A stretch of 64,000 nt of DNA from Pseudonocardia oceani (GCF_019263585.2 NZ_JADQDF010000001.1:2356001-2420000); one strand, 5' to 3'; positions 1 to 64,000 are shown, numbered from the stretch's first letter. Numbers and translations are program-made. The notes: a model not told the origin generated them from the letters alone.

Positions 1-238
1 CGGTGGCGAGCCGGTCCAGCTCGGCCGCGTACTCCCCCACCTCGTCGGGGGTCAGGAGCTGCGGCACCGTGACGAAGCCGTCGCGCTCGTGCGCCGCGAG
101 CTCGTCCGCGGTGAGCATCCCCGGGTCCGTGCTCCACACCGCGGGCTCCGCCCGGTCGATGATGACCGGGCGGTCCGCCACCCGGGTGGGGTAGCGGTCG
201 CCGATGCGCGCCGTCCGTCGTCGGGTCGTCACTGCCAT
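1..238 (-). CDS. ectD: Ectoine hydroxylase, N-terminal part (runs off window)
   Basis: Only the first 79 or so codons are inside the window; the gene continues beyond base 1. EctD is an Fe(II)/2-oxoglutarate dioxygenase that converts ectoine to 5-hydroxyectoine. The visible N-terminus contains segments such as RIGDRYPTR and RDGFVTVPQLLTPDEV, which fit the start of the PhyH-like EctD fold. The active-site residues lie outside the window. The ATG at 238 follows ectC by 2 bases and has an AAGGAG-like site inside the ectC 3' end, so it is the last gene of an ectABCD operon. Identification rests on both sequence and position. Confidence 0.88.
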   Translation of the reverse strand, partial: MAVTTRRRTARIGDRYPTRVADRPVIIDRAEPAVWSTDPGMLTADELAAHERDGFVTVPQLLTPDEVGEYAAELDRLAT

Positions 239-240
239 GC

Positions 241-648
241 CTACGAAGCCTCCTTCTCCTCCTCCGCCGTGATCAGCGGGTACACGCCGTTCTCGTCGTG
301 GACCTCACGGCCCGTGACCGGCGGGTTGAACACGCACACCGTGCGCATCTGCGTGCGGGGACGCAGCTGGTGGCGCTCGTTGCCGTTCAGGACGTAGATC
401 GACCCGGGCGCGAGCGCGTAGGTGGTGTCGTTGTCCTTGTCGTACAGCTCGCCCTCACCCTCGGTGATGAAGACGGCCTCGATGTGGTTCGCGTACCAGA
501 AGTCGTTGACGGTGCCGGCCTGCAGCACCGTCTCGTGCACCGAGAACCCGACACCGTCGCCACCCAGGACGATGCGCTTGCTGCGCCAGTTCTCGGTCTT
601 GACGTCGCGCTCGGTGTCGGTGATCTCGTCGAGCGTGCGGACGATCAT
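241..648 (-). CDS. ectC: L-ectoine synthase
   Basis: This 135-residue cupin-fold enzyme cyclises N-gamma-acetyl-diaminobutyrate to ectoine, the third step of the pathway, in the cytosol. Length and sequence match the family: the start MIVRTLDEI, the KTENWRSKR segment, the [14 protein letters not shown] metal and substrate region, and [16 protein letters not shown]. Its ATG at 648 overlaps the ectB stop in an ATGA junction, indicating translational coupling. The acidic C-terminal tail (TAEEEKEAS) is usual. No disruption is visible. Confidence 0.97.
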
Positions 649-1922
649 CGTGCGGACACTCCTTCGGTGACGGCGGCGACGGACTCCCCGACGATCGCCA
701 GGCCCTCCTCGAGCTCGTCATCGGTGATCGTCAGGGCCGGCAGGATCTTCATCACCTCGTCCGACGGACCCGAGGTCTCCATCAGCAGACCCCGCTCGAA
801 CGCCGCAGCACACGCCTTCGCCGCCAGCTCGGGCTGGGAGAACTGCAGACCCCGCGCCAGACCGCGCCCCTTGGGCGTGAGCTCCACGGCCTGCGACCGC
901 GACGCGATCTCGGTGAACACCTCCTCCACCCGCTCCCCCTTGGCCAGCGTCGAACGCTCCAGAGCGTCATCGCTCCAGAACTCGTGGATCGCCGCCGTCG
1001 CCGTCACGAACGCAGGGTTGTTGCCGCGGAACGTCCCGTTGTGCTCACCCGGACCCCACACATCGTGCTCGGGCTTGATCAGCGTCAGCGCCATGGGCAA
1101 CCCGTACCCGCTGATCGACTTGGAGATGCACACGATGTCGGGCTCGATCCCCGCGATCTCGAAGGAGAAGAACGGCCCCGTACGCCCCACCCCCATCTGC
1201 ACGTCGTCCACGATCAGCAGGATCCCGTTGCGCTTGCACAACGCAGCCAACCCCTGCAACCACTCGACCCGCGCCGGGTTGATCCCACCCTCACCCTGCA
1301 CCGTCTCCACGATCACCGCAGCCGGCTCGTTGAGCCCCGACCCGGAATCCTGCAGCAGCTTCTCCATCCACAGGAAATCAGGCTGCGTGCCGTCGAAGTA
1401 GTTGTCATAGGGCATCGGGGTCGCGTGCACCAGCGGGATCCCCGCACCGCCGCGCTTCATCGAGTTACCGGTGACCGACAACGCACCCAACGTCATCCCG
1501 TGGAACGCGTTCGTGAAATTGATCATCGCCTCGCGGCCGCTGATCTTGCGAGCCAGCTTGAGCGCCGACTCCACCGTGTTCGCACCCGTCGGCCCGGGGA
1601 ACTGCACCTTGTAGTCCAACCCCCGCGGACGCAGGATCTTGTCCTCGAACGTCCGCAGGAACTCACCCTTGGCCGTGGTGTACATGTCCAGGCCGTGCGT
1701 GATGCCGTCACGGGAGAGGTACTCCAACAGCGGCCCCTTCAACGCCGGCGGGTTGTGCCCGTAGTTCAACGCACCCGCGCCGGCGAAGAAGTCGAGGTAG
1801 GCCCGGCCGTCCACATCGGTCAGCCGCGACCCGCGGGCGGTGTCGAACACCACCGGCCAACTGCGGCAGTAGCTCCGGACCTCGGACTCCAGATCCTCGA
1901 ACACGGTCATCGTCGTCATCAT
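645..1922 (-). CDS. ectB: Diaminobutyrate-2-oxoglutarate transaminase
   Basis: EctB is a class III PLP aminotransferase that makes L-2,4-diaminobutyrate from aspartate semialdehyde and glutamate, the first ectoine step. The protein is 425 residues, the family length. It shows the [11 protein letters not shown] stretch and the ISKSISGYG segment, which carries the PLP lysine. The reading frame is open far upstream, but the ATG at 1922 forms an ATGA overlap with the ectA stop and begins [15 protein letters not shown], the typical EctB start; a second ATG follows directly at 1919. Order is ectA-ectB-ectC-ectD. Confidence 0.96.
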
Positions 1923-2455
1923 CCTCGCGTGGGTGTCGGCGTCAGCTGCATCGGCCCGATCCGGTACAGGAACTCGGGGTCGTGCTCCGCACCGAGTTCG
2001 GCCTCGCCGAACAGCTCGGTGCGTTCCATGTCTGCGCCCGTGCGCTCGGCGAGCCCGGAGAACATGGCCAGCGAGGCGGCGTTGTCGTCGGTCACCGTCG
2101 TCTCCAGGAAGGGCGCGCCGACGCGCGCGACGAGGTCGTCGAGCATCGTCGCCGCGACCCGCCTGCCCCGGGCGACCTCGTGCACCGCGACCTGCCAGAC
2201 GAAGAGCGTGTCGGGGCGCTCGGGCCGGACGTAGCCGGTGACGAACCCGACGACGCGCTCCCCGATGCGCGCGACGATCGAGGTGGCGGCGAAGTCGCGG
2301 CACCACAGGACATAGGCGTAGCGGGAGTTCACGTCGAGCACCCGCGACGCCGCCGCGATCTCCCACAGGACCACGCCGTCGGCGGTGGTGGGCGGCGAGG
2401 TCGTCGTCGGTGCGTCGCTCCCGGTCTCCGGTGCGGTCGTGCCGAGTGCGGACAT
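1919..2455 (-). CDS. ectA: L-2,4-diaminobutyrate acetyltransferase
   Basis: This 178-residue GNAT enzyme acetylates diaminobutyrate with acetyl-CoA, the second ectoine step. A low-complexity Ser/Thr/Pro N-terminus (about residues 5-25) precedes the GNAT core. The core contains YVLWCRDFAATSIVA, FVWQVAVHEVARGRRVA for acetyl-CoA binding, and FLETTVTDDNAASLAMF, all characteristic of EctA. It is the first gene of the operon. The promoter-like sequence in front of it puts transcription start almost at the ATG. Confidence 0.95.
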   Translation of the reverse strand: MSALGTTAPETGSDAPTTTSPPTTADGVVLWEIAAASRVLDVNSRYAYVLWCRDFAATSIVARIGERVVGFVTGYVRPERPDTLFVWQVAVHEVARGRRVAATMLDDLVARVGAPFLETTVTDDNAASLAMFSGLAERTGADMERTELFGEAELGAEHDPEFLYRIGPMQLTPTPTRG

Positions 2456-2463
2456 GGCCGTCG

Positions 2464-2469
2464 AAGTTA
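2464..2469 (-). promoter_or_regulatory. Candidate -10 box of ectABCD, near-leaderless
   Basis: On the minus strand TAACTT (TAnnnT type) ends 8 bases before the ectA ATG. This distance would place transcription start at or one base before the start codon, as in leaderless actinobacterial mRNAs. No convincing -35 box is visible. The rest of the 229-base gap to the MFS gene shows nothing else I can name. Confidence 0.4.
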
Positions 2470-2684
2470 CAGGCGGAGAGACCGTGATGCACTGTTCCCG
2501 AATCGATCAGGGGCGCATTTCGCGCGTCTCCTGTGAGCGTGGTCACCATCGCGTTTGGAGTTCACCGGGAACGGTCACCCGGGCGTTCCCGCTGCTCCGC
2601 AGCGCCGTACCGGCTCCGCCGACGGGGTGCAGGCGCGTCCGCGTCCGGGCCCCGATCGTGGTCCGCGAGGTCCATCACAACCCG

Positions 2685-3860
2685 TCAGACGCGCCGCAGC
2701 AAGCCGGCGAACGCCGCGAGCGCGAGGAGCGCGACCAGCCCGGCGAACACGATGGCGGTGGGGACCAGCCCGAACACCTGGGCGCCCGCGCCGACGCCGA
2801 TGACGGGGATCGAGATCGCGACGTAGAGCAGCAGGAAGAAGCTCGACGAGACCTCGCTGCGCCGATCGGCCGGCGCCGTCCCGGTGACCGACTGCAGCCC
2901 GGCGCGGAAGCTCGCACCCTGACCGAGCCCGGCCACCACCGCCCCCGCGACGAGGACGGCGAGCGAGGAGGTGGCCAGCCCGGCGCCGACGACGGCGATC
3001 CCGGCGGCCAGCGCCAGGCAGCCCCCGAGCAGCGACGTGCGCAGCGGCAGCCGCGCCGAGAGCAGCTGCCCCGCGGTGGAGCTGCCGAGCAGGGAGAACA
3101 CGACGAGCCCGGAGAGCAGGTGGCTCGGCTCGCGCAGCACGCCCGAGACGAACAGCGGCGAGACCGCGGTGAAGAAGCCGAGCACGGCGAACCCGGCGAA
3201 TCCCGCGATGCCGGCGCGCACGAACACCGGGCGGACGTCGGCGGGCACCGACAGCCGCTGCACCTCCAGCCGCACGGGGCCCGGCTGCCGGGTGACCGGC
3301 TCCGGCACCAGCAGCACCGCGACCACACCGACGGCCACCAGGCCCAGGTGGACGAGGTAGGGCAGCACCAGCGGGAGCGGCGCGAGGTCGGCGAGCGCAC
3401 CGGCGACCACGGGGCCGAGCCCGAGCCCGAGCATGTTGACGGCCGCGGCCAGCAGCCCGGCGCGCGCCCGGCCCTCGGGCGGGGCGAGGTCGACGATCGT
3501 GGCCGTCGCGACGCCGGTGAACACCCCGGCCGACAGCCCCGAGAGCACCCGGCCCGCGAACAGCGCGGGCAGGCTGTCGGGAATGAGGAACACCAGCGAG
3601 CTGGCGGCCGCGAGCGCGAGCCCGGGCAGCAGCACGGGGCGGCGCCCGATGCGGTCGGACAGCCGCCCGAACAGCAGCAGCGCCGCCAGCACCCCGACGG
3701 CGTAGGTCGCGAACACGACCGTGACCATCAGGCCACCGAAGCCCAGTTCCTGCTGGTAGATCGGGTAGAGCGGCGTCGGCAGGGTGGTGCCGAGCATCGT
3801 GGCGAGGAAGGCGAGGGCGACGAGCAGCCCTGGCGCGGTCCTCGTGCGCACCTGATCCAC
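2685..3860 (-). CDS. MFS transporter (drug/metabolite exporter type)
   Basis: A 391-residue membrane protein with about 12 hydrophobic segments, the usual size for a 12-TM major facilitator. The loop between helices 2 and 3 carries GRLSDRIGRRPV, the MFS signature. The two halves are joined by a polar linker around residues 190-215 (PEPVTRQPGPVRLEVQR). Substrate cannot be deduced; the nearest relatives by overall look are sugar or drug efflux permeases. It lies downstream of an SDR on the same strand with an 18-base gap, so the two may be co-transcribed. Confidence 0.85.
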   Translation of the reverse strand: MDQVRTRTAPGLLVALAFLATMLGTTLPTPLYPIYQQELGFGGLMVTVVFATYAVGVLAALLLFGRLSDRIGRRPVLLPGLALAAASSLVFLIPDSLPALFAGRVLSGLSAGVFTGVATATIVDLAPPEGRARAGLLAAAVNMLGLGLGPVVAGALADLAPLPLVLPYLVHLGLVAVGVVAVLLVPEPVTRQPGPVRLEVQRLSVPADVRPVFVRAGIAGFAGFAVLGFFTAVSPLFVSGVLREPSHLLSGLVVFSLLGSSTAGQLLSARLPLRTSLLGGCLALAAGIAVVGAGLATSSLAVLVAGAVVAGLGQGASFRAGLQSVTGTAPADRRSEVSSSFFLLLYVAISIPVIGVGAGAQVFGLVPTAIVFAGLVALLALAAFAGLLRRV

Positions 3861-3878
3861 TCGCCGACCCTATGCCCG

Positions 3879-4694
3879 CTACCGCAGCGTGCGCCCCGCC
3901 ACCGCCGCGAACGGGCGCTGGTAGGCCGAGCCGAGCAGGCGCACCACGGCGTCGAGCACCTTGGCGTCGTTGCCCACGAGCACACGGGCCCGGTTGCGCC
4001 GCACGCCCGCGAGGATGATCGACGCCGCCTTCTCCGGGCTCATCCGCAGCATCTGGCGGTCGAAGCGCTCCATCGCGGCGCCGTCCTCGAAGCCCTTGCC
4101 GCGCGCGGCGTTGCGGGCGATCCCGGTCTTGATCCCGCCGGGGTGCACGCAGGTGACCTGCACCGGGTAGCGCGCGACGAGCATCTCCTGGCGCAGCGAC
4201 TCGGTGAACCCGCGCACCGCGAACTTCGCCGCGTTGTAGGCGCTCTGGCTCGGCACCGAGAGCAGGCCGAACAGGCTGGAGACGTTGACGACGTGCCCGT
4301 CGCCGGAGTTGATCAGGTGCGGCAGGAACGCCTTCGTGCCGTTGACGACACCCCAGAAGTCGATGTCGACGACACGCTCGATCTCCTCGAACTCCGAGGT
4401 GAGGATGTTGCCGGCGAAGGCGATGCCGGCGTTGTTGTAGACCTGGTTGACCCGCCCGAACTGCGCCACGACCTCGTCGGCGTAGGCCAGCACGGCGGCG
4501 CGGTCGGTCACGTCGAGGGCGTCGCTGCGGACCTCCGCGCCGGTGATCGACGCGACGGTCTCCGCCAGGCCGTCCTTGTCCACGTCGGACAGCGCCAGCC
4601 GCGTTCCGCGGCCCGCGAGGTCCTGGGCCAGCGCCCGTCCGATACCCGATCCCGCCCCGGTCACCACGGCGACCCGTCCCCCGAACTCGCTCAT
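3879..4694 (-). CDS. Short-chain dehydrogenase/reductase
   Basis: A 271-residue classical SDR. The Rossmann motif TGAGSGIGRAL lies near residues 12-22, the NNAGI motif is near residue 90, and the catalytic serine and YNAAK (Tyr-x-x-x-Lys) follow, so the enzyme should be an active NAD(P)-dependent oxidoreductase. The extended C-terminus (after about residue 190) resembles the lipid or steroid-type SDRs of mycobacteria and pseudonocardiae. The ATG at 4694 was chosen because the protein begins just before the Rossmann strand. The frame stays open upstream, antisense to nadE, which is not coding. Substrate unknown. Confidence 0.88.
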   Translation of the reverse strand: MSEFGGRVAVVTGAGSGIGRALAQDLAGRGTRLALSDVDKDGLAETVASITGAEVRSDALDVTDRAAVLAYADEVVAQFGRVNQVYNNAGIAFAGNILTSEFEEIERVVDIDFWGVVNGTKAFLPHLINSGDGHVVNVSSLFGLLSVPSQSAYNAAKFAVRGFTESLRQEMLVARYPVQVTCVHPGGIKTGIARNAARGKGFEDGAAMERFDRQMLRMSPEKAASIILAGVRRNRARVLVGNDAKVLDAVVRLLGSAYQRPFAAVAGRTLR

Positions 4695-4787
4695 GGACGC
4701 AGATGGTGCCCTACCCACGGGTAACAAGCCAGCCCCGGTCCGGCCGCCGACCCGGACAGCCGGCGGCCCGTGCGGCAGACTGGGTCC

Positions 4788-6824
4788 GTGTCGGACTTCC
4801 GCTCCGCGTACCGCCACGGCTTCGCGCGCGTGGCCGCCTGCACCCTGCGCACCACCCTCGCCGACCCGGCCGCCAACGCGCGGGCCGTGCTGGAGACGGC
4901 GCACGAGTGCCACGACCAGGGCGTCGCCGTCGCCGTGTTCCCCGAGCTCACGCTCTCGGGCTACTCGCTCGAGGACGTCGTCATGCAGGACGTCCTGCTC
5001 GACGACGTGCGCCGCGCGCTCCTCGACCTCGCCGCGGCGTCGGCGGACCTGCGGCCGGTGCTCGTCGTCGGCGCACCCCTGCGGGTGCTGCACCGCATCC
5101 TCAACTGCGCCGTGGTGGTCCACCGGGGCGCGGTGCTCGGGGTGGCGCCGAAGTCGTACCTGCCGACCTACCGCGAGTTCTACGAGCGCCGCCAGTACGG
5201 CCCCGGTGACGACGTGCGCGGCACCGTCCGCCTCGGCGACGCCGATGTGCCGATCGGCCCCGACCTGCTGTTCGCCGCCGACGACGTGCCCGGGCTCGTC
5301 CTGCACGCCGAGGTGTGCGAGGACATGTGGGTGCCGGTGCCGCCGAGCGCGGAGGCGACGCTCGCGGGCGCGACCGTCGTCGTCAACCTGTCCGGCAGCC
5401 CGATCACCGTGGGGCGGGCCGACGACCGCAAGCTGCTCGCGCAGTCGGCGTCGTCGCGCTGCCTGGCCGCCTACGCCTACGCGGCGGCGGGCGAGGGCGA
5501 GTCGACCACCGACCTGGCGTGGGACGGCCAGACGATGGTCTACGAGAACGGCGTGCTGCTCGCCGAGACCGAGCGGTTCCCGAAGGGGCCGCGCCGCTCG
5601 GTCGCCGACGTCGACCTCGACCTGCTGCGCGCCGAGCGCCTGCGCATGGGCACCTTCGACGACAACCGGCGCCAGCACGCGGCGCGCACCGGCGCGTTCC
5701 GCACGGTCGCCTTCCACCTCGACCCGCCGCAGGGCGACATCGGGCTGCTGCGCGAGGTCGAGCGCTTCCCGTTCGTGCCCTCGGACCCGGCGCGCCTGGA
5801 GCAGGACTGCTTCGAGTCCTACAACATCCAGGTCTCCGGGCTGGAGCAGCGGCTGCGGGCGATCGGGCAGCCGAAGGTCGTCATCGGCGTGTCCGGCGGG
5901 CTCGACTCCACCCACGCGCTCATCGTCGCCGCCCGCGCCATGGACCGCGAGCAGCGCCCGCGCAGCGACATCCTGGCGTTCACGCTGCCCGGCTTCGCCA
6001 CCGGCGACCGTACGAAGACCAACGCGACCCGGTTGTGCGACGCGCTCGGCGTCACCTTCGAGGAGATCGACATCCGGCCGACGGCGGAGCTGATGCTGCG
6101 CAACCTCGGCCACCCCAACGGCTTTGGCGAGCCCGTCTACGACGTGACCTTCGAGAACGTGCAGGCCGGCCTGCGCACCGATTACCTGTTCCGCGCCGCC
6201 AACCAGCGCGGCGGCATCGTGCTGGGCACCGGCGACCTGTCCGAGCTGGCGCTGGGGTGGTCGACCTACGGCGTCGGGGACCAGATGTCGCACTACAACG
6301 TCAACGGCGGCGTGCCCAAGACCCAGATCCAGCACCTCATCCGCTGGGTCGCGGCCACCGACCTGTTCGACGACGAGGTGTCGGCGATCCTGCTCGACGT
6401 CCTCGACACCGAGATCACGCCCGAGCTCGTCCCCGGCGACGACGTGCAGAGCAGCGAGGCGAAGGTCGGCCCGTACGCGCTGCAGGACTTCTCGCTCTGG
6501 CACGTGCTGCGCTTCGGCTTCCGCCCGTCGAAGATCGCGTTCCTGGCCTGGCACGCCTGGCACGACGCGTCGGTCGGCGACTGGCCGCCGGGCCTGCCCG
6601 AGGACCGGCGCGTCGAGTACGGCCTGGGCGACATCCGGCACTGGCTGGAGGTCTTCGCCCAGCGCTACTTCTCGTTCAGCCAGTTCAAGCGCTCGGCGCT
6701 GCCGAACGGGCCGAAGGTCTCGGCGGGCGGCTCGCTGTCGCCGCGCGGCGACTGGCGCGCCCCCTCGGACATGTCCGCCCGCATCTGGCTCGACGAGATC
6801 CGCCGCGAGATCCCCGAGGCCTGA
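4788..6824 (+). CDS. nadE: Glutamine-dependent NAD+ synthetase
   Basis: This 678-residue enzyme makes NAD from deamido-NAD, ATP and glutamine, the last step of NAD synthesis. An N-terminal nitrilase-like glutaminase domain (about 1-300) shows the Glu-Lys-Cys triad at E53 ([10 protein letters not shown]), K122 (APKSYLP) and C177 (EVCEDMW). A C-terminal synthetase domain carries the ATP-pyrophosphatase loop [12 protein letters not shown]. The GTG at 4788 gives the usual actinobacterial start [12 protein letters not shown]; an ATG 18 bases upstream would only add MRQTGS. Size and triad positions match the mycobacterial enzyme. Confidence 0.97.
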
Positions 6825-6939
6825 CGGTGCCCGCCGGGCACGACCGCACCGACGCCTTCCGCGGGGCGCGGTTCACCCGGTCTGGCCACACATACCGGTG
6901 TGCCCTACCTGGCGGCGGGACGCACCGGGACCCCGCCGC

Positions 6940-7310
6940 GTGAACCTCGTCCTCGACGCGGGGCCCTCGTCGCGATCGACCGCGACGACCGCCGGGTGGC
7001 CGGGCTGGTCGAGCTCGGGCGACGGGCCGGCGCCTCCCTGGTGACGGTGGCGCCGGTCGTGGCTCAGGCCTGGCGCAGATCGGCTCGGCAGGCTCGGCTC
7101 GCCCGGCACATCCGCATGATCGACGTGCGGTCGACGGGCCTGGTCGAGGCGCGCGCGGCCGGGAAGCTGGTCGCCCGCGCGGGCACGAGCGACGTCGTCG
7201 ACGCCCTGCTCGCCCTCGCCGCCCGGGGGACCAGGTGCTGACCAGCGACCCCGACGACCTGGCACACCTGTTCGGGCACCAACATCCCGGTCACGGTGGT
7301 CGCCGTCTGA
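6940..7310 (+). pseudogene. Decayed PIN-domain (VapC-type) toxin
   Basis: Reading across frames gives a recognisable PIN protein: MNLVLDAG at 6940, then in a second frame [12 protein letters not shown] through RMIDVRSTGLVEARAAGK and AGTSDVVDALLALAARG, then in a third DQVLTSDPDDLAHL, and finally IPVTVVAV ending at 7310. The family pattern (Asp near the start, TSDVVDA, VLTSDPDDL) is intact in pieces but at least three single-base shifts (about 6956, 7228 and 7280) break it. No antitoxin gene is clear in the 115 bases upstream. The rest of the 541-base gap between nadE and the BNR gene holds nothing else identifiable. Confidence 0.75.
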
Positions 7311-7365
7311 CCGATGAGTCCCGGCCCCCGCGGCCGTCCTACCTCCTACCAACCGAGGAGGTCGC

Positions 7366-8481
7366 ATGAGCGGAGTACGGGTTCTCGTCGGCACGCGCAA
7401 GGGCGCGTTCGTCCTCAGCGCCGACGGCGCGCGCCGGGACTGGACGGTGGACGGACCGTTCTTCCCGGGCTGGGAGATCTACCACGTGGCGGGGTCGCCG
7501 GCGGATCCCGACCGGATCTGGGCGTCGCAGTCGGGCGGGTGGTTCGGCCAGCAGATCCAGCGCTCCGACGACGGCGGGCGCACCTGGGACGCGGTCGGCA
7601 ACGACTTCACCTACGCCGGTGTCCCGGGCACCCACCAGTGGTACGACGGCACGGCGCACCCGTGGGAGTTCGCGCGGGTCTGGCACCTCTCGCCGTCCGC
7701 CACCGACCCCGACGTCGTGCTCGCGGGCGTCGAGGACGCGGCGCTGTTCCGGTCGGTCGACGGTGGCCGCACCTGGGACGAGCTGCCCGGCCTGCGCGAG
7801 CACGGCTCCGGGCCACACTGGCAACCGGGCGCGGGCGGCATGTGCCTGCACACGATCCTGCCCGACCCGCGCGACGCGGAGCGGATGCTCGTCGCCATCT
7901 CCGCGGCGGGCGTGTTCCGCACCGAGGACGGCGCGAAGACCTGGCAGGCGGCCAACCGCGGCCTGGTGAGCGAGGGCATCCCCGACCCCGACGCCGAGGT
8001 GGGGCACTGCGTGCACAAGCTCGCGCTGCACCCCGACCGGCCCGACACGGTGTTCATGCAGAAGCACTGGGACGTCATGCGCAGCGACGACTTCGGCCGT
8101 AGCTGGCACGACATCGGCGGCGACCTGCCCACCGACTTCGGGTTCGTCGTCGACGTGCACGCCCACGAGCCCGACACCGTCTTCGTCGTGCCGATCACCA
8201 GCGACGCCGAGCACTTCCCGTACGAGGGGAAGCTGCGGGTCTACCGCAGCCGGACCGGCGGGCACGAGTGGGAGCCGCTGACCCGCGGCCTGCCGCAGGA
8301 GCACTGCTACGTCGACGTGCTCCGCGACGCCATGGCCGTCGACTCGCTGGACGCGTGCGGGGTCTACGTCGGGACCACCGGCGGGCAGGTCTACGCCTCG
8401 CCCGACGCCGGGGAGAACTGGGCGCCGATCGTGCGGGACCTGCCGGCGGTGCTGTCGGTGACGGTGCAGACGCTGCCGTGA
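7366..8481 (+). CDS. WD40/YVTN/BNR-like repeat protein (sialidase-like propeller)
   Basis: A 371-residue beta-propeller protein. Asp-box/BNR motifs recur ([55 protein letters not shown]), one per blade. No signal peptide or membrane segment is seen, so it is probably cytosolic. The family is often annotated as exo-alpha-sialidase, but I see no catalytic set that would support that. A GAGGAGG site precedes the ATG. Its stop overlaps the start of a MoaD-like gene in GTGA; I recall the same pairing in other actinobacteria, which suggests a joint but unknown job. Confidence 0.82.
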
Positions 8482-8810
8482 CGGACGCCGACATGACGGA
8501 CGCTGCCGTGACCACCGTCCGCGTCAAGCTGCCCACCCACCTGCGACGCCTGGCGCAGGTCGACGGCGAGGTCCGGGTCGAGGTGGAGGCGCCGGCCACC
8601 CTCGACGGCGTGCTCGACGCCCTGGAGTCCCGCTACCCCGTGCTGTGCGGGGCGGTGCGCGACCGGGCCACCGGACGCCGCCGCGCGTTCGTGCGGTTCT
8701 TCGCGTGCGAGGAGGACCTGTCGCACGCCCCGACCGACGACCCGCTGCCCGACGCCGTCGTGCGCGGGACCGAGCCGCTGCTCGTGGTGGGGGCGATGGC
8801 GGGGGGCTGA
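8478..8810 (+). CDS. MoaD/ThiS-like sulfur-carrier protein
   Basis: A 110-residue ubiquitin-fold protein ending in Gly-Gly (VVGAMAGG), the hallmark of MoaD/ThiS carriers that are adenylated and thiocarboxylated at the C-terminus. The N-terminal half shows [15 protein letters not shown] and [15 protein letters not shown], as expected for the fold. The GTG at 8478 overlaps the preceding stop in GTGA; an in-frame ATG lies at 8493. No MoaE, ThiG or E1-like enzyme is next to it. Sulfur transfer is inferred from the family only. Confidence 0.8.
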
Positions 8811-8844
8811 GGCCGCCGGATCCCGAGGCCTGGGACCCTCGCGC

Positions 8845-8887
8845 GAACGGCCCGCTCGCCCGACGTCGGCGGGCGAGCGGGCCGTTC
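8845..8887. terminator. Perfect 18-bp hairpin between convergent genes
   Basis: Arms 8845-8862 and 8870-8887 are exact inverse complements around a 7-base loop. The hairpin is GC-rich, without a clear T-run. It sits 35 bases after the moaD-like stop and 20 bases after the convergent monooxygenase gene, so it probably ends transcription from both sides. Confidence 0.8.
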
Positions 8888-8906
8888 GGCCGAGCAGCAG
8901 ATGTGG

Positions 8907-10703
8907 CTAGGACGTGTGGTGCACCTCCTGCAGCCGGTAGACCGGCGTCGGGATGCCCTCGACCCGGGCCTTCAGCTGCAGCGCGAGGTAGAGCGAGTAG
9001 TAGCGGCTCTGGTGCAGGTTGCCGCCGTGCACCCACAGGTTCTCCACGTTGGTGGGCTTCCACATGTTGCGCTGCTCGCCCTCCCACGGGCCCGGGTCCT
9101 TGGTCGTGTCCGACCCGAGGCCCCACACCTTGCCGAGCCGGTCGGCCGTCTCCTGCCCGAAGATCGCGGCCGCCGTGCCGTTCATGGAGCCGTAGCCGGT
9201 GGCCCAGACGACGAGGTCGGCCTCCAACCGGGTGCCGTCGGCGAGCACGACCTCGTTCTCCGTCAGCTCCGTGACCTGCCCGTGCGCCAGCTTGATGCTG
9301 CCGTTCGCCACGAGTTCCGAGGCGCCGACGTCGATGTAGTAGCCCGAGCCGCGGCGCAGGTACTTCATGAACAGGCCGGAGTCGTCATCGCCGAAGTCGA
9401 GGCGGAACCCGGCCTTCTCCAGCGCCGCGTAGTACTCGGCGTCGCGCTCGCGGATCGCGTCGTAGGTCGGCTTCTGGAACTGGTTCATGATCCGGTAGGG
9501 CAGCGACGCGAAGATCGTGTCGGCCTTGAACGTGGTGACGCCGGCCGCCAGCGCCCGCTCGGAGTACAGGTCGCCCAGGCCCAGGTCCATCAGCGAGTCC
9601 GACCGCACGATGTGGGTCGAGGAGCGCTGCACCATCGTGACGTCGGTGCCGGCCTCCCACAGCGCCCCGCAGATGTCGTGCGCGGAGTTGTTGGAGCCGA
9701 CGACCACGGCCTTCTTGCCCTTGTAGGCGTCGGGGCCGGGGTGCTGCGAGCTGTGGTGCTGGTCGCCCGTGAAGACGTCCTGGCCGGGCACCTCGGGGAC
9801 GTTCGGCTTGCCCGACACGCCCAGCGCGATGACGACGTGCTTCGGCCTGAGCACGACCTCCTCGCCCGCGCGGTCGACGACGACCTCCCAGGTGTCGCCG
9901 CTGCGGGTCGCCGACTTCGCCGTGGTGGAGCCCCAGTAGTTGAGCTCCATGACCTTGGCGTACATCTCGAGCCAGTCGCCGACCTTGTCCTTGGGCGAGA
10001 ACACCGGCCAGTTCGGCGGGAAGTCGATGTAGGGCAGGTGGTCGTACCAGACCGGGTCGTGCAGGGCGAGGGACTTGTAGCGCTTGCGCCACGAGTCGCC
10101 GGGCCGCTCGTTGCGCTCGACGATGATCGTGGCGACGCCGAGCTGGCGCAGCCGCGCGCCGAGCGCGATACCGCCCTGGCCGCCGCCGATGATGACGACG
10201 TCGGGCTGGGTCGTGTAGCCCAGCTCCGCCGCCTCCTTCTCCCGGCTCTCCAGCCACGTGACGCGATCGGGGTTGGCGCCGTGCTCCGCTCCCATCGGGC
10301 GGCGGTCGCGCGAGGGCTCCTCGTGGCCCTTCAGCTCGTCGAGCGTGGTGAGGAACGTGAACGCCTTGCCGTCGGCGGTCAGTCGCAGCAGCCCGCTGCC
10401 CCGCCCGACGGCGGTCTCGAACGCGATCCACGCGGTGGTGACGCCGTCGGCCTCCGCGGGCTCCTCGGTCGTCCGGAAGTCGGTGGCCCCGGCGTCGGTG
10501 TTCCGGAGCATGTCGGCGACGCCGTCGGGGCCCTCGACGGTCGTGATGTTCCAGCTGAACGCGACGAGGTCGCGCCAGAAGCTCTCGGCCCCGAACAGGG
10601 CGGCCGCCGCGTCGGCGTCACCCGAGGCCAGAGCGGCCGAGAACGCGCCTAGCCATTCGTCGACGCGGACGGCGGCGTCGGTGCGGTCGATCGTGGACGT
10701 CAT
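8907..10703 (-). CDS. Flavin-containing monooxygenase with N-terminal NTF2-like domain
   Basis: A 598-residue two-domain protein. Residues 1-150 look like a SnoaL/NTF2-type domain (VDEWLGAFSAALASGD, FWRDLVAFSWNITT). Residues 170-598 form an FMO-like flavoprotein with the FAD motif VVIIGGGQGGIALGARL, a second nucleotide motif AVVVGSNNSAHDI for NADPH, and the late ATG motif LVVWATGYG. It should hydroxylate or oxygenate a small substrate using NADPH and O2; the substrate is not deducible. It lies 54 bases downstream of a GAF-type regulator on the same strand, which probably controls it. Confidence 0.88.
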   Translation of the reverse strand: MTSTIDRTDAAVRVDEWLGAFSAALASGDADAAAALFGAESFWRDLVAFSWNITTVEGPDGVADMLRNTDAGATDFRTTEEPAEADGVTTAWIAFETAVGRGSGLLRLTADGKAFTFLTTLDELKGHEEPSRDRRPMGAEHGANPDRVTWLESREKEAAELGYTTQPDVVIIGGGQGGIALGARLRQLGVATIIVERNERPGDSWRKRYKSLALHDPVWYDHLPYIDFPPNWPVFSPKDKVGDWLEMYAKVMELNYWGSTTAKSATRSGDTWEVVVDRAGEEVVLRPKHVVIALGVSGKPNVPEVPGQDVFTGDQHHSSQHPGPDAYKGKKAVVVGSNNSAHDICGALWEAGTDVTMVQRSSTHIVRSDSLMDLGLGDLYSERALAAGVTTFKADTIFASLPYRIMNQFQKPTYDAIRERDAEYYAALEKAGFRLDFGDDDSGLFMKYLRRGSGYYIDVGASELVANGSIKLAHGQVTELTENEVVLADGTRLEADLVVWATGYGSMNGTAAAIFGQETADRLGKVWGLGSDTTKDPGPWEGEQRNMWKPTNVENLWVHGGNLHQSRYYSLYLALQLKARVEGIPTPVYRLQEVHHTS

Positions 10704-10757
10704 GCTGCTCCTTCTCCTGCGGTCATGCTTCTGCCTCCGTCGGCGGTGTGACCCACC

Positions 10758-12053
10758 TCATCCCGTCGGGCGCACGGGGGCAACCGTTGCAGCCGGGTTG
10801 CACGCCGCGATCCGCCGGATCCCCGGTGCCGTCGACGCGCCGAGCACGCCGAGGTCGGGCTCCACGACGACGTCGACCTCGGGCGCGATCCGGTAGGGCC
10901 GCCCCAGCAGCAGCCCGCCCAGCGTGCGGCGCAGCCGCGACATCTCCGCGCGGACGGTGACGAGGTGTTCGCGGTCGCCGTAGAGCGCGGCCGACAGCGC
11001 GCCGGCGTCCATCCCCGCCGCCCCCGCGTGGGCGAGCAGCACCAGGACCTCGGCGTGCCGCGTGGACAGCGGGTGCACCCAGCGGTTGGCGCCGTCGACG
11101 ATCGCGCGCGGCGGGCGCCGGGTGAGGTCGAGCTCCAACCGGATCGGGGCGCGGCCCGACCCGTCCGCCCGGTCGACGCGCAGCAGCCAGCCGCCCGGCA
11201 CGGGCTCCGGCACGCAGACGCCGACGCCGTGGATCGCGACGGGGTGCCCGGAGCGGGGCACGGCGATCCGGTCGACGGCGGGCATCCCGGCGACGGCGGC
11301 CACCCAGCCGTGCTCGTCGGCCACGAGCCCGGGGCCGCGCAGGTCGACCAGCAGCGGCGCGGCGACGTTGCGCAGCATCTCCAGCCGGCTCTCGTGCGCC
11401 CGCCACAGGCTCGCCTCCGCGAGCTTCACCGCGGTACCGACGAGCGCGACGGTGGTCGGGTGCACCGTCTCCGCCGGCCCGCTGACGTCGACGACGCCGA
11501 GCAGCTCGCCGGTGCGGGGGTCGTGCACCGGGCACGCGGTGCAGGTCCAGGCGTGGTGGCTGCGGACGAAGTGCTCCGCGGCGAACATCTGCACGGGCGT
11601 GGCCTCGGCGATCGCGGTGCCGATCCCGTTGCTCCCGACCACGCCCTCCGACCAGGTCGCGCCCTCGGTGAAGCCCAGCCGGTCGGCGCGGTGGCGCACG
11701 GCCGTGGAGCCCTCGCGCCAGAGCAGCACCCCGTCGGCGTCGGTGATGACCATGATGTGGCGGGCGTCCTCGGCCACCGACGTGAGCGCGGCGCGGAGCT
11801 CGGGCAGCACCCGCTGCAGGGGGCTCGCGGCGCGGCGCGCCTCCACCTGGTCGGCGCCCATCAGGTCGGGCGGGTCGCCCAGGTCCGGGTTGACGCCCTG
11901 CGCCCGCACGCGCCGCCACGAGCGCGCGACCATGCCCCGGGGGTCGGCGGGCAGCCGGTCGCCGGAGAGCAGCGCGTCGTGCACGCGCGCGAGCATGCGG
12001 GCGTGCCGGGCCACGTCGACGCCCGATCCGACCGCGCAGACGCCTTCGTCCAC
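10758..12053 (-). CDS. GAF-domain transcriptional regulator (AcoR-like, without AAA domain)
   Basis: A 431-residue regulator. The N-terminal 250 residues resemble the sensor half of acetoin-type activators: RSWRRVRAQGVNPD, DADGVLLWREGS, GSNGIGTAIAE, and ACPVHDPRTGELLGVVDVSG. There is no sigma-54 AAA domain. The C-terminus (about 345-415) instead looks like a winged helix (LSTRHAEVLVLLAHAG, TVRAEMSRLRRTLGGL). Start choice: GTG at 12053 has GGGAGG five bases upstream; a GTG at 12059 is in frame but has no room for a site. It probably activates the monooxygenase gene behind it. Confidence 0.78.
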   Translation of the reverse strand: MDEGVCAVGSGVDVARHARMLARVHDALLSGDRLPADPRGMVARSWRRVRAQGVNPDLGDPPDLMGADQVEARRAASPLQRVLPELRAALTSVAEDARHIMVITDADGVLLWREGSTAVRHRADRLGFTEGATWSEGVVGSNGIGTAIAEATPVQMFAAEHFVRSHHAWTCTACPVHDPRTGELLGVVDVSGPAETVHPTTVALVGTAVKLAEASLWRAHESRLEMLRNVAAPLLVDLRGPGLVADEHGWVAAVAGMPAVDRIAVPRSGHPVAIHGVGVCVPEPVPGGWLLRVDRADGSGRAPIRLELDLTRRPPRAIVDGANRWVHPLSTRHAEVLVLLAHAGAAGMDAGALSAALYGDREHLVTVRAEMSRLRRTLGGLLLGRPYRIAPEVDVVVEPDLGVLGASTAPGIRRIAACNPAATVAPVRPTG

Positions 12054-12113
12054 GGCCACCTCCCGGCTCCCGCTCCTGCCGAGGACCCTAGCCGCCGAGG
12101 GGCGTCCGCGGTG

Positions 12114-12127
12114 GCGTCCGCGGACGC
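12114..12127 (-). terminator. Short perfect palindrome after the methyltransferase gene
   Basis: GCGTCCGCGGACGC is a 14-base perfect palindrome starting 7 bases after the stop of the minus-strand methyltransferase gene. The identical 14-mer occurs at 24241-24254, also 7 bases after a stop. The shared position suggests a compact terminator; the stem is short, so this is tentative. Confidence 0.4.
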
Positions 12128-12133
12128 ACCGGG

Positions 12134-12925
12134 TCAGGCCGGGCGGCTGAGGAAGGCCTCCGCGTGGAACCAGCCGTCGGCCTCGCGGCCCGTCGGGTCC
12201 AGCCCCAGCAGCCGCAGGTCGTGCAGCGCGGCCGCGGCCTCCGCGTCGTCGGCGAAGCGGCGCTGGCGGTGGGTCCCGGGCAGCTTCTCGGTGACCAGGC
12301 CGTGCCCCGCGAGCACGCGGGCCACGTCGTCGTAGGGGAAGACGCGCAGGACGAACGCGAGCACCCAGGCGCCGGGGGCGTGGGTGAGGATCCGGTCGAA
12401 CGTCGACGGGCCGATGTAACCCACGCCGCCCGTGCACAGGACGAGCGAGACCTCCCCCAGCGCCGCGGCCAGCGACGGCGACGGGTCGGCCGCCTCCAGG
12501 TCCTCCGCCCACCCGGCGGCCAGCACGCCGGTGGCGAGGGCGTAGTCGATCGCGGGCCGCGAGGCGTCGAGCCCGAGGACCCGCCGCTCCGGCGCGCGCC
12601 GCCGGGCGGCGAGGAACTCCCGGTCCTGCGCGACCACCTCCTCGGGCGTGAGCCCGGCCCGCGCGGGGTCGGCGGCGTGCGCGCCGAGCGCGTCGTGGTC
12701 GACGTCGTGACGCAGGAGGGTGGCGTTGATGCCGTAGGAGCAGCAGACGTCGAGCACCGTGCCCGGGTGCCGGTCCAGCACCGACTCGACGACGGGCAGC
12801 GCGTGTGCGGGCACCTGGTACTCCAGCGGGACCAGCGCCGTGAAGTACGCGCGCGGGTCGGGCCGGTCGTAGATCGAGGAGAAGTCGGCCTTGCGCTCCC
12901 CGGTGAGCGCACCGTCATCGACCAT
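12134..12925 (-). CDS. Class I SAM-dependent methyltransferase
   Basis: A 263-residue protein with a Rossmann-type SAM motif VLDVCCSYGINATLL near residue 55 (motif I with Cys-Cys and Ser in place of the usual GxGxG) and VLGLDASRPAIDYA as motif II. The VLCTGGVGYIGPSTFDRI stretch resembles motif IV. The ATG at 12925 overlaps the upstream acyltransferase gene by 11 bases, so they are coupled. The substrate is unknown. Being coupled to a carnitine-type acyltransferase and a 2OG dioxygenase suggests a role in making or capping a small polar metabolite; that is inference. Confidence 0.78.
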   Translation of the reverse strand: MVDDGALTGERKADFSSIYDRPDPRAYFTALVPLEYQVPAHALPVVESVLDRHPGTVLDVCCSYGINATLLRHDVDHDALGAHAADPARAGLTPEEVVAQDREFLAARRRAPERRVLGLDASRPAIDYALATGVLAAGWAEDLEAADPSPSLAAALGEVSLVLCTGGVGYIGPSTFDRILTHAPGAWVLAFVLRVFPYDDVARVLAGHGLVTEKLPGTHRQRRFADDAEAAAALHDLRLLGLDPTGREADGWFHAEAFLSRPA

Positions 12926-14660
12926 CGGTCAGCAGCTCCTCCAGCTCCCGGACGACGGCGGGCAGCTCGTTCGCGAACACCTCCATCTGCTCGGCGACGC
13001 TGGCCGGCGTGCTCAGGTAGAGGTCGAAGCGGTCGGGCATCATCGCGTAGCCGACGCCGATGCACTTCTCGCTGGTCGAGCCGAAGCCGAAGTACTGGAT
13101 CAGCGGCGACGGGACGGCACTGGTGCTGAGGTAGTCGTCGCGGACGATCCGCCAGCCCGGGGAGTCGAACAGGGCCATCGGCTCACCCCCTCCGTGGCGC
13201 TTCTGCCGTAGCTGCAGCTCCCAGAGGTGCTGCTCGGGGGCGAGGCCGGCCTGGCACTCCCTCGCCCGGGCGACGTGCGCCTCGGCGGCGGCGCGGAAGG
13301 CGTCGCGGCGGGCGTCGAGGTCGGGCTGGTCCATCGCCGCGACGAACGCCACCACCTCGGGGGTGACGACCCGCATCGCCTCGGTGCGCCCGTGGCGGAA
13401 GGCGCGGGTGGCGATCGACTCGTAGGTGGCGCCGACGTGGCCCTTCGCCCGCCGGTGCGCGAGCTGGAAGGCCATCTGCGCGAACGCGTCGGGCGAGCAC
13501 TTCAGCGCCTTGGCGCGCTCGGCGTCGAAGTCGAGCGAGAGCGTCCGGGTGGCCGTGGCGGCGGAGTACTCGGCGAACGCGGTGCGGGCGTCGGCGACGT
13601 CGGCGCGCAGGGCGTCGTCGAGCACGAAGTCGAGCCGGCGCACGGCCGGCACGGCGTCGCCACCCGTCGTGGGCGCGACCGTGAGGATCTCGTCGAGGAA
13701 GGCGACGATCGTGGTGCCGTCGAGGTTGCAGTGCTCGCCGTTGATCCCGGCGCGCCCGTCGGCGAACACGACGAGCGAGACGGCCTTGTCGAACCACCGG
13801 TTCGCGGCGTCGCCGTGCAGCAGCCGGTCGGACGCGGCGAGCGCGCCGTCGGGGGCGTCGTCCTCGAGCAGGACGCAGAACAGCGCCCGCTCGATCTCGT
13901 CGAGGACGTCGGCGTTGCCGGCCTCGACCAGCGCGGCCCGGCTCGCGGCCCACTCCGCGCGGGCCTTCGACGTCAGCGCGCCGACGCCGTCACCGGGCCT
14001 CTCCTGCGCCACCGCGCGCAGCCCGGCCGCGATCTCCTCGGCGGTGTACGGGCGGCCGTCGGGGTCGATGACGTCCAGGCGCACCGCCGCGCCGCGGTGC
14101 AGGACCACGATGTGGCGCTCGCGCGACGGGCCGGGCCAGTCGTCGCTGTAGGGGTTGCGGGAGGTGTCGCGGGGGTCGCCGGGAATGCGGGTGGCGGAGA
14201 ACAGGAAGCGGAACTGGTGCATCGACAGCGGGCGCCCGCGCTGCTCCGCGACCGGCAGCGACTCGTCGTCGATGCGGGCCTTGAACGCCACCGCCGACGC
14301 CGTGAGCTGCGCGGCGCGCTCGATCTGCCCGAGCCGCTCGCCCCTCGGGCCCGCGTCCTGGAACAGGAAGAAGAAGTTGGCGTTGAGCGCGATCCGGTCG
14401 CGGCGGCCCAGGTAGCGGTCACGCCAGAAGTCGTCGAGCCAGCTGGCGACGTCGGGACGTGCGTCGTAGGCGACGAGGTCGGCGTGCAGGGCGTGCGCGG
14501 GCGAGTCCGGGGCCAGCAGGGCGGCCACGGCGGCCTCGGTGTCGGCGCGCTCCTGCTCGCCCAGCAGCGGGGCGCTCCAGGCGAGGAACCGCTCGGCGGT
14601 CTCCTCCAGCGGCGGCAGCGGGACCCGGGGCAGCTGGTCCTCGTGGGCGAAGGTCGGCAC
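12915..14660 (-). CDS. Choline/carnitine O-acyltransferase family protein
   Basis: A 581-residue protein spanning the whole acyltransferase fold. Visible are the N-terminal LPRVPLPPLEETAERFL, the catalytic histidine motif GINGEHCNLDGTT (His310), and the substrate-binding LSTSAVPS followed by FGFGSTSEKCIGVGY. These correspond to the GxxxEH and STS motifs of eukaryotic carnitine acetyltransferases. The family transfers acyl groups between CoA and carnitine or choline; it is common in animals and fungi and scattered in bacteria. The length fits the family. The GTG at 14660 follows the dioxygenase gene by 21 bases. Confidence 0.88.
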   Translation of the reverse strand: MPTFAHEDQLPRVPLPPLEETAERFLAWSAPLLGEQERADTEAAVAALLAPDSPAHALHADLVAYDARPDVASWLDDFWRDRYLGRRDRIALNANFFFLFQDAGPRGERLGQIERAAQLTASAVAFKARIDDESLPVAEQRGRPLSMHQFRFLFSATRIPGDPRDTSRNPYSDDWPGPSRERHIVVLHRGAAVRLDVIDPDGRPYTAEEIAAGLRAVAQERPGDGVGALTSKARAEWAASRAALVEAGNADVLDEIERALFCVLLEDDAPDGALAASDRLLHGDAANRWFDKAVSLVVFADGRAGINGEHCNLDGTTIVAFLDEILTVAPTTGGDAVPAVRRLDFVLDDALRADVADARTAFAEYSAATATRTLSLDFDAERAKALKCSPDAFAQMAFQLAHRRAKGHVGATYESIATRAFRHGRTEAMRVVTPEVVAFVAAMDQPDLDARRDAFRAAAEAHVARARECQAGLAPEQHLWELQLRQKRHGGGEPMALFDSPGWRIVRDDYLSTSAVPSPLIQYFGFGSTSEKCIGVGYAMMPDRFDLYLSTPASVAEQMEVFANELPAVVRELEELLTDGR

Positions 14661-14681
14661 GTCGTCGTCCTCGGTCTTTCG

Positions 14682-15488
14682 TCAGTCCATCAGCTGGTCG
14701 ACCCGCAGGCGGGCCTCCGCCGCGCGGTGCACGGGCGTGACCCGGCCGAACAGCTGGCGGGTCCGGGCGACCGTACCGACCACGTCCGGCCACTCGCTGT
14801 AGGCGAAGATCGCGGAATGGCGCGCCGTGGCGCCCGTCACGGTCGTGACGCGGTGCAGCGAGTAGCGCCCGGCGAACAGCTGCAGGTCGCCCGGGCGCAG
14901 GGTGAGGCGCCGCGACGGGAACCGGCCTTCCAGGGCAGCGCGCACGTCGTCGACGTTCTCGGCGCCCGCCGAGCGGATGTTCGGGCAGTACTCGAACACG
15001 CCGCCGCCCTCGGGCTCCTGGGTCAGCATGCTGACGGTGAACTCGTTCGTGTCGAAGTGCCACGGGTGGCCGCGCCCGGGCGTCACGACGTTGAGGACGA
15101 GGCCCGAGAGCGGGTCGGCGAGCGGGTGCACGCGCTCCAGGCCGAAGCAGTCGGCGACGAACCGCACGAACCGCGGGTCGGTGTAGAGCCGCTCCAGCGC
15201 CGACCCGGCGGGCAGGACGTCGCGGGCGACGAAGGCGTTGCCGCGCTCGGTCGTGCGGTGGGCGGGGTGATCGGGCGGGAGCGAGGGGTCGGGCGCGGTG
15301 TTGTAGACGTTGACGGTCTCCACGTCGTAGTAGGCGTGCGGCGCCGCCGCCACCCCCTCGGCGCGCAGCGCGTCGCGGGAGTCCGGGGCCAGGAAGTCGG
15401 GGACGACCGAGCACCCGTCCGTGGCGAGGTCGCGGCGCACCCGCGCGACCAGGGCGGCGGTGTCGACCACGTCGTCGAGCAGCAGCAT
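14682..15488 (-). CDS. 2-oxoglutarate/Fe(II)-dependent dioxygenase (PhyH-like)
   Basis: A 268-residue protein with a likely non-haem iron triad: HFD near residues 144-146 (HPWHFDTNEFTVSML) and a distal histidine near 212 (SLHRVTTVTG), with a following Arg (ARHSAIFAYSE) to bind 2-oxoglutarate. The family hydroxylates, desaturates or halogenates small molecules; the Asp in HxD argues against a halogenase. Start: ATG at 15488 is preferred; a TTG four codons upstream is also in frame. It heads a three-gene operon with the acyltransferase and methyltransferase. Confidence 0.82.
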   Translation of the reverse strand: MLLLDDVVDTAALVARVRRDLATDGCSVVPDFLAPDSRDALRAEGVAAAPHAYYDVETVNVYNTAPDPSLPPDHPAHRTTERGNAFVARDVLPAGSALERLYTDPRFVRFVADCFGLERVHPLADPLSGLVLNVVTPGRGHPWHFDTNEFTVSMLTQEPEGGGVFEYCPNIRSAGAENVDDVRAALEGRFPSRRLTLRPGDLQLFAGRYSLHRVTTVTGATARHSAIFAYSEWPDVVGTVARTRQLFGRVTPVHRAAEARLRVDQLMD

Positions 15489-15541
15489 GCGGCCATCCAA
15501 ACCCGGCGACGGCGGCCCGGTCGAGAGGGTAGGAAGCGCGG

Positions 15542-15808
15542 GTGCGCGAGATCGCCTGCGGCTGCGTCGCCGAGCTGCGGCGGCGCACCCGGTCGCCCTC
15601 CGAGGAGTACAAGGCCGACCACCTGCTGCGCGGCAAGCACCGGGGCACCCTGCTGTGACTGTTCGGGCCGTCGGGGCCGGTGCTCGGGCACGCCCACGTG
15701 CACCTGGTCGACAAGACAGCCCTGGCGCGGTCGGGGGCCGATCCCGACCCTGAGCTCGCCGCCGTGCTGCTCCCCCACGTCAGCGCGACGTCGGACGCGC
15801 AGCTCTGA
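15542..15808 (+). pseudogene. Unidentified reading-frame relic with in-frame TGA
   Basis: From a GTG at 15542 the frame reads REIACGCVAELRRRTRSP and YKADHLLRGKHRG, meets TGA at 15656, and continues in the same frame with LFGPSGPVLGHAHVHL to a stop at 15808. The residue pattern after the TGA is protein-like, so this looks like a truncated gene with one nonsense mutation, perhaps an Arg CGA codon turned into TGA. I do not recognise the family. The remainder of the gap between the dioxygenase and the MerR-GAF gene is otherwise empty. Confidence 0.4.
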
Positions 15809-15829
15809 CCGCGGCCGGCGGACGGGCGG

Positions 15830-16517
15830 TCAGCCCCCCGCCGCCACCGCGGCGATCCGGGCGAGCCGCAGCTCCAGGTCGGTGACGCGGCGCTGCGCGC
15901 CCACCAGCGAGGCGACGAGCCGGCCGAAGGCCTCGACGATCCGCAGCTCGGCCGGCGGCAGGCCGCGCTCGGAGCGGGTGACGACGAACAGGGCGCCGAC
16001 CGACCGCTCGTCATCGGCGCACAGCGGCACCGCCACGGCGTGACCGGTGGAGCGGGGCTCGGGGAACGCGGCGTCCGCGGGGTCGAACAGGCGGTACCGG
16101 CGGTGGGCGTGGGCCCGCGCCAGCACCCCGGGCGCGGGTGCGTCGGCCAACCGCTCCGCCAGCCACCGCGGCACGCCGAACGCGCCACCGAACCGCAGCC
16201 GGCCCCCGTCGCCCGCCAGGTACACGCCCGCGGCGTCGGCCTCCAGCGCCTGGACCAGCGGCCGCATCGCGGCCCGGACGCCGTGCACCTGGGACGGCGT
16301 CCGGCGTCGCCGCCGCAGCGGGCGGGGGCGGGGCAGGGGTGTGCGCGCGCCCCAGGAAGCGGTCGAGGTCGGCGGGGTCGTAGCGGCGGTGCCCGCCCGG
16401 TGTGCGGGCCGGCACGAGCTGCCCGGACTCCTCCGCGGCGAGCAGCGTCGTGCGGCACATCCCCAGCGCGCGGGCGGCCTCCCCCACCGTCAGCAGGCGG
16501 GGCCGGGGCACCGTCAT
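15830..16517 (-). pseudogene. MerR/excisionase-type HTH plus GAF regulator, frameshifted
   Basis: The ATG at 16517 opens a helix-turn-helix of the MerR/excisionase type (LLTVGEAARALGMCRTT, RTPGGHRRYDPADLDRFLG). After a Pro/Ala linker (about 16310) this frame turns into nonsense. A different frame, open from 16288 to 15830, encodes a GAF-like domain (LVQALEADAAGVYLAG through ELRIVEAFGRLVASL). Both halves align as one HTH-linker-GAF protein of about 225 residues if one base is gained or lost near 16290-16310. It could be a true frameshift, a sequence error, or two overlapping genes. It diverges from the SDR operon, which it may once have controlled. Confidence 0.6.
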
Positions 16518-16662
16518 CAGCCGCCTCGATTCGCACGCGGATCCGTTCGGCAACGACTTGGGGTCGCCACCCCATGGTGTTACACCTCACCCGGGAAACG
16601 GACAAGGGACGAGGAAGAACCGCAGCGGCGAAACGATTCCGGACGGATCGGTGGTGATCGTG

Positions 16663-17478
16663 ATGGGGACGGGACCGGTCGACCTCTCGGGCCAAGTCGC
16701 CCTGGTCACCGGCGCGGGCCGCGGGCAAGGGCGCTCGCACGCCGTCGCGCTGGCCGAGGCCGGGGCCGACGTCGCCGTCCTCGACGTCTGCCGCGACCTC
16801 GACGTGCCCGCCTACGCGCTCTCCTCCCGCGCCGACCTCGACGCGGTGGCCGCCGAGGTGCGCGCCCGCGGACGGCGGGCGGTCCCGCTGGAGGCCGACG
16901 TCCGCGACCCCGCCGCCGTCGAGGCGGCCGTCGCCGAGGTGGAGGGCGCCCTCGGGCGGCTCGACGTGCTGGTCAACAATGCCGCCGTCGTCACCAGCGC
17001 GCCGTTCTGGGAGCTGTCGGAGCAGCAGTGGGGCGCGGTCGTCGACACCAACCTGTCCGGCGTCTGGCGCACCACCAAGGCCGCGTCGGCCCTGCTGCGC
17101 CGCTCCCCCCGCGGCCGCGTCGTGCACATCGGCTCCACCGGCGGGGTGCGCGCCGTCCCCGAGTTCGCGCACTACGTGGCGGCCAAGCACGGCGTCGTCG
17201 GGCTGACGCGCGCGATGGCGATCGAGCTGGCCCCCGACGGGGTCACCGTCAACGCGATCCTGCCCGGCGCCGTCGACTCACCGATGCTCGCCGGCCTCGC
17301 CGACGAGCTCGGCCTCACCCCCGACGACGTGCACAAGCGCTGGCTGCACGACCAGCTGCTGGTGCAGGTCATCACGCCCGACGAGGTCACCGGTGCGCTG
17401 ATGTGGTTGCTCAGCGACTCGGCCCGGCACGTCACGGGCCACTGCCTCGCCGTGGACGGGGGCGCGCTCGCCCGCTGA
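16663..17478 (+). CDS. Mycofactocin-type SDR oxidoreductase (1 of 3)
   Basis: A 271-residue SDR. The Rossmann motif is the GAGRGQGRSHAVALAEAGAD variant typical of mycofactocin-coupled SDRs. These have an insert after strand 2 (here VCRDLDVPAYALSSRADLDA) thought to hold the non-exchangeable nicotinamide. NNAA, the catalytic serine (STGG) and YVAAK are present. Family members oxidise alcohols with electrons passed to mycofactocin. The ATG at 16663 was chosen; a GTG at 16654 is also in frame. It is the first of three tandem paralogues. Confidence 0.85.
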   Translation: MGTGPVDLSGQVALVTGAGRGQGRSHAVALAEAGADVAVLDVCRDLDVPAYALSSRADLDAVAAEVRARGRRAVPLEADVRDPAAVEAAVAEVEGALGRLDVLVNNAAVVTSAPFWELSEQQWGAVVDTNLSGVWRTTKAASALLRRSPRGRVVHIGSTGGVRAVPEFAHYVAAKHGVVGLTRAMAIELAPDGVTVNAILPGAVDSPMLAGLADELGLTPDDVHKRWLHDQLLVQVITPDEVTGALMWLLSDSARHVTGHCLAVDGGALAR

Positions 17479-17484
17479 CGGCAC

Positions 17485-17517
17485 CACCGACGTTCGAGTC
17501 AGACACCGACGTTCGAG
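17485..17517 (+). repeat. 14-bp direct repeat between SDR genes
   Basis: CACCGACGTTCGAG occurs at 17485-17498 and again at 17504-17517, separated by 5 bases, immediately before the GAGGAG ribosome site of the second SDR gene. The 19-base period is close to two helix turns. It may be a simple slippage duplication or an operator. Confidence 0.6.
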
Positions 17518-17525
17518 GAGGAGCG

Positions 17526-18362
17526 ATGGGGAAGTTCGACGGCAAGGTCGTCCTGATCACCGGAGGGGCCCGCGGTCAGGGCCGCTCGCACGCCGTGGCG
17601 TTCGCGCGGGAGGGCGCCGACATCGCCTTCTGCGACATCGCGGCGCAGCTGGACTCGGTGCCCTACCCGATGTCGCGGCCCGAGGACCTCGACGAGACCG
17701 TGCGGCAGGTCGAGGACCTGGACCGGCGCTGCGTCGCCGTCACCGCCGACGTCCGCGACGCCGCCCAGGTGCAGGACTTCGTCGACCGGGCCCGGACGGA
17801 CCTGGGCCGCGTCGACGTCCTGCTGGCCAACGCCGGCGTCTTCACGTTCTCGACGATCGCGGAGATGAGCGACGACGTCTGGAAGGAGATGATCGACGTC
17901 AACCTCACCGGCGTCTTCCACGCGATGCGCGCGGTGCTGCCGGCGATGGTCGAGCAGGGCTCGGGCCGCATCATCGCGACGTCCTCGACGGCCGGGAAGA
18001 TGGGCTTCCCGAACATCGGCCACTACGTCGCGTCGAAGTGGGGCGTGATCGGGCTCGTGAAGTCGCTCGCGCAGGAGGTCGGCGGCAACGGCATCACCGT
18101 CAACGCGATCTGCCCGACCGGCGTCGACACCACCATGATCCAGAACGAGGCGGCGTACCGGCTCTTCCTGCCCGACCTGGAGAACCCGACCCGTGACGAC
18201 GCCGCCCCGGCCTTCCAGACGCTCAACGCGATCCCGGTGCCGTGGATCGAACCGGTCGACATCTCCAACGCGATGCTGTTCCTGGCCTCCGACGAGGCCC
18301 GGTACATCACCGGCGAGACCCTCGCGGTGGCGGCCGGCGCCACCGCGACCAACGCGGGCTGA
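17526..18362 (+). CDS. Mycofactocin-type SDR oxidoreductase (2 of 3)
   Basis: A 278-residue SDR with GGARGQGRSHAVAFAREGAD, the insert YPMSRPEDLDETVRQVEDLD, NAGVF, a catalytic STAG serine and YVASK. It belongs to the mycofactocin-coupled family on the same grounds as its upstream neighbour, and the two differ enough to suggest separate substrates. The ATG at 17526 has a GAGGAG site just upstream. The C-terminal end lacks the usual VDGG and reads VAAGATATNAG, a small deviation. Spacing of 47 bases from the first SDR and 11 to the third suggests one operon. Confidence 0.87.
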   Translation: MGKFDGKVVLITGGARGQGRSHAVAFAREGADIAFCDIAAQLDSVPYPMSRPEDLDETVRQVEDLDRRCVAVTADVRDAAQVQDFVDRARTDLGRVDVLLANAGVFTFSTIAEMSDDVWKEMIDVNLTGVFHAMRAVLPAMVEQGSGRIIATSSTAGKMGFPNIGHYVASKWGVIGLVKSLAQEVGGNGITVNAICPTGVDTTMIQNEAAYRLFLPDLENPTRDDAAPAFQTLNAIPVPWIEPVDISNAMLFLASDEARYITGETLAVAAGATATNAG

Positions 18363-18373
18363 GGGGGCGGATC

Positions 18374-19186
18374 GTGACCGGACGGCTGGAGGGCAAGGTC
18401 GCGCTGGTGTCGGGGGCGGCGCGGGGGCAGGGGCGGTCGCACGCGGTGCGGCTGGCGCAGGAGGGTGCGGACGTCATCGCCTTCGACGTCTGCCGCCAGC
18501 TGGGGTCGGTGCACTACCCGCTGGCGACCCCGGAGGACCTCGCGGAGACCGTGCGCCAGGTCGAGGAGCTCGACCGGCGGATCGTCGCCCGCGAGGCCGA
18601 CGTGCGGGACACCGGGGCGGTGCAGGGCGTGGTCGACGAGGGGGTCAGCGAGTTCGGCCGCCTCGACATCGTCTGCGGCAACGCCGGTATCGCCGGGTTC
18701 AGCACGAACGCGTGGTCGCTCACCGACGACGAGTGGGAGGAGATGATCGGGGTCAACCTGACCGGGGTGTTCAAGACCGTCCGGGCGGCGGTCCCCGCGA
18801 TGATCGAGGCGGGCAACGGGGGCTCGATCGTGCTCACCAGCTCCACGGCCGGGATCAAGGGCATGGCGCGCACTGCGCACTACGTGGCCGCCAAGCACGG
18901 CGTCGTCGGGCTCATGCGGGCGCTGGGCAACGAGCTGGCCCCGCACTCGGTCCGCGTCAACACCGTGCACCCGACGGGGGTGAACACGCCGATGATCGCC
19001 AACGACTACATCGGCGGGATGATCGCCGACGACCCGGAGTTCGGCGCGAACCTCCAGAACGCTCTGCCGGTGGAGATGGTCGAGCCCGTGGACATCTCGA
19101 ACGCGATCGTCTGGCTGTGCTCGGACGAGGCGCGCTACGTCACCGGCGTGTCGCTGCCCGTCGACGCGGGGTTCCTGCAGAGGTGA
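18374..19186 (+). CDS. Mycofactocin-type SDR oxidoreductase (3 of 3)
   Basis: A 270-residue SDR with GAARGQGRSHAVRLAQEGAD, the insert YPLATPEDLAETVRQVEELD, GNAGIAG, a catalytic STAG serine and YVAAK. This is the closest of the three to the canonical mycofactocin-coupled SDR pattern. The GTG at 18374 follows a GAGGGGG site and is 11 bases from the previous stop. The mftABCDEF genes that make mycofactocin are not in the window and must lie elsewhere if these enzymes work as predicted. Confidence 0.88.
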   Translation: MTGRLEGKVALVSGAARGQGRSHAVRLAQEGADVIAFDVCRQLGSVHYPLATPEDLAETVRQVEELDRRIVAREADVRDTGAVQGVVDEGVSEFGRLDIVCGNAGIAGFSTNAWSLTDDEWEEMIGVNLTGVFKTVRAAVPAMIEAGNGGSIVLTSSTAGIKGMARTAHYVAAKHGVVGLMRALGNELAPHSVRVNTVHPTGVNTPMIANDYIGGMIADDPEFGANLQNALPVEMVEPVDISNAIVWLCSDEARYVTGVSLPVDAGFLQR

Positions 19187-19204
19187 CCGGCGGGACGGCG
19201 CCGC

Positions 19205-19435
19205 TCAGTCGGCGTCGTCCCGCAGCCGCAGGACCATCCGCAGCACGTACTCCACGGCGGACTCGTAGCTCCCGCCGCGGAGCTCGCCGCGCTGGGCCAG
19301 GTTGCGGGAGGCGAAGTCCAGCTGCCGCTCCGGCCCGGCCCGCCGCACGACGACGGCGGCGATCTCGTCGAGGTCGAGGCCGGGGTGGTCGAGCCGCGCC
19401 AGCGCGAACTCGACCACCAGCTCCTCGTCCGTCAC
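19205..19435 (-). CDS. Small hypothetical protein
   Basis: A 76-residue acidic protein (start VTDEELVVEFALARLD) with no motif I can name. It follows an alpha/beta hydrolase gene by 4 bases on the same strand and starts at GTG 19435, so the two are likely co-expressed. Predicted as helical and soluble by eye. No function is proposed. Confidence 0.55.
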   Translation of the reverse strand: MTDEELVVEFALARLDHPGLDLDEIAAVVVRRAGPERQLDFASRNLAQRGELRGGSYESAVEYVLRMVLRLRDDAD

Positions 19436-19439
19436 TCCG

Positions 19440-20249
19440 TCATCGTCGCGCGTTCCGCACCGCCCACGCCAGGACGTAGTCGGCGATCTCCTCCCATCCG
19501 GGCGCGGCCGGCATCAGGTGCGGCTTCCCGCCGAACTCGACGTACTCCGTCAGCGAGGTCTCCTGCGTGTAGTGCTTCGCGTTCGAGCGCTGCACGGCGG
19601 GCGGCATGATGTGGTCCTCGCTCGCCCCGACGAGCAGGAGCGGCGCGCGGCCCTCGTTGGCGTAGTCGACGTAGGTGCCGCCGTGGCCGGGGGTGAGGTT
19701 GGCCAGGGCGCTCTCGAACAGGATCCGCCCCGACACCGGCACGGCGTAGCGCTCGTAGAGCGCCCGCGCCCGGTCCTCGGGGAAGGTGTTGGTGAAGGCG
19801 TAGTTCCAGTGCTCGAAGTCGTAGGCGATCGCCTTGTGCCGGTTGGCCGGGTTCTTCAGCACGGGGAACGTCGACCGGATCTGGCTGATCGGCACGACCG
19901 GCACGCCCTCGGTGGGCGCCGAGTTCAGCGCCACGCCGGCAGCGCCGAGCCCGTGGTCGAGCAGGATCTGCGTGAACGCGCCGCCCGCCGAGTGGCCCAT
20001 GATGATCGGCGGCGTGTCGAGCTCCTTGATCACCGACTCCAGGTGCTCGACGATCGCGGGGACGGTGACGGCCTCGACGGGCGCGGGATCGGCGTTGAGC
20101 GCCTCGACCTCCACCTCGAAGCCGGGGTAGGCGGGGGCGAGGACGCGGTAGCCCTTGCTCTCGTAGTGCGCGATCCAGTCCTCCCAGCTGCGGGGGGTGA
20201 CCCAGAAGCCGTGGACGAGGACGATCGTGTCGGGTGCGGGGCTGCTCAT
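19440..20249 (-). CDS. Alpha/beta hydrolase
   Basis: A 269-residue hydrolase. It shows IVLVHGFWVTPRSWEDW (HG oxyanion region near residue 12), the nucleophile elbow MGHSAGG, and a C-terminal GGKPHLMPA histidine preceded by ASEDHIMPP for the acid. It resembles the lipase- or peroxidase-like hydrolases common in actinobacteria. The ATG at 20249 gives MSSPAPDTIVLVHG. The longer upstream frame is not convincing. It diverges from a PucR-type regulator with a 140-base intergenic region, so the regulator may control it. Confidence 0.85.
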   Translation of the reverse strand: MSSPAPDTIVLVHGFWVTPRSWEDWIAHYESKGYRVLAPAYPGFEVEVEALNADPAPVEAVTVPAIVEHLESVIKELDTPPIIMGHSAGGAFTQILLDHGLGAAGVALNSAPTEGVPVVPISQIRSTFPVLKNPANRHKAIAYDFEHWNYAFTNTFPEDRARALYERYAVPVSGRILFESALANLTPGHGGTYVDYANEGRAPLLLVGASEDHIMPPAVQRSNAKHYTQETSLTEYVEFGGKPHLMPAAPGWEEIADYVLAWAVRNARR

Positions 20250-20389
20250 GGCGGACCTTCCGGAACGGGCGGTGGGGGACCCGCTCAGCGTGGCGGCGGC
20301 CCACCCCCGGTGGCGACGTTCGGGCGGACACCGCCGGGGCATCCGGGTTGTCCGCACGGACAGCGGCCCGCGGGACCTAGGCTCACGGC

Positions 20390-21598
20390 GTGTCCGACGC
20401 CCCGCGCGCGCTGGTCCTGGTCGCGCCCGCCCTGCTCGACCGCTTCGACGAGGTCGTCGACCGCATCGTGGAGCGCGTGCGCGCCGCGCTCCCCCTCTAC
20501 CGCGACGAGACCTACGTCAGCGGCGAGGCCCTGCGGACCGCGGCCGTCGAGAACGTCCGGTACCTGCTGCGCACCGACGACCTCCCCGACGGCGCCGACC
20601 TCGCCGCCGCCCACCGGACGGGCGAGCTCCGCGGCCGCGCGGGGGCGCCGCTGCCCGAGCTGCTCACCGGGTTCCGGGTCGGCTTCTCCGAGTTCTGGGA
20701 GGTCCTCGCCGACGCCGCCATCGCCACCGGCCGGGTCGACGCCCGCGAGCTCGCCGCGCTCGCCACACACGTGTTCCGCAAGGCCGACGAGTACTCCACC
20801 GCCCTCACCACCTCCTACCGCGACGCCGCCGCGCACGCGCTGCGCCGCCACGAGCAGGAGCGATCGGCGCTGGTGGAGGCGCTGACCACGGGCGCCGTCG
20901 GCTCGGTGTGGGAGATCGCCAGCGGGCTCGGCCTGCCCTCGACCGGCGCGTTCGTGACCGTCGCGGCCGAGGTGGCGTCGGTGGGCGTCGTCGCGCTGCC
21001 GGAGATCACCTCGAAGCTGCGCGCGGTCAACGTCTCGTCGGCGTGGCGGCTGCTGCCCGACGTCGAGGTCGGGGTGGTGTCGCTGCCGGGGGCGGACGCC
21101 TCGGCCGCCGTGCGGGTCGTCGCGGGGGCCGCGCCGGGGCGCGTCGGCGTCAGCCCGGTCTACCCCGCCCTCGACGAGACGCCGCGCGCGCTCTACCTCG
21201 CCCGCATCGCGCTGCAGAGCGCGCCGGTCGGGCGGCCCTCGGTCCGGCACTTCGACGACACGCCGCTCGCCACGCTCGTCGCCGCCGCCCCGGAGGCCGC
21301 CACGCAGATCGCCCGGCGCGTGCTCGGGGAGATCCTCACGCTGCGGCGCGACGAGCAGGACCTGCTGCTCGACACCCTCGAGACCTGGCTCGCCGTGGGC
21401 GGTTCGGCCGCGGCCGCGGGCAAGCGGATGTTCGTGCACCCCAACACCGTCCGGCACCGCCTGCGCCGCGTCGCCGAGCACACCGGGCGCGACCTGGAGC
21501 ACCCGACCGCGCTCGCGGAGCTGTCGACGGCGCTGCACGCGCTGCGCCTGCTCCCCGGAGTGCGTCCCCCGTCGCACGATGAGACGGTCGTCACCTGA
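20390..21598 (+). CDS. PucR-type helix-turn-helix regulator
   Basis: A 402-residue protein with the PucR/CdaR layout: an N-terminal sensory helical region (DRIVERVRAALPLYRDE), a middle GGDEF-like domain (about 170-270), and a C-terminal HTH (ETWLAVGGSAAAAGKRMF, VHPNTVRHRLRRV). Such proteins activate catabolic genes in actinobacteria. The GTG at 20390 is preferred because it gives the usual start. It faces away from the alpha/beta hydrolase gene, a likely target. Confidence 0.85.
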   Translation: MSDAPRALVLVAPALLDRFDEVVDRIVERVRAALPLYRDETYVSGEALRTAAVENVRYLLRTDDLPDGADLAAAHRTGELRGRAGAPLPELLTGFRVGFSEFWEVLADAAIATGRVDARELAALATHVFRKADEYSTALTTSYRDAAAHALRRHEQERSALVEALTTGAVGSVWEIASGLGLPSTGAFVTVAAEVASVGVVALPEITSKLRAVNVSSAWRLLPDVEVGVVSLPGADASAAVRVVAGAAPGRVGVSPVYPALDETPRALYLARIALQSAPVGRPSVRHFDDTPLATLVAAAPEAATQIARRVLGEILTLRRDEQDLLLDTLETWLAVGGSAAAAGKRMFVHPNTVRHRLRRVAEHTGRDLEHPTALAELSTALHALRLLPGVRPPSHDETVVT

Positions 21599-21653
21599 TC
21601 CGGATGGGATCGTCCCCTGACTGCGCGCCACCGCAGGAGGAACGGGAGAGTCC

Positions 21654-22586
21654 ATGTCGGACACGCAAGGACCCCTGGGGGTCACCACGTGGCACCGGCA
21701 CCTGTTCGCCCGGGTGGAGCGGTGGCCGTGGCTGAAGTCGCTGGAGGAGTCGGTGTCGGCGGTCTCGCAGCCGCTCTACGACCGCCACCGCGACAACCTC
21801 CTCGTCGAGCTCATGCACGGCGGCCGCTGGGCCGGGCACTCCCTGCACGCCGCCCTGAGCGACCTGCCGATCGGCTTCTGGGCGGGCACGGTGGTGCTCG
21901 ATGCCCTGGGCAAGGACTCCGCCGACGACCGCGGCGGCCTCGACGCCGCCGGCACGCTGAGCGCGGCCGGGCTCCTCGCCGCGGCCGGCACCGTCGCCAC
22001 CGGCTTCACCGACTGGACCGTGAGCGACGGCGACGACCGCCGCACCGGCCTGTTCCACGGACTGCTCAACCTCGCCGGCACCGCGCTGCAGGGGGCCTCG
22101 CTCGTCGCCCGCGTCCACGGGCACCGCCGCCCGGCGCAGGTGCTCGGCCTCGCGAGCATGGCCGTCACGGGAGCGGCGGGGTACGTCGGCGGGCACCTCG
22201 TGCAGGGCAAGGCGGTGATGGTCAACCGCGTCGCGACGACGACCGGGCCGACCCGCTGGGTGCAGGCGGTCCAGGAGGCCGACCTCCCCGACGGCGCCAG
22301 CGCCGGCGTCACCGTCGACGGGCGCCAGGTGATGCTGCACCGCTCCGGCGACGACGTGCACGCCATCGACGACCTGTGCAGCCACGCGGGCGCGCTGCTC
22401 TCGCGCGGTCCGGTCGTCGACTGCGTGGTGACCTGCCCGCTGCACGAGTCCCGCTTCGACCTGCGCGACGGCCGCATCGTCCGCGGTCCGGCGCACCACC
22501 CCCAACCGGTCCTGCCCACGCGAATCCGCAACGGCTGGGTCGAGGTCCGCGGCTCCCTGCCCGCGGCCCGGCGCAAGAAATCCTAG
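21654..22586 (+). CDS. DUF2231 membrane domain fused to a Rieske domain
   Basis: A 310-residue protein. Residues 1-185 contain several hydrophobic segments typical of DUF2231 (HSLHAALSDLPIGFWAGT, LVARVHGHRRPAQVLGLA). Residues 200-300 form a Rieske [2Fe-2S] domain with CSHAGALL and CPLHESRFD supplying the two Cys-His pairs. The arrangement suggests a membrane-tied electron carrier. A GGAGGAACGGGAG stretch precedes the ATG. It is 8 bases upstream of a soluble Rieske protein gene, and the two may form an electron-transfer pair. Confidence 0.85.
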   Translation: MSDTQGPLGVTTWHRHLFARVERWPWLKSLEESVSAVSQPLYDRHRDNLLVELMHGGRWAGHSLHAALSDLPIGFWAGTVVLDALGKDSADDRGGLDAAGTLSAAGLLAAAGTVATGFTDWTVSDGDDRRTGLFHGLLNLAGTALQGASLVARVHGHRRPAQVLGLASMAVTGAAGYVGGHLVQGKAVMVNRVATTTGPTRWVQAVQEADLPDGASAGVTVDGRQVMLHRSGDDVHAIDDLCSHAGALLSRGPVVDCVVTCPLHESRFDLRDGRIVRGPAHHPQPVLPTRIRNGWVEVRGSLPAARRKKS

Positions 22587-22594
22587 GAGGAACC

Positions 22595-22951
22595 ATGGCG
22601 TGGGAAGCGGTCGCGGACCTGGACCAGCTCGAGGAGGGCGACATGATGCTCGTCCAGCTCGCGGGCGAGCCGGTGTGCCTCGTGCGGCTCTACGAGGACG
22701 AGGTCGCCGCGGTGCACAACACGTGCACCCACCAGCAGCAGCCCCTCAACGAGGGCTACCTCCAGGAGGACGACACCCTCATCTGCCCGGCCCACAACTC
22801 GTGCTTCGACCTGCGCACGGGCGAGCCGAAGGGCGTGCCCGCCGTCGCCCCGATCCCGGTGTACGCGTGCAAGATCGAGGACGACGCCATCTGGGTCGAC
22901 ATGGACCAGCAGCTCAACGACGCCGCCATCCCGCACAAGCCCTACCACTGA
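22595..22951 (+). CDS. Rieske-type ferredoxin
   Basis: A 118-residue single-domain Rieske protein with CTHQQQPLNEG and CPAHNSCFDLRTG carrying the Cys-His ligands of a [2Fe-2S] cluster. Soluble Rieske ferredoxins feed electrons to oxygenases. No oxygenase lies in the same operon; the partner may be the membrane-bound Rieske fusion just upstream. The ATG at 22595 has a strong AGGAGGA site. Confidence 0.9.
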   Translation: MAWEAVADLDQLEEGDMMLVQLAGEPVCLVRLYEDEVAAVHNTCTHQQQPLNEGYLQEDDTLICPAHNSCFDLRTGEPKGVPAVAPIPVYACKIEDDAIWVDMDQQLNDAAIPHKPYH

Positions 22952-22964
22952 GGCCGGTCCGGCC

Positions 22965-23747
22965 GTGGAGCAGTGGCGGACCGTCGACGAGGGCTGGGGC
23001 CGGCGGGCCGCCGACTTCGCCACCCTGATGGAGCCCGCGGCCGTCCGGGAGTACCTGCACGTCCACGGCCTGCTCGGGATCGGCCCGGGCAGCGCCGTGC
23101 TCGACATGGCGTGCGGCTCCGGGCTGGCGATGGAGCTCGCGCGGCTGCGGGGGGCCGAGGTGGCGGGCGTCGACGCCTCGGCCCGGCTCGCCGCGGTCGC
23201 CGCGCTGCGCAACCCCGACAGCCGCGTCGTCGTCGGCGACATGGCCGCGCCGCACTTCCCCCCGGCCTCGTTCGACGCCGTCACCAGCTTCCGTGGCATC
23301 TGGGCCACCACCCCGGACGCGATCACCCAGGCCGCCCGGGTGCTCAAGCCGGGCGGGAAGGTGGCGATCACGTTCTGGGGCGAGATGGCGCAGTCCGAGG
23401 GCGGCCCGCTGTTCGCCCCGTTCCGGCTGGCCACGCCGCCGCAGGTCGACCGCCAGTCCGACATGGTCGCCCTCAAGCGACCCGGGGTGGCCGCCGCGTT
23501 CCTGTCCTCGGCCGGCCTCGCACCGGGCGAGCTGTTCGACGTGCCGTTCGTGCTGGAGTTCGCCGACGCCGAGCACTACGCCCGCGGCCTGGCCTCGACC
23601 GGCCCCGGTTACGAGGCGGTCGCGGCGGCGGGCGCGGAGGAGTTCCGCGAGGCCTGCCTGCGCGCGGTGGAGCCGTTCGTCAGGACGGGGCTACCGATCC
23701 GGGCCACACTCCAACTCCGCGGGATCATCGGCACCGCACCCGCCTGA
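22965..23747 (+). CDS. Class I SAM-dependent methyltransferase
   Basis: A 260-residue methyltransferase with motif I VLDMACGSGLAMELA, motif II VAGVDASARLAAVA and the post-motif ARVLKPGGKVAITFWG. It is of the UbiE/Methyltransf_11 kind. The substrate is not predictable. The GTG at 22965 lies 13 bases after the Rieske gene, and a Nudix gene follows 19 bases later, so all four genes from 21654 may form one operon. Confidence 0.85.
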   Translation: MEQWRTVDEGWGRRAADFATLMEPAAVREYLHVHGLLGIGPGSAVLDMACGSGLAMELARLRGAEVAGVDASARLAAVAALRNPDSRVVVGDMAAPHFPPASFDAVTSFRGIWATTPDAITQAARVLKPGGKVAITFWGEMAQSEGGPLFAPFRLATPPQVDRQSDMVALKRPGVAAAFLSSAGLAPGELFDVPFVLEFADAEHYARGLASTGPGYEAVAAAGAEEFREACLRAVEPFVRTGLPIRATLQLRGIIGTAPA

Positions 23748-23766
23748 CCGCTCGGGAGGACGCACC

Positions 23767-24234
23767 ATGGACAGGCTCGACCGGGTCGACGCCATCGCGC
23801 GGCCGGCCGCCGCGGCCGGGGCCCTCTTCGTCGACGACGACGGGCGCGTGCTCATCGTCGAGCCCATCTACAAGCGGCACTGGGAGATCCCCGGCGGCGA
23901 GGTCGAGAAGGGCGAGAGGCCGAGCGAGGCCTGCGCGCGGGAGCTGAAGGAGGAACTCGGCCTCGACCTGCCGGTCGGGCGCCTGCTCGTCGTGGACTGG
24001 GCGCCGCTCGTGCGCGAGGAGCGGGTCCGCTTCGTCTTCGACGGCGGCGTGCTCACCGACGAGCAGCTCGACGCCGTCGAGCTGGCCCCCGACGAGCTGT
24101 CCTCCTGGGCGTTCCTGCCGGCCGACGAGCTGTTCGTGATGATGGAGCCCCGGCTCGTCCGCCGGGTCACCGCGGCGCTCGACGCCCGGGCGTCGGGCGT
24201 CACCCGCTACCTGGAGGACGGCCGCGCCGTCTGA
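23767..24234 (+). CDS. Nudix hydrolase
   Basis: A 155-residue Nudix protein. The Nudix box GGEVEKGERPSEACARELKE then ELGL fits Gx5Ex7REUxEExGU exactly. It hydrolyses a nucleoside diphosphate linked to another group; the target is unknown. The ATG at 23767 has a GGAGGA site. The frame extends upstream but only as antisense-like sequence inside the methyltransferase gene. Confidence 0.92.
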   Translation: MDRLDRVDAIARPAAAAGALFVDDDGRVLIVEPIYKRHWEIPGGEVEKGERPSEACARELKEELGLDLPVGRLLVVDWAPLVREERVRFVFDGGVLTDEQLDAVELAPDELSSWAFLPADELFVMMEPRLVRRVTAALDARASGVTRYLEDGRAV

Positions 24235-24240
24235 CGCACG

Positions 24241-24254
24241 GCGTCCGCGGACGC
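24241..24254 (+). terminator. Short perfect palindrome after the Nudix gene
   Basis: The same 14-base palindrome GCGTCCGCGGACGC seen at 12114-12127, again 7 bases past a stop codon. Possible small terminator; the stem is only 7 bp. Confidence 0.4.
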
Positions 24255-24299
24255 ACGGCTCCGTCCGACGCCCAGCCCGGCGCGACCTCGACGTCCGCC

Positions 24300-24443
24300 G
24301 TGACCCCCGTCCCCACGACGGTGCTGCCCGCGCTCGTGGTGTGGTTCGTGCTGCTGTCGCCGGCCCACCGGTTCCGGGTGCTCGACCACCTTCTCGGGAT
24401 CGACGCCCTCCCACGCGCCCGCCCGGGGGCGCCGCGCGGCTGA
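24300..24443 (+). CDS. Possible small membrane peptide
   Basis: A 47-codon frame from GTG 24300 with one hydrophobic stretch (TVLPALVVWFVLLSPAHRF) and a basic, proline-rich tail. It may be a real small membrane protein or the leftover tail of a larger gene. No convincing ribosome site and no known family. Confidence 0.25.
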   Translation: MTPVPTTVLPALVVWFVLLSPAHRFRVLDHLLGIDALPRARPGAPRG

Positions 24444-24450
24444 AGCGGGA

Positions 24451-24666
24451 TCAGCAGGCGAACGACGCCCCGCCGCAGGTGCCGCGGCGGTGCGCCGAGG
24501 AACCGGCGTCCATCGCGGTGAGGACCATCATGAGGCGCTGCTTGGCGCGCTCGCGGCTGTCGGGGTCCGGGTCGAACGCCGAGCGCAGCCGCACCAGGGC
24601 GGAGGCGATGTCGTGCTCGCGCGGGGTCGTGTCCGTGGGTCCGACGCCGGTGACGTGGATGCTCAT
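24451..24666 (-). CDS. Small protein with Cys-containing C-terminal tail
   Basis: A 71-residue protein starting MSIHVTGVG at ATG 24666, with AAGGAAG upstream. Residues 15-50 look helical and charged (EHDIASALVRLRSAFDPD, SRERAKQRLMMVLTAM). The tail is RRGTCGGASFAC, with two cysteines six residues apart and the last residue a Cys. The layout (helical leader, short Gly/Cys/Ser tail) recalls a RiPP precursor, but no RiPP-type maturase is adjacent. It diverges from the AIR-synthase-like gene. Confidence 0.55.
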   Translation of the reverse strand: MSIHVTGVGPTDTTPREHDIASALVRLRSAFDPDPDSRERAKQRLMMVLTAMDAGSSAHRRGTCGGASFAC

Positions 24667-24783
24667 CGGGCTTCCTTCCGCTCGGTCTCGACTACTCATC
24701 GCAGTTACCCGCAGCGGTGTTTCCGTAACCCTGAGCTGTCACCCGATCCAGTGGTGCCTGGTCACGCAGGGACAGGAGTTCCT

Positions 24784-24797
24784 TCTCTTATAGTGTA
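24784..24797. promoter_or_regulatory. Palindromic site overlapping a near-leaderless promoter
   Basis: TCTCTTATAGTGTA fits the 14-bp palindrome found at other promoters in this region (TCYAYYA-TRRTRGA) with mismatches in both halves. It contains TATAGT, whose end is 8 bases before the ATG at 24803. The gene would therefore be transcribed with almost no leader. Confidence 0.5.
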
Positions 24798-24802
24798 CGG
24801 AC

Positions 24803-25786
24803 ATGGGTGCTCCTCCGGCCGTGACCGAGCCGCTGTCCGACATCGTCGCCTCCGTACTGGCCAACCCCGGCCTGCACGCCAAGGCCGCCATCGGGAGCCT
24901 GCTCGCCGAGGGCGGCGGGTTCAGCACCGACTGGGTCGGTGGGCCGGGCGACGACGGGGCCGTGCTCGACGCCGGCGGCAGCAGCGTGGTCGCGTGCGGG
25001 GAGGCGGTCTTCCCGCCGTTCGTGGCCGCCGACCCGCACGGCGCCGGGATCGCGGCCGTGCTCACCAACGTCAACGACCTCGCCGCGATGGGGGCCCTGC
25101 CGCTCGGGATCGTCGACACCGTCACGGGGTCCGAGGACGTCGTCCGGGGCGTGCTCGCCGGGATGCGCGAGGCGTGCGCGCTCTACCGCGTCCCGCTGGT
25201 GGGCGGGCACCTGACCGTGCACGACGGGCCGCCCTCGGTGTCCGCGTTCGGCATCGGGCACGCGCCGGTGCCGCTGTCGGTGACCCGGGCCGAGCCCGGC
25301 CACTCGCTCGTCGTCGCCGCGGCGCTGGACGGGCGGGCGCGCACCGACTTCCCCTTCTTCCCCGCCTTCCGCGAGCGGGGCGAGCGGTGCGCCGGCGACG
25401 TGCGCCTGCTAGCCGAACTCGCCGCCGACGGCACGTGCGTGGCGTCGAAGGACATCAGCATGGCCGGGCTCGTGGGGTCGCTGGCGATGCTGCTGGAGTG
25501 CGCCGGGCTCGGCGTCACCGTCGACCTGGACGCCGTCCCCGCTCCGGCCGGGGTGCCCCTGACCTGGTGGCTGAACTGCTTCCCCAGCTTCGGCTTCCTG
25601 CTCAGCGTGCCGCCGGGGCGCGAGGCCCGCTGCATCGAGGCCTTCGCCGCCCGCGGCATCCCCGCCGCCGTCGCCGGCACCTTCGACGACTCGGGCCTGC
25701 TGGCCCTGCGGGCGGGCGGCGAGACTCTGCCGGTCCTGCACCTGGACGAGGTCCGGATCACCGGCATCCCCCGCCCGTCCGCCTGA
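24803..25786 (+). CDS. AIR-synthase-related protein, sll0787 type
   Basis: A 327-residue PurM/SelD-fold protein: VGGPGDDGAVLDAGG (nucleotide loop), VLTNVNDLAAMGALPLGIVDT, VGGHLTVHDG and KDISMAGLVGSLAMLLE. It is not PurM, SelD or ThiL in detail. The pattern matches the sll0787 family, a member of the Nit1C nitrogen/cyanide gene set, as I recall from TIGRFAMs. Its reaction is unknown; the fold suggests ATP-dependent phosphorylation. The ATG at 24803 sits just behind a TATAGT box. It converges on the radical SAM gene. Confidence 0.82.
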   Translation: MGAPPAVTEPLSDIVASVLANPGLHAKAAIGSLLAEGGGFSTDWVGGPGDDGAVLDAGGSSVVACGEAVFPPFVAADPHGAGIAAVLTNVNDLAAMGALPLGIVDTVTGSEDVVRGVLAGMREACALYRVPLVGGHLTVHDGPPSVSAFGIGHAPVPLSVTRAEPGHSLVVAAALDGRARTDFPFFPAFRERGERCAGDVRLLAELAADGTCVASKDISMAGLVGSLAMLLECAGLGVTVDLDAVPAPAGVPLTWWLNCFPSFGFLLSVPPGREARCIEAFAARGIPAAVAGTFDDSGLLALRAGGETLPVLHLDEVRITGIPRPSA

Positions 25787-26061
25787 CCCGCCGCCCCGTG
25801 ATCGTCAGGAGTGCGCGACCACGGTCGCGGCGAGGACCGCCAGGTCACACTCCCGACGACCACCCGGCGGAGATCACCGGAACCGCGCCCACACGGACCT
25901 CCCCACGACCCTGACGTCCCTTCTCGGCGATCTCGACCGGTGGCCACGCAGCGGGATGGGCGGGACGGTGCCGCCGGCGGCGATCTCGACCGCCGGGCGG
26001 GGCGGACGGGACATCGCCGCCGCGGGCAGGACCGGCACGGGCCGCGCGCCGGGAGCCGGAT
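25787..26061. other. Gap between convergent genes
   Basis: About 275 bases between the convergent AIR-synthase-like and radical SAM genes. GGCGATCTCGACCG occurs at about 25926 and a near copy (GGCGATCTCGACCGCC) at about 25978. No gene or clear terminator was recognised. Confidence 0.4.
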
Positions 26062-27255
26062 TCAGGGACGGCTGCCGATCTGCAGCAGCGTGGGCCCACC
26101 ACCGGCCCCACCCCCGGTCGGGCCGCAGGGCGGGGCGGAGCCCGCCTGCTGCACCAGGTTCAGCGAGGAGCAGGCCTGGCAGCGGGCGCAGCCTGCGACG
26201 GCCGTGTCGGCGCCGAGCCCGCGCTCGGCCAGGAACGCCGCGACCTTGCGGTAGATCGGCTCCGTGTACTCCCGCGACGGGGCGGGGACGTCCTGCATCA
26301 GCGACCCGGCGACCGGCCGGAAGGGCACCACGAACGGGTAGACGCCGATGTCGACGGCCCGCTTGCACATGGCCACGGTGAGGTCGGGGTCCTCGCCCAT
26401 ACCGAGGATGACGTAGGTCGACACGCGGCCCTCGCCGAACAGCTCGACGGCCCGCTCCCAGGTGCGGAAGTAGCTGTCGATGCCGGTGCGGAACTTGCCG
26501 GGGGCGATCCGGGCGAGCACGGCGGGGTCGAACGACTCGACGTGCACGCCGACGGAGTCGATGCCCATGTCGTGCACGCGGTCGAGCACCGACAGGTCGC
26601 GCGGGGGCTCGAACTGCACCTCCACCGGCAGCCCGGCCGCCTCCTTCACCGCCTGCCCGCAGCGGGCGACGTACAGCGCGCCGCGGTCGGGCGCGACCGA
26701 CGAGCCGGTGGTCAGCGTGGCGTCGACGGCGCCGTCGAGCTCCTTCGCGGCCACGGCGACCTCGGCCAGCATCTCCGGCGTCTTCTTCGCGATGGTGCGG
26801 CCCGCGGCCAGGGACAGCCCGATGCCGCAGAAGCCGCACTGGTCGGCGTTGCCCCAGTAGTTGCAGGCCTGCACGACGGTGGAGGCCAGCGAGTCCAGGT
26901 GCAGCAGCGCGATCTGGTGGTACGGGACGCCGTCGGCGGTCTGCAGGTCGTAGAACCGGGGCCGGTCGGTTCCGGAGACCGAGGCGACCTTGCGGCCGTC
27001 GCGGTAGATGCTCTGCCCCTCGTCGTCGGCGAGGAGCCGGTACGGCGACGTGGGGCTCGGCGGGACCGTGACCGGCACGCCCTCGATCCACATCATCCCC
27101 GAGTCCGACGGCCCTGCGCCCCCGGTGCGGGAGGTGGCCAGTTCGGTGTCGATCCGCAGCCCCACCGCCTGCAGATCCATGATGAGAGCGGCGACGGCCG
27201 CCGGATCGGCAGCCCCGTCGCCGCGGGGAGGAGCACCGTTGAGGACGTCGGTCAT
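26062..27255 (-). CDS. Radical SAM protein, MSMEG_0568 type
   Basis: A 397-residue radical SAM protein. The cluster motif is wide: C131, then C140 and C143 (ACNYWGNADQCGFCGIG), i.e. Cx8Cx2C instead of Cx3Cx2C. A second trio, C356-C359-C362 (GCARCQACSS), near the C-terminus may bind an auxiliary cluster, and the end is Gly-rich. This is the MSMEG_0568 family of the Nit1C cluster, placed by memory of the family. Substrate unknown. The ATG at 27255 is 3 bases from the palindromic promoter it shares with the divergent DUF1116 gene. Confidence 0.88.
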   Translation of the reverse strand: MTDVLNGAPPRGDGAADPAAVAALIMDLQAVGLRIDTELATSRTGGAGPSDSGMMWIEGVPVTVPPSPTSPYRLLADDEGQSIYRDGRKVASVSGTDRPRFYDLQTADGVPYHQIALLHLDSLASTVVQACNYWGNADQCGFCGIGLSLAAGRTIAKKTPEMLAEVAVAAKELDGAVDATLTTGSSVAPDRGALYVARCGQAVKEAAGLPVEVQFEPPRDLSVLDRVHDMGIDSVGVHVESFDPAVLARIAPGKFRTGIDSYFRTWERAVELFGEGRVSTYVILGMGEDPDLTVAMCKRAVDIGVYPFVVPFRPVAGSLMQDVPAPSREYTEPIYRKVAAFLAERGLGADTAVAGCARCQACSSLNLVQQAGSAPPCGPTGGGAGGGPTLLQIGSRP

Positions 27256-27258
27256 GCG

Positions 27259-27272
27259 TCTACTATAGTAGA
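27259..27272. promoter_or_regulatory. Perfect 14-bp palindrome, shared divergent -10 boxes
   Basis: TCTACTATAGTAGA is a perfect palindrome that contains TACTAT on both strands. On the plus strand TACTAT (27261-27266) ends 7 bases before the ATG at 27274; on the minus strand TACTAT (27270-27265) ends 9 bases before the ATG at 27255. One short element could thus drive two leaderless transcripts and also be an operator. It is the best example of the motif found at other promoters here. Confidence 0.7.
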
Positions 27273-27273
27273 A

Positions 27274-28716
27274 ATGCCTCGCTGCACCCACCCCGACGAG
27301 AGGCCTGCGATGCCGGTCACGACACTGCCCGATCCGATCGCCGTGGTGAACATCGGCCTGCCCATGTTCGCCGACGCCGTGCGGGCGCAGGACCGGCCGG
27401 TGCAGCAGGTCGACTGGCGCATCCCCGCCGACGGCGATCCCGCCGCCGTCCGCGCGCTCACCTCCCTCTACGGCCGGCACGCGGCCACCGTCGACGCCGC
27501 CAACGCCGAGGTGGTCCGCCGGCTCGACGAGGGCGTGCCGCAGCTGGTCGGCACCGCGACCGTCGCGGACGTCCCCGGCTTCGACGGCCGGACGCTGCTG
27601 CACTGCGGCCCGCCGATCGAGTACGGGCAGGCGTGCGACCCGCTGCAGCGCTCGATGCGCGCCGCGACCGTCGCCGAGGGCTGGGCCGACGACGTCGCGG
27701 GCGCCGACGACCTGCTCCGCCGGGGCGCGGTCGCGCTGTCCCCGGCCAACCACCACGACACCGTCGTGCCGATGGCCAGCGCAGTGGGACCGTCGCAGCC
27801 GGTGTTCGTCGTCACCAACGCCGAGGGCGGCACGCGCGCCTTCTCACCGCTCAACCAGGGGCCCGGCGAGGTGGCCTGGTTCGGGCGCGACACCGACGCC
27901 GCGATCGAGCGGCTGCGCTTCCTGGCGACGACGGCCGGACCGGCCGTGGCCGCGATCCTGGAGGCGGCGGGCCCGCTCGACGTGCTGGCGATCGCGAGCC
28001 AGGGCATCACCATGGGCGACGACCTGCACATGCGCACGCAGGCCGCCACCAACCTGCTGACGCGCACCTGGCTGCCGCACATCGCGGCGCTGCCCGATGC
28101 GGTGCGCGCCCCGTTCGGCGCCTACCTCGGTGCCAACCACCTGTTCTTCCTCAACCTCGCGATGGCCGCTGCGAAGTCGTTGCAGCTGCACGCCGGGCAG
28201 GTCGAGGGCTCCAGCATCGTCACCACCATGTCGCGCAACGGCACCACGTTCGGCATCAAGCTCTCCGGCACCGACGAGTGGCGGATCTGCCCCGCCCCGC
28301 CCGTCGGCGAGGCGCTCTACTACTCGGGCAACGGCCCGGAGACGAGCGCGCGCGACATCGGCGACAGCGCCGTGCTGGAGCTGACCGGGATGGGCGGGCC
28401 CGCCGCGGGCGGGTCGGCCGCCGTCGCGGCGTTCCTGGGCGGCTCGATGGCCGACGCCGCAGCGGCCACCGCGGGCTTCCGCACGATCTGCGCGGGCACC
28501 AGCAGCCGGTTCACCCTGCCGCCGCTGGAGTTCGCCGGCACCCCGCTGGGCGTCGACGTCCGGCGCGTCGTCGAGACGGGCACGACCCCGAAGATCACGA
28601 CCGGCATCCTGCACGTCAGCGCCGGCACCGGCCAGGTGGGCGCGGGGGTGGCGACGGCGCCGCTCACGTGCTTCTCCGACGCCCTGCTCGACCTCGCGGC
28701 CCGGCTGGACCGCTGA
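27274..28716 (+). CDS. DUF1116 protein (YlbE/AllG-like)
   Basis: A 480-residue DUF1116 protein (468 if the ATG at 27310, which has a GAGAGG site, is used; the promoter geometry favours 27274). Segments such as LLHCGPPIEYGQACDPLQRS, GDDLHMRTQAATNLL, TMSRNGTTFGIKLSG and PLEFAGTPLGVDVRRVV are typical. In E. coli the homologue YlbE works with FdrA and YlbF as oxamate carbamoyltransferase, as I recall. FdrA and carbamate kinase are encoded about 3-5 kb away; a DUF2877 (YlbF) protein is not seen. It heads an operon with the nitrile hydratase genes. Confidence 0.85.
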   Translation: MPRCTHPDERPAMPVTTLPDPIAVVNIGLPMFADAVRAQDRPVQQVDWRIPADGDPAAVRALTSLYGRHAATVDAANAEVVRRLDEGVPQLVGTATVADVPGFDGRTLLHCGPPIEYGQACDPLQRSMRAATVAEGWADDVAGADDLLRRGAVALSPANHHDTVVPMASAVGPSQPVFVVTNAEGGTRAFSPLNQGPGEVAWFGRDTDAAIERLRFLATTAGPAVAAILEAAGPLDVLAIASQGITMGDDLHMRTQAATNLLTRTWLPHIAALPDAVRAPFGAYLGANHLFFLNLAMAAAKSLQLHAGQVEGSSIVTTMSRNGTTFGIKLSGTDEWRICPAPPVGEALYYSGNGPETSARDIGDSAVLELTGMGGPAAGGSAAVAAFLGGSMADAAAATAGFRTICAGTSSRFTLPPLEFAGTPLGVDVRRVVETGTTPKITTGILHVSAGTGQVGAGVATAPLTCFSDALLDLAARLDR

Positions 28717-28764
28717 CATCCTGCTGGACCCCGCACCGACCGAGAAGCGAAGGAAGGACGAGCC

Positions 28765-29433
28765 ATGGACGGGATCGCCGACATGGGCGGCACCGACGGA
28801 TGGGGCACCGCCACCGCCCCGCGCCGGGACGAACCGCCGTTCGCCGAGCCGTGGGAGGGGCGGGCGTTCGCGCTGACGCTGCTGTCCATGGGACGGATCT
28901 CCGGCCGCAACCTCGACGCGTTCCGGCACGCGCTGGAGCGCCTGCCCCGCGAGGCCTACCTCGACGACGGGTACTACGGCCGCTGGCTTAACGCCGCCGA
29001 GCTGATGCTCACCGAGAGCGCGATCCTCGCGCCCGGCGCCGTCGACGCGCGGGCGCGCAACCTGCAGGGCGGGCAGGTCGAGGAGCCGCCGGCGCCCGAC
29101 GAGCCGACCAAGCCCGACTACGCCGCCACCGGACCCGGCTCGCTGCGCGAGGTGCCCGAGGCGCCGCGGTTCGCCCCCGGTGACCGGGTGCGCGCCAAGG
29201 ACGTGAGCCCCGTCGGCCACACCAAGCTCCCCCGCTACGTGCGCGGGCACGTGGGCACGGTCGAGGCCGTGCAGCCCGGGCACCTGCTCCCCGACACCCA
29301 CGCCCACTTCGAGGGCGAGAACCCGCAGCACGTCTTCACCGTCGCCTTCGACTCCCACGACCTGTGGGGGCCGGACGCGGAGTCCTTCTCCCTGACCATC
29401 GAACTCTTCGACAGCTACCTGGAGCCGGCATGA
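28765..29433 (+). CDS. Nitrile hydratase beta subunit
   Basis: A 222-residue beta subunit. The N-terminal helical part has [13 protein letters not shown] and [14 protein letters not shown]; the C-terminal SH3-like barrel has [29 protein letters not shown] and [16 protein letters not shown]. All are standard for NHase beta. With the alpha subunit it hydrates nitriles to amides. Gene order beta-alpha-accessory is that of cobalt-type enzymes. The ATG at 28765 has an AAGGAAGG site, and the stop overlaps the alpha start in ATGA. Confidence 0.95.
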
Positions 29434-30032
29434 CCACGTCCGCGGACCCCGGAACCGAGCGCCTGTCCCCGGCGCTCCGCACGGAGGCCCTCGAGCAGCT
29501 GCTCACCGAGCGCGGCCTCGTCGACCCGAAGGTGATGGACGGGTTCATCGCCAACTACGAGACGAAGGTCGGCCCGCTCAACGGGGCGAAGGTCGTCGCG
29601 AAGGCGTGGACCGACCCCGAGTACCGCGCGCGTCTCCTCGCCGACGGCACGGCGGCCATCAAGGAGCTCGGCTTCAGCGGGCCGCAGGGCGAGCACATCG
29701 TCGTCGTCGAGAACACCGCGCAGCGGCACAACGTCACCGTCTGCACGCTGTGCTCCTGCTACCCGTGGCCGGTCCTGGGCCTGCCCCCGTCGTGGTACAA
29801 GGACCCGGCCTACCGCGCGCGGGTCGTCCGCGAGCCGCGGAAGGTGCTCGCCGAGATGGGCCTGGAGCTGGCCGACGACGTCGAGATCGTCGTGCGCGAC
29901 TCCAGCTCCGAGGTGCGCTGGCTGGTGCTGCCCGAGCGGCCCGCGGGCACCGAGGGGCTCTCCGAGGAGGAGCTGGTGCCGCTGATCTCCCGCGACGCGC
30001 TGGTGGGGGTCGCGAAGGTCGCGGCGCCGTGA
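29430..30032 (+). CDS. Cobalt-type nitrile hydratase alpha subunit
   Basis: A 200-residue alpha subunit. The metal site [11 protein letters not shown] (104-114) has three cysteines (105, 108, 110) and Ser109 for a non-corrin metal. Thr106 instead of Ser indicates the cobalt form. [13 protein letters not shown] and [13 protein letters not shown] complete the family pattern. The enzyme converts a nitrile to the amide. The substrate is unknown; small nitriles, or possibly cyanide given the neighbours, are inference. No nitrilase or amidase gene is adjacent. Confidence 0.95.
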
Positions 30033-30424
30033 GCGCGGGCACCGTCCAGCGCGAGGCCCCGCTCCCCTACGACGGCGTGGCCGCCCCGCCGCGCTCCAAC
30101 GGCGAGCTGGTCTTCACCGAGCCGTGGGAGTCGCGGGCGTTCGGCATGGCGGTGAGCCTGCACGACGCGGGCGCGTTCGCGTGGCCGGTGTTCCAGCAGG
30201 CGCTGATCGCGCGCGTCGCCGAGTGGGAGGCGGCGCACCCCGAGGGGGGCGACTACCGCTACTACGAGCAGTGGCTCTCGGCGCTCGAGGACGTCCTCGA
30301 CGGCGGCGGCACCGTCCCGCTCGCCGAGGCCCGGACCCGCGCGGGCGAGCTCGCCGGCCGGCCCGCCGGGTACGACCACGAGCACGCCCCCGGCGAGGGC
30401 CACGGCCACGGGCACGGCCACTGA
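30029..30424 (+). CDS. Nitrile hydratase accessory (activator) protein
   Basis: A 131-residue protein resembling the N-terminal half of NHase beta ([35 protein letters not shown]), the pattern of P14K/NhlE-type activators that swap the apo-alpha subunit to insert cobalt. The C-terminus is rich in histidine ([15 protein letters not shown]), likely for holding the metal. The GTG at 30029 overlaps the alpha stop in GTGA. It completes the beta-alpha-activator operon. Confidence 0.9.
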
Positions 30425-30431
30425 CCGACGC

Positions 30432-31592
30432 TCAGCCCGGCACCGGCGCGGTCAGCTCCGCGTAGACCTCCCGGTGCCGGGCGGCGCTCGCCTCCCAGGT
30501 GTAGCGCGGCAGCACCGCCCGCCCGCCCGCGACGAGACGCTCCCGCAGGGCGGCGTCGTCGAGGAGGCGGCCCAGCGCGGCCGCCAGTGCCGCGGGGTCA
30601 CCGACGGGCGGCAGCAGCGCGTCGCGGCCGTCGGCCAGGTACTCGGCGAAGACCGGCAGGTCGGAGGCGACGACGGGCAGCCCGGCGGCCAGCGCCTCCA
30701 GCACGACCAGCCCCCAGCCCTCCTTCACCGACGGGAAGCAGAGCACGTCGGCGGCGTGGTACCAGCCCGCGAGGTCGGCGTCGGACACCGTGCCCAGCAG
30801 CACGACGTCCTCCCCGAGCACCAGCCCCAGGTCGGGCAGCGCCGCGAGGGCGGCGTCGCGGTAGGCGGTGTAGTCCTGGAAGGAGTGCCCGCCGACGATC
30901 GCGAGCGTCGCCACCGGGCCCCGCTCCCGCTTGAGCCGCCCCAGCGCCTCGAACGCGTGCCGGGTGCCCTTGCGGGGCTCGATCCCGCCGACGCCCAGCA
31001 GCAGGGCGCGCCCCGCCGGGATCCGCGACCGCAGCTCGGCGACCCGCTCCGGGCCGGGTGAGGCGAACCGGGCGGTGTCCACGCCGTTGGGCACGACCGT
31101 CGCCTCGCGGCCGTACTCGTCGCGCAGGATGGCCCGCCACTGCTCGCTGACCACCAGTACCCGGTCGGGCTCGGCGATGGCCGCGCGCTGGCAGTCGACC
31201 AGCGCGCGCGTCGTGAAGTCGTCGACGTGGTGCACGGTGCGCACGACCGTGACCGCCGCGCCGGCGTCGCGCACGCGGACCGCGGCGCGGGCGGCGATGC
31301 AGTCCTGGGTGTGCAGCACGTCGAACGCGCCCGCGAGCCCGGTCAGGCCGGTCTCCAGGGTGTCGATCGCGGCGAACACGCGTTCGTCGAGCGTGGTGCC
31401 GGAGTGCGAGGGCCCGGCGAGGACGGTGTGCGGCACCGGCGTCGCGCGCGGCAGCCCGGCGGCGGGGTCGCCGAGCGCCACGAGGTGCACGTCGACCCCG
31501 TCGGCGTGCAGCGCCTCCGCGATGCCGAGGGTGTGGACGAACCCGCCACGCGGCTTCGTCGAGTGCGTCACCAGCGCCACCCGCGGCCCCAT
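30432..31592 (-). CDS. Glycosyltransferase, MSMEG_0565 type
   Basis: A 386-residue GT4-fold (GT-B) glycosyltransferase with GGFVHTLGIAEALHADGVD near the N-terminus, VVPNGVDTARF, GVGGIEPRKGTRHAFEAL and CFPSVKEGWGLVVLEALAAG, the last being the donor-binding site. It fits the MSMEG_0565 family, a regular member of the Nit1C set. It presumably glycosylates the product of the radical SAM/AIR-synthase pathway; that is inference. The ATG at 31592 overlaps the fdrA stop in ATGA. Confidence 0.85.
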   Translation of the reverse strand: MGPRVALVTHSTKPRGGFVHTLGIAEALHADGVDVHLVALGDPAAGLPRATPVPHTVLAGPSHSGTTLDERVFAAIDTLETGLTGLAGAFDVLHTQDCIAARAAVRVRDAGAAVTVVRTVHHVDDFTTRALVDCQRAAIAEPDRVLVVSEQWRAILRDEYGREATVVPNGVDTARFASPGPERVAELRSRIPAGRALLLGVGGIEPRKGTRHAFEALGRLKRERGPVATLAIVGGHSFQDYTAYRDAALAALPDLGLVLGEDVVLLGTVSDADLAGWYHAADVLCFPSVKEGWGLVVLEALAAGLPVVASDLPVFAEYLADGRDALLPPVGDPAALAAALGRLLDDAALRERLVAGGRAVLPRYTWEASAARHREVYAELTAPVPG

Positions 31593-33130
31593 CAGAGCGC
31601 CCTCGCGGCGATCTCGGGCTCGCGGCGCGCGAGCGCGGCGGCGGCCAGCGAGGCACGGGCACCGGTGGCCGTGACCAGGCATCCGGCGTCGACGAACGCG
31701 GCGCGCTGGCGCTCGCGGTTCTGCGGGTCCTGGTCGGTGCCCAGCACGTGGATCACGATGGCCGGGCCGCCGTCGGCGACGATCCGCGCGCACTCGGGGG
31801 CCAGCTCTGCGGCCGGGTCGTCGTGCGCGCCGTACCCGAGCACGACGTCGAGCACGATCGCCGCGACGTCCGGGTCGGCGCCCGTCGCGCGCAGCAGCTC
31901 CAGGCGCGCCTGCGGGTCGATCATCGGGTGCGGGCGGCCCTTCGTGAACTCCTCCTCGCCCAGGTCGAGGCACGTGTGGGCGCCCGCGGGGGCGGGCAGT
32001 CCCAGGCCCTCGCGCAGCGGGGTGTTGGAGTGGACGTCGCCCAGGGCGTCGGCGAGCACGACGAGCGACTCGTAGCAGAGCGTGCCGCCGGAGAACAGGC
32101 CGCGCACCAGCGTGCGCCGCTCGGGCAGCCGCGCGGCCGTCGTCCGCACCTCCTCGACGAGCCCGGAGGTGACGTCGGGCTCGGACGCGCCCGCGATCCG
32201 CGCCATCGCGACGGCGCCGGCCTCCAACGTCCGCGTCACCGTGACGCCGGGCGGGGCCTCGAAGTCCTCCGGCACGCCGATCAGCGCGGCGACGAGCGGG
32301 GTGTCGCCCGCGGCGGCGAGGACCTCGCGGGCCACGTCCACGTCCGGCGGCTTGGACACCAGCAGGATCGCGTCGGTGCCCTCGTCGGCGGCGAGCCCGC
32401 CCACCGCGGCGATCGCCATGCGGCCGGCGACCCGGGCGCCGAGGTCGCGCCCGCCCAGGCCCACGACCTGGGAGATCCCGACGCCCCACCGGTCGAGCAG
32501 CGTCGCCACCTCCTGCGCGCCCGTGCCCGCCGCGGCGACGACCGCGACCCGCCCGGGCGCCACGACGTTGGCGAAGCCCAGGCAGGTGCCGCCGAGCATC
32601 GCCGTGCCCGCGCCCGGCCCCATGACCAGCAGCCCGAGCTCGACGGCCCGGTCCTTGAGCGCGATCTCGTCCTCGACGGGCACGTTGTCGCTGAACAGCA
32701 GCACGTGCAGGCCCGCCGAGAGCGCCTTGTGCGCCTCCAGCGCGGCGTAGTCGCCGGGTACCGACACCACGGCGACCGTGCTGTCGGGCTGGCGGCGCAG
32801 GGCCTCGTCGAGCGTGGTGGCCGGGGGCAGCGACGCCTCCGCCGAGCCGCCGCCGCGCGCGGCGAACAGCGCCTGCTCGCCCGCCTCCAGCGCCGCGTCG
32901 ACGGCGTCCTGCACCTCGGCCCGGACGGCGAGGACGAGGTCGTTCGCGCCGGCGCCGCTGAGGTCGCCGGGGTCGAACCCCTCCTCCTCCAGCGTCGCGA
33001 CGTTGGTCGGGGTCGCCATGGCCGCGCTGGCCCAGTCGACGCCCTCGACCGCGCGCAGCGCCCGTGTGCCGGACAGCTGCATGATCGAGTCGACGTAGGT
33101 CTCGGGGTGGACGGTCAGGTAGTGGATCAT
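31592..33130 (-). CDS. fdrA: FdrA-like acyl-CoA synthetase family protein
   Basis: A 512-residue protein with the succinyl-CoA-synthetase-like fold: GPGAGTAMLGGTCLGFANVV, VGLGGRDLGARVAGRM, ILLVSKPPDVDVARE and LFSGGTLCYESLVVL. It belongs to FdrA, which in enterobacteria is one of the subunits of oxamate carbamoyltransferase, releasing carbamoyl phosphate for carbamate kinase (from memory of recent work). The start ATG 33130 overlaps arcC in ATGA. Function here is inferred from FdrA, ArcC and DUF1116 occurring together. Confidence 0.85.
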   Translation of the reverse strand: MIHYLTVHPETYVDSIMQLSGTRALRAVEGVDWASAAMATPTNVATLEEEGFDPGDLSGAGANDLVLAVRAEVQDAVDAALEAGEQALFAARGGGSAEASLPPATTLDEALRRQPDSTVAVVSVPGDYAALEAHKALSAGLHVLLFSDNVPVEDEIALKDRAVELGLLVMGPGAGTAMLGGTCLGFANVVAPGRVAVVAAAGTGAQEVATLLDRWGVGISQVVGLGGRDLGARVAGRMAIAAVGGLAADEGTDAILLVSKPPDVDVAREVLAAAGDTPLVAALIGVPEDFEAPPGVTVTRTLEAGAVAMARIAGASEPDVTSGLVEEVRTTAARLPERRTLVRGLFSGGTLCYESLVVLADALGDVHSNTPLREGLGLPAPAGAHTCLDLGEEEFTKGRPHPMIDPQARLELLRATGADPDVAAIVLDVVLGYGAHDDPAAELAPECARIVADGGPAIVIHVLGTDQDPQNRERQRAAFVDAGCLVTATGARASLAAAALARREPEIAARAL

Positions 33131-34125
33131 GATGCCGCTCCGACGCTCGACGGGGGGACGATGCGGGTGGTGACGCTGCCACCGGGGACGATGCGGGTGC
33201 CCACCGCACCGGGCGGGCCGCCCTCGAGCGAGGAGCAGGCGTGCTCGACGTCGGTGACCACGGCGGTGCCGCCGGTGGCCTGGACGAAGCGGGTGGCGGC
33301 GCGCATCTTGGGCCCCATGCTGCCCTCCGGGAACTGCCCGGCCGCGGCGTGCCCCAGCGCCTCGTCGGTGGTCATCTCCCCGACCTCGCGGGCCTGCGGG
33401 GTGCCGTAGTCGAGCATCACCCGCGGCACGCCCGTCACCAGCATCAGCACATCGGCGCCGAGCGTGCTGGCGAGCTTCTCGGCCGCGAGGTCCTTGTCCA
33501 CGACCGCGTCGACGCCCGTCAGGACGTGCCCGTCCTGCACCACCGGGATGCCGCCGCCGCCCGCCGCGACGACGACCGACCCGCGGTCGACGAGCGCCCG
33601 GATGTCGTCGATCTCGACGATCCGCCCGGGCTCGGGGGACGCCACGAGCCTGCGGTAGCCCCGTCCCGCGTCCTCGCCGACGGTCCAGCCGCGCTCGCTC
33701 GCCTGCCGCTGCGCGGTCTCCTCGTCGAGGAAGGGCCCGATCGGCTTCGTCGGCCGCGCGAAGGCCGGGTCGGCGGGGTCGACCACCATGTGCGTGACGA
33801 CGGCGACGACGCCCGGCAGGCGACCGCCGCCCGCCTCGTGCAGGGCGAGGGTGATCAGGCACCCGAGCTGGCCCTCGGTCATCGCGCCCAGCCAGAACAG
33901 CGGCATCTCCGGCACCCGGTGCGCCGCCTCCTCCTGCTGGATGGCGAGGTTGCCGACCTGCGGGCCGTTGCCGTGCACGATGACGACGTTCCACCCGGCC
34001 TCACGCATCCGGCAGACGGCCCGGGCCATCGCGCGGGCGTTGGCCGTCTGCTCGGCGTGGGTGCCGGTCTCGCCGCTGCGGGTGATCGCGTTCCCCCCGA
34101 GAGCGACGACGACGGTTCTGGGCAT
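33127..34125 (-). CDS. arcC: Carbamate kinase
   Basis: A 332-residue carbamate kinase (MPRTVVVALGGNAITRSG, VHGNGPQVGNLAIQQE, VAAGGGGIPVVQ, GSMGPKMRAATRFV). It makes ATP from ADP and carbamoyl phosphate, leaving CO2 and ammonia. No arginine deiminase or ornithine carbamoyltransferase is near, so the source of carbamoyl phosphate is probably the FdrA/DUF1116 system. The C-terminal tail holds a short tandem duplication (GTRIVPGGSVTTRIVPP), unlike the family. It is the first gene of arcC-fdrA-glycosyltransferase. Confidence 0.93.
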   Translation of the reverse strand: MPRTVVVALGGNAITRSGETGTHAEQTANARAMARAVCRMREAGWNVVIVHGNGPQVGNLAIQQEEAAHRVPEMPLFWLGAMTEGQLGCLITLALHEAGGGRLPGVVAVVTHMVVDPADPAFARPTKPIGPFLDEETAQRQASERGWTVGEDAGRGYRRLVASPEPGRIVEIDDIRALVDRGSVVVAAGGGGIPVVQDGHVLTGVDAVVDKDLAAEKLASTLGADVLMLVTGVPRVMLDYGTPQAREVGEMTTDEALGHAAAGQFPEGSMGPKMRAATRFVQATGGTAVVTDVEHACSSLEGGPPGAVGTRIVPGGSVTTRIVPPSSVGAAS

Positions 34126-34172
34126 GATGGGTGGGGCCCTTCGTGGAGTGGATTCACCATGAGAGAGGGATT

Positions 34173-34186
34173 TCCATCATAGTAGA
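34173..34186. promoter_or_regulatory. Palindromic site upstream of arcC-fdrA
   Basis: TCCATCATAGTAGA matches the region's 14-bp motif. On the minus strand it reads TCTACTATGATGGA and is followed by AATCC, as at 40829 where TGGAAATCC recurs. TACTAT (34184-34179) could be the -10 box of the arcC operon, leaving a leader of about 45 bases. Confidence 0.6.
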
Positions 34187-34229
34187 CGACCGGCCGACAG
34201 CCTGGTCCGAACGCGGGCGTCAGCACGGG

Positions 34230-34235
34230 TAGAGT
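34230..34235 (+). promoter_or_regulatory. -10-like box of the SARP-type regulator
   Basis: TAGAGT lies 7 bases before the GTG at 34243, implying a leaderless transcript. This helps choose the GTG over an ATG two bases earlier in another frame. Confidence 0.4.
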
Positions 34236-34242
34236 CGGCCAT

Positions 34243-37200
34243 GTGGGTCAGCCCCTGCGGCTCTGCCTGCTCGGCTCCTTCACCGTCGAGGGTGAGCTCT
34301 CCGGACACGTGCCCGTCGGGAAGGCCCGTCGGGTGCTCGCCGTGCTCGCCGCACGGAGGGGTGAGTTCGTCCCGATCGAGCACCTGGTCGACGCGCTCTG
34401 GGAGGACCACCCGCCCGACCGCGCCGACCGCAACGTCGCCGCGCTGATCAGCCGCCTGCGCCGAGCGCTGGGCCGGCCGCTCATCGAGGGGTCCGCCGCC
34501 GGGTACCGGATGGCCGCCGACCTCGTCGCGGTCGATCTGCTGGAGGCCGCCGACCTCGTCGCCACCGCCGAGCTGGAGCTCGGCCAGGGCCGCTTCGCGC
34601 TCGCCTCGACGAGCGGCGAGCAGGCCGCCAAGCTGCTCGACGCCGACGTCGCGCTGGCCGGGGAGCACGAGGACCGGTGGGTGCGCGACCTGCGCCGCTC
34701 GGTCCGCGCCCTGCTGCACCGCGCCCGCACCGCGTGGGCGGCCGCCGCGCTCGAGCTCGGCGCGCTCGACACGGCCGTGCAGGTCGCGACGGCCGTCCTG
34801 CGCCTCGACCCGTTCGACGAGGGCGCCTGCCGCACGGTCATGCTCGCCCACCAGCGCGCGGGCCGTCCGGGCAACGCGCTGCTCGCCTACCGGTCGCTGC
34901 GGGAGTCCCTCGCCGAGCACCTCGGCATCGACCCCTCCCCCGCGACGCAGGCGCTGCACCTCGCCGTGCTGCGCGCGGAGAGCGACCCGCCCGCCCCGGC
35001 CGCCCCCGCCCCCGCGGCCGACCCGGGTCTCGTCGGGCGCGACGCCGAGCTCGGCCGGCTCCGCGACCTGTGGGCGGACGCCGCGGCGGGCAGGCCCGGC
35101 GCGGCCGTCCTCACCGGGGAGGCGGGGATCGGCAAGACCGCGCTGGCCTCGGCGCTCGCGGCGGAGGTCCGGCGCGCCGGAGCGCTCGTCGTCGAGGCCA
35201 CCTGCTTCGAGGCCGAGCGGTCGCTGTACCTGCAGCCGCTCGTCGACCTCGTGCGGGCGATCGTCCACCGCACCACCCCGGCCGAGGTGCGCGAGCTGGC
35301 CGGCGCACGTCTGGGCACGCTGGTGGAGCTCGTCCCCGAGCTGACCGACCTGGTCGGGCCGGTGCCCTACGAGCGGGCGGCGCCCGAGGTCGAGCACCGC
35401 CGCAGCGTCGACGCCGTGGGCGGCTTCCTCACCCGGCTCGGCGCCCGGGTGCCCGTGCTGCTCGTCGTCGAGGACCTGCAGCACGCGGGGCAGTCCACCG
35501 TGGAGGCGCTGCACGTCCTCGCCGCCCACTGGCAGGGCGCACGCGTGCTGCTGCTGCTCACCGAGCGGACCGACGAGTCGCCCGACGTCACCGCACCGCT
35601 GCGCGACCTGGCGACCTGGATCCCGCTCGGGCCGCTCACGCGGGCCGACGTCGCCGTGCTCGTCGCGCGCAGCGGCCGCGGCCACGACCCCGGCCGGGTG
35701 TGGTCCTGGACGGGCGGGTCGCCGCTGTTCCTCTCCGAGCTGCTGCGCCTGCCCGTCGGGGACGGCGAGGACCCGCCCGCCGTGCCCCCGACGCTGCACG
35801 ACGCCGTCGCCGCTCGACTCGACCACGCCGGCGACGCCGTCGCGCACCTGCTCGCCCAGTGCGCCACGCTCGGCACCACCGTCGTCCTCGACGACGTGGC
35901 CGCCCTGTCCGGCCTCGACGTCGAGGACTGCGCGGCGCGGGCCGACCGGGCGATGCGCGCGGGGCTGCTCACCGTGCAGGGCGACAGCTTCCGGTTCGCC
36001 AACGACATCGTCCGGCGCGTCGCCTACGAGTCGGTGCCCGAGCCCGTCCGCGTCAACCGCCACCGCCGCGCGGCCCGCCTGCTGGCCGACCGGCCCGAGG
36101 CTGCGGCGCAGCACCTGGCGGCGGCGGGCGACCCGCGGGGCGCGGCCGCGGCCTGGCTCGCGGCCGCCGACGCCGCCGACGTGTCCTTCGCCCACACCGA
36201 CGCCGAGCGCCTGCTCGGCTGCGCCGTCGACGCCGCCCTCGCCGGCGGCGACACCGCACAGCTGGTGGCGGTCCACCTGCGGCGCGGGCACGTCCGGCGC
36301 GACCTGGGCCGCCCCGCCGACGCCCGCGAGGACCACGAGCGGGCGCTGGCGCTCGCCCGCGAGCTGGGCGACCTCGAGCTGGAGGCCCGGGCGCTGGAGC
36401 AGCTGGGCTGGACCGCCCTCTACGCCCGTGACGCCGCCGTCGCGGTCGACTTCGCCGAGCAGGCCACCCACCTCGCCGAGTCGGCCGCCGCCGCCCCGCG
36501 GGCCCTGCCGTCGGCCACCCTGCTGCTGGGGCGGGTCCGGCACTGGGACGGCGACTACGCCGGTGCCGCCGCGGCCTACGACGACGTCCTCTCGGCGTCG
36601 GGCGAGGACGCCACCACCGCGATCGCGCTCGCCTACCGCGGCGCCCTGCTCCAGCACCAGGACCGCTTCGACGAGGCCCGCACCGTCCTGGCCAGGGCGG
36701 CGGTGCTGTGCCGGCGCACCGGGGAGTTCCGGCCGCTGCTGCAGACCCTGTTCTTCACCGCGCTCGCCCGCGGCGACTCCGGCGACTTCGGCGGGGCGCT
36801 GCGCTCCCTGGACAACGCCCGCCGCCTCATCGACGCCGAGAACCTCGGCTTCTACCGCGCGGGCATCGAGACGACGACCTCGTGGATGTGGCAGGAGCTG
36901 GGCCAGGTCGAGCGCGCCCGCGAGCACGCCGTGCGCGCCGTGGAGCTCGCCCACCGCGGCGGCGGCGCGCTGGAGCTGGAGCAGGAGCTGCACGCGCTGC
37001 TCGCGGTGGCCGACTGCGACCTCATGCTGGGTCGCCCCGACGACGCCGCGGCCGCCGTCGAGCAGGCCGGACCGATGCTGGAGCGCTCGCTGCCGTTCCG
37101 CTCGCGGGCCACCATGCGCCTGGTCGAGATGCGGGCCCGGTGGGACCGCTCGGAGGCCGAGCGGCTGCTCGACGTCGCCCGCCGCTACTCCTCGCCCAAG

Positions 37201-37413
37201 TACGTCGCGCTCGCCCTGCACCACATGGGGCGGCCCGCCGAGGCCGCCGAGATCGCCACCGGCACCGGCTCCGACCTGCTGGCGGCGCAGCTCGGCGCGC
37301 CCGCGGAGCGCGCGGCGGCGCTCACCCGGATCGCGGCGGCGCTGCCCGCGGCGGCGCGCGAGTCGTTCACCGCCGGGGGCAGGTTGGTGCTCCCGGCGCC
37401 GCGCACCCGCTGA
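34243..37413 (+). CDS. SARP/BTAD regulator with AAA ATPase and TPR-like C-terminus
   Basis: A 1056-residue regulator. Residues 1-90 form an OmpR-type winged helix (GKARRVLAVLAARRGEFV, NVAALISRLRRALG), followed by a BTAD domain (to about 250). An ATPase follows, with P-loop GEAGIGKTALASALA and Walker B VPVLLVVEDLQHAG. The C-terminal 450 residues are helical TPR-like repeats. Such large SARP-type activators control clusters of accessory genes. It stands in the middle of the nitrogen block, diverges from arcC, and is a candidate regulator of it. The GTG at 34243 gives VGQPLRLCLLGSFTV. Confidence 0.88.
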   Translation: MGQPLRLCLLGSFTVEGELSGHVPVGKARRVLAVLAARRGEFVPIEHLVDALWEDHPPDRADRNVAALISRLRRALGRPLIEGSAAGYRMAADLVAVDLLEAADLVATAELELGQGRFALASTSGEQAAKLLDADVALAGEHEDRWVRDLRRSVRALLHRARTAWAAAALELGALDTAVQVATAVLRLDPFDEGACRTVMLAHQRAGRPGNALLAYRSLRESLAEHLGIDPSPATQALHLAVLRAESDPPAPAAPAPAADPGLVGRDAELGRLRDLWADAAAGRPGAAVLTGEAGIGKTALASALAAEVRRAGALVVEATCFEAERSLYLQPLVDLVRAIVHRTTPAEVRELAGARLGTLVELVPELTDLVGPVPYERAAPEVEHRRSVDAVGGFLTRLGARVPVLLVVEDLQHAGQSTVEALHVLAAHWQGARVLLLLTERTDESPDVTAPLRDLATWIPLGPLTRADVAVLVARSGRGHDPGRVWSWTGGSPLFLSELLRLPVGDGEDPPAVPPTLHDAVAARLDHAGDAVAHLLAQCATLGTTVVLDDVAALSGLDVEDCAARADRAMRAGLLTVQGDSFRFANDIVRRVAYESVPEPVRVNRHRRAARLLADRPEAAAQHLAAAGDPRGAAAAWLAAADAADVSFAHTDAERLLGCAVDAALAGGDTAQLVAVHLRRGHVRRDLGRPADAREDHERALALARELGDLELEARALEQLGWTALYARDAAVAVDFAEQATHLAESAAAAPRALPSATLLLGRVRHWDGDYAGAAAAYDDVLSASGEDATTAIALAYRGALLQHQDRFDEARTVLARAAVLCRRTGEFRPLLQTLFFTALARGDSGDFGGALRSLDNARRLIDAENLGFYRAGIETTTSWMWQELGQVERAREHAVRAVELAHRGGGALELEQELHALLAVADCDLMLGRPDDAAAAVEQAGPMLERSLPFRSRATMRLVEMRARWDRSEAERLLDVARRYSSPKYVALALHHMGRPAEAAEIATGTGSDLLAAQLGAPAERAAALTRIAAALPAAARESFTAGGRLVLPAPRTR

Positions 37414-37419
37414 GCGCGC

Positions 37420-37905
37420 TCAGCGCAGACCGATGGCCATCCGCACGTGGGGGATGCCGACGTAGAGCTCCGGCTCGGCCAGGCGCTCCCAGCCCAGCCG
37501 GCGGAAGAACACCTCGTTGGGCTGCTGCACGAGCGCGACCATCCGGTCGCCGCCGCGCGCGCCGGCCGTGGCCACGGCGAAGCGGACCAGCGCGATCCCG
37601 AGCCGCCCGGCGCGGCGCCCGGGCAGCACGGCGAGGCGGTCGCCCTTCCACTGCCCGGGCCCGACGGGGTAGAGCCGCACGCTGCCCGACGGGCGGCCGT
37701 CGGCCAGGCCCAGGACGTGCAGCGTCGACGGGTCGTCGTCGAGGGCGTCGCGGTCGGAGCCGGCGAAGACGCCCTGCTCCTCGACGAACACGGTCCGCCG
37801 CACGGTGTGGTGGGCGGCCAGCTCGTGGTCGTCGGCGACGAGCCGGCAGACCTCACGGGGGGCGTCGACCTCGGCGACCGGGTCGAGCGGCCGGGCGGTC
37901 GTCAC
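37420..37905 (-). CDS. GNAT N-acetyltransferase, MSMEG_0567 type
   Basis: A 161-residue GNAT with HTVRRTVFVEEQGVF, GSVRLYPVGPGQWKGDRLAVL (acetyl-CoA region) and VALVQQPNEVFFRRLGWERL. It matches the MSMEG_0567/sll0786 acetyltransferase of the Nit1C set. In this family it is thought to act in nitrogen starvation; the substrate is unknown. The GTG at 37905 overlaps the preceding stop in GTGA. It is the last gene of a five-gene operon and converges on the SARP gene with a 6-base gap. Confidence 0.85.
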   Translation of the reverse strand: MTTARPLDPVAEVDAPREVCRLVADDHELAAHHTVRRTVFVEEQGVFAGSDRDALDDDPSTLHVLGLADGRPSGSVRLYPVGPGQWKGDRLAVLPGRRAGRLGIALVRFAVATAGARGGDRMVALVQQPNEVFFRRLGWERLAEPELYVGIPHVRMAIGLR

Positions 37906-38537
37906 GCCCCGTCGCCGATCTCGGCGCGGTAGCGGTGGAACTCCGCGATCCACGGCTCGCGCCGGGTGAACGACGCGCCGCGGGGCGGGACCACCCCGGC
38001 CTCGATCACGTCGACGCGGTAGGGCTCCGGCGACCAGGCGTCGACCGTGGCGCGGATCTCGACGCCCGACGCGACGTGCAGGTGGGTGCAGCAGGCGACG
38101 CCGCCGGGGCCGCCGGTGACGTCCTCGATCGCCTCGGGGCCGGCGAGCACCGCCCACGCGGAACCGGTCGCCCTGGCCCCCTCGATGGCGGCGTGGTGCT
38201 CGCGGCGGACCTCCTCGGCGATGAGGTCTCGCTCACGCATCCCGCAGGCGACGCCCACGAGCAGACCGGCCGGGACGGCGCCGGGCCGCAGGCCGCACTC
38301 GGCGAGGAACGCGTCCGGCGCGGCCATGACCGCGACCAGCGCCGGCAGGTCGGCGTCGCGCCTGCCCAGCTCGGTCGCGAGCGCGCCGATCGTCTCCACC
38401 GCCCCGGCGTAGGACGGCGGGTCGTTCATCAGGGTGGGGAACAGGGACTCGCCCGCCGCCCTCCACCGGCTGCGCCACGCGGCCACGTCGGCGGAACCGG
38501 GAGCGGAGAGGGGGTCCATGGATGCGGACGATGTCAC
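37902..38537 (-). CDS. Hypothetical protein in the Nit1C-type operon
   Basis: A 211-residue protein I do not recognise. Segments include LAECGLRPGAVPAGLLVG, AIEDVTGGPGGVACCTHLHV (paired cysteines near residue 150) and ATVDAWSPEPYRVDVIEAG. Its position between the Sll0783-like and GNAT genes suggests a shared pathway. GTG at 38537 is the chosen start because GGAGG lies 7 bases before it; an ATG at 38519 is the alternative. Confidence 0.65.
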   Translation of the reverse strand: MTSSASMDPLSAPGSADVAAWRSRWRAAGESLFPTLMNDPPSYAGAVETIGALATELGRRDADLPALVAVMAAPDAFLAECGLRPGAVPAGLLVGVACGMRERDLIAEEVRREHHAAIEGARATGSAWAVLAGPEAIEDVTGGPGGVACCTHLHVASGVEIRATVDAWSPEPYRVDVIEAGVVPPRGASFTRREPWIAEFHRYRAEIGDGA

Positions 38538-38607
38538 GGTGGTACCTCCGGACGCCGGGCCGGGACCGGGAGGGGACGGTCCTGGCCCGGCGGTCACCGA
38601 GCGGGTG

Positions 38608-39093
38608 TCAGAGGGTCCAGGTCTGCATGACCAGCGCGCCCTCGCGGCGGGCCGTGAGGTTGCAGTCGAGCACGTCGAGCGGGTGCATCGGGATGACGCC
38701 CTCGATCAGGTCGGTCTCGCGCATGCCGTAGAGCGCGGCCATCGCGAAGCGGCAGGCGTAGACCTTGCCGCCCTCCTTGATGAACGTGCCGAGCTGGTTG
38801 TTGAAGTTCATGTGGCCGGGGAACGCCTCGGCACCGACGGTCGGGAAGCCGCGGGTCGCCGACGCCATCAGCACGCCGGGGCCGTAGAGCACGATGCTGG
38901 TGTCGAAGCCCTTCCGGTTGATCCGGGTGGCGGTCAGCATGTTCACGAAGCCGACCGAGCCCTCGAAGGGCACGGTGTGCATGAAGATGTAGGCCTTCTC
39001 GCCCTCGTTGGCCTGGACGTCGTCGAACAGCTTCTCGTCGTAGTCGACGATGACGTCGCCGGTGTTCGGGCGCTCGCCGATGATCTGAGCCAC
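38608..39093 (-). CDS. Sll0783/MSMEG_0572-type nitrogen starvation protein
   Basis: A 161-residue protein with [39 protein letters not shown] and [17 protein letters not shown]. It closely fits the MSMEG_0572/Sll0783 family of the Nit1C cluster, which has a DsrE-like look. In cyanobacteria the family is induced on nitrogen starvation; its biochemical role is unknown. The GTG at 39093 has an AAGGAG site. This is good evidence that the block is a Nit1C variant. Confidence 0.88.
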
Positions 39094-39136
39094 GGTGGTT
39101 CTCCTTCTGTGCGGGTGGGTGGTGGAGCTGTCGCGG

Positions 39137-39397
39137 TCAGACCGCTGGTCCTCGTGACCGGGGCGGGGGCGCCCAGGTCTGCCGGTGGCTCCCGGGCATC
39201 GCGCGCATGATCCGGCTGCGGAGCGACCACGGGAGCAGTGCGTAGACGGGAGCGAAGATCCGCAGCCAGAAGATCTCCCGGAGCCCCTTCGGCGCCCGCG
39301 GCGGCGGCGAGCCCAGGGTGCGGGCGAGCTTCGCGTGGGCGGCGACGAGGAGGTAGTGCTCGGAGTTGCTGCGCAGCCAGCCGAAGAAGGACGCCAC
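39137..39397 (-). CDS. Small hypothetical protein with one hydrophobic segment
   Basis: An 86-residue basic protein ([37 protein letters not shown]). The middle stretch may be a membrane anchor. GTG at 39397 lies 2 bases after the oxidoreductase stop, so they are coupled. No known family is recognised. Confidence 0.55.
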
Positions 39398-39399
39398 CG

Positions 39400-40755
39400 C
39401 TACTTCCCCTTCGCGGCGGCGACGCCGTTGGTCGCGGCCACCACGATCGGCTCGTTGAGCGCGCCGATGGCGGGCGAGTAGACGTTCTCCATGGTCGACA
39501 GGTCGTGCAGCGTCATGCCGAACCGGATCGCCTGGGCGAGGAAGTCGGCGCGCTCCTTGATGCCCTCGCCGCCGCCGATCATCTGCGCGCCGATCAGCCG
39601 CAGCGTGCCCGGCTCGGCGAGCAGCTTGACCTTCACCGGCTGCACGCCCGGGTAGTAGCGGGCGCGCGAGATGCCCTGCGCCTCGCCCTTGACGTAGGGG
39701 ATGCCGAGCGCGGTGGCCGTGGCCTCGCCGAACGAGGCGCCGCCGATGACCCACTTGCCGGCCGGCGTGCCCCACGGGACGTAGACGGCCCGGTAGGAGC
39801 GGTCGCCGCCGCCCGCGTTGGTGCCCGCCGTCTTGCCCTGCGCGTAGGCGTGCGACCCGGTGAGCCCCTGCAGCGGGGTGCGGGTCAGCCCGTGCGGGAT
39901 CTCGACGACGTCGCCCGCCGCCCACACGTCCGGGGCGGAGGTCTTCATCCTCTCGTCGACGATGATCGCGCCGGTGGAGCCGAGCTTGAGCCCCGCGGCC
40001 TCGGCCAGCGCGGTCTCGGGCGTCTTGTGCGTGGAGATGACGACCAGGTCGGCCGTGATCTCGCCGCCCGAGGTCTTCACCGCGCGGACCTTGCCCTCGG
40101 CGTCGCCGAGGAACTCCTCGAGCGTGGTGTTGAAGTGCAGGTGCACGCCGAGCTCGCGCCAGGACTCCTCGACGGGGGCCATGATGTCGGGGTCGGCCAT
40201 CATCGACAGGGCGTAGGGGTTGGGGTCGATCAGGTGGGTCTCGACGCCGCGGTGGGCGAGTGCCGTGACCATCTCCAGCCCGAGCGGGCCGGCCTCCACG
40301 ACCACGGCCGCCTTGGTCTCGGAGATGACCTTGTCCCACTCCATGGCCTTGCGGATGTTCTTGACGTAGTAGAGGCCCTGCAGGTCACCGCCGGGGACAC
40401 CGGGGTCGGCGTAGTTCCAGCCGGTGGCGATGACCAGGCTGTCGTAGCGGACCGCACCCTCGCCCGCGACCGTGACGGTGTGGGCCGCCGTGTCGATGGC
40501 GGTCACCGCCGTCTCGTAGTGCACGTCGATGCCGGCGTCGACGTAGGCCTGCTTGCCCGCGAGGAACAGCCGCTCGAAGTCGGGGATCTCGCCGCCGTGG
40601 ACGTAGGGGATCCCGCAGGGGCTGTAGGCGACGTCCTCGAACTCGGTGTAGACGACGACGTCGGCGCCGGGATCGGCGGCCTTGACCCCCCCGGCGGCAC
40701 CCAGTCCCGCGGCGCCTCCCCCGATCACGACAGTGCGCCGCGGTGCTGCTGACAC
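39400..40755 (-). CDS. FAD/NAD(P)H disulfide-reductase-like oxidoreductase
   Basis: A 451-residue pyridine-nucleotide disulfide oxidoreductase of the CoA-disulfide-reductase/NADH-oxidase branch: FAD motif TVVIGGGAAGLGAAGG, a single active cysteine in YSPCGIPY near residue 47, AAVVVEAGPLGLEMVTALA and VWAAGDVVEI. The lone Cys fits enzymes that reduce small-molecule disulfides. As coenzyme M genes lie next door, reduction of a CoM or mixed disulfide is an attractive inference. GTG at 40755 heads a five-gene operon. It is not the FMO-type MSMEG_0569 protein of standard Nit1C clusters. Confidence 0.82.
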   Translation of the reverse strand: MSAAPRRTVVIGGGAAGLGAAGGVKAADPGADVVVYTEFEDVAYSPCGIPYVHGGEIPDFERLFLAGKQAYVDAGIDVHYETAVTAIDTAAHTVTVAGEGAVRYDSLVIATGWNYADPGVPGGDLQGLYYVKNIRKAMEWDKVISETKAAVVVEAGPLGLEMVTALAHRGVETHLIDPNPYALSMMADPDIMAPVEESWRELGVHLHFNTTLEEFLGDAEGKVRAVKTSGGEITADLVVISTHKTPETALAEAAGLKLGSTGAIIVDERMKTSAPDVWAAGDVVEIPHGLTRTPLQGLTGSHAYAQGKTAGTNAGGGDRSYRAVYVPWGTPAGKWVIGGASFGEATATALGIPYVKGEAQGISRARYYPGVQPVKVKLLAEPGTLRLIGAQMIGGGEGIKERADFLAQAIRFGMTLHDLSTMENVYSPAIGALNEPIVVAATNGVAAAKGK

Positions 40756-40828
40756 GTGGAGACCCTTTCGCTGGAGCGTCCTACTCTGGGCAGGATCACA
40801 TCCGGAGTTTTCCTATCAGGAACGGATT

Positions 40829-40842
40829 TCCACGATACTATA
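40829..40842. promoter_or_regulatory. Candidate operator between oxidoreductase and XRE-cupin genes
   Basis: TCCACGATACTATA is a weaker match to the shared 14-bp motif. It lies in the divergent promoter region, with TGGAAATCC beside it on the minus strand as at the arcC site, and TACTAT on the plus strand. A separate inverted repeat TTCCTATCAGGAA is at 40810-40822, and CTGGT/ACCAG arms flank 40844-40863. Confidence 0.45.
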
Positions 40843-40873
40843 ACTGGTGGCCCTGTCAACCAGTGGAGGACCG

Positions 40874-41452
40874 ATGCCCAGCAACCCGCTGCCCGCCCTG
40901 CCGGACGCTCCGTCGGGGTGGGAGGACGTCGTGGGGTCGATCGGGCCCAAGGTGCGCGTGCTGCGCCTGGAGCGCGGCATGACGCTGCAGCAGCTGGCCC
41001 GCGCCGCGGAGGTCTCCACGGCGTCGGTGCACAAGGTCGAGCGCGGGGACATGGTCCCCACGATCACGACGCTGCTCAAGATCGCCGGGGCCCTGGGCGC
41101 GCCGATCCGGCACTTCGTCGAGGACGACGACACCGCCCCGACCGCCGTGCTCACGCGGTTCGCCGACGGGATCGCCGTCGGCCCCGTCACGATCACCGGG
41201 TCGCCCGACCGCTTCCGCGCGCGCGGCACCGTGGCCCGGCTGGAGCCCGGCGAGCAGCGGCCCGGCCTGCGCCGCGCGGGCGAGACGCTGCTGATCGTGC
41301 TGGAGGGCCGGCTCGACGTGGAGGTGGCCGCCGACCGCTACGAGGTCGCCGCGGGCGAGGCCCTGCACTTCCCCTCCGGCCTGGAGCACCGCTGCGGCAA
41401 CTCCTCCGGTGCGCCGGTCGAGGTCGTCGCCGTCGACGTGCCGGAGAGCTGA
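40874..41452 (+). CDS. XRE-family regulator with cupin domain
   Basis: A 192-residue protein. An XRE helix-turn-helix lies at about 24-80 (RVLRLERGMTLQQLARAAEV, STASVHKVERGDMVPTITTL) and a C-terminal cupin at about 115-190 (LEPGEQRP, LIVLEGRLDVEVA, ALHFPSGLEHRCGN). Such regulators bind a small effector in the cupin and control nearby metabolic genes. ATG at 40874 has GGAGG upstream; a GTG at 40847 is in frame and right behind a TACTAT box. It lies between the Nit1C-type and coenzyme M operons and is a leading candidate for the shared operator. Confidence 0.87.
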   Translation: MPSNPLPALPDAPSGWEDVVGSIGPKVRVLRLERGMTLQQLARAAEVSTASVHKVERGDMVPTITTLLKIAGALGAPIRHFVEDDDTAPTAVLTRFADGIAVGPVTITGSPDRFRARGTVARLEPGEQRPGLRRAGETLLIVLEGRLDVEVAADRYEVAAGEALHFPSGLEHRCGNSSGAPVEVVAVDVPES

Positions 41453-41472
41453 CGCCACCTCTGCACTCCCGC

Positions 41473-42993
41473 TCAGCCGGCCGCACCCGCACCGGCCCGG
41501 GCGCGCGCCACCAGCTCCTCCTCGGCGGCCGCGAACCCGGCGGTCCGCTCCACCGCCGCGGCGCCGATCCCCTCGAGGGTCCCGCGCAGGTCGGCGACCA
41601 TGGACGCCACCGCGTCGGGCGCCGCCCCGCCCTCCGCGCGCCGCGACGCCACGATGGAGCGCGGGTCGAGCACGTCGGACAGGTCGGCGTCGGCGAGGCC
41701 CCAGTCGCGTCCGGTGTGGGCCAGTGCGGCGTCGTCGAGCATCCGGCCGGTGATCGCCGACCCCGGGACGCCCGCCTGCGCCGCCGCGCGCACCGTGTTG
41801 CCGACCACGACGTACGCGGTCCGGTAGTCGACGCCGACCAGCCCGACGAGGTGCTCGGCGAGGTCGGTGGCCTGGGTGTAGCCGCGGTCGAGCTCCTCGC
41901 GCATCCGGTCGGGGTTGACCCGCAGCGTGCGCACGACCCCGCCCATCAGCCGGGTGATCCGCAGGCCCAGTTCGAGCGCCCGCGGCACCTCCCCGTAGGC
42001 GAAGATCAGGTTGTCGCTGCGCGCGGACGGGCTCTTGGTCACCGCGAGGAAGCCGGTGAGCCGGCCGATCATCACCCCGGACGCGCCGCGCACGATTGCC
42101 AGCGCGTAGGGGTTGCGCTTCTGCGGCATGAGGATGCTGGAGCGGCTGTAGGCGTCGGCCAGGTCGACGAAGTCGAACTCGCTGGAGGAGAAGATCTCCA
42201 GGTCCTCGGCGAGCTTGGAGAAGTTCGACAGCAGGCTCGCCGTGGTGGCGAGGATGTGGACCAGCCCGTCGACCTGCCACATGGCGTCGCGGGTGTGCGG
42301 GATGACCGACCGGAAGCCCAGCGCGGCCGCGATCGGCGCGCGGTCCTCGAGCAGCCGGGTGCCGTTGACGCAGCCCGCGCCACCCGGGCTGGTGTCGATG
42401 CCGTCGAGCTCGTCGAGCAGCCTGCGGGCGTCGCGGACGGTGGGGTAGACGAACGAGAGCAGGTAGTGCCCGAACGTCGAGGGCTGCGCCTGCTGCAGGT
42501 AGGTCTGGTCGGGCAGCAGGGTCGCGGCGTGCTCCTCGGCGCGGTCGACGAGGTCGAGCGACGCGCGGACGGCCTCCTCGACGAGCTCGGCGAGCGCGGC
42601 GCGCAGGTGCAGCCGCAGCGCGACGCGGGCCGCCTCCCGCCGCGGGCGCCCGGCGTGCAGCCAGCCGGCGACGTCGCCGATGCGGGAGACGAAGTACCGC
42701 TCGCGGGAGTTGTAGGGCTCGCCGAAGGAGGGGTCGTAGGGGAAGTCCTCGGGCGCGATGTCGCAGACGTCGAGCAGCAGCGCCAGCAGCGTGCGCTCGG
42801 CGTCGGGCGGCACGATCCCGCGCCGCGCCAGGTCCAGGACGTGCGCGAGGTCGGCGAGGTTGAGGCCGTGGTGCAGGAACGCGGCGTCGGCGTTCTCGAT
42901 CTCGAAGCCGGACTCGATCAGCTCCGGCGCCGGACCGGAGCGGGGGAAGCCCTCCGGCCGGGACCGGCGGGCCCGGGCCTGCGGGGTCGTCAT
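41473..42993 (-). CDS. Argininosuccinate-lyase-like enzyme (XcbD1-like)
   Basis: A 506-residue member of the aspartase/fumarase superfamily. YSRSSILMPQKRNPYALAIV is the superfamily signature; QAQPSTFGHYLLSF, GGAGCVNGTRLLEDR and NFSKLAEDLEIFSSSEFDF match argininosuccinate lyases. No arginine genes are near. In the operon with ComA, a second lyase and a PLP enzyme it corresponds to XcbD1 of the Xanthobacter coenzyme M cluster, as I recall. It could add ammonia to sulfoacrylate to give cysteate; that is a hypothesis. ATG at 42993 overlaps the PLP gene in ATGA. Confidence 0.8.
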   Translation of the reverse strand: MTTPQARARRSRPEGFPRSGPAPELIESGFEIENADAAFLHHGLNLADLAHVLDLARRGIVPPDAERTLLALLLDVCDIAPEDFPYDPSFGEPYNSRERYFVSRIGDVAGWLHAGRPRREAARVALRLHLRAALAELVEEAVRASLDLVDRAEEHAATLLPDQTYLQQAQPSTFGHYLLSFVYPTVRDARRLLDELDGIDTSPGGAGCVNGTRLLEDRAPIAAALGFRSVIPHTRDAMWQVDGLVHILATTASLLSNFSKLAEDLEIFSSSEFDFVDLADAYSRSSILMPQKRNPYALAIVRGASGVMIGRLTGFLAVTKSPSARSDNLIFAYGEVPRALELGLRITRLMGGVVRTLRVNPDRMREELDRGYTQATDLAEHLVGLVGVDYRTAYVVVGNTVRAAAQAGVPGSAITGRMLDDAALAHTGRDWGLADADLSDVLDPRSIVASRRAEGGAAPDAVASMVADLRGTLEGIGAAAVERTAGFAAAEEELVARARAGAGAAG

Positions 42994-43952
42994 GGGGTCG
43001 TTCCTCTCTCGTCGTCCTGCAGGTGCGCCACGGCGGGCACGGTGCCGCCGGTGTGCCACCACAGGACCGGGTCCGGCGGGTGGGCGAGCAGCAGGTCGAC
43101 CGCGGCGGAGAACGCCTCGGCGCCGTAGGTGGTGTCCAGCAGCCAGCCCTCGGTGTGCAGCGCGAGCCGGGCGCGCTCGTCCTCGAGCGGGGTGGTGCGC
43201 CCGAAGCCGGGCCCGCGGGCGTCGACCAGGCGCAGCTGGGCGGGATCGGGCGGCGCGGTGCCCCGCAGCGCCGCGCACTCGCGGGCCAGGGCCAGCACCG
43301 ACGCCCGCACCGCGTCCGGCGGGCGGCTCACCGAGACCCCGACGACCGGGACGTCGAGCCCGCAGGCGGCGAGCCCGGCCAGGAGCCCGGAGACGCTGCC
43401 GCCGGAGCCGACCGGAAGCACGACCGCCGACGGCCGCCGGCCCGCGAGCTGTGTGGCGAGCTCGGTCGCGGCGTCGGCGAAGCCCAGGGCGCCCACCGCG
43501 GTCGACCCGCCGCGCGGCACCGCGACCGCGGGCGTGCCGGACGCCGTCAGCGCGGCGGCGCGCTCGGCGGCGAGCACGTCGACCTCCTCGCGGTCGAACC
43601 GGCCGGTGGGCCGCACGCACGCCCCCGCCGCCCGCGCGAGCGCGACGTTCGGGGCCCCGTCGGGGTCGCCCCACAGCACGATCTCGCAGCGCATCCCGGC
43701 GACGCGGGCGGCGAGCGCGGCGGCGGCGCAGAAGTTCGACCCGGGGCCGCCGCCGGTGACGAGGACCTCCGCACCGGCCAGGCGGGCCGCGCCGACGAGG
43801 TGCTCCAACGGACGCGCCTTGTTGCCCGCGACACCGAACCCGATGAGGTCGTCGCGCTTGACCAGCAGCGGGCCGCACCCGAGCTCCTCGCTGAGCCGCG
43901 GCGCCTCCACCAGCGGGGTCGGCAGGACGGCCAGGGGGAACCGCGGCGTCAT
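42990..43952 (-). CDS. PLP-dependent enzyme, D-cysteine desulfhydrase/ACC deaminase family (XcbE1-like)
   Basis: A 320-residue type II-fold PLP enzyme. Residues LLVKRDDLIGFGVAGNKARP supply the PLP lysine (GNKAR), VTGGGPGSNFCAAAALAA the Ser/Asn loop, and VLPVGSGGSVSGLLAGL the phosphate-binding loop. The family includes D-cysteine desulfhydrase and cysteate sulfo-lyase CuyA. In the bacterial coenzyme M pathway a PLP enzyme of this kind (XcbE1) would act on cysteate. Coupled to both flanking lyase genes by ATGA overlaps. Confidence 0.83.
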   Translation of the reverse strand: MTPRFPLAVLPTPLVEAPRLSEELGCGPLLVKRDDLIGFGVAGNKARPLEHLVGAARLAGAEVLVTGGGPGSNFCAAAALAARVAGMRCEIVLWGDPDGAPNVALARAAGACVRPTGRFDREEVDVLAAERAAALTASGTPAVAVPRGGSTAVGALGFADAATELATQLAGRRPSAVVLPVGSGGSVSGLLAGLAACGLDVPVVGVSVSRPPDAVRASVLALARECAALRGTAPPDPAQLRLVDARGPGFGRTTPLEDERARLALHTEGWLLDTTYGAEAFSAAVDLLLAHPPDPVLWWHTGGTVPAVAHLQDDERGTTP

Positions 43953-45286
43953 GCCCGCCCCCGCGCGAGCGCCGCCCGCGCGAGCACGACGTCGACCATC
44001 GCGCCGCAGGCGTCGACGGCGCCGGCCGAGCCCCACTCGCGCACCTCCTCGGCCGTGGCGACCCCGCGGGCCGCCAGCGCGGCGGCCGGGTCGGCCGCTT
44101 CGTCGCGCAGGACCTCGTGCAGCACCTGCTGCGCGCGGTGCTTGCCCAGCCGCACCGACAGCCCGGCGAGGATCCGCTCGCTGTCGAGCCCGCCGAAGCG
44201 CTCGACGGTGGCCGCCATCGCCTCCGGGTGCACCTCCAGGCCGCCGAGCAGGCCGCGCGCGAGCCGCAGCGCGGCCGCGGTCAGCTGGCAGACCTCGGGG
44301 AGCGCGACCCACTCCGCCTTCCACGACCGGCCGTCGCGCTCGTGCCCGCCGACCATCCCCTCCAGCAGCACCGCCGACGACGAGCGGGCCAGCCGCGCGA
44401 GCGTGTCGAGGTGCTCGCCGGTCTCGGGGTTGCGCTTGTGCGGCATCGTGATGCTGCTGACGGCGCCGGGCGCGGCCGGCTCGGCCAGCTCGCCGATCTC
44501 CGGGCGCGCCAGCTCGTAGACCTCCACGCCGATCCGGGCGAGCGTGCCGCAGACCATCGCCAGCACCGCGCCGAACTCGGCGACGCGGTCGCGCGCGGTC
44601 AGCCACGACATCCCCGGGTCGGCCAGCCCGACCTCCGCGCAGAAGCGGCCGCGCAGCGCCGGGCCGTCGGCCCCGAAGAAGGCCAGCGCGCCGACCGCGC
44701 CCGCGAGCTGCCCGACGCACCACCGGGGGCGCCCCTCGTCGAGGCGGTCGAGGTGCCGGCGGACCTCGTCGGCCCACGAGGCCACCTTGAACCCGAACGT
44801 GATCGGGGCGCCGGGCTGGCCGTGGGTCCGCCCGGCCATGACGGTGTCGCGGTGCTCGGCGGCCAGGGCGAGCAGCAGGCCCTCGCAGGCCAGCAGGTCG
44901 CGCCGGACGAGGTCGCCGACGTCGCGCAGCACCGTGCCGAACCAGGTGTCGGTGAGGTCCTGCACCGTCGCGCCGACGTAGACGTGCTCGCGCAGGTCCT
45001 CGGGCAGCACCCGGGACAGCCCGCGGATCAGGCCGAGCGTCGAGTGGGAGGTGGCGCGGGTCTGCTCGGCGACGAAGTCCAGGTCGAGCGCCTCGACCCG
45101 TGCGGCCGCAGCCAGCCGGTCGGCCGTGCCGGGCGGCACGACACCGGAGGGCTCCTGGGCGCGGGCCAGCGCGACGAGGATGTCGAGCCAGCGCTGCAGC
45201 ATCGGGACCTCGTCGAACAGGGCGTCGGTCTCCGGCGAGCCCCACAGGTGCGCGTAGAGGCGCGAGGTCGTCAGCCGGGTCGCCAC
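43949..45286 (-). CDS. Aspartase/fumarase-superfamily lyase (XcbC1-like)
   Basis: A 445-residue lyase of the adenylosuccinate lyase/CMLE type: TRATSHSTLGLIRGLSRVLP, YVGATVQDLTDTWFGTVLRD, MAGRTHGQPGAPITFGFK and AVSSITMPHKRNPETGEHLD (signature with the catalytic Ser pair). In Xanthobacter, XcbC1 of this superfamily removes phosphate from phosphosulfolactate to give sulfoacrylate (from memory). The ComA gene in the same operon supports that role here. GTG at 45286 has GGAGG 7 bases upstream and overlaps the DUF7714-like gene by 16 bases. Confidence 0.82.
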   Translation of the reverse strand: MATRLTTSRLYAHLWGSPETDALFDEVPMLQRWLDILVALARAQEPSGVVPPGTADRLAAAARVEALDLDFVAEQTRATSHSTLGLIRGLSRVLPEDLREHVYVGATVQDLTDTWFGTVLRDVGDLVRRDLLACEGLLLALAAEHRDTVMAGRTHGQPGAPITFGFKVASWADEVRRHLDRLDEGRPRWCVGQLAGAVGALAFFGADGPALRGRFCAEVGLADPGMSWLTARDRVAEFGAVLAMVCGTLARIGVEVYELARPEIGELAEPAAPGAVSSITMPHKRNPETGEHLDTLARLARSSSAVLLEGMVGGHERDGRSWKAEWVALPEVCQLTAAALRLARGLLGGLEVHPEAMAATVERFGGLDSERILAGLSVRLGKHRAQQVLHEVLRDEAADPAAALAARGVATAEEVREWGSAGAVDACGAMVDVVLARAALARGRA

Positions 45287-46197
45287 GTCGGCGCCTCCCG
45301 CTCGACGAGGCCCTGCAGCGCCGTCCGCACCATCTCCAGCGACGCCCCCCACGGCACCGACGTCCAGCCGTCGCCGGACTCCACGTGCTCCTCCTGCAGG
45401 CAGCACTTGGTCAGCACCGGCTCGGGCGGGCGCGTGCCGGGCAGCCCGGCCTTCGGGCAGAAGTCGACGGTCGGCGGGTCCTCGCCGTAGAAGTGCCGGT
45501 GGATCTGGCGCGAGCGCGCGCAGCCCAGCAACGTCCAGTCGGCGTGCTCGGGGTGCTCGTCGAGGTAGGACACCTGCGCCCCGGGCACCTCGCCGCCCGA
45601 GCCGCGGCACGGGAGCAGGTAGTGCGGGGCCGGGGCGGAGGCGGCCAGGTCGGCGAGCCGGACCGACCGCGCGACGAGCTCCACCGGGGCCAGGTCCTCC
45701 AGCACCGCGACGACGCGCGCGGCCTGGTCGGCGAGCTTGCCCGGCTCGGGCGGCACGACGTCGCGCACGACGACCCGCAGCGGGGCGGGCTCGAGGATGA
45801 AGTTGACGTGGGCGTAGCGGCCCTCCACCACCACGACGCGCGCACCGGGCGCGTGCTCGCGGGCCGCGGCGGCCAGCGCGGTGGGGATGCCGGTGTCGAC
45901 ATCCGGGTCGACGACGTAGGCGCACTCGTCGGGCCCGGCGACCATCCGCACGTCCACGACCGGCGAGAACAGCGGCTCCGGCGACGCCCGCTCGACCTGC
46001 AGCACGGCGGTCGGGCCGGGCTCGGCCGGGTCGTGGCGGGCGACGACGAACCGCGTGCGGCGGTAGGCGTCGCGGCCCAGGAAGTGCGCGCGCAGGGACT
46101 CCGCGTCCAGCCCGACCTCCCGCGGCACCGTCGACACGGCGACCCCGCGGTAGCGCAGCGGGACGAAGTTGGGGCCCGCCGGCGCGTCCGCGGTCAC
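45271..46197 (-). CDS. Cysteine-rich protein of unknown function (DUF7714-like)
   Basis: A 308-residue protein. The N-terminal two thirds (about 1-180) are mixed alpha/beta with VVVEGRYAHVNFILEP. The C-terminal third holds five cysteines in motifs YLLPCRG (C197), LLGCARS (C226), DFCPKAG (C247) and TKCC (C265, C266), suggesting a metal or iron-sulfur site or a thiol relay. I believe it is Pfam DUF7714, by memory. It sits between ComA and the first lyase, coupled to ComA by a GTGA overlap. A role in the sulfur-adding last step of coenzyme M synthesis is a hypothesis. Confidence 0.7.
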   Translation of the reverse strand: MTADAPAGPNFVPLRYRGVAVSTVPREVGLDAESLRAHFLGRDAYRRTRFVVARHDPAEPGPTAVLQVERASPEPLFSPVVDVRMVAGPDECAYVVDPDVDTGIPTALAAAAREHAPGARVVVVEGRYAHVNFILEPAPLRVVVRDVVPPEPGKLADQAARVVAVLEDLAPVELVARSVRLADLAASAPAPHYLLPCRGSGGEVPGAQVSYLDEHPEHADWTLLGCARSRQIHRHFYGEDPPTVDFCPKAGLPGTRPPEPVLTKCCLQEEHVESGDGWTSVPWGASLEMVRTALQGLVEREAPTWRPG

Positions 46198-46979
46198 GCG
46201 GGTTCCGCGCCCGCCGCGCTCCGCACCGTCGGCGAGGCGGTGTCGGACCGGAGCCCGAGCCGCAGCGTCTCGACCGACAGGACGTCGCCCGGGGTGATGT
46301 TGCCCAGGTTCACCTCGGCGCCGAACCGGCGGATGAACCACGCCTGCTGGCTCGCCCGCGGCGCCTCGAACACCACCCGCTCGACGCCCACCGCGGCCGC
46401 GACGGCCTCGACGACGTCGGGGCGCACCCGCCCCTGGTCGTCGAAGGTGCCGACGGTGCCGCTCTGCCGGCCCTCGGTGACGACCAGCGAGGCGCCGGCG
46501 TCGAGGTCGGCGAGGCACTCGGCAGGCCAGGTCCGCGCGGCGTGCATCTCCCCCGGGGCCTTCGACCCGACCTCGGCGAGCACCGAGAAGTCCCGCGCCG
46601 CCCGCGCGATCAGCTCGGCCTTCTCCGGCAGCGACATGGACACCGTGCCGCGGGAGACCTCGACGCGGGCGAAGCCGTGGTCGCGCGCCCAGGCCAGGCA
46701 CTCGACCGCGCGGCCCTGGGCCCAGGCGATCTCGAGGAGCGTGCCGCCCAGGCACAGGTCGACGCCCGCGGCGGTCAGGGCTGCGACCTTGCGGTCCAGC
46801 GCCGCGTCGACGTACGCGGTGCCCCAGCCGACCTTCCAGATGTCGATCAGCCCGCCGGCGCCGGCGAGGACGTCGTCCACCGCGGACGGTCCGACGCCGC
46901 CGTCGAGCACGTGTGTGAGACCTGCGGTGCGGGGCTTGCCGGACCGCGCCGCCAGGTCGAGGAAGTCGGTGTCGGACAC
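46194..46979 (-). CDS. comA: Phosphosulfolactate synthase (ComA/XcbB1-like)
   Basis: A 261-residue TIM-barrel enzyme: GLTHVLDGG, IDIWKVGWGTAYVDAALDRK, GGTLLEIAWAQGRAVECLAW, VEVSRGTVSMSLPEKAELI and VLAEVGSKAPGE, all characteristic of ComA. It joins phosphoenolpyruvate and sulfite to (2R)-phosphosulfolactate, the first step of coenzyme M synthesis. The GTG at 46979 starts VSDTDFLDLAARSGKP. It is the first gene of the coenzyme M operon. Its promoter region carries the shared palindrome and a 12-bp direct repeat. Confidence 0.88.
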   Translation of the reverse strand: MSDTDFLDLAARSGKPRTAGLTHVLDGGVGPSAVDDVLAGAGGLIDIWKVGWGTAYVDAALDRKVAALTAAGVDLCLGGTLLEIAWAQGRAVECLAWARDHGFARVEVSRGTVSMSLPEKAELIARAARDFSVLAEVGSKAPGEMHAARTWPAECLADLDAGASLVVTEGRQSGTVGTFDDQGRVRPDVVEAVAAAVGVERVVFEAPRASQQAWFIRRFGAEVNLGNITPGDVLSVETLRLGLRSDTASPTVRSAAGAEPA

Positions 46980-46993
46980 GAACCCACCCTAGA

Positions 46994-47030
46994 TCCGATA
47001 AGTGAACTACTTCTACTATCCGATACGTGA
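46994..47030. repeat. 12-bp direct repeat in the comA upstream region
   Basis: TCCGATAnGTGA occurs at 46994-47005 and 47019-47030, a 25-base period. The second copy overlaps the TCTACTA half site at 47012. A possible regulator binding array for comA. Confidence 0.55.
47012..47025. promoter_or_regulatory. Candidate operator upstream of comA
   Basis: TCTACTATCCGATA has one perfect TCTACTA half of the shared motif and a poorer second half. It lies 33 bases before the comA start, between comA and the upstream small gene. Confidence 0.45.
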
Positions 47031-47032
47031 CC

Positions 47033-47377
47033 CTAGCCCGTGATCAGGTCCAGCATCGTCGTCCGGCCCGCCCGGGCGCGCAGCGCCGGAGCGTGGCGGT
47101 CGACGATGTCCGCCGCCAGCACGAAGGCCCGCTCGGCGCGGTCGGGGTCGGCCCAGTGGTGCCGCTCGGCGAAGGTCGCCCACTCCTGCGGCCCCACGAG
47201 GCGCTCCCGGGGGTGCTCGAGCTCGTGCCAGGTCACCGCGAGCTCGATGAGCTCCAACAGCGCGTCGGTGTCGGTGTCGACCGTGAGCAGGCGGTCGTGG
47301 TGGGCCCGGCGCGCGCCGCCCGGACAGGCGTCGCGGCAGGGCACCAGCCGGAGCGGGGCGTGGACTGCAGCGGTCAT
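47033..47377 (-). CDS. Hypothetical protein (114 aa)
   Basis: A 114-residue protein without a family I can name. Near the start PCRDACPGGARRAHHDR has two cysteines four residues apart; the rest is helical (LLELIELAVTWHELEHP, FVLAADIVDRHAPALRAR). It precedes comA on the same strand by 53 bases and diverges from OsmC. It may be co-expressed with the coenzyme M genes. Confidence 0.55.
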   Translation of the reverse strand: MTAAVHAPLRLVPCRDACPGGARRAHHDRLLTVDTDTDALLELIELAVTWHELEHPRERLVGPQEWATFAERHHWADPDRAERAFVLAADIVDRHAPALRARAGRTTMLDLITG

Positions 47378-47454
47378 CGACGTCTCCTGTCTGCTGTGAT
47401 GCCGCGCACTCTCGCGCGAACCGGTTGCACCGGTGTTGCACGAGGGGACCGGGC

Positions 47455-47853
47455 GTGAGCGCGACGGAGCGGAGCGTGTCGGCCCGCTGGACGGGCGGGC
47501 TGCGGGCCGAGGTCGACGCGGGCGGCTTCGAGGTCCTCTCCGACGAGCCGGAGTCGGTCGGGGGCACCGGTTCCGGACCCCAGCCGACCGAGCTGCTGCT
47601 GGCCTCCATCGCCTCCTGCTTCACGATCGCGCTGGCCTGGACGGCGGCGAAGCGCGAGGTGGAGCTCGCGGGCCTGGCCGTCGACGTCACCGGCACCTAC
47701 GACGGGCCGCGGTTCCGCGCGTTCCGCGTCGACGTGCGCGCCGACTCCCCCACCGGTGCCGACATGCAGAAGCTCGTGGAGGCCGCGAAGCGGGTCTGCT
47801 ACGTCACGCGCACCCTGGCCGAGCCGCCCGAGATCACGTTCACCGTCACGTGA
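47455..47853 (+). CDS. OsmC-family protein
   Basis: A 132-residue OsmC-fold protein: GGTGSGPQPTELLLASIASC (first conserved Cys in LLASIASCF), and VEAAKRVCYVTRTL for the second Cys. OsmC/Ohr proteins reduce organic peroxides through this thiol pair. GTG at 47455 is preferred. The 3' end overlaps the convergent larC by 8 bases. Confidence 0.87.
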   Translation: MSATERSVSARWTGGLRAEVDAGGFEVLSDEPESVGGTGSGPQPTELLLASIASCFTIALAWTAAKREVELAGLAVDVTGTYDGPRFRAFRVDVRADSPTGADMQKLVEAAKRVCYVTRTLAEPPEITFTVT

Positions 47854-48997
47854 CCGCGCGCGCCGCCCGCGCGGCGACCTCGCGCAGCGGGAGGTCCAGC
47901 GCAGCGGCGGCCGCGACCAGGTCGTCGTGCTCGGGCTTGGCCCCCCACGGGCCGTGCTTGACGCGGACGACGTGCCCGCCGACGTCGACGGTGCTCGTCC
48001 GGCGGGGCAGCGCGCGCCGGTCGACGGTGCGCCGGCGCACCCCGAGGCTGCCGGTCTCGCGCAGCAGCAGCGTCTCGCAGGCCGCCGCCCGCTCCGGCGT
48101 CACGAGCAGGTGGACGGTATGGCCGGGCCGCGACTTCTTCATCGTCACCGGCGTGATCCACGCGTCGGCGGCGCCGGCGGCGAGGGCGCGGTCGAGCACG
48201 TGGCCGAGGACCTCGCCGGACACGTCGTCGACGGTGGTCTCCAGCAGCGTCATCGGCGTGACCTCCCCCGGCGTCCCGGGGTCGGGAGCCGTGCCGAGCA
48301 GCGCCTGCACGACGTTGGCGCGCCCGGGGTCGTCGCGGCCCCCGGCGCCGTAGCCGACGGCCGACACCGTCATGTCCGGCACCGGACCGAACCGCGTGCC
48401 CAGGGCCAGCAGCAGCGCCATCCCGGTCGGCGTGACGGTCTCGCGGTCACCGCCCGCGGTGACGGGCGCGCCAGCGGCGGCGACCAGCGCCGCCGTGGCC
48501 GGGGCGGGCAGCGGGATGATCCCGTGCGCCGTCCGCACCGTCCCGGTGCCCATCGGCAGCGGGCCGCAGCGCACGGCGTCGACGTCGAGCAGGGCGAGAG
48601 CGGCGGCCACCCCCACGGTGTCGACGACGGTGTCGACGCCCCCGATCTCGTGCAGGTGCACCTGGTCGACCGGCACGCCGTGCAGCCGCGACTCGACCTC
48701 CGCGATCGCGGTGATCGCCCGCCGCGCCGTGGCGGCCACCCCGGCGGGCCGGGCGCGCGACACGATCTCCAGCAGGTCCGCCGCGCGCCGCTCGGGCGGC
48801 TGCGCCTCGACGCGGACGGTCGCGCGCGTGGCCCGCAGCGCCCCGCGCCGCACGTCGGTGACCTCGAGGTCCCAGCCCGTCAGGCCGGTGGAGGCGACGG
48901 CCTGCCGGACGCCGTCGACGGGCGCGCCCAGCCCGATCAGCGCGCCCAGGAGCATGTCGCCGGAGACGCCGCCGACGGGGTTGAGCCAGACGATCAC
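47846..48997 (-). CDS. larC: Nickel insertion protein LarC
   Basis: A 383-residue single-frame LarC. Segments WLNPVGGVSGDMLLGALIGL, VDQVHLHEIGGVDTVVDTVG, CGPLPMGTGTVRTAHGIIPL and LLETTVDDVSGEVLGHVLDR are diagnostic. LarC inserts nickel into the pincer nucleotide cofactor (NPN) in a CTP-dependent reaction. In lactobacilli larC is read by frameshift; here it is one continuous frame. GTG at 48997 overlaps larB in GTGA. Confidence 0.95.
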   Translation of the reverse strand: MIVWLNPVGGVSGDMLLGALIGLGAPVDGVRQAVASTGLTGWDLEVTDVRRGALRATRATVRVEAQPPERRAADLLEIVSRARPAGVAATARRAITAIAEVESRLHGVPVDQVHLHEIGGVDTVVDTVGVAAALALLDVDAVRCGPLPMGTGTVRTAHGIIPLPAPATAALVAAAGAPVTAGGDRETVTPTGMALLLALGTRFGPVPDMTVSAVGYGAGGRDDPGRANVVQALLGTAPDPGTPGEVTPMTLLETTVDDVSGEVLGHVLDRALAAGAADAWITPVTMKKSRPGHTVHLLVTPERAAACETLLLRETGSLGVRRRTVDRRALPRRTSTVDVGGHVVRVKHGPWGAKPEHDDLVAAAAALDLPLREVAARAARAVT

Positions 48998-49692
48998 CGG
49001 TCGGCCCCGCGGGCGACGGCCCCGGCGAGGCGGCGGGCGGCCATCGCGGCGCCGAACCCGGAGTCGATGTTCACGACCGTCACGCCGGCCGCGCACGAGG
49101 TGAGCATGGCCAGCAGCGCCGTCACGCCCTCCAGCGCGGCGCCGTAGCCGACCGACGTCGGCACGGCGATGACCGGGCGGCTCACCAGCCCGGCGACGAC
49201 GCTGGGCAGCGCCCCCTCCATCCCCGCGATGCAGACGACGGCGTGGGCCGACTCGATGCGCCCGCGCACGGCCAGCAGCCGGTGCAGCCCGGCGACCCCG
49301 ACGTCGGCGACGGCGTCGACCGTGAGCCCGACGGCCGTCGCGACCGCCCCGGCCTCGGCGGCGACCGGCCCGTCCGACGTGCCGGCGGAGACGACGGCGA
49401 GGCGGAACCCGAGCGGGGCGGCGGGCCGCCAGACCAGCAGCCGGGCATCGGGGTCGTGGTGCCCGCCGGGCACGGCGGCCAGCACCTCGCGGGCCGTGCC
49501 GGGCTCGACGCGCGTCACGAGGACGGGACCGGTGTTGGCCGCCAGCAGGGTCGCGACCACGGCGGCGACCTGGTCGGGCGACTTGCCCGGCCCGTAGACG
49601 ACCTCCGGCAGGCCCGAGCGGGCCTCGCGGTCGGTGTCGGGGCGGGCGAAGCCCAGGTCGGCGAACCCCGGATCGGTAGGACCGCCGGTCAT
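48994..49692 (-). CDS. larB: Pyridinium-3,5-biscarboxylic acid mononucleotide synthase LarB
   Basis: A 232-residue protein with the AIR-carboxylase-like domain in the C-terminal 150 residues: VVSAGTSDGPVAAEAGAVA, DVGVAGLHRLLAV, CIAGMEGALPSVVAGLVSRP and VPTSVGYGAALEG. LarB carboxylates and hydrolyses nicotinic acid adenine dinucleotide, the first NPN step. ATG at 49692 overlaps larE in ATGA. Confidence 0.95.
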   Translation of the reverse strand: MTGGPTDPGFADLGFARPDTDREARSGLPEVVYGPGKSPDQVAAVVATLLAANTGPVLVTRVEPGTAREVLAAVPGGHHDPDARLLVWRPAAPLGFRLAVVSAGTSDGPVAAEAGAVATAVGLTVDAVADVGVAGLHRLLAVRGRIESAHAVVCIAGMEGALPSVVAGLVSRPVIAVPTSVGYGAALEGVTALLAMLTSCAAGVTVVNIDSGFGAAMAARRLAGAVARGADR

Positions 49693-50534
49693 CGCGCGCC
49701 GACGGTCGGCACCCCGAGCAGGACGTTCATGCCGCCGCTGCGGAACCCGTCGAGGTCCAGCGCGCAGAACGCGAACCCGGCGTCCCGCACCGCGGCGACG
49801 ACGTCGGCGCGCAGGTCCAGCGCGCGCCCGAGCTCCGCGGCCGGCACCTCCACCCGCCCGACGGTGCCGGAGGCGTGGGCGCGCACGCGGCACTGGCCGA
49901 ACCCGAGCGCCGCCAGCGCGTCCTCCGCGCTCTCGACGCGCGCGAGCACGTCGGCGGTGACGGGGTCGCCGTAGGCCACGCGCGAGGACAGGCAGGCCGC
50001 GGCGGGCTTGTCGGCGGTGTCGAGCCCGAGGCGGCGGCTGATCGCGCGCACCTCCGCCTTCGTCAGCCCGACGTCGACCATCGGCGCGATCGCGCCCCGC
50101 TCGGCCGCCGCGCGCTGACCCGGCCGGTGGTCGCCGAGGTCGTCGAGGTTGGTGCCGAGCGCCACCACCGCGCCAGCGAAGGCCGCGAGCGGCGCGACGG
50201 CGTCGAAGAGGGCGGACTTGCAGTGGTAGCAGCGGTCGCCCGCGTTGGCGACGTAGCGCGGGTCGGCGAACTCGTGCGTGCGCACCTCGACGTGGGCGAA
50301 CCCGCGGTCGGCCGCGAACGCCGCGGCCCGGCGCCGCTCCGACTCGGGCAGGCTCGGCGACACCGCCGTGACGGCGAGGGCCCGCGCGCCCAGCACCTCG
50401 TGGGCGAGGGCGGCGAGCAGGGCCGAGTCGGCGCCGCCCGAGTAGGCGACGACGACGCCGGACTCCTCGGCGAGCCGGGCGCGCAGGTCCTCGGCCCGGC
50501 GGTCCACGTCGGCGGGCGGAGCGGTGCGCGGCAT
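49689..50534 (-). CDS. larE: ATP-dependent sacrificial sulfur transferase LarE
   Basis: A 281-residue PP-loop protein: VVAYSGGADSALLAALAHE (P-loop), DRCYHCKSALFDAVAP and KPAAACLSSRVAYGDPVT. The Cys before LSSR corresponds to the sulfur-donating residue of LarE. Two more cysteines in GFGQCRVRAHASG and AFCALDLDGF suggest the type that may use an iron-sulfur cluster instead. It converts the two carboxylates of P2CMN to thioacids. ATG at 50534 has GAAGGG upstream. Upstream 118-151 bases hold two copies of the shared operator. No larA is in the window. Confidence 0.94.
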   Translation of the reverse strand: MPRTAPPADVDRRAEDLRARLAEESGVVVAYSGGADSALLAALAHEVLGARALAVTAVSPSLPESERRRAAAFAADRGFAHVEVRTHEFADPRYVANAGDRCYHCKSALFDAVAPLAAFAGAVVALGTNLDDLGDHRPGQRAAAERGAIAPMVDVGLTKAEVRAISRRLGLDTADKPAAACLSSRVAYGDPVTADVLARVESAEDALAALGFGQCRVRAHASGTVGRVEVPAAELGRALDLRADVVAAVRDAGFAFCALDLDGFRSGGMNVLLGVPTVGAR

Positions 50535-50651
50535 CGGGTTCCCTTCGCGGAGAGCGGAGCCGGACGACCCGAGCATAGGTCGACCCGCCGGCGGGTCACC
50601 GGTCGTCGTGCGACGCCACCGGACCGGGCGGGCGTCGTTCCACCGTAGAGT

Positions 50652-50685
50652 TCCATCATAGGAGACGGGCGTCACCGATAGTGGA
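50652..50685. promoter_or_regulatory. Tandem operator candidates upstream of larEBC
   Basis: TCCATCATAGGAGA (50652-50665) and TCACCGATAGTGGA (50672-50685) both fit the region's 14-bp motif and are exactly 20 bases apart, about two helix turns. On the minus strand the first reads TCTCCTATGATGGA, nearly identical to the arcC site. Confidence 0.55.
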
Positions 50686-50774
50686 TCCTCGCCGCAGGAG
50701 TCCGACAGATGAGTTCCTGCCCGTCCTCCGGTAGCACCTGACGACTGGCTGATCACGACCCGAGGAGGAGCACC

Positions 50775-50939
50775 GTGCGCACGCCGGCGGTCACCGAGGA
50801 CATCACGCTCGACGGCGTCATCGACCTCGTCGCCACCGGCAGCACGCGGCTGGTCCGCGCGCTGGTCGGGGAGGGCCCGGTCGACGAGTTCCGGCTGTTC
50901 GTGTGGAGACCCGTCCGTTCCGCTCCGGGGTCGTGCTGA
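50775..50939 (+). pseudogene. Remnant of a RibD/DHFR-like reductase
   Basis: From GTG 50775 the frame reads EDITLDGVI and then directly DLVATGSTRLVRALVGEGPV and DEFRLFVW before drifting to a stop. The first piece is the N-terminal 'SLDG' part and the second the C-terminal 'GS..L..AL...LVDEYRL' part of a dihydrofolate-reductase-like protein, with about 80-100 residues between them missing. A deletion relic. With the two operators above it accounts for most of the 491-base gap before the phosphatase. Confidence 0.6.
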
Positions 50940-51025
50940 TGCGCTTCGCGGTCGACCGACTCGTTGAGAGGTGAACGACCGCGCCCTGTGCCAGACTCGC
51001 CGGGGGTGAGACCGGCGGAGGGTGA

Positions 51026-52870
51026 GTGGACCAGATCGCGCTCGACCCGGCCGTCCACGACGCCCTCTGCGATCCCGCGCGGCTGCGGGCGCTCGAGCAG
51101 TCGGGGCTCGACTCCCGGTCGGACCCGGAGATGGAGCGCATCGCCACGCGCGTACAGCGCTGGCTCGACGTGCCGGTCGCGCTGGTCACGCTCGTGCAGC
51201 CCGCGCAGCAGGTCTTCCCCGGGTTCGTCGGCCTCCCCGAGCCGTGGGCGTCGCGGCGCGCCACCCCGCTCTCGCACTCGTTCTGCCGGCACGTCGTGGC
51301 CACCGCGGAGCCGCTGATCGTCGAGAACGCCCCCGAGCACCCCCTGGTCCGCGACAACCTCGCGATCCCCGACCTCGGCGTCATGGCCTACGCGGGCATG
51401 CCCCTGACCGACGCCGAGGGGCACGTGCTCGGGTCGCTCTGCGCGATCGACACGCGCCCGCGGCCGTGGACGCCCGGGCAGACCGAGGCGCTGCGCGACC
51501 TCGCGTGGGGATGCTCGGTCGAGCTGCGCCTGCGGCTCGCGCGCTTCGACGCCGAGCAGGAGCGAGCCCGCCGCGACCTGCTGGAGGGCGACCTGCGGAG
51601 GTCGTTCGACCGGAGCCAGTCGATGCTGCTGACCTCGCAGGCGTTCACCCGCACCGCCACGGTCACCGACGTCCGCGACCGGATCTCCGAGCTGGCCTCG
51701 GCCCGGGACGTGGTGGCGCCGAGCTACGTGGGCATCTCGCTGCTCGGTCCCGACGGCCGGTTGCACCGCTACGACGGCCACGCCGGCCTGTACGCCCCGA
51801 GCGGGGCCACCGGCGCTCTCGACGGGACGTCGGCGGTCTACCGGCCCGACGCCCCGGTCCCGTCCGCGGCCTCGGTGCGGCTGGCCCGGATCGTGCACCA
51901 CGGCGACCGCCCCGACTTCGACTCCGCCTACCCCGCGCCGGTGCGGCGGCTGCTGCGCGACCTCGGCCTGCACTCCGTCGTCGCGGTGCCGCTGACGGGC
52001 GACTCGGGCGTCATCGGGTCGATGGTGCTGGGCTGGGACGTGCCCCGCCGCTTCGACCCCGTCGAGCTGCTGCCCCTCACCACGGTCGCCGGGTTCGCCG
52101 CGCAGGCCCTGCACCGCGCGGAGCTGCTGCAGCACCGCATCGGCGTCGCCCAGCAGCTGCAGAACGCCATGCTGTCCCCGCTGCCGTCGGTTCCGGGCCT
52201 GGTCATGGCGGCGCGCTACCGGTCGGCCGACTCCCGCGAGCACGTGGGCGGCGACTGGTACGACGCCGCCGTGCTGCCGGGCGGCCCGTCGGGCGGGAGT
52301 GCCGTCGCCGTCTCCGTCGGGGACGTCCTGGGCCACAACCTGGGCGCGGCCACCGTCATGGGCCAGCTCCGCCCCATGCTGCGCCAGGCCTGCTGGGACC
52401 ACGCCGGGGAGCCGCCCTCGCACGCGCTGGCCGCGCTGGAGTCGGCCACCACCGGGATGGGGCGCGGCGCGATGGGCACGGCCGTGCTCGCCTACCTGCG
52501 CGCCGAGCCGACCGGCGCCTGGGCGGTGAGCTGGACCAACGCCGGGCACCCGCCGCCCGTCGTCCTCGCCCCGGGCGAGCCCCCGCGGCTGCTCGAGGAG
52601 CACGACCACCTGTTCGGCGTCGGCGCGCTGGCCTCGTCCCCGCGGCACGACCACGACGTCCGGCTGGAGCCCGGGTCGCTGCTGTTCCTCTACTCCGACG
52701 GGCTGGTCGAGCAGCGCGGCCACGAGGTCGACGAGGGGCTCGCCCGGCTCACGGCCCTGCTCGACCGCCACCGCGACGTGTCCTGCCAGCGGCTCGTCGA
52801 CATCGTGGTGGAGCGGCTCGCCGCCGACGCGCCCGACGACGTGGTCGTGCTCGCGCTCCGGATCCCCTAG
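51026..52870 (+). CDS. GAF-domain PP2C (SpoIIE-type) phosphatase
   Basis: A 614-residue protein. The first GAF domain (20-170) has VPVALVTLVQPAQQVFPG and TPLSHSFCRHVVATAEPLIV; a second GAF-like domain lies at about 210-380. The C-terminal PP2C domain has HVGGDWYDAAVL, SVGDVLGHNLGAATVMGQ, TNAGHPPPVVLAPGE, LLFLYSDGLVEQRG and DDVVVLALRI, the metal-binding Asp pattern. It likely dephosphorylates an anti-sigma-factor antagonist in response to a GAF ligand or redox signal. GTG at 51026 was taken as the start. Confidence 0.9.
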   Translation: MDQIALDPAVHDALCDPARLRALEQSGLDSRSDPEMERIATRVQRWLDVPVALVTLVQPAQQVFPGFVGLPEPWASRRATPLSHSFCRHVVATAEPLIVENAPEHPLVRDNLAIPDLGVMAYAGMPLTDAEGHVLGSLCAIDTRPRPWTPGQTEALRDLAWGCSVELRLRLARFDAEQERARRDLLEGDLRRSFDRSQSMLLTSQAFTRTATVTDVRDRISELASARDVVAPSYVGISLLGPDGRLHRYDGHAGLYAPSGATGALDGTSAVYRPDAPVPSAASVRLARIVHHGDRPDFDSAYPAPVRRLLRDLGLHSVVAVPLTGDSGVIGSMVLGWDVPRRFDPVELLPLTTVAGFAAQALHRAELLQHRIGVAQQLQNAMLSPLPSVPGLVMAARYRSADSREHVGGDWYDAAVLPGGPSGGSAVAVSVGDVLGHNLGAATVMGQLRPMLRQACWDHAGEPPSHALAALESATTGMGRGAMGTAVLAYLRAEPTGAWAVSWTNAGHPPPVVLAPGEPPRLLEEHDHLFGVGALASSPRHDHDVRLEPGSLLFLYSDGLVEQRGHEVDEGLARLTALLDRHRDVSCQRLVDIVVERLAADAPDDVVVLALRIP

Positions 52871-52966
52871 GGCCCGGCGCCGGAGGCGGCCGCCTCGTCG
52901 ACGATCTCCGCCACCACGTCCTGGATGCCCGCCATGCCGGTACGGACCGGCACCGCGCCCGGGAAC

Positions 52967-53857
52967 TCATCGCGCCGGCCAGCCCACCCCCGGTGCCGGG
53001 GCCCGGGCGACGCGCACCTGCCCGGTCCGCGGGCCGCCCCAGGGGTCGAGGTGGTTCCAGACCGCCTCCATGACGAACAGCGTGCGGCCGTCGTCGCCGC
53101 CGAGCATGAGGGCGAAGGCGCTGCGGTCGAGCGGGATGCGGTCGAGCACCTCCCCGCCCTCGGCGACGCGGACGCAGTCCTTGTCGTCCTCGGCGCGGCC
53201 GAAGGAGGCGGCGGAGGTCCAGACGGCGCCGTCGGCGTCGATGCAGATGCCGTCGGGGGTGACGCCGTCGGCCCAGACGCGGCGGTTCCCCAGGCTCCCG
53301 TCGTCGGCGATGTCGAAGGCCAGCAGCGTGTCGGCGAAGGAGTCGGCGACGATCAGCGTGCCGCCGTCGGGCGTCACGGCCATCCCGTTGCCGAACCGGA
53401 TGCCGTCGGCCACCCGCCGCACCGCGCCGCCCGGGGTGACCAGGGCGATCACGCCGGGTACGAACTCGGCGGTGCCGGCGAAGAAGCCGAGGAGGTCGAA
53501 GTCGGAGCCGTTGACGTAGACGTTCCCCCTTCCGTCGACGACGAGCTCGTTCCAGCCCGACGCGATCCCGCTCAGGTCGGCGTGAACGACGATCTCGCCA
53601 TCGTGCTCGCGGCGCAGCAGCAGCCCGGGGCGGCCCTTGGTGACGAGCAGCATCCGGCCGTCGGGCAGCCAGTCGATCGAGTGCGGGCCGAGGTCGTGGT
53701 CGGCGAGCACGACCTCGGCGGTGCCGTCGAGGTCGACGGCGACGATCTCGTCGGCGCCCCAGTGGCAGAACCAGAGGCGGCCGTCGTGCCAGCGGGGGGA
53801 CTCGCCGATCACGAGGTCGGCGAGCAGGACGCGGGTGGTGGTGGCGGTGCCTGTCAT
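52967..53857 (-). CDS. SMP-30/gluconolactonase-type beta-propeller
   Basis: A 296-residue six-bladed propeller: VIGESPRWHDGRLWFCHWGA (metal Glu), GWNELVVDGRGNVYVNGS (metal Asn), GNGMAVTPDGGTLIVADSF and PDGICIDADGAVWTSA (metal Asp). The family hydrolyses lactones such as gluconolactone. ATG at 53857 is chosen; an ATG-equivalent start 12 codons upstream is possible. Cytosolic; no signal peptide. Confidence 0.88.
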   Translation of the reverse strand: MTGTATTTRVLLADLVIGESPRWHDGRLWFCHWGADEIVAVDLDGTAEVVLADHDLGPHSIDWLPDGRMLLVTKGRPGLLLRREHDGEIVVHADLSGIASGWNELVVDGRGNVYVNGSDFDLLGFFAGTAEFVPGVIALVTPGGAVRRVADGIRFGNGMAVTPDGGTLIVADSFADTLLAFDIADDGSLGNRRVWADGVTPDGICIDADGAVWTSAASFGRAEDDKDCVRVAEGGEVLDRIPLDRSAFALMLGGDDGRTLFVMEAVWNHLDPWGGPRTGQVRVARAPAPGVGWPAR

Positions 53858-53962
53858 GCCTTCCACACGGTCGACCCCTGACCTCCTCGACACCGCTACG
53901 GAGTGATCTGCATCACAGGGACGGTCGCAGATCCCCGGGCCACGGCCCTACCGTTCCCCGCC

Positions 53963-54394
53963 ATGGACCCCGCCACGATCCGGCAGCACATCGTCGACAC
54001 CCACCCCGGCACGTACGTCCTCGAGGCCAACGGCGACCTGTACTTCGTCCACGACCCCGCTCGCGACCTCCCGCCCGAGCGCCAGCTGCCGTGGGCCACG
54101 ATCGTCACCTCCGACGCCCACGACACGGCGTCCGACCTCGGCCGCCCCGGCGTCTTCCGGCTCAACATCGGCCTGCCCAAGGCGCTGTTCGCCGAGCTGT
54201 GGCCGGCCGGCGCCGAGCACGACCGCACTGCCCTCGACGTGCTCGTGCCGCACCCCGTCTACGGCCCGATGCACTGGGTGGCGGTGCTCAACCCGGACAC
54301 CTCCTGGCCGACGGTCCGCGACCTGCTCGCCCGCGCCCACGCCCTCGCCGAGCGCAAGTACGCCAACGCGTCGCGGCGGCGGGACGGGGCGTGA
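53963..54394 (+). CDS. DUF6194-type protein
   Basis: A 143-residue protein of the kind I know as DUF6194: IRQHIVDTHPGTYVLEANGD, LPWATIVTSDAHDTASDLGR, FRLNIGLPKALFAEL and WVAVLNPDTSWPTVRDLL. Function unknown; the fold resembles the MmcQ/YjbR group. ATG at 53963. Confidence 0.72.
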   Translation: MDPATIRQHIVDTHPGTYVLEANGDLYFVHDPARDLPPERQLPWATIVTSDAHDTASDLGRPGVFRLNIGLPKALFAELWPAGAEHDRTALDVLVPHPVYGPMHWVAVLNPDTSWPTVRDLLARAHALAERKYANASRRRDGA

Positions 54395-54400
54395 AGTACC

Positions 54401-54462
54401 GCGTGAGCGGTACATCACGGCTGTTCCGAGGCCGCCGAACTGCCGTGGTGTACCGCTCACGC
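54401..54462. terminator. 21-bp inverted repeat between convergent genes
   Basis: Arms 54401-54421 and 54442-54462 match at 20 of 21 positions with a 20-base loop. It lies just after the DUF6194 gene and before the end of the minus-strand amidohydrolase relic. Likely a terminator for both; the arm contains GTGAGCGGTACA, so an operator or mobile repeat cannot be excluded. Confidence 0.6.
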
Positions 54463-54488
54463 GCCGTGCGTCGGGCGCCGTGACCCTC

Positions 54489-55006
54489 TCATTCTGAGAC
54501 CCCGGCGCGAGCGGGCTCGTCGAACTCCCGGTGCCGCGACGAACCCGCCATGACCCACCCCGCGCCGACCGCGTCGGTGCCGGCCAGGAGCGGCACGCCC
54601 TCCTCGTCGAGGATGCCGGTGAGCCGCAGCTGGAGGTCGTAGAGCGCGTCCGCCTGCCGGCGCACCTCGGCGACCGCGGCGTCGGCGCTCCCGGCGTTCA
54701 TCGGCGTCAGCAGCGCCCCGGGCAGCGCCGGCACCGCGGGCGAGTTCGCAGGCAGTCCGAGCGTCCCCTCCCGGCGGCGGCGCAGCAGCTCCGCCGGGTC
54801 GGCGCGCTGCAGCGGGGCGCGTGGACGTCGACGAACCCCGGGACCACCCACGTCCCCGCCGCGTCGACGACCTCCGCGCCCGCCGGAGCCGCACCCGGCC
54901 CGACCGCTGTGATCCGTCCGCCCTCGATCACGACGTCCTGCCCGGGCGCGACGCCCCCGGCCCGCGTGTCGACGACGGCGGCCCCGGCCAGGACCAGCGG
55001 CCTCAC
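54489..55006 (-). pseudogene. Decayed amidohydrolase
   Basis: The start (VRPLVLAGAAVVDTRAGG, DVVIEGGRITAVGPG, TWVVPGFVDVHA) is the N-terminal part of an amidohydrolase, ending at the first metal His. A frame change follows, and the end (DALYDLQLRLTGILDEEGV, PLLAGTDAVGAGWV, MAGSS) is the C-terminal part with the GTDA metal site. The middle, about 250 residues with the other metal ligands, is missing. So it is a deletion plus frameshift. Its GTG overlaps the upstream esterase in GTGA. Confidence 0.72.
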
Positions 55007-55905
55007 GACTGCAGCGCCCCGGCCAGGGCCCGCACCTGCGCCTTCCGGAACTCCCGCGAGATCGCCGCCTTCGGCTCCACCCCGTCGAACCCGTGGTACG
55101 CGCCGGGGAAGACCTGCACCTCGCACGCCACGCCCGCCTCGCGCAGCCGTGCGGCGTGGGCGAGGTCCTCGTCGTGGAACAGGTCGAGGTCGCCGAGCCC
55201 GATCCACGCGGGCGGCAGGCCCGCGAGGTCCTCGTGGCGGGCGGGCGCGGCGAGCCCGGAGACGGTGCCGTGCGCGGCGTCGCCCAGGTAGGCCGCCCAC
55301 CCGAAGCGGTTGGAGCGCTGGTCCCACACCCGGAAGGCGCTCTCGTCGAGGTCGGTGCGCAGCGTCGTCCGGTCGTCGAGCATCGGGTAGGACAGCAGCT
55401 GGAACACCGGCGCCACCTCGCCGCGCTCGCGGGCCAGGAGGGCGAGTCCGGCGGCCAGGCCGCCACCGGCGCTGGCGCCGCCGACCGCGATCCGCGCCCG
55501 GTCGACGCCGGGCAGCCCGGCCAGCGCGACGAGCCCGGCGTGGCAGTCCTCCAGCGGCACCGGGAACGGGTGCTCCGGGCTCAGCCGGTACTCCACCGAC
55601 GCGACGACGACCTGCAGCTCCTCGCTGACGGCCCGGCACAGGCCGTCGTCCTGCGCGGCGGTCCCGATCACGAACCCGCCGCCGTGGACCCACAGCAGCG
55701 CGGCGCCGGTGGGCGACGCCGGGCGGAACACGCGCATCGACGCGCCCGCCCCGAGCGCGACGGTCTCCGCCCCCTTCCCGGAGCCGGGCAGCCGTCCGGC
55801 CAGGCGGGACAGGAACCGCACCGGCCGCAGCGTGCGCGGGCCGACGACGCGGCGGGGCAGCCGGCGGGCGAGGGTCAGGCTGGGGTGGAACGGCGAGTCC
55901 GGCAC
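55003..55905 (-). CDS. HSL-type alpha/beta hydrolase (esterase)
   Basis: A 300-residue esterase with the oxyanion motif LLWVHGGGFVIGTAAQDD and nucleophile VGGASAGGGLAAGLAL of the hormone-sensitive lipase family. The histidine is in FPGAYHGFDG, the acid Asp in LGDLDLFHDED. It cleaves short-chain esters or lactones. The frame starts MPDSPFHPSLTLARRLP at 55905. It diverges from an AraC-type gene (82-base gap), which may control it. Confidence 0.9.
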   Translation of the reverse strand: MPDSPFHPSLTLARRLPRRVVGPRTLRPVRFLSRLAGRLPGSGKGAETVALGAGASMRVFRPASPTGAALLWVHGGGFVIGTAAQDDGLCRAVSEELQVVVASVEYRLSPEHPFPVPLEDCHAGLVALAGLPGVDRARIAVGGASAGGGLAAGLALLARERGEVAPVFQLLSYPMLDDRTTLRTDLDESAFRVWDQRSNRFGWAAYLGDAAHGTVSGLAAPARHEDLAGLPPAWIGLGDLDLFHDEDLAHAARLREAGVACEVQVFPGAYHGFDGVEPKAAISREFRKAQVRALAGALQS

Positions 55906-55987
55906 GCGGCGATCGTCGCACCCATCGGCGTTGACCGGCGGCGACCGCGGGGGGACGATCGGCCGAACCCGCGGAGGAGGTCGCCGG

Positions 55988-56944
55988 ATGGCCGTGTGGG
56001 ACGTCGCCGCCCGGCCCGACCGGGAGCAGTTCGACTACTGGCACGAGGTCATCTGCCAGGCCTTCGTCCCCCTGACCCCGAGCCGCGCCGAGCAGGGCCC
56101 CGGTTTCGCCGCGCGGGTGGAGACGCGGCCGCTGCAGCGGGTCGTCCGCGCGAGCATCGCCTCGCAGCCGCAGCGGACCGCGCACGGCCCCGCCGAGGTC
56201 GCACGCACGCACGGCGCCTACTACTTCGTGAACCTGCAGCTGGAGGGCCGGTGCGAGGCGCGGCAGGGGCGCACGGCGTCGGTGGTCGAGCCCGGGCAGT
56301 TCACCGTCGTCGACACCACCGAGCCCTACTGGTTCGACTTCGACGGCCCCTGGCGGATGCTGTCCTACCGCCTCCCCCACGAGCTCCTCGACGCCCGGCC
56401 CGGGCTGCTGGCCCCGCACCTCGCGGGCAACCGCGACGCCAGCGGTGCGGGCGGGGTGGTGACGGCGCTGCTGGCCGCCCTGTGGGACGTCGACGACTCG
56501 ACGCCGCCCGGCGCCCGCGCCGACCTCGAGCTCGCGCTCGCCTCGGCCGTGTCCGCCGCGCTGGCCCGGAGCCCCGCGCCGCAGGAGCCGCTGCGCGAGG
56601 TGCTGCGCGCCGAGGTCCTGCGGTACGTGCGGGCGCGCCTGGGCGACCGCTCGCTGTCGGTGGCGTCGGTGTGCCGGCGCTTCGCCGTCGCCCCGCGCAC
56701 TCTGCACGCCGCGTTCGCCGGCAGCGGCACGACGTTCGCCGCGACCGTTCGCACGCTGCGCCTGGAGCGCTGCGCCGCGCTGCTGGCCGATCCGGCCGTG
56801 ACGGGCACGATCACCGAGGTCGCGGCGTCGGCCGGCTTCGACGACCCGGCGTCGTTCAGCCGCGCGTTCCGCCGGGAGTTCGGCTGCGCGCCCGGCGACG
56901 TGCGGCGCGGCGCACGAACTGCACGGCCACCGCACACGCGATGA
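55988..56944 (+). CDS. AraC-family transcriptional regulator
   Basis: A 318-residue regulator. N-terminal cupin-like AraC-binding domain (REQFDYWHEVICQAFVPL, VEPGQFTVVDTTEPYWFDF) and C-terminal double HTH (LSVASVCRRFAVAPRTLHAA, GTITEVAASAGFDDPASFSR and the AraC end RREFGCAPGDVRR). ATG at 55988 has GGAGGAGG upstream. Probable activator of the divergent esterase or of the acyl-CoA dehydrogenase downstream. Confidence 0.92.
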   Translation: MAVWDVAARPDREQFDYWHEVICQAFVPLTPSRAEQGPGFAARVETRPLQRVVRASIASQPQRTAHGPAEVARTHGAYYFVNLQLEGRCEARQGRTASVVEPGQFTVVDTTEPYWFDFDGPWRMLSYRLPHELLDARPGLLAPHLAGNRDASGAGGVVTALLAALWDVDDSTPPGARADLELALASAVSAALARSPAPQEPLREVLRAEVLRYVRARLGDRSLSVASVCRRFAVAPRTLHAAFAGSGTTFAATVRTLRLERCAALLADPAVTGTITEVAASAGFDDPASFSRAFRREFGCAPGDVRRGARTARPPHTR

Positions 56945-57002
56945 CGAGACCGGCCGCCCCGGCGCGGGCGACCCTGGCTGCTCCGCCGTCCCGAGGAGCC
57001 CG

Positions 57003-58238
57003 ATGTCCGTCTCGTTCTCGCTGTCGCCCGAGCAGGTGCAGCTGAAGAAGGCCGCGCGCGCGTTCGCCGAGGCCCACCTGCGCGACCTCGCCGCCGCCGT
57101 CCGCGCCGAGCCCGACCCCGCCCGCCGCGCCGCGCTCGCCCGCCCCGCCTTCGAGCGCGCCGTCGAGGCCGGGTTCCTCAAGGGCTTCGTGCCGGTGCCC
57201 TTCGGCGGGGCCGCGACCGGGGGGGTCGACGCCGCCGTGCTCATCGAGGAGTGGGCCGCCCACAGCCCGGACTTCGTCATCTCGATGGCCGGGCCGCTCA
57301 TCGCGCTCGCGCCCGTCTACGAGGTGGGCACGCCCGAGCAGATCCGCCGGTTCGTCGCCCCGTTCCTCGCCGACTCCGGCGCGCCCGTAGCGGCGATGGC
57401 GTACTCCGAGCCCGGTGGCAGCGCCAACTTCGATGCCGCCGCCCCCGCGGAGGGCACCCGGACCACCGCCGTGCACGACGGCGACGACTACGTCATCAAC
57501 GGACGCAAGGCGTGGGCGTCGCACCTGCCCGGCTGGGACGGCGACGGCCCCGACGTCATGACGATCGTCTGCCGCGCCCCGGGCGGGGTGTCGCTGGTGG
57601 TCGCCGAGCGCGAGCACCTCGCCGGGCGCATCGAGGTCGAGGAGGTCTACGACCTGCCCGGGCTGCGCGGCTGCCTCACCGCCCGCGTGCGGCTCGTCGA
57701 CGTCCGCGTGCCCCGGGCCAACCTGCTCGGCGAGGAGGGGCAGGGCGTCGCGCTGACCCGCAACGCCTTCGTCGGCAGCGGGGCCTCCATCGGCACGTTC
57801 GCCGTGGCGGCGATGCGCGAGGCGTTCGACGTCGCCCACCGCTTCGCCACCACCGAGAAGCGCGGCGGCGCCGTCCCGATCATCGAGCACCAGTCCGTCG
57901 CCGACCTCCTGGCCGACGCCAAGAGCCGCATCGAGGCCGTCCGCCTGCTCTCCTGGCGCGCCCTGGACGCCGCGCTGTCCGGCCATCCCTCGGGCCTGGA
58001 GTGGGCGCTGCACGCCAAGGTGCTGGGCTCCGAGACCGGTGTCGAGGTGATCACCAAGCTGATGGGGGTGGTCGGCGTCTCGGCCTACGACGAGCGGTTC
58101 CCGTTGGTCCGGTACCTCGACGACGCGCTGGCCTACCCGGTCATCGAGGGCTCCAACACCGGGGTGCGGCGCCGCCAGCTCCAGGAGCTGCTGCGCACCC
58201 CGGGTTACGACCCGCTGGCCGCGTCCGGGATGAGCTGA
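57003..58238 (+). CDS. Acyl-CoA dehydrogenase family protein
   Basis: A 411-residue acyl-CoA dehydrogenase. FSLSPEQVQLKKAARAFAEA starts the helical N-domain; MAYSEPGGSANFDAA and DYVINGRKAWASHLPG contribute to FAD and substrate binding. The C-terminal domain shows TKLMGVVGVSAYDERFPLVR, YLDDALAYPVIEGSN. The catalytic Glu position cannot be set with certainty. It oxidises an acyl-CoA to the enoyl-CoA. It follows the AraC gene by 58 bases. Confidence 0.9.
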   Translation: MSVSFSLSPEQVQLKKAARAFAEAHLRDLAAAVRAEPDPARRAALARPAFERAVEAGFLKGFVPVPFGGAATGGVDAAVLIEEWAAHSPDFVISMAGPLIALAPVYEVGTPEQIRRFVAPFLADSGAPVAAMAYSEPGGSANFDAAAPAEGTRTTAVHDGDDYVINGRKAWASHLPGWDGDGPDVMTIVCRAPGGVSLVVAEREHLAGRIEVEEVYDLPGLRGCLTARVRLVDVRVPRANLLGEEGQGVALTRNAFVGSGASIGTFAVAAMREAFDVAHRFATTEKRGGAVPIIEHQSVADLLADAKSRIEAVRLLSWRALDAALSGHPSGLEWALHAKVLGSETGVEVITKLMGVVGVSAYDERFPLVRYLDDALAYPVIEGSNTGVRRRQLQELLRTPGYDPLAASGMS

Positions 58239-58242
58239 CGCC

Positions 58243-58658
58243 TCAGCCGCGCATCCGGCCCGTGCCGAGCAGCTGCTGGGCGACGTCGGCGATGCGGCGG
58301 CGGTCGTGGCGGGCGACGCGGCGCAGCATGTCGAGCGACCACGCCCACCCCGGGCACGTCGCGGTACACGTCGAGCGAGCCGACGACGATCCCGTTCGGC
58401 CGCACCGGCACCCCGAGCATCGCGCGCACCCCCAGCTCCTCGACGGATCTCCTCCAGCCGATTGCCCGGGCCGTCGCTCGCCGCCACGTAGCGCAGGGTG
58501 TTCTGCTCGTCGGCGACCATCAGCCCGCTTCCGCTGACGCCGAACAGGTCGACGCACGCGGTCACGGTCTCGCGCAGCGCCTGCTCCAGCCTCTGGTCCC
58601 GCACCCCGCTCAGGCGGCGCAGGCTCGCACCCAGGGAGTCCTGGTCGATCTCCGGTAT
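58243..58658 (-). pseudogene. Decayed GAF-domain protein with lost start codon
   Basis: Three frames give a GAF protein in pieces: PEIDQDSLGASLRRLSGVRD through GVSGSGLMVADEQNTLRYVA, then AMLGVPVRPNGIVVGSLDVY, then SLDMLRRVARHDRRRIADVA and QQLLGTGRMRG to the stop at 58243. At least two shifts (about 58440 and 58350) break it. A GGAGGAGG site ends 5 bases before position 58658, where ATA stands in place of the expected ATG. All signs agree on a pseudogene. Confidence 0.72.
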
Positions 58659-58837
58659 GGCGGGCCTCCTCCCGGTCCGGCCGACGGTCACGACGGGTCG
58701 ACGGGCTCCGCGCGGGAGCGGTCGGCGAGGGCGGCCTGGCGCAGGATCGATCAGACGCCGCGGCGCGACCGCCCGTCGACGCTCGCGCCGCGGCGGCGGG
58801 CAGGACATGATCGGGTGGAACCCCTGGAGGAGATCCG

Positions 58838-60502
58838 ATGGTCCGTCTCGCCACCCGTCTCGGCGGCCTCGTCGCCGACGCCGTGCTCGGCCTGCCGCTG
58901 CGCACGAGCGCCTACGAGGTGCAGCGCGACCTCGCCGTCCCCGTCGCCGACGGGGTGTCGCTGCTCGGGGACCTGTACCGACCGTCGCGCGGCCCCGGCC
59001 CGCAGCCCGTGGTGCTGATCCGGCTGCCCTACGGCCGCACCGGCCTGGCCGCCCACGGCTTCGTGACGCCGTTCGTCCGGCGCGGCCTGCAGGTCTTCGT
59101 GCAGTCCACCCGCGGGACGTTCGGCTCGGGCGGCCACTTCCGGCCGTTCACCACCGAGCACGACGACGGCCTCGCCACCGTCGCGTGGCTGCGCGAGCAG
59201 ACCTGGTGCGACGGCCGCGTCGCCACCACCGGCGGCAGCTACTTCGGGCACACGCAGTGGGCCATCGCCCCCTACGTCGACCCGCCGCTGGTGGCGGCCT
59301 CGCCGCACATCACGGCCTCGAAGATCACCCGGGCGTTCTACGAGAACGGCGCCCCGATGCTGCACACGGCGCTGACCTGGGCGGCGCAGATCGGGCGCCA
59401 GGAGGTGGGCGGACCGCTCGCGCCGCTGCCCCACCCCCGCCTCGAGGCCCGGCTCCGCCGGGCCATGCGCGCGCTCCCCCTGCAGGCCGCCGACACGACC
59501 GCGGTCGGCGCCCCGGTCGCGTTCTGGCGCGACTTCGTCACCCACGCCGAGCCCGGCGACCCGTTCTGGTCGGTCGCCGACCACGACGGGGCCGACTTCT
59601 CCCGCATGCCACCGGTCAACATGGTCACCGGTTGGTGGGACCTGTTCGCGGCGGGTCAGCTCGACGACTACCGCCGCCTGCGCGAGGCGGGCGTCCCCGC
59701 CCGGATCGTGGTCGGCCCGTGGCTGCACGGCGAGCCGGGCGAGATCAAGGAGCTCCTGCGCAGCGACGTCACGTGGCTGACCCACCACCTGCTCGGCGGC
59801 CCGCCCCCCGCGGGCGCGCCCGTGCGCCTGTACCTGCAGCAGGCCGACCGCTGGCTCGACCTCGACGCGTGGCCGCCGCCCGCGGCCCGGGCCGTCCGCC
59901 ACCACCTGCAGGCCGGCGGCGGGCTCGCCGAGGAGGCCGGGACCGACGCCGAACCCAGCCGCTTCGTCCACGACCCGGCCGACCCGACCCCGACCGTCGG
60001 CGGGCCCACGCTCAAGCCCCCGGGCAAGCAGGCCGACAACCGCGCCGTCGAGGCCCGCCCGGACGTCCTGGTGTTCACCGGGCCCGTCCTCTCCGCCGAC
60101 GTCGACGTCGTCGGCCCGGTGCGCGCGCGGGTGCACGTGCGCCCCTCGCTGGAGCACGCCGACGTGTTCGTCCGCGTCTGCGACGTCGACGCCGAGGGCG
60201 TGTCGCGCAACGTCGTCGACGGCATCCGGCGCCTCGACCCGCGCACGGTGCCGGGCCCGGACGTCACCGTCGGCGAGGACGGGGTGCTCGCCGTCGACGT
60301 CGAGCTGTTCCCGACGGCGTACCGGGTGCGGGCCGGGCACCGCCTGCGGGTGCAGGTCAGCGGCGGGGCGTTCCCGCGGTTCGCCCGCAACACCGGGACC
60401 GGCGAGCCGCTGGGCACCGCGACGGCGGGGCGGGCCTGCCGGTTCGAGGTGCACCACGACGCGGCGCACCCGTCGTACGTGGAGCTGCCGGTGCTCACCT
60501 GA
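58838..60502 (+). CDS. CocE/NonD-family hydrolase (X-Pro dipeptidyl-peptidase type)
   Basis: A 554-residue hydrolase. Nucleophile region VATTGGSYFGHTQWAIAPYV (Ser in GGSYFG), the acid in NMVTGWWDLFAAGQLDDYR, and the histidine in VVGPWLHGEPGE. The C-terminal jelly-roll domain (DVLVFTGPVLSADVDVVGPV, YRVRAGHRLRVQVSGGAFPRF) is usual in CocE-like esterases. No signal peptide is obvious. ATG at 58838 has GGAGGAG. Confidence 0.9.
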   Translation: MVRLATRLGGLVADAVLGLPLRTSAYEVQRDLAVPVADGVSLLGDLYRPSRGPGPQPVVLIRLPYGRTGLAAHGFVTPFVRRGLQVFVQSTRGTFGSGGHFRPFTTEHDDGLATVAWLREQTWCDGRVATTGGSYFGHTQWAIAPYVDPPLVAASPHITASKITRAFYENGAPMLHTALTWAAQIGRQEVGGPLAPLPHPRLEARLRRAMRALPLQAADTTAVGAPVAFWRDFVTHAEPGDPFWSVADHDGADFSRMPPVNMVTGWWDLFAAGQLDDYRRLREAGVPARIVVGPWLHGEPGEIKELLRSDVTWLTHHLLGGPPPAGAPVRLYLQQADRWLDLDAWPPPAARAVRHHLQAGGGLAEEAGTDAEPSRFVHDPADPTPTVGGPTLKPPGKQADNRAVEARPDVLVFTGPVLSADVDVVGPVRARVHVRPSLEHADVFVRVCDVDAEGVSRNVVDGIRRLDPRTVPGPDVTVGEDGVLAVDVELFPTAYRVRAGHRLRVQVSGGAFPRFARNTGTGEPLGTATAGRACRFEVHHDAAHPSYVELPVLT

Positions 60503-60506
60503 GGGG

Positions 60507-62120
<1,614 letters not shown>

Positions 62121-62182
62121 GGACCCACCCCGTTCCTCGTCTTCGGCCTGCGCGCGCCGCGACGCTACCGGGGGGCGGGGGT

Positions 62183-62836
62183 TCAGCGGGCGACGAGCCC
62201 CACGAGCGTCCCGTGGCCGACGACGTGGCCCTCCGCCGCCGCGCGGAGCTCCTCGGCGCTCACGCCCTCCTCCAGCCCGAGCCGCTGGTCCAGCGCCAGC
62301 AGCCGGAAGATCATCCGGTGCGAGTCGCCCACGGGCGGTTCCGGCGCGCGCCAGCCGACCGCGCCGTCGTCGGCCCGGCCCGCGACCGCGCCGACCGGCA
62401 GGTCCGTGGCCGAGGGGATCCCGGACTCGGTCGACGGGATGCCCGCGGCCAGCCAGTGCACGGCGTCGCCGGCGTCGCGGTCCTCGCACAGGACGGCGAA
62501 CTCGACCACCTCGTCGGGCACCTCCGTCCACTGGAGCGCCGGCCCGTCGCCCACCGACTCGGCGGGCACGAGCCCGTGGTCGACGAACGCGGTGCTGCGC
62601 AGGACGATCGAGCGGGGGTCGCCGTCGCCGCCGTCCGTGCCGGCGGGGGCGCCGCCGCGCGGGCCGGCGGCGCGGTCCGGGTCGCCGAGGGTCACCGGGG
62701 GGTTGTCGCGCTGGAGCTCGGCGTTCGCCGCGGCGTCCGCCTTGCCGTCGTTGGTGTGCTGCGTCCCGTCCTGGTCGTACTGCGCGCGCAGCCTGGTCCG
62801 CTGCACGTCGTAGGCGTGGCTGCCCGGGTTCGGCAT
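62183..62836 (-). CDS. YbhB/YbcL (PEBP) family protein
   Basis: A 217-residue phosphatidylethanolamine-binding-like protein. SIVLRSTAFVDHGLVPAESV, LCEDRDAGDAVHWLAAGIP and HRMIFRLLALDQRLGLEEGV match bacterial PEBP proteins. Residues 1-75 are an unusual polar leader (RAQYDQDGTQHTNDGKAD). Ligand unknown. ATG at 62836. Confidence 0.85.
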   Translation of the reverse strand: MPNPGSHAYDVQRTRLRAQYDQDGTQHTNDGKADAAANAELQRDNPPVTLGDPDRAAGPRGGAPAGTDGGDGDPRSIVLRSTAFVDHGLVPAESVGDGPALQWTEVPDEVVEFAVLCEDRDAGDAVHWLAAGIPSTESGIPSATDLPVGAVAGRADDGAVGWRAPEPPVGDSHRMIFRLLALDQRLGLEEGVSAEELRAAAEGHVVGHGTLVGLVAR

Positions 62837-62906
62837 CGGTCCTCCTCACGTCGGGAGCCCGGGATACCCGGCCGCAGCGGGCCCACGCGCGCCCGCGGCC
62901 GGCTCG

Positions 62907-63500
62907 TCAGGCCGGCGGCGGCTGCAGCCCGGCCAGCCAGACGTCGGTGAGGCCGTCGAGGACGTTCTCGCGCGTGAAGTCGCCGTGCTCCCCGTCGACG
63001 GGCATCTCGAAGGCCAGGACGCCGCGGAACTGGTTGGTCAGCAGCGCGATCCGCGTGCGCGCCTCCCGGCGGCGGGCCTGCGGCCAGCGCTCCAGCCAGC
63101 GCGGCATGCGCTCGACGAACGAGTCGACCGAGCGGTAGGACTCCGGCCCGCCGAACGCGTCGGCCGCCGTGAGCACCGCGCGGTTGTCGACCATCCACTG
63201 CAGTGCGCGCGCCATCCAGTCGCGCATCGCCGCGCGCGAGCCCGTCGCGAGGACCTCGTCGAGCTCGGCGTAGAACGCCCGGGTCTCCACCAGCAGGCGC
63301 TCGCCGAGCTCGGCCACGACGTCGGACTTCGTGCGGAAGTGCAGGTAGAACGTGGCCCGGCTGGCCCCGGCGGCGCCCACGATGTCGTCGACGGTGCTGG
63401 CCGGGTAGCCCTTGCGGCCGAAGACCTCGGCACCCGCGCGGAGCAGGCGCTCGCGGGTGTAGGCGCGCTGCTGCACGCGCAGCGAGGTCGGCTGCGTCAT
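62907..63500 (-). CDS. TetR-family regulator
   Basis: A 197-residue TetR regulator with N-terminal HTH: RERLLRAGAEVFGRKGYPAS, TVDDIVGAAGASRATFYLHF. It is followed by a helical ligand domain. It diverges from the Baeyer-Villiger-type monooxygenase gene (82-base gap) and probably represses it. ATG at 63500. Confidence 0.93.
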   Translation of the reverse strand: MTQPTSLRVQQRAYTRERLLRAGAEVFGRKGYPASTVDDIVGAAGASRATFYLHFRTKSDVVAELGERLLVETRAFYAELDEVLATGSRAAMRDWMARALQWMVDNRAVLTAADAFGGPESYRSVDSFVERMPRWLERWPQARRREARTRIALLTNQFRGVLAFEMPVDGEHGDFTRENVLDGLTDVWLAGLQPPPA

Positions 63501-63513
63501 CGGCGGATCCTAG

Positions 63514-64000
<487 letters not shown>

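Follow-up and report, generated by a model that had tools for sequence, protein, structure and literature searches.

Nitrile-processing, carbamoyl-transfer and coenzyme M genes share a recurrent bacterial cluster

What task is served by a Nit1C-type gene set that contains a nitrile hydratase and no nitrilase? The question is raised by a locus of the soil actinobacterium Pseudonocardia oceani, located in a stretch of 64,000 nucleotides (NZ_JADQDF010000001.1:2356001-2420000), here called the window. An earlier note had labeled the locus "Nit1C without nitrilase" and had let it end at 40755. Using curated NCBIfam profiles with their cut-offs, Pfam, and sequence and profile searches of the PDB, we find that this label overlooks the larger part of the locus, namely AllF/AllG, a carbamate kinase, and coenzyme M (CoM) genes, and that the CoM operon extends the unit to 46979. 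Nitrile-processing, carbamoyl-transfer, and CoM genes are joined in one cluster, which recurs in many other bacteria, and this combination points to an undescribed route for nitrogen recovery from cyanide-like compounds. We propose that 24803–46979 works as a single unit in which three modules are combined: a core of Nit1C type, a nitrile hydratase, and AllF/AllG plus carbamate kinase tied to CoM biosynthesis. The existence of the unit is solid; its chemistry, and the role of CoM above all, is inferred, and the proposal as a whole is tentative, with somewhat less than even prospects.

Gene content of the cluster

The earlier gene calls were largely right by NCBIfam profiles, yet incomplete, as they missed AllG, AllF/FdrA, the carbamate kinase, an unclassified protein, an 86-aa protein, a flavoprotein, and the CoM operon (41473–46979). 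Four core proteins exceed their curated cut-offs as had been claimed (strand as sign, bits > cut-off): the MSMEG_0568 family radical SAM protein (26062–27255, −, ATG at 27255; TIGR04043, 384.3 > 303.7 in a scan that began at codon 2), the MSMEG_0565 family glycosyltransferase (GT; 30432–31592, −; TIGR04047, 356.0 > 259.9), the MSMEG_0567/Sll0786 N-acetyltransferase (GNAT; 37420–37905, −; TIGR04045, 110.2 > 68.5), and the DsrE-like MSMEG_0572/Sll0783 protein (38608–39093, −; TIGR04044, 241.9 > 109.9; PF02635, 23.2 > 22.7). For the AIR-synthase-like protein (24803–25786, +; PF00586/PF02769), sll0787 is indeed the best family, but its TIGR04049 score of 240.4 bits stays below the cut-off of 321.3. 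Profile search also bears out the absence of MSMEG_0569 and MSMEG_0570 from the cluster; both occur over cut-off elsewhere in the genome (C3:6035957, 635.6 bits, and C3:5676657, 107.2 bits). In a radical SAM tree of 105 sequences, the rows from units like this one form a divergent group on one side of a 100/100 branch. Two alphaproteobacteria possess the unit with a radical SAM protein that groups, on long branches, with the canonical side, which counts in favor of the unit.

Compared with the Nit1C cluster as it appears in the available excerpts of Podar 2005 (PMC1199592) and of the Pseudomonas nit1C work (PMC11049912), the unit shares the genes for Sll0783, the radical SAM protein, and GNAT, has an AIR-like gene that scores below the sll0787 cut-off, and has in common with some Nit1C clusters the glycosyltransferase. 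In contrast, it lacks the Nit6803 nitrilase, the MSMEG_0569 flavoprotein (ORF7), and MSMEG_0570 (ORF6, ~100 aa), its radical SAM protein falls into a separate tree group, and its flavoprotein is of another type. It adds the nitrile hydratase, AllF/AllG, carbamate kinase, the CoM operon, the CoA-disulfide-reductase-like flavoprotein, and two unknown proteins.

The nitrile hydratase operon had been described as beta-alpha-activator and cobalt-type, which holds: the beta subunit (28765–29433, +; TIGR03888, 184.4 > 152.2), the alpha subunit (29430–30032, +; TIGR01323, 300.6 > 249.9), and the activator (30029–30424, +; TIGR03889, 73.9 > 46) all pass curated cut-offs as in known cobalt-type enzymes, the best PDB matches of alpha are Co-NHases, and its motif CTLCSC is of the cobalt type. 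A thiocyanate hydrolase was considered and rejected, the gamma subunit profile giving 186.2 bits against a cut-off of 291.5; the enzyme looks like an ordinary nitrile hydratase. What sets it apart from the known enzymes is that this lineage sits in the unit and is exchanged with an amidohydrolase.

The carbamoyl module comprises an AllG-like (DUF1116) oxamate carbamoyltransferase subunit (27310–28716, +; PF06545, 221.2 bits; PDB 3clq, E 7.4e-68), an AllF/FdrA-like protein with succinyl-CoA-synthetase-like regions (31592–33130, −; PRK06091 FdrA, 415.3 bits, cut-off 433; PDB 3dmy, also FdrA, E 2.4e-87 by profile), and a carbamate kinase (33127–34125, −; arcC, 352.5 bits, cut-off 358.3; PRK12352, 275.7 > 266). 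The same families act in E. coli, where, according to the excerpts of PMC11326118, AllFGH converts oxalurate to carbamoyl phosphate, which is then used by AllK, and AllH is required. Unlike there, AllF of the unit belongs to a separate score group (664–871 versus ≤521 bits with profile A3, of which some high-scoring places are themselves rows), and AllH gave no PF11392 match anywhere in the genome at E ≤ 0.001; AllH is present in 32 of 85 related loci. From family membership, AllF/AllG may form carbamoyl phosphate here, with a gain of ATP.

Further along the window, five contiguous genes on the minus strand encode homologues of CoM biosynthesis proteins: an XcbC-like lyase (41473–42993; NF052535, 428.6 bits, cut-off 575; 37% to Xanthobacter Py2), an XcbE-like PLP enzyme (42990–43952; NF052537, 204.2 bits, cut-off 450; 38.5% to Py2), an XcbD-like lyase (43949–45286; NF052536, 552.3 bits, cut-off 600; 43% to Py2), an XcbA family protein (45271–46197; NF052538, 328.4 > 150), and a ComA-type phosphosulfolactate synthase (46194–46979; TIGR03849, 226.8 bits, cut-off 280; PF02679, 259.9 > 25.2). 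They are 36–51% identical to the operons of Py2 and Nocardioides JS614 (pNOCA01), and the gene order is that of JS614, whereas their partners are nitrile and carbamoyl genes rather than the alkene/epoxide genes of known bacterial CoM operons. Since four of the five proteins (all except XcbA) score below their NCBIfam cut-offs, the product may be another sulfonate rather than CoM. The flavoprotein (39400–40755, −) is of the CoA-disulfide/persulfide reductase type (CoA-disulfide reductase profile, 250.9 bits, cut-off 578.8); among its relatives in the PDB are NADH oxidases as well as reductases of CoA-disulfide and of persulfide, and an SPCGIP motif occurs in 49/49 matches.

Further genes recur in the 85 related loci. 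The unclassified protein (37902–38597, −; family in 70) had no NCBIfam or Pfam match at E ≤ 0.01, and its AF2 model (pLDDT 88.8) gave no PDB match at E ≤ 0.001. The conserved 86-aa protein (39137–39397, −; in 43) has 62–76% identical copies among its best matches and reached no family at cut-off. Additionally, there are a BTAD/AAA/TPR transcriptional regulator (34243–37413, +; PF03704, PF13191, PF13424; in 28), an HTH-cupin regulator (40847–41452, +; HTH regulator models all below cut-off; in 41), and an OsmC-like protein (47425–47853, +; PF02566, 74.1 bits; in 16).

Recurrence, coupling, and exchange of the genes

Of the related stretches, 46 are 19 kb or longer; their flanks stop at 10 kb, and a few are duplicated contigs. 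Among these, the glycosyltransferase is found in all 46, the kinase, GNAT, and the unclassified family in 44 each, a CoM gene in 42 (all except L075, L077, L095, and L140), radical SAM in 39, AllG in 36, Sll0783 in 35, the flavoprotein in 33, and the AIR-like gene in 21. The genes are tightly coupled: kinase and AllF are coupled 79 times in the 85 loci, AllF and GT 78 times, and in 31 cases AllG comes next after XcbC, no more than 250 bp away. In L048 and L049, XcbC and AllG overlap by 4 bp with the start codons we chose, which is not so in the window. A reduced set in the same genus (G188) has only GT, radical SAM, and GNAT within 35 kb; XcbA and AllF were not found there at the thresholds used.

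In a phylum sample, all nine other places with this AllF score group (two being contigs already seen) and a Ruegeria place carry CoM genes. In nine ordinary AllF loci, taken from 29 lower-scoring places, a CoM, Nit1C, or hydratase gene was found within 20 kb in none. XcbA occurs in 7 of 348 genomes, including 5/5 with this AllF type (Fisher 5e-10, not corrected for kinship). By these controls, the gene set is more than chance.

The hydratase step varies between genomes. Dedicated nitrile hydratase alone is present in 10 of 24 genomes, amidohydrolase alone in 13, both in one, and neither in none. P. spinosispora (L066) and G356 possess both types. In G353 and G364, which count among the 13 with amidohydrolase, there is a nitrile hydratase from a different lineage. 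These counts support one nitrile hydratase lineage as part of the conserved unit. Since genomes without it carry the amidohydrolase there instead, nitrile hydration is probably a step of the pathway.

The absence of a nitrilase stands for the window: the genome has 12 C-N hydrolase matches, and the sole one in the window (4827–5633) belongs to an NAD synthase gene (4770–6824). A Nit1C nitrilase gene elsewhere in the genome with the same operator would, according to the earlier note, refute its reading. The outcome is mixed: the best TIGR04048 match has 239.8 bits (cut-off 502.6), but the genome also contains, at C3:6.52 Mb, another Nit1C-type set, of the canonical kind, that has a C-N hydrolase of its own. 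In 8/8 examined stretches with canonical actinobacterial sets, a C-N hydrolase is present and AllF, AllG, and kinase are missing, the reverse of the unit here, where AllFG/kinase take the place of the hydrolase. In these eight the hydrolase is of another kind than the Nit6803 nitrilase, which is thus not the norm among them. A related unit on a Methylocystis plasmid includes a Nit6803 nitrilase, which is why we keep the link to nitriles. It contains AllF/AllG and no carbamate kinase within 37 kb, and its nitrilase could release ammonia by itself. Together with an adjoining cytochrome bd oxidase, the nitrilase hints at cyanide; such bd oxidase genes lie beside only 1 of 114 stretches, and none is in the window. 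A link of the unit to cyanide itself is suggested rather than observed.

A possible route and its rivals

The most likely task of the unit is nitrogen salvage from cyanide or a cyano compound. In a first step, CoM or a similar sulfonated thiol would take up cyanide, for instance when cyanide attacks a CoM disulfide or persulfide, and an organic thiocyanate would result. Nitrile hydratase, whose family suggests nitrile hydration, would add water to give an S-carbamoyl thiol. AllF/AllG would cleave it with phosphate, setting CoM free and forming carbamoyl phosphate, from which carbamate kinase would make ATP, CO2, and ammonia; the flavoprotein would reduce the CoM disulfide again. What the sequences show is the gene content, its recurrence, the tight coupling, and the exchange of hydratases between genomes. 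CoM as carrier and cyanide as source are conjecture, and so is whatever the radical SAM, GNAT, AIR-like, and GT proteins do, as the route leaves them without a step. In the full form of this route, CoM would have a second bacterial role as cyano/carbamoyl carrier. Its thiocyanate would be hydrated either by the dedicated nitrile hydratase or by one of a new, amidohydrolase type, after which AllF/AllG would release carbamoyl phosphate, so that the cell would regain the nitrogen of cyanide and ATP as well; we consider this version doubtful. Points against the route are the missing AllH, the Methylocystis unit without kinase, the four stretches without a CoM gene, the reduced set of G188, genomes with both hydratase types or with a nitrile hydratase of the other lineage, the ordinary-looking hydratase, the sub-cut-off CoM proteins, and the near absence of bd oxidase genes beside the stretches.

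The same catabolic logic might instead serve a metabolite of N-cyano or ureido type, which the radical SAM and AIR-like enzymes would make or open, with CoM in another step, e.g. as redox thiol, and AllFG/kinase cleaving an N-carbamoyl group. This is possible, if rather unlikely: oxalurate, the AllFGH substrate known from the PMC11326118 excerpts, is N-carbamoyl, and the counterpart enzyme of canonical sets is, in three proteins scanned from two stretches, nearest to N-carbamoylputrescine amidase (83–89 bits, far below the cut-off of 410), but neither the XcbC-then-AllG order nor the pairing of CoM genes with AllFG rather than with the amidase-like gene is explained. An unlikely alternative runs in the building direction, with kinase and AllFG loading carbamoyl onto a thiol, be it CoM or a different one, before the AIR-like enzyme dehydrates this group to cyano, the product being a cofactor or signal. 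HypF and HypE make the hydrogenase cyanide ligand in this way, HypE dehydrating a carbamoyl to a cyano group; their carbamoyl phosphate, S-carbamoyl, and S-cyano chemistry would be the mirror image of the salvage route, by analogy only, with other proteins and in the opposite direction. The AIR-like protein falls within the HypE superfamily, and glycosyltransferases, acetyltransferases, and radical SAM enzymes are frequent in biosynthesis. However, the PDB sequence matches of the AIR-like protein are PurL and SelD first, then HypE at E 2.8e-6; the nitrile hydratase, amidohydrolase, or nitrilase would destroy the product; and the Methylocystis unit lacks the kinase.

CoM might also be made for its established bacterial role in epoxide/alkene breakdown, the cluster handling an unsaturated nitrile or its epoxide. 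Homology to the Py2 and JS614 operons and 46% relatives of XcbC in Mycolicibacterium chubuense NBB4 fit this, but it is quite improbable, as no epoxyalkane:CoM transferase was found among the profiled cluster genes or the annotated Methylocystis unit genes, and the most recurrent extra families in the 85 loci are AllH, amidohydrolase, OsmC, and unknowns rather than alkene genes. Equally little probability goes to the earlier suggestion that nitrile hydratase alone stands in for the nitrilase. The core families and the nitrilase-free window agree with it, and hydration has a place in the conserved unit through the hydratase lineage or, otherwise, the amidohydrolase; yet AllFG, kinase, and CoM genes are ignored, the canonical C-N hydrolase is exchanged for AllFG/kinase rather than for the hydratase, and canonical sets that retain it (L053, L054, L055, L057, L058) also hold a nitrile hydratase or amidohydrolase. 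Independent nitrogen-scavenging modules, adjacent by chance or only for shared regulation, would account for the gene order varying among lineages and for the unit being split in some genomes; but the unit recurs across many families and, counting named isolates, in two phyla, genes overlap across module borders, and hydratases are exchanged. All this disfavors the reading, which we consider highly improbable.

Significance of the unit

To our knowledge, bacterial CoM is known only from alkene and epoxide metabolism; if the salvage route is true, nitrile hydration and carbamoyl transfer joined to CoM synthesis would be a new CoM role. Two direct predictions follow: nitriles should be hydrated by a member of the amidohydrolase superfamily, and an AllF/AllG enzyme should act on a carbamoyl group bound to a thiol with no need of AllH. 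Going by the excerpts, the purpose of Nit1C-type sets was left open in 2005 (PMC1199592) and has since been answered in part only, by the Pseudomonas cyanide work (PMC11049912); the recurrent unit would help to tell what these gene sets are for.

Gene order and recurrence of the unit

Window 24803-46979 is almost certainly one functional unit. According to gene calls that combine ORF tables with codon-position GC and profile scans, it opens at 24803 with an AIR-like gene (+), followed by a radical SAM gene (-), AllG (+), and the beta, alpha, and activator genes of a nitrile hydratase (+). Genes for a glycosyltransferase (GT), AllF/FdrA, and carbamate kinase come next (-), with the transcription order kinase-AllF-GT. 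Beyond a BTAD regulator (+) lie the genes for GNAT, an unclassified protein (37902-38597), Sll0783, an 86-aa protein, and a CoA-disulfide-reductase-like flavoprotein (all -), then an HTH-cupin regulator (+), and finally the coenzyme M (CoM) operon XcbC-XcbE-XcbD-XcbA-ComA (-), which ends at 46979. Neighboring genes overlap by 4 bp at kinase/AllF, beta/alpha, alpha/activator, and GNAT/unclassified and by 1 bp at AllF/GT, while overlaps within the CoM operon are 4 bp at XcbC/XcbE, XcbE/XcbD, and XcbA/ComA and 16 bp at XcbD/XcbA.

Adjoining ComA, a 114-aa protein (47033-47377, -) has no family match and resembles, by eye, an ORF group of three loci (L073, L098, L108). The nickel-pincer cofactor genes LarC (168 > 90 and 125 > 50 bits) and LarE (299 > 150), at 47846-50756 (-), also adjoin the unit and are not among the recurrent families of related loci. 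At 12915-15500 (-), a choline/carnitine acyltransferase (PF00755, 514.5 bits), of a kind unusual in bacteria, stands beside a weak match to the halogenase HalD (PF23169, 38.7 bits, cut-off 26). PADLOC gave no match for the three proteins submitted.

Among 348 genomes of the order, 71 contain a radical SAM match, and places scoring near 380 bits, like the window's, occur in G188, G020, G068 (two), G143, and G161. In G020, G068, G143, and G161, the neighbors are those of the window, CoM genes included; of the unit's genes, the other G068 place, which lies at the end of a contig, has just those for radical SAM, GNAT, and the unclassified family. G188, of the same genus, retains only GT, radical SAM (84% identical), and GNAT (L043, 13990-16919), with neither XcbA nor AllF at the thresholds used, and this reduced set is either a decayed remnant or a smaller set that still works. 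Searching named genomes with an alignment of AllF yielded 159 relatives, some with doubtful MAG labels (Bifidobacterium, Bacillota). The best 80 of the 159 were kept and include Pseudonocardia, Actinomycetospora, Nocardioides, Terrabacter, Geodermatophilus, Asanoa, Planosporangium, Sphaerimonospora, Leekyejoonella, acidimicrobial and other MAGs, and Ruegeria. Together with five further loci, these best 80 form a set of 85, in which many contigs are short, flanks end at 10 kb, and duplicate contigs, judged by their length, are included (L046/L123, L048/L116; likewise L187/L088, L189/L087). AllF is present in 84 of them, GT and kinase in 79 each, GNAT in 71, the unclassified family in 70, radical SAM in 65, XcbC in 56, AllG in 53, Sll0783 in 47, the flavoprotein in 44, AIR-like in 35, nitrile hydratase alpha in 34, and AllH-like genes in 32. 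Where the locus spans at least 19 kb, 42 of 46 carry a CoM gene (exceptions L075, L077, L095, L140).

CoM and carbamoyl genes beside a shared core

The earlier note had described a Nit1C-type cluster with a cobalt nitrile hydratase in place of the nitrilase. Its core assignment largely holds; the CoM and AllF/AllG genes had escaped it, and since these have the same neighbors in other families, we abandoned the Nit1C-only reading. Compared with Nit1C as defined in 2005, the window unit shares the core but lacks the nitrilase, ORF6, and ORF7, and is not a Nit1C cluster by that definition. In the same 85 loci, AllG directly follows XcbC 31 times, which argues that CoM synthesis goes with the carbamoyl module and not with the core; this order is not that of the window.

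Across 396 phylum genomes and 385 from Alphaproteobacteria, AllF scores with our AllF profile (A3) are bimodal, reaching 664-871 bits for the unit type and at most 521 for the others; the genomes of the profile's own rows (window, L045, L046, L048, L131) score high by construction. CoM genes accompany AllF at 9/9 other high-group places of the phylum, two of which are contigs already seen (L187, L189), and at the Ruegeria place, itself a profile row and thus high by construction. For the low-group control, nine of the 29 low places in the phylum were examined: all nine combine AllF with AllG, AllH, or kinase, and within 20 kb none is accompanied by genes for CoM, Nit1C, or a hydratase. Within the 348 genomes of the order, high-group AllF occurs in five, all with XcbA, which is found in two more (G100, G263; Fisher 5e-10, not corrected for relatedness).

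The radical SAM tree comprises 105 proteins (only identical rows were dropped from our trees); 66 actinobacterial-type unit rows fall on one side of a 100/100 branch, the window protein being nearest to Pseudonocardia rows (89% to P. alaniniphila), and 36 rows from canonical sets, i.e., ordinary Nit1C-type gene sets, lie behind another branch (100/95). Two unit-bearing alphaproteobacterial rows group with the canonical side, where the program warns of long branches. Thus, two radical SAM lineages are found with the joined modules.

The canonical sets differ from the unit in a candidate second step. From about 55 canonical-scoring places, eight stretches were counted (a ninth, the 3-kb L056, was left out). 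A C-N hydrolase at least 65% like the copy of the host genome or of L055 is present in 8/8, and none contains AllF, AllG, kinase, or CoM genes, except for a 35% XcbE-like match in L054. For three proteins scanned, from L050 and L055, the nearest family is N-carbamoylputrescine amidase, with scores far under its cut-off. Against 97 unit stretches, the same queries match only in L197 (30%), and a Nit6803 query finds its own source L164, L115 (35%), and L117 (32%). In place of the C-N hydrolase, the unit carries AllF/AllG and mostly carbamate kinase.

The host genome (6.8 Mb, three contigs) contains a second MSMEG_0568 radical SAM gene (473 bits) at position 6524348 of its contig C3, surrounded by Sll0783, GNAT, AIR-like, C-N hydrolase, and glycosyltransferase genes (L050). 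MSMEG_0569 (C3:6.036 Mb) stands beside a further C-N hydrolase, and MSMEG_0570 is at C3:5.677 Mb; therefore, the genome also has a canonical Nit1C-type set, separate from the window unit and in part scattered. The earlier note had held that a Nit1C nitrilase with the same operator elsewhere in this genome would contradict it: no TIGR04048 nitrilase reaches the cut-off in the genome, but the canonical set at C3:6.52 Mb does include a C-N hydrolase. A nitrilase-like gene at C3:3923202 was rejected as part of the unit, as its 19-kb stretch contains none of the unit's genes. In L050, the canonical glycosyltransferase (9016-10109, -) is matched in two pieces in different frames.

Exchange of the hydratase

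Nitrile hydration is probably carried out by an exchangeable enzyme. Of 53 unit stretches with Sll0783, 32 carry just a nitrile hydratase and 13 just an amidohydrolase (PF04909); one (L066) has both and seven have neither. We searched 23 genomes, chosen for a hydratase-free stretch (the L090 genome was left out), and found nitrile hydratase in 12 and none in 11; the amidohydrolase search covered 16 genomes, the host genome included. In the alpha-subunit tree, the lineage with most unit rows comprises 46 rows (100/98); 11 of these come from elsewhere in the genomes, and a canonical set supplies one. Counting this lineage in the 23 genomes and the window's, ten have hydratase only, 13 amidohydrolase only, one both (G356), and none neither; if nitrile hydratases of any lineage are counted, G353 and G364 join G356 in having both, for a tally of 10, 11, 3, and 0. 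Because of how the genomes were chosen, the figures of 10 and 13 do not estimate frequencies in the population, and Fisher values ignore both relatedness and this choice.

The hydratases from elsewhere in the 46-row lineage mostly stand beside other unit genes: Sll0783 (L142, L145, L146, L147, L149), the flavoprotein (L150, L152), or kinase, ComA, or BTAD pieces (L151, L157, L156), with none in L158. The amidohydrolase immediately follows Sll0783 in L219 and L220 and takes other positions elsewhere, e.g., in L118 and L120, where the unclassified gene and the radical SAM gene flank it. Canonical sets vary likewise, with amidohydrolase in L053, L054, L057, and L058, nitrile hydratase in L055, and neither in L050, L059, and L060. 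The amidohydrolase match in L045 probably stems from a wrongly called ORF that takes in part of Sll0783; clean queries found none there. The match in L145 may have the same origin.

An HxH motif, further histidines, and an aspartate are kept in 11/11 aligned amidohydrolases, and the predicted model (pLDDT 81) matches ACMSD first and LigJ hydratase third in the PDB; the amidohydrolase may therefore be a hydratase. For the nitrile hydratase, identity with thiocyanate hydrolase was rejected (gamma-subunit score 186 vs cut-off 291), as was identity with the solved 1ire/1ugp enzyme of Pseudonocardia thermophila, since other Co-NHases score higher. Pseudonocardia dioxanivorans CB1190 (G365, the genome of L072) has eight alpha matches, one of them partial.

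A putative route to carbamoyl phosphate

HypE/HypF chemistry, disulfide cyanolysis, and the CoM pathway of bacteria are taken here as general background. Our proposal is consistent with the genes present: CoM would serve as thiol carrier, the hydratase would act on the nitrile step, AllF/AllG would be a phosphorolytic carbamoyl enzyme, carbamate kinase would save energy, and the flavoprotein, in which one cysteine motif, SPCGIP, is conserved in 49/49 sequences, would be a disulfide reductase. According to PMC11326118, carbamoyl phosphate and oxamate are the products that Escherichia coli AllFGH forms from oxalurate and phosphate, and AllK then makes ATP from the former. Compared with AllFGH, the window unit is incomplete, AllH being absent; that its AllF/AllG form carbamoyl phosphate is about an even chance. 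The unclassified protein was rejected as a divergent AllH: it has no Pfam or NCBIfam match, AllH-like genes coexist with its fast-changing family in several loci, and at E <= 0.001 nothing in the PDB matches its confident AF2 model.

According to PMC11049912, nit1C is linked to growth on cyanide in Pseudomonas. The Methylocystis iwaonis plasmid pSS37A-Re-1 (L164) bears a form of the unit with a Nit6803 nitrilase (572.5 > 502.6 bits) and adjoining cytochrome bd-type oxidase genes, which Methylocystis protein queries found neither in the other stretches nor in the window. A Pnap_2097 family protein is also encoded there.

Against the proposed route stand the missing AllH, the Methylocystis unit, whose 37 kb contain no carbamate kinase, and four core proteins that receive no task. 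That CoM carries the cyano or carbamoyl group, with cyanide or CoM thiocyanate as putative substrate, is a tentative and rather unlikely suggestion. In the open-access papers searched, coenzyme M was found together neither with nit1C nor with cyanide, thiocyanate, and carbamoyl phosphate. If the proposal is right, the unit would work like a route from nitrile to carbamoyl phosphate.
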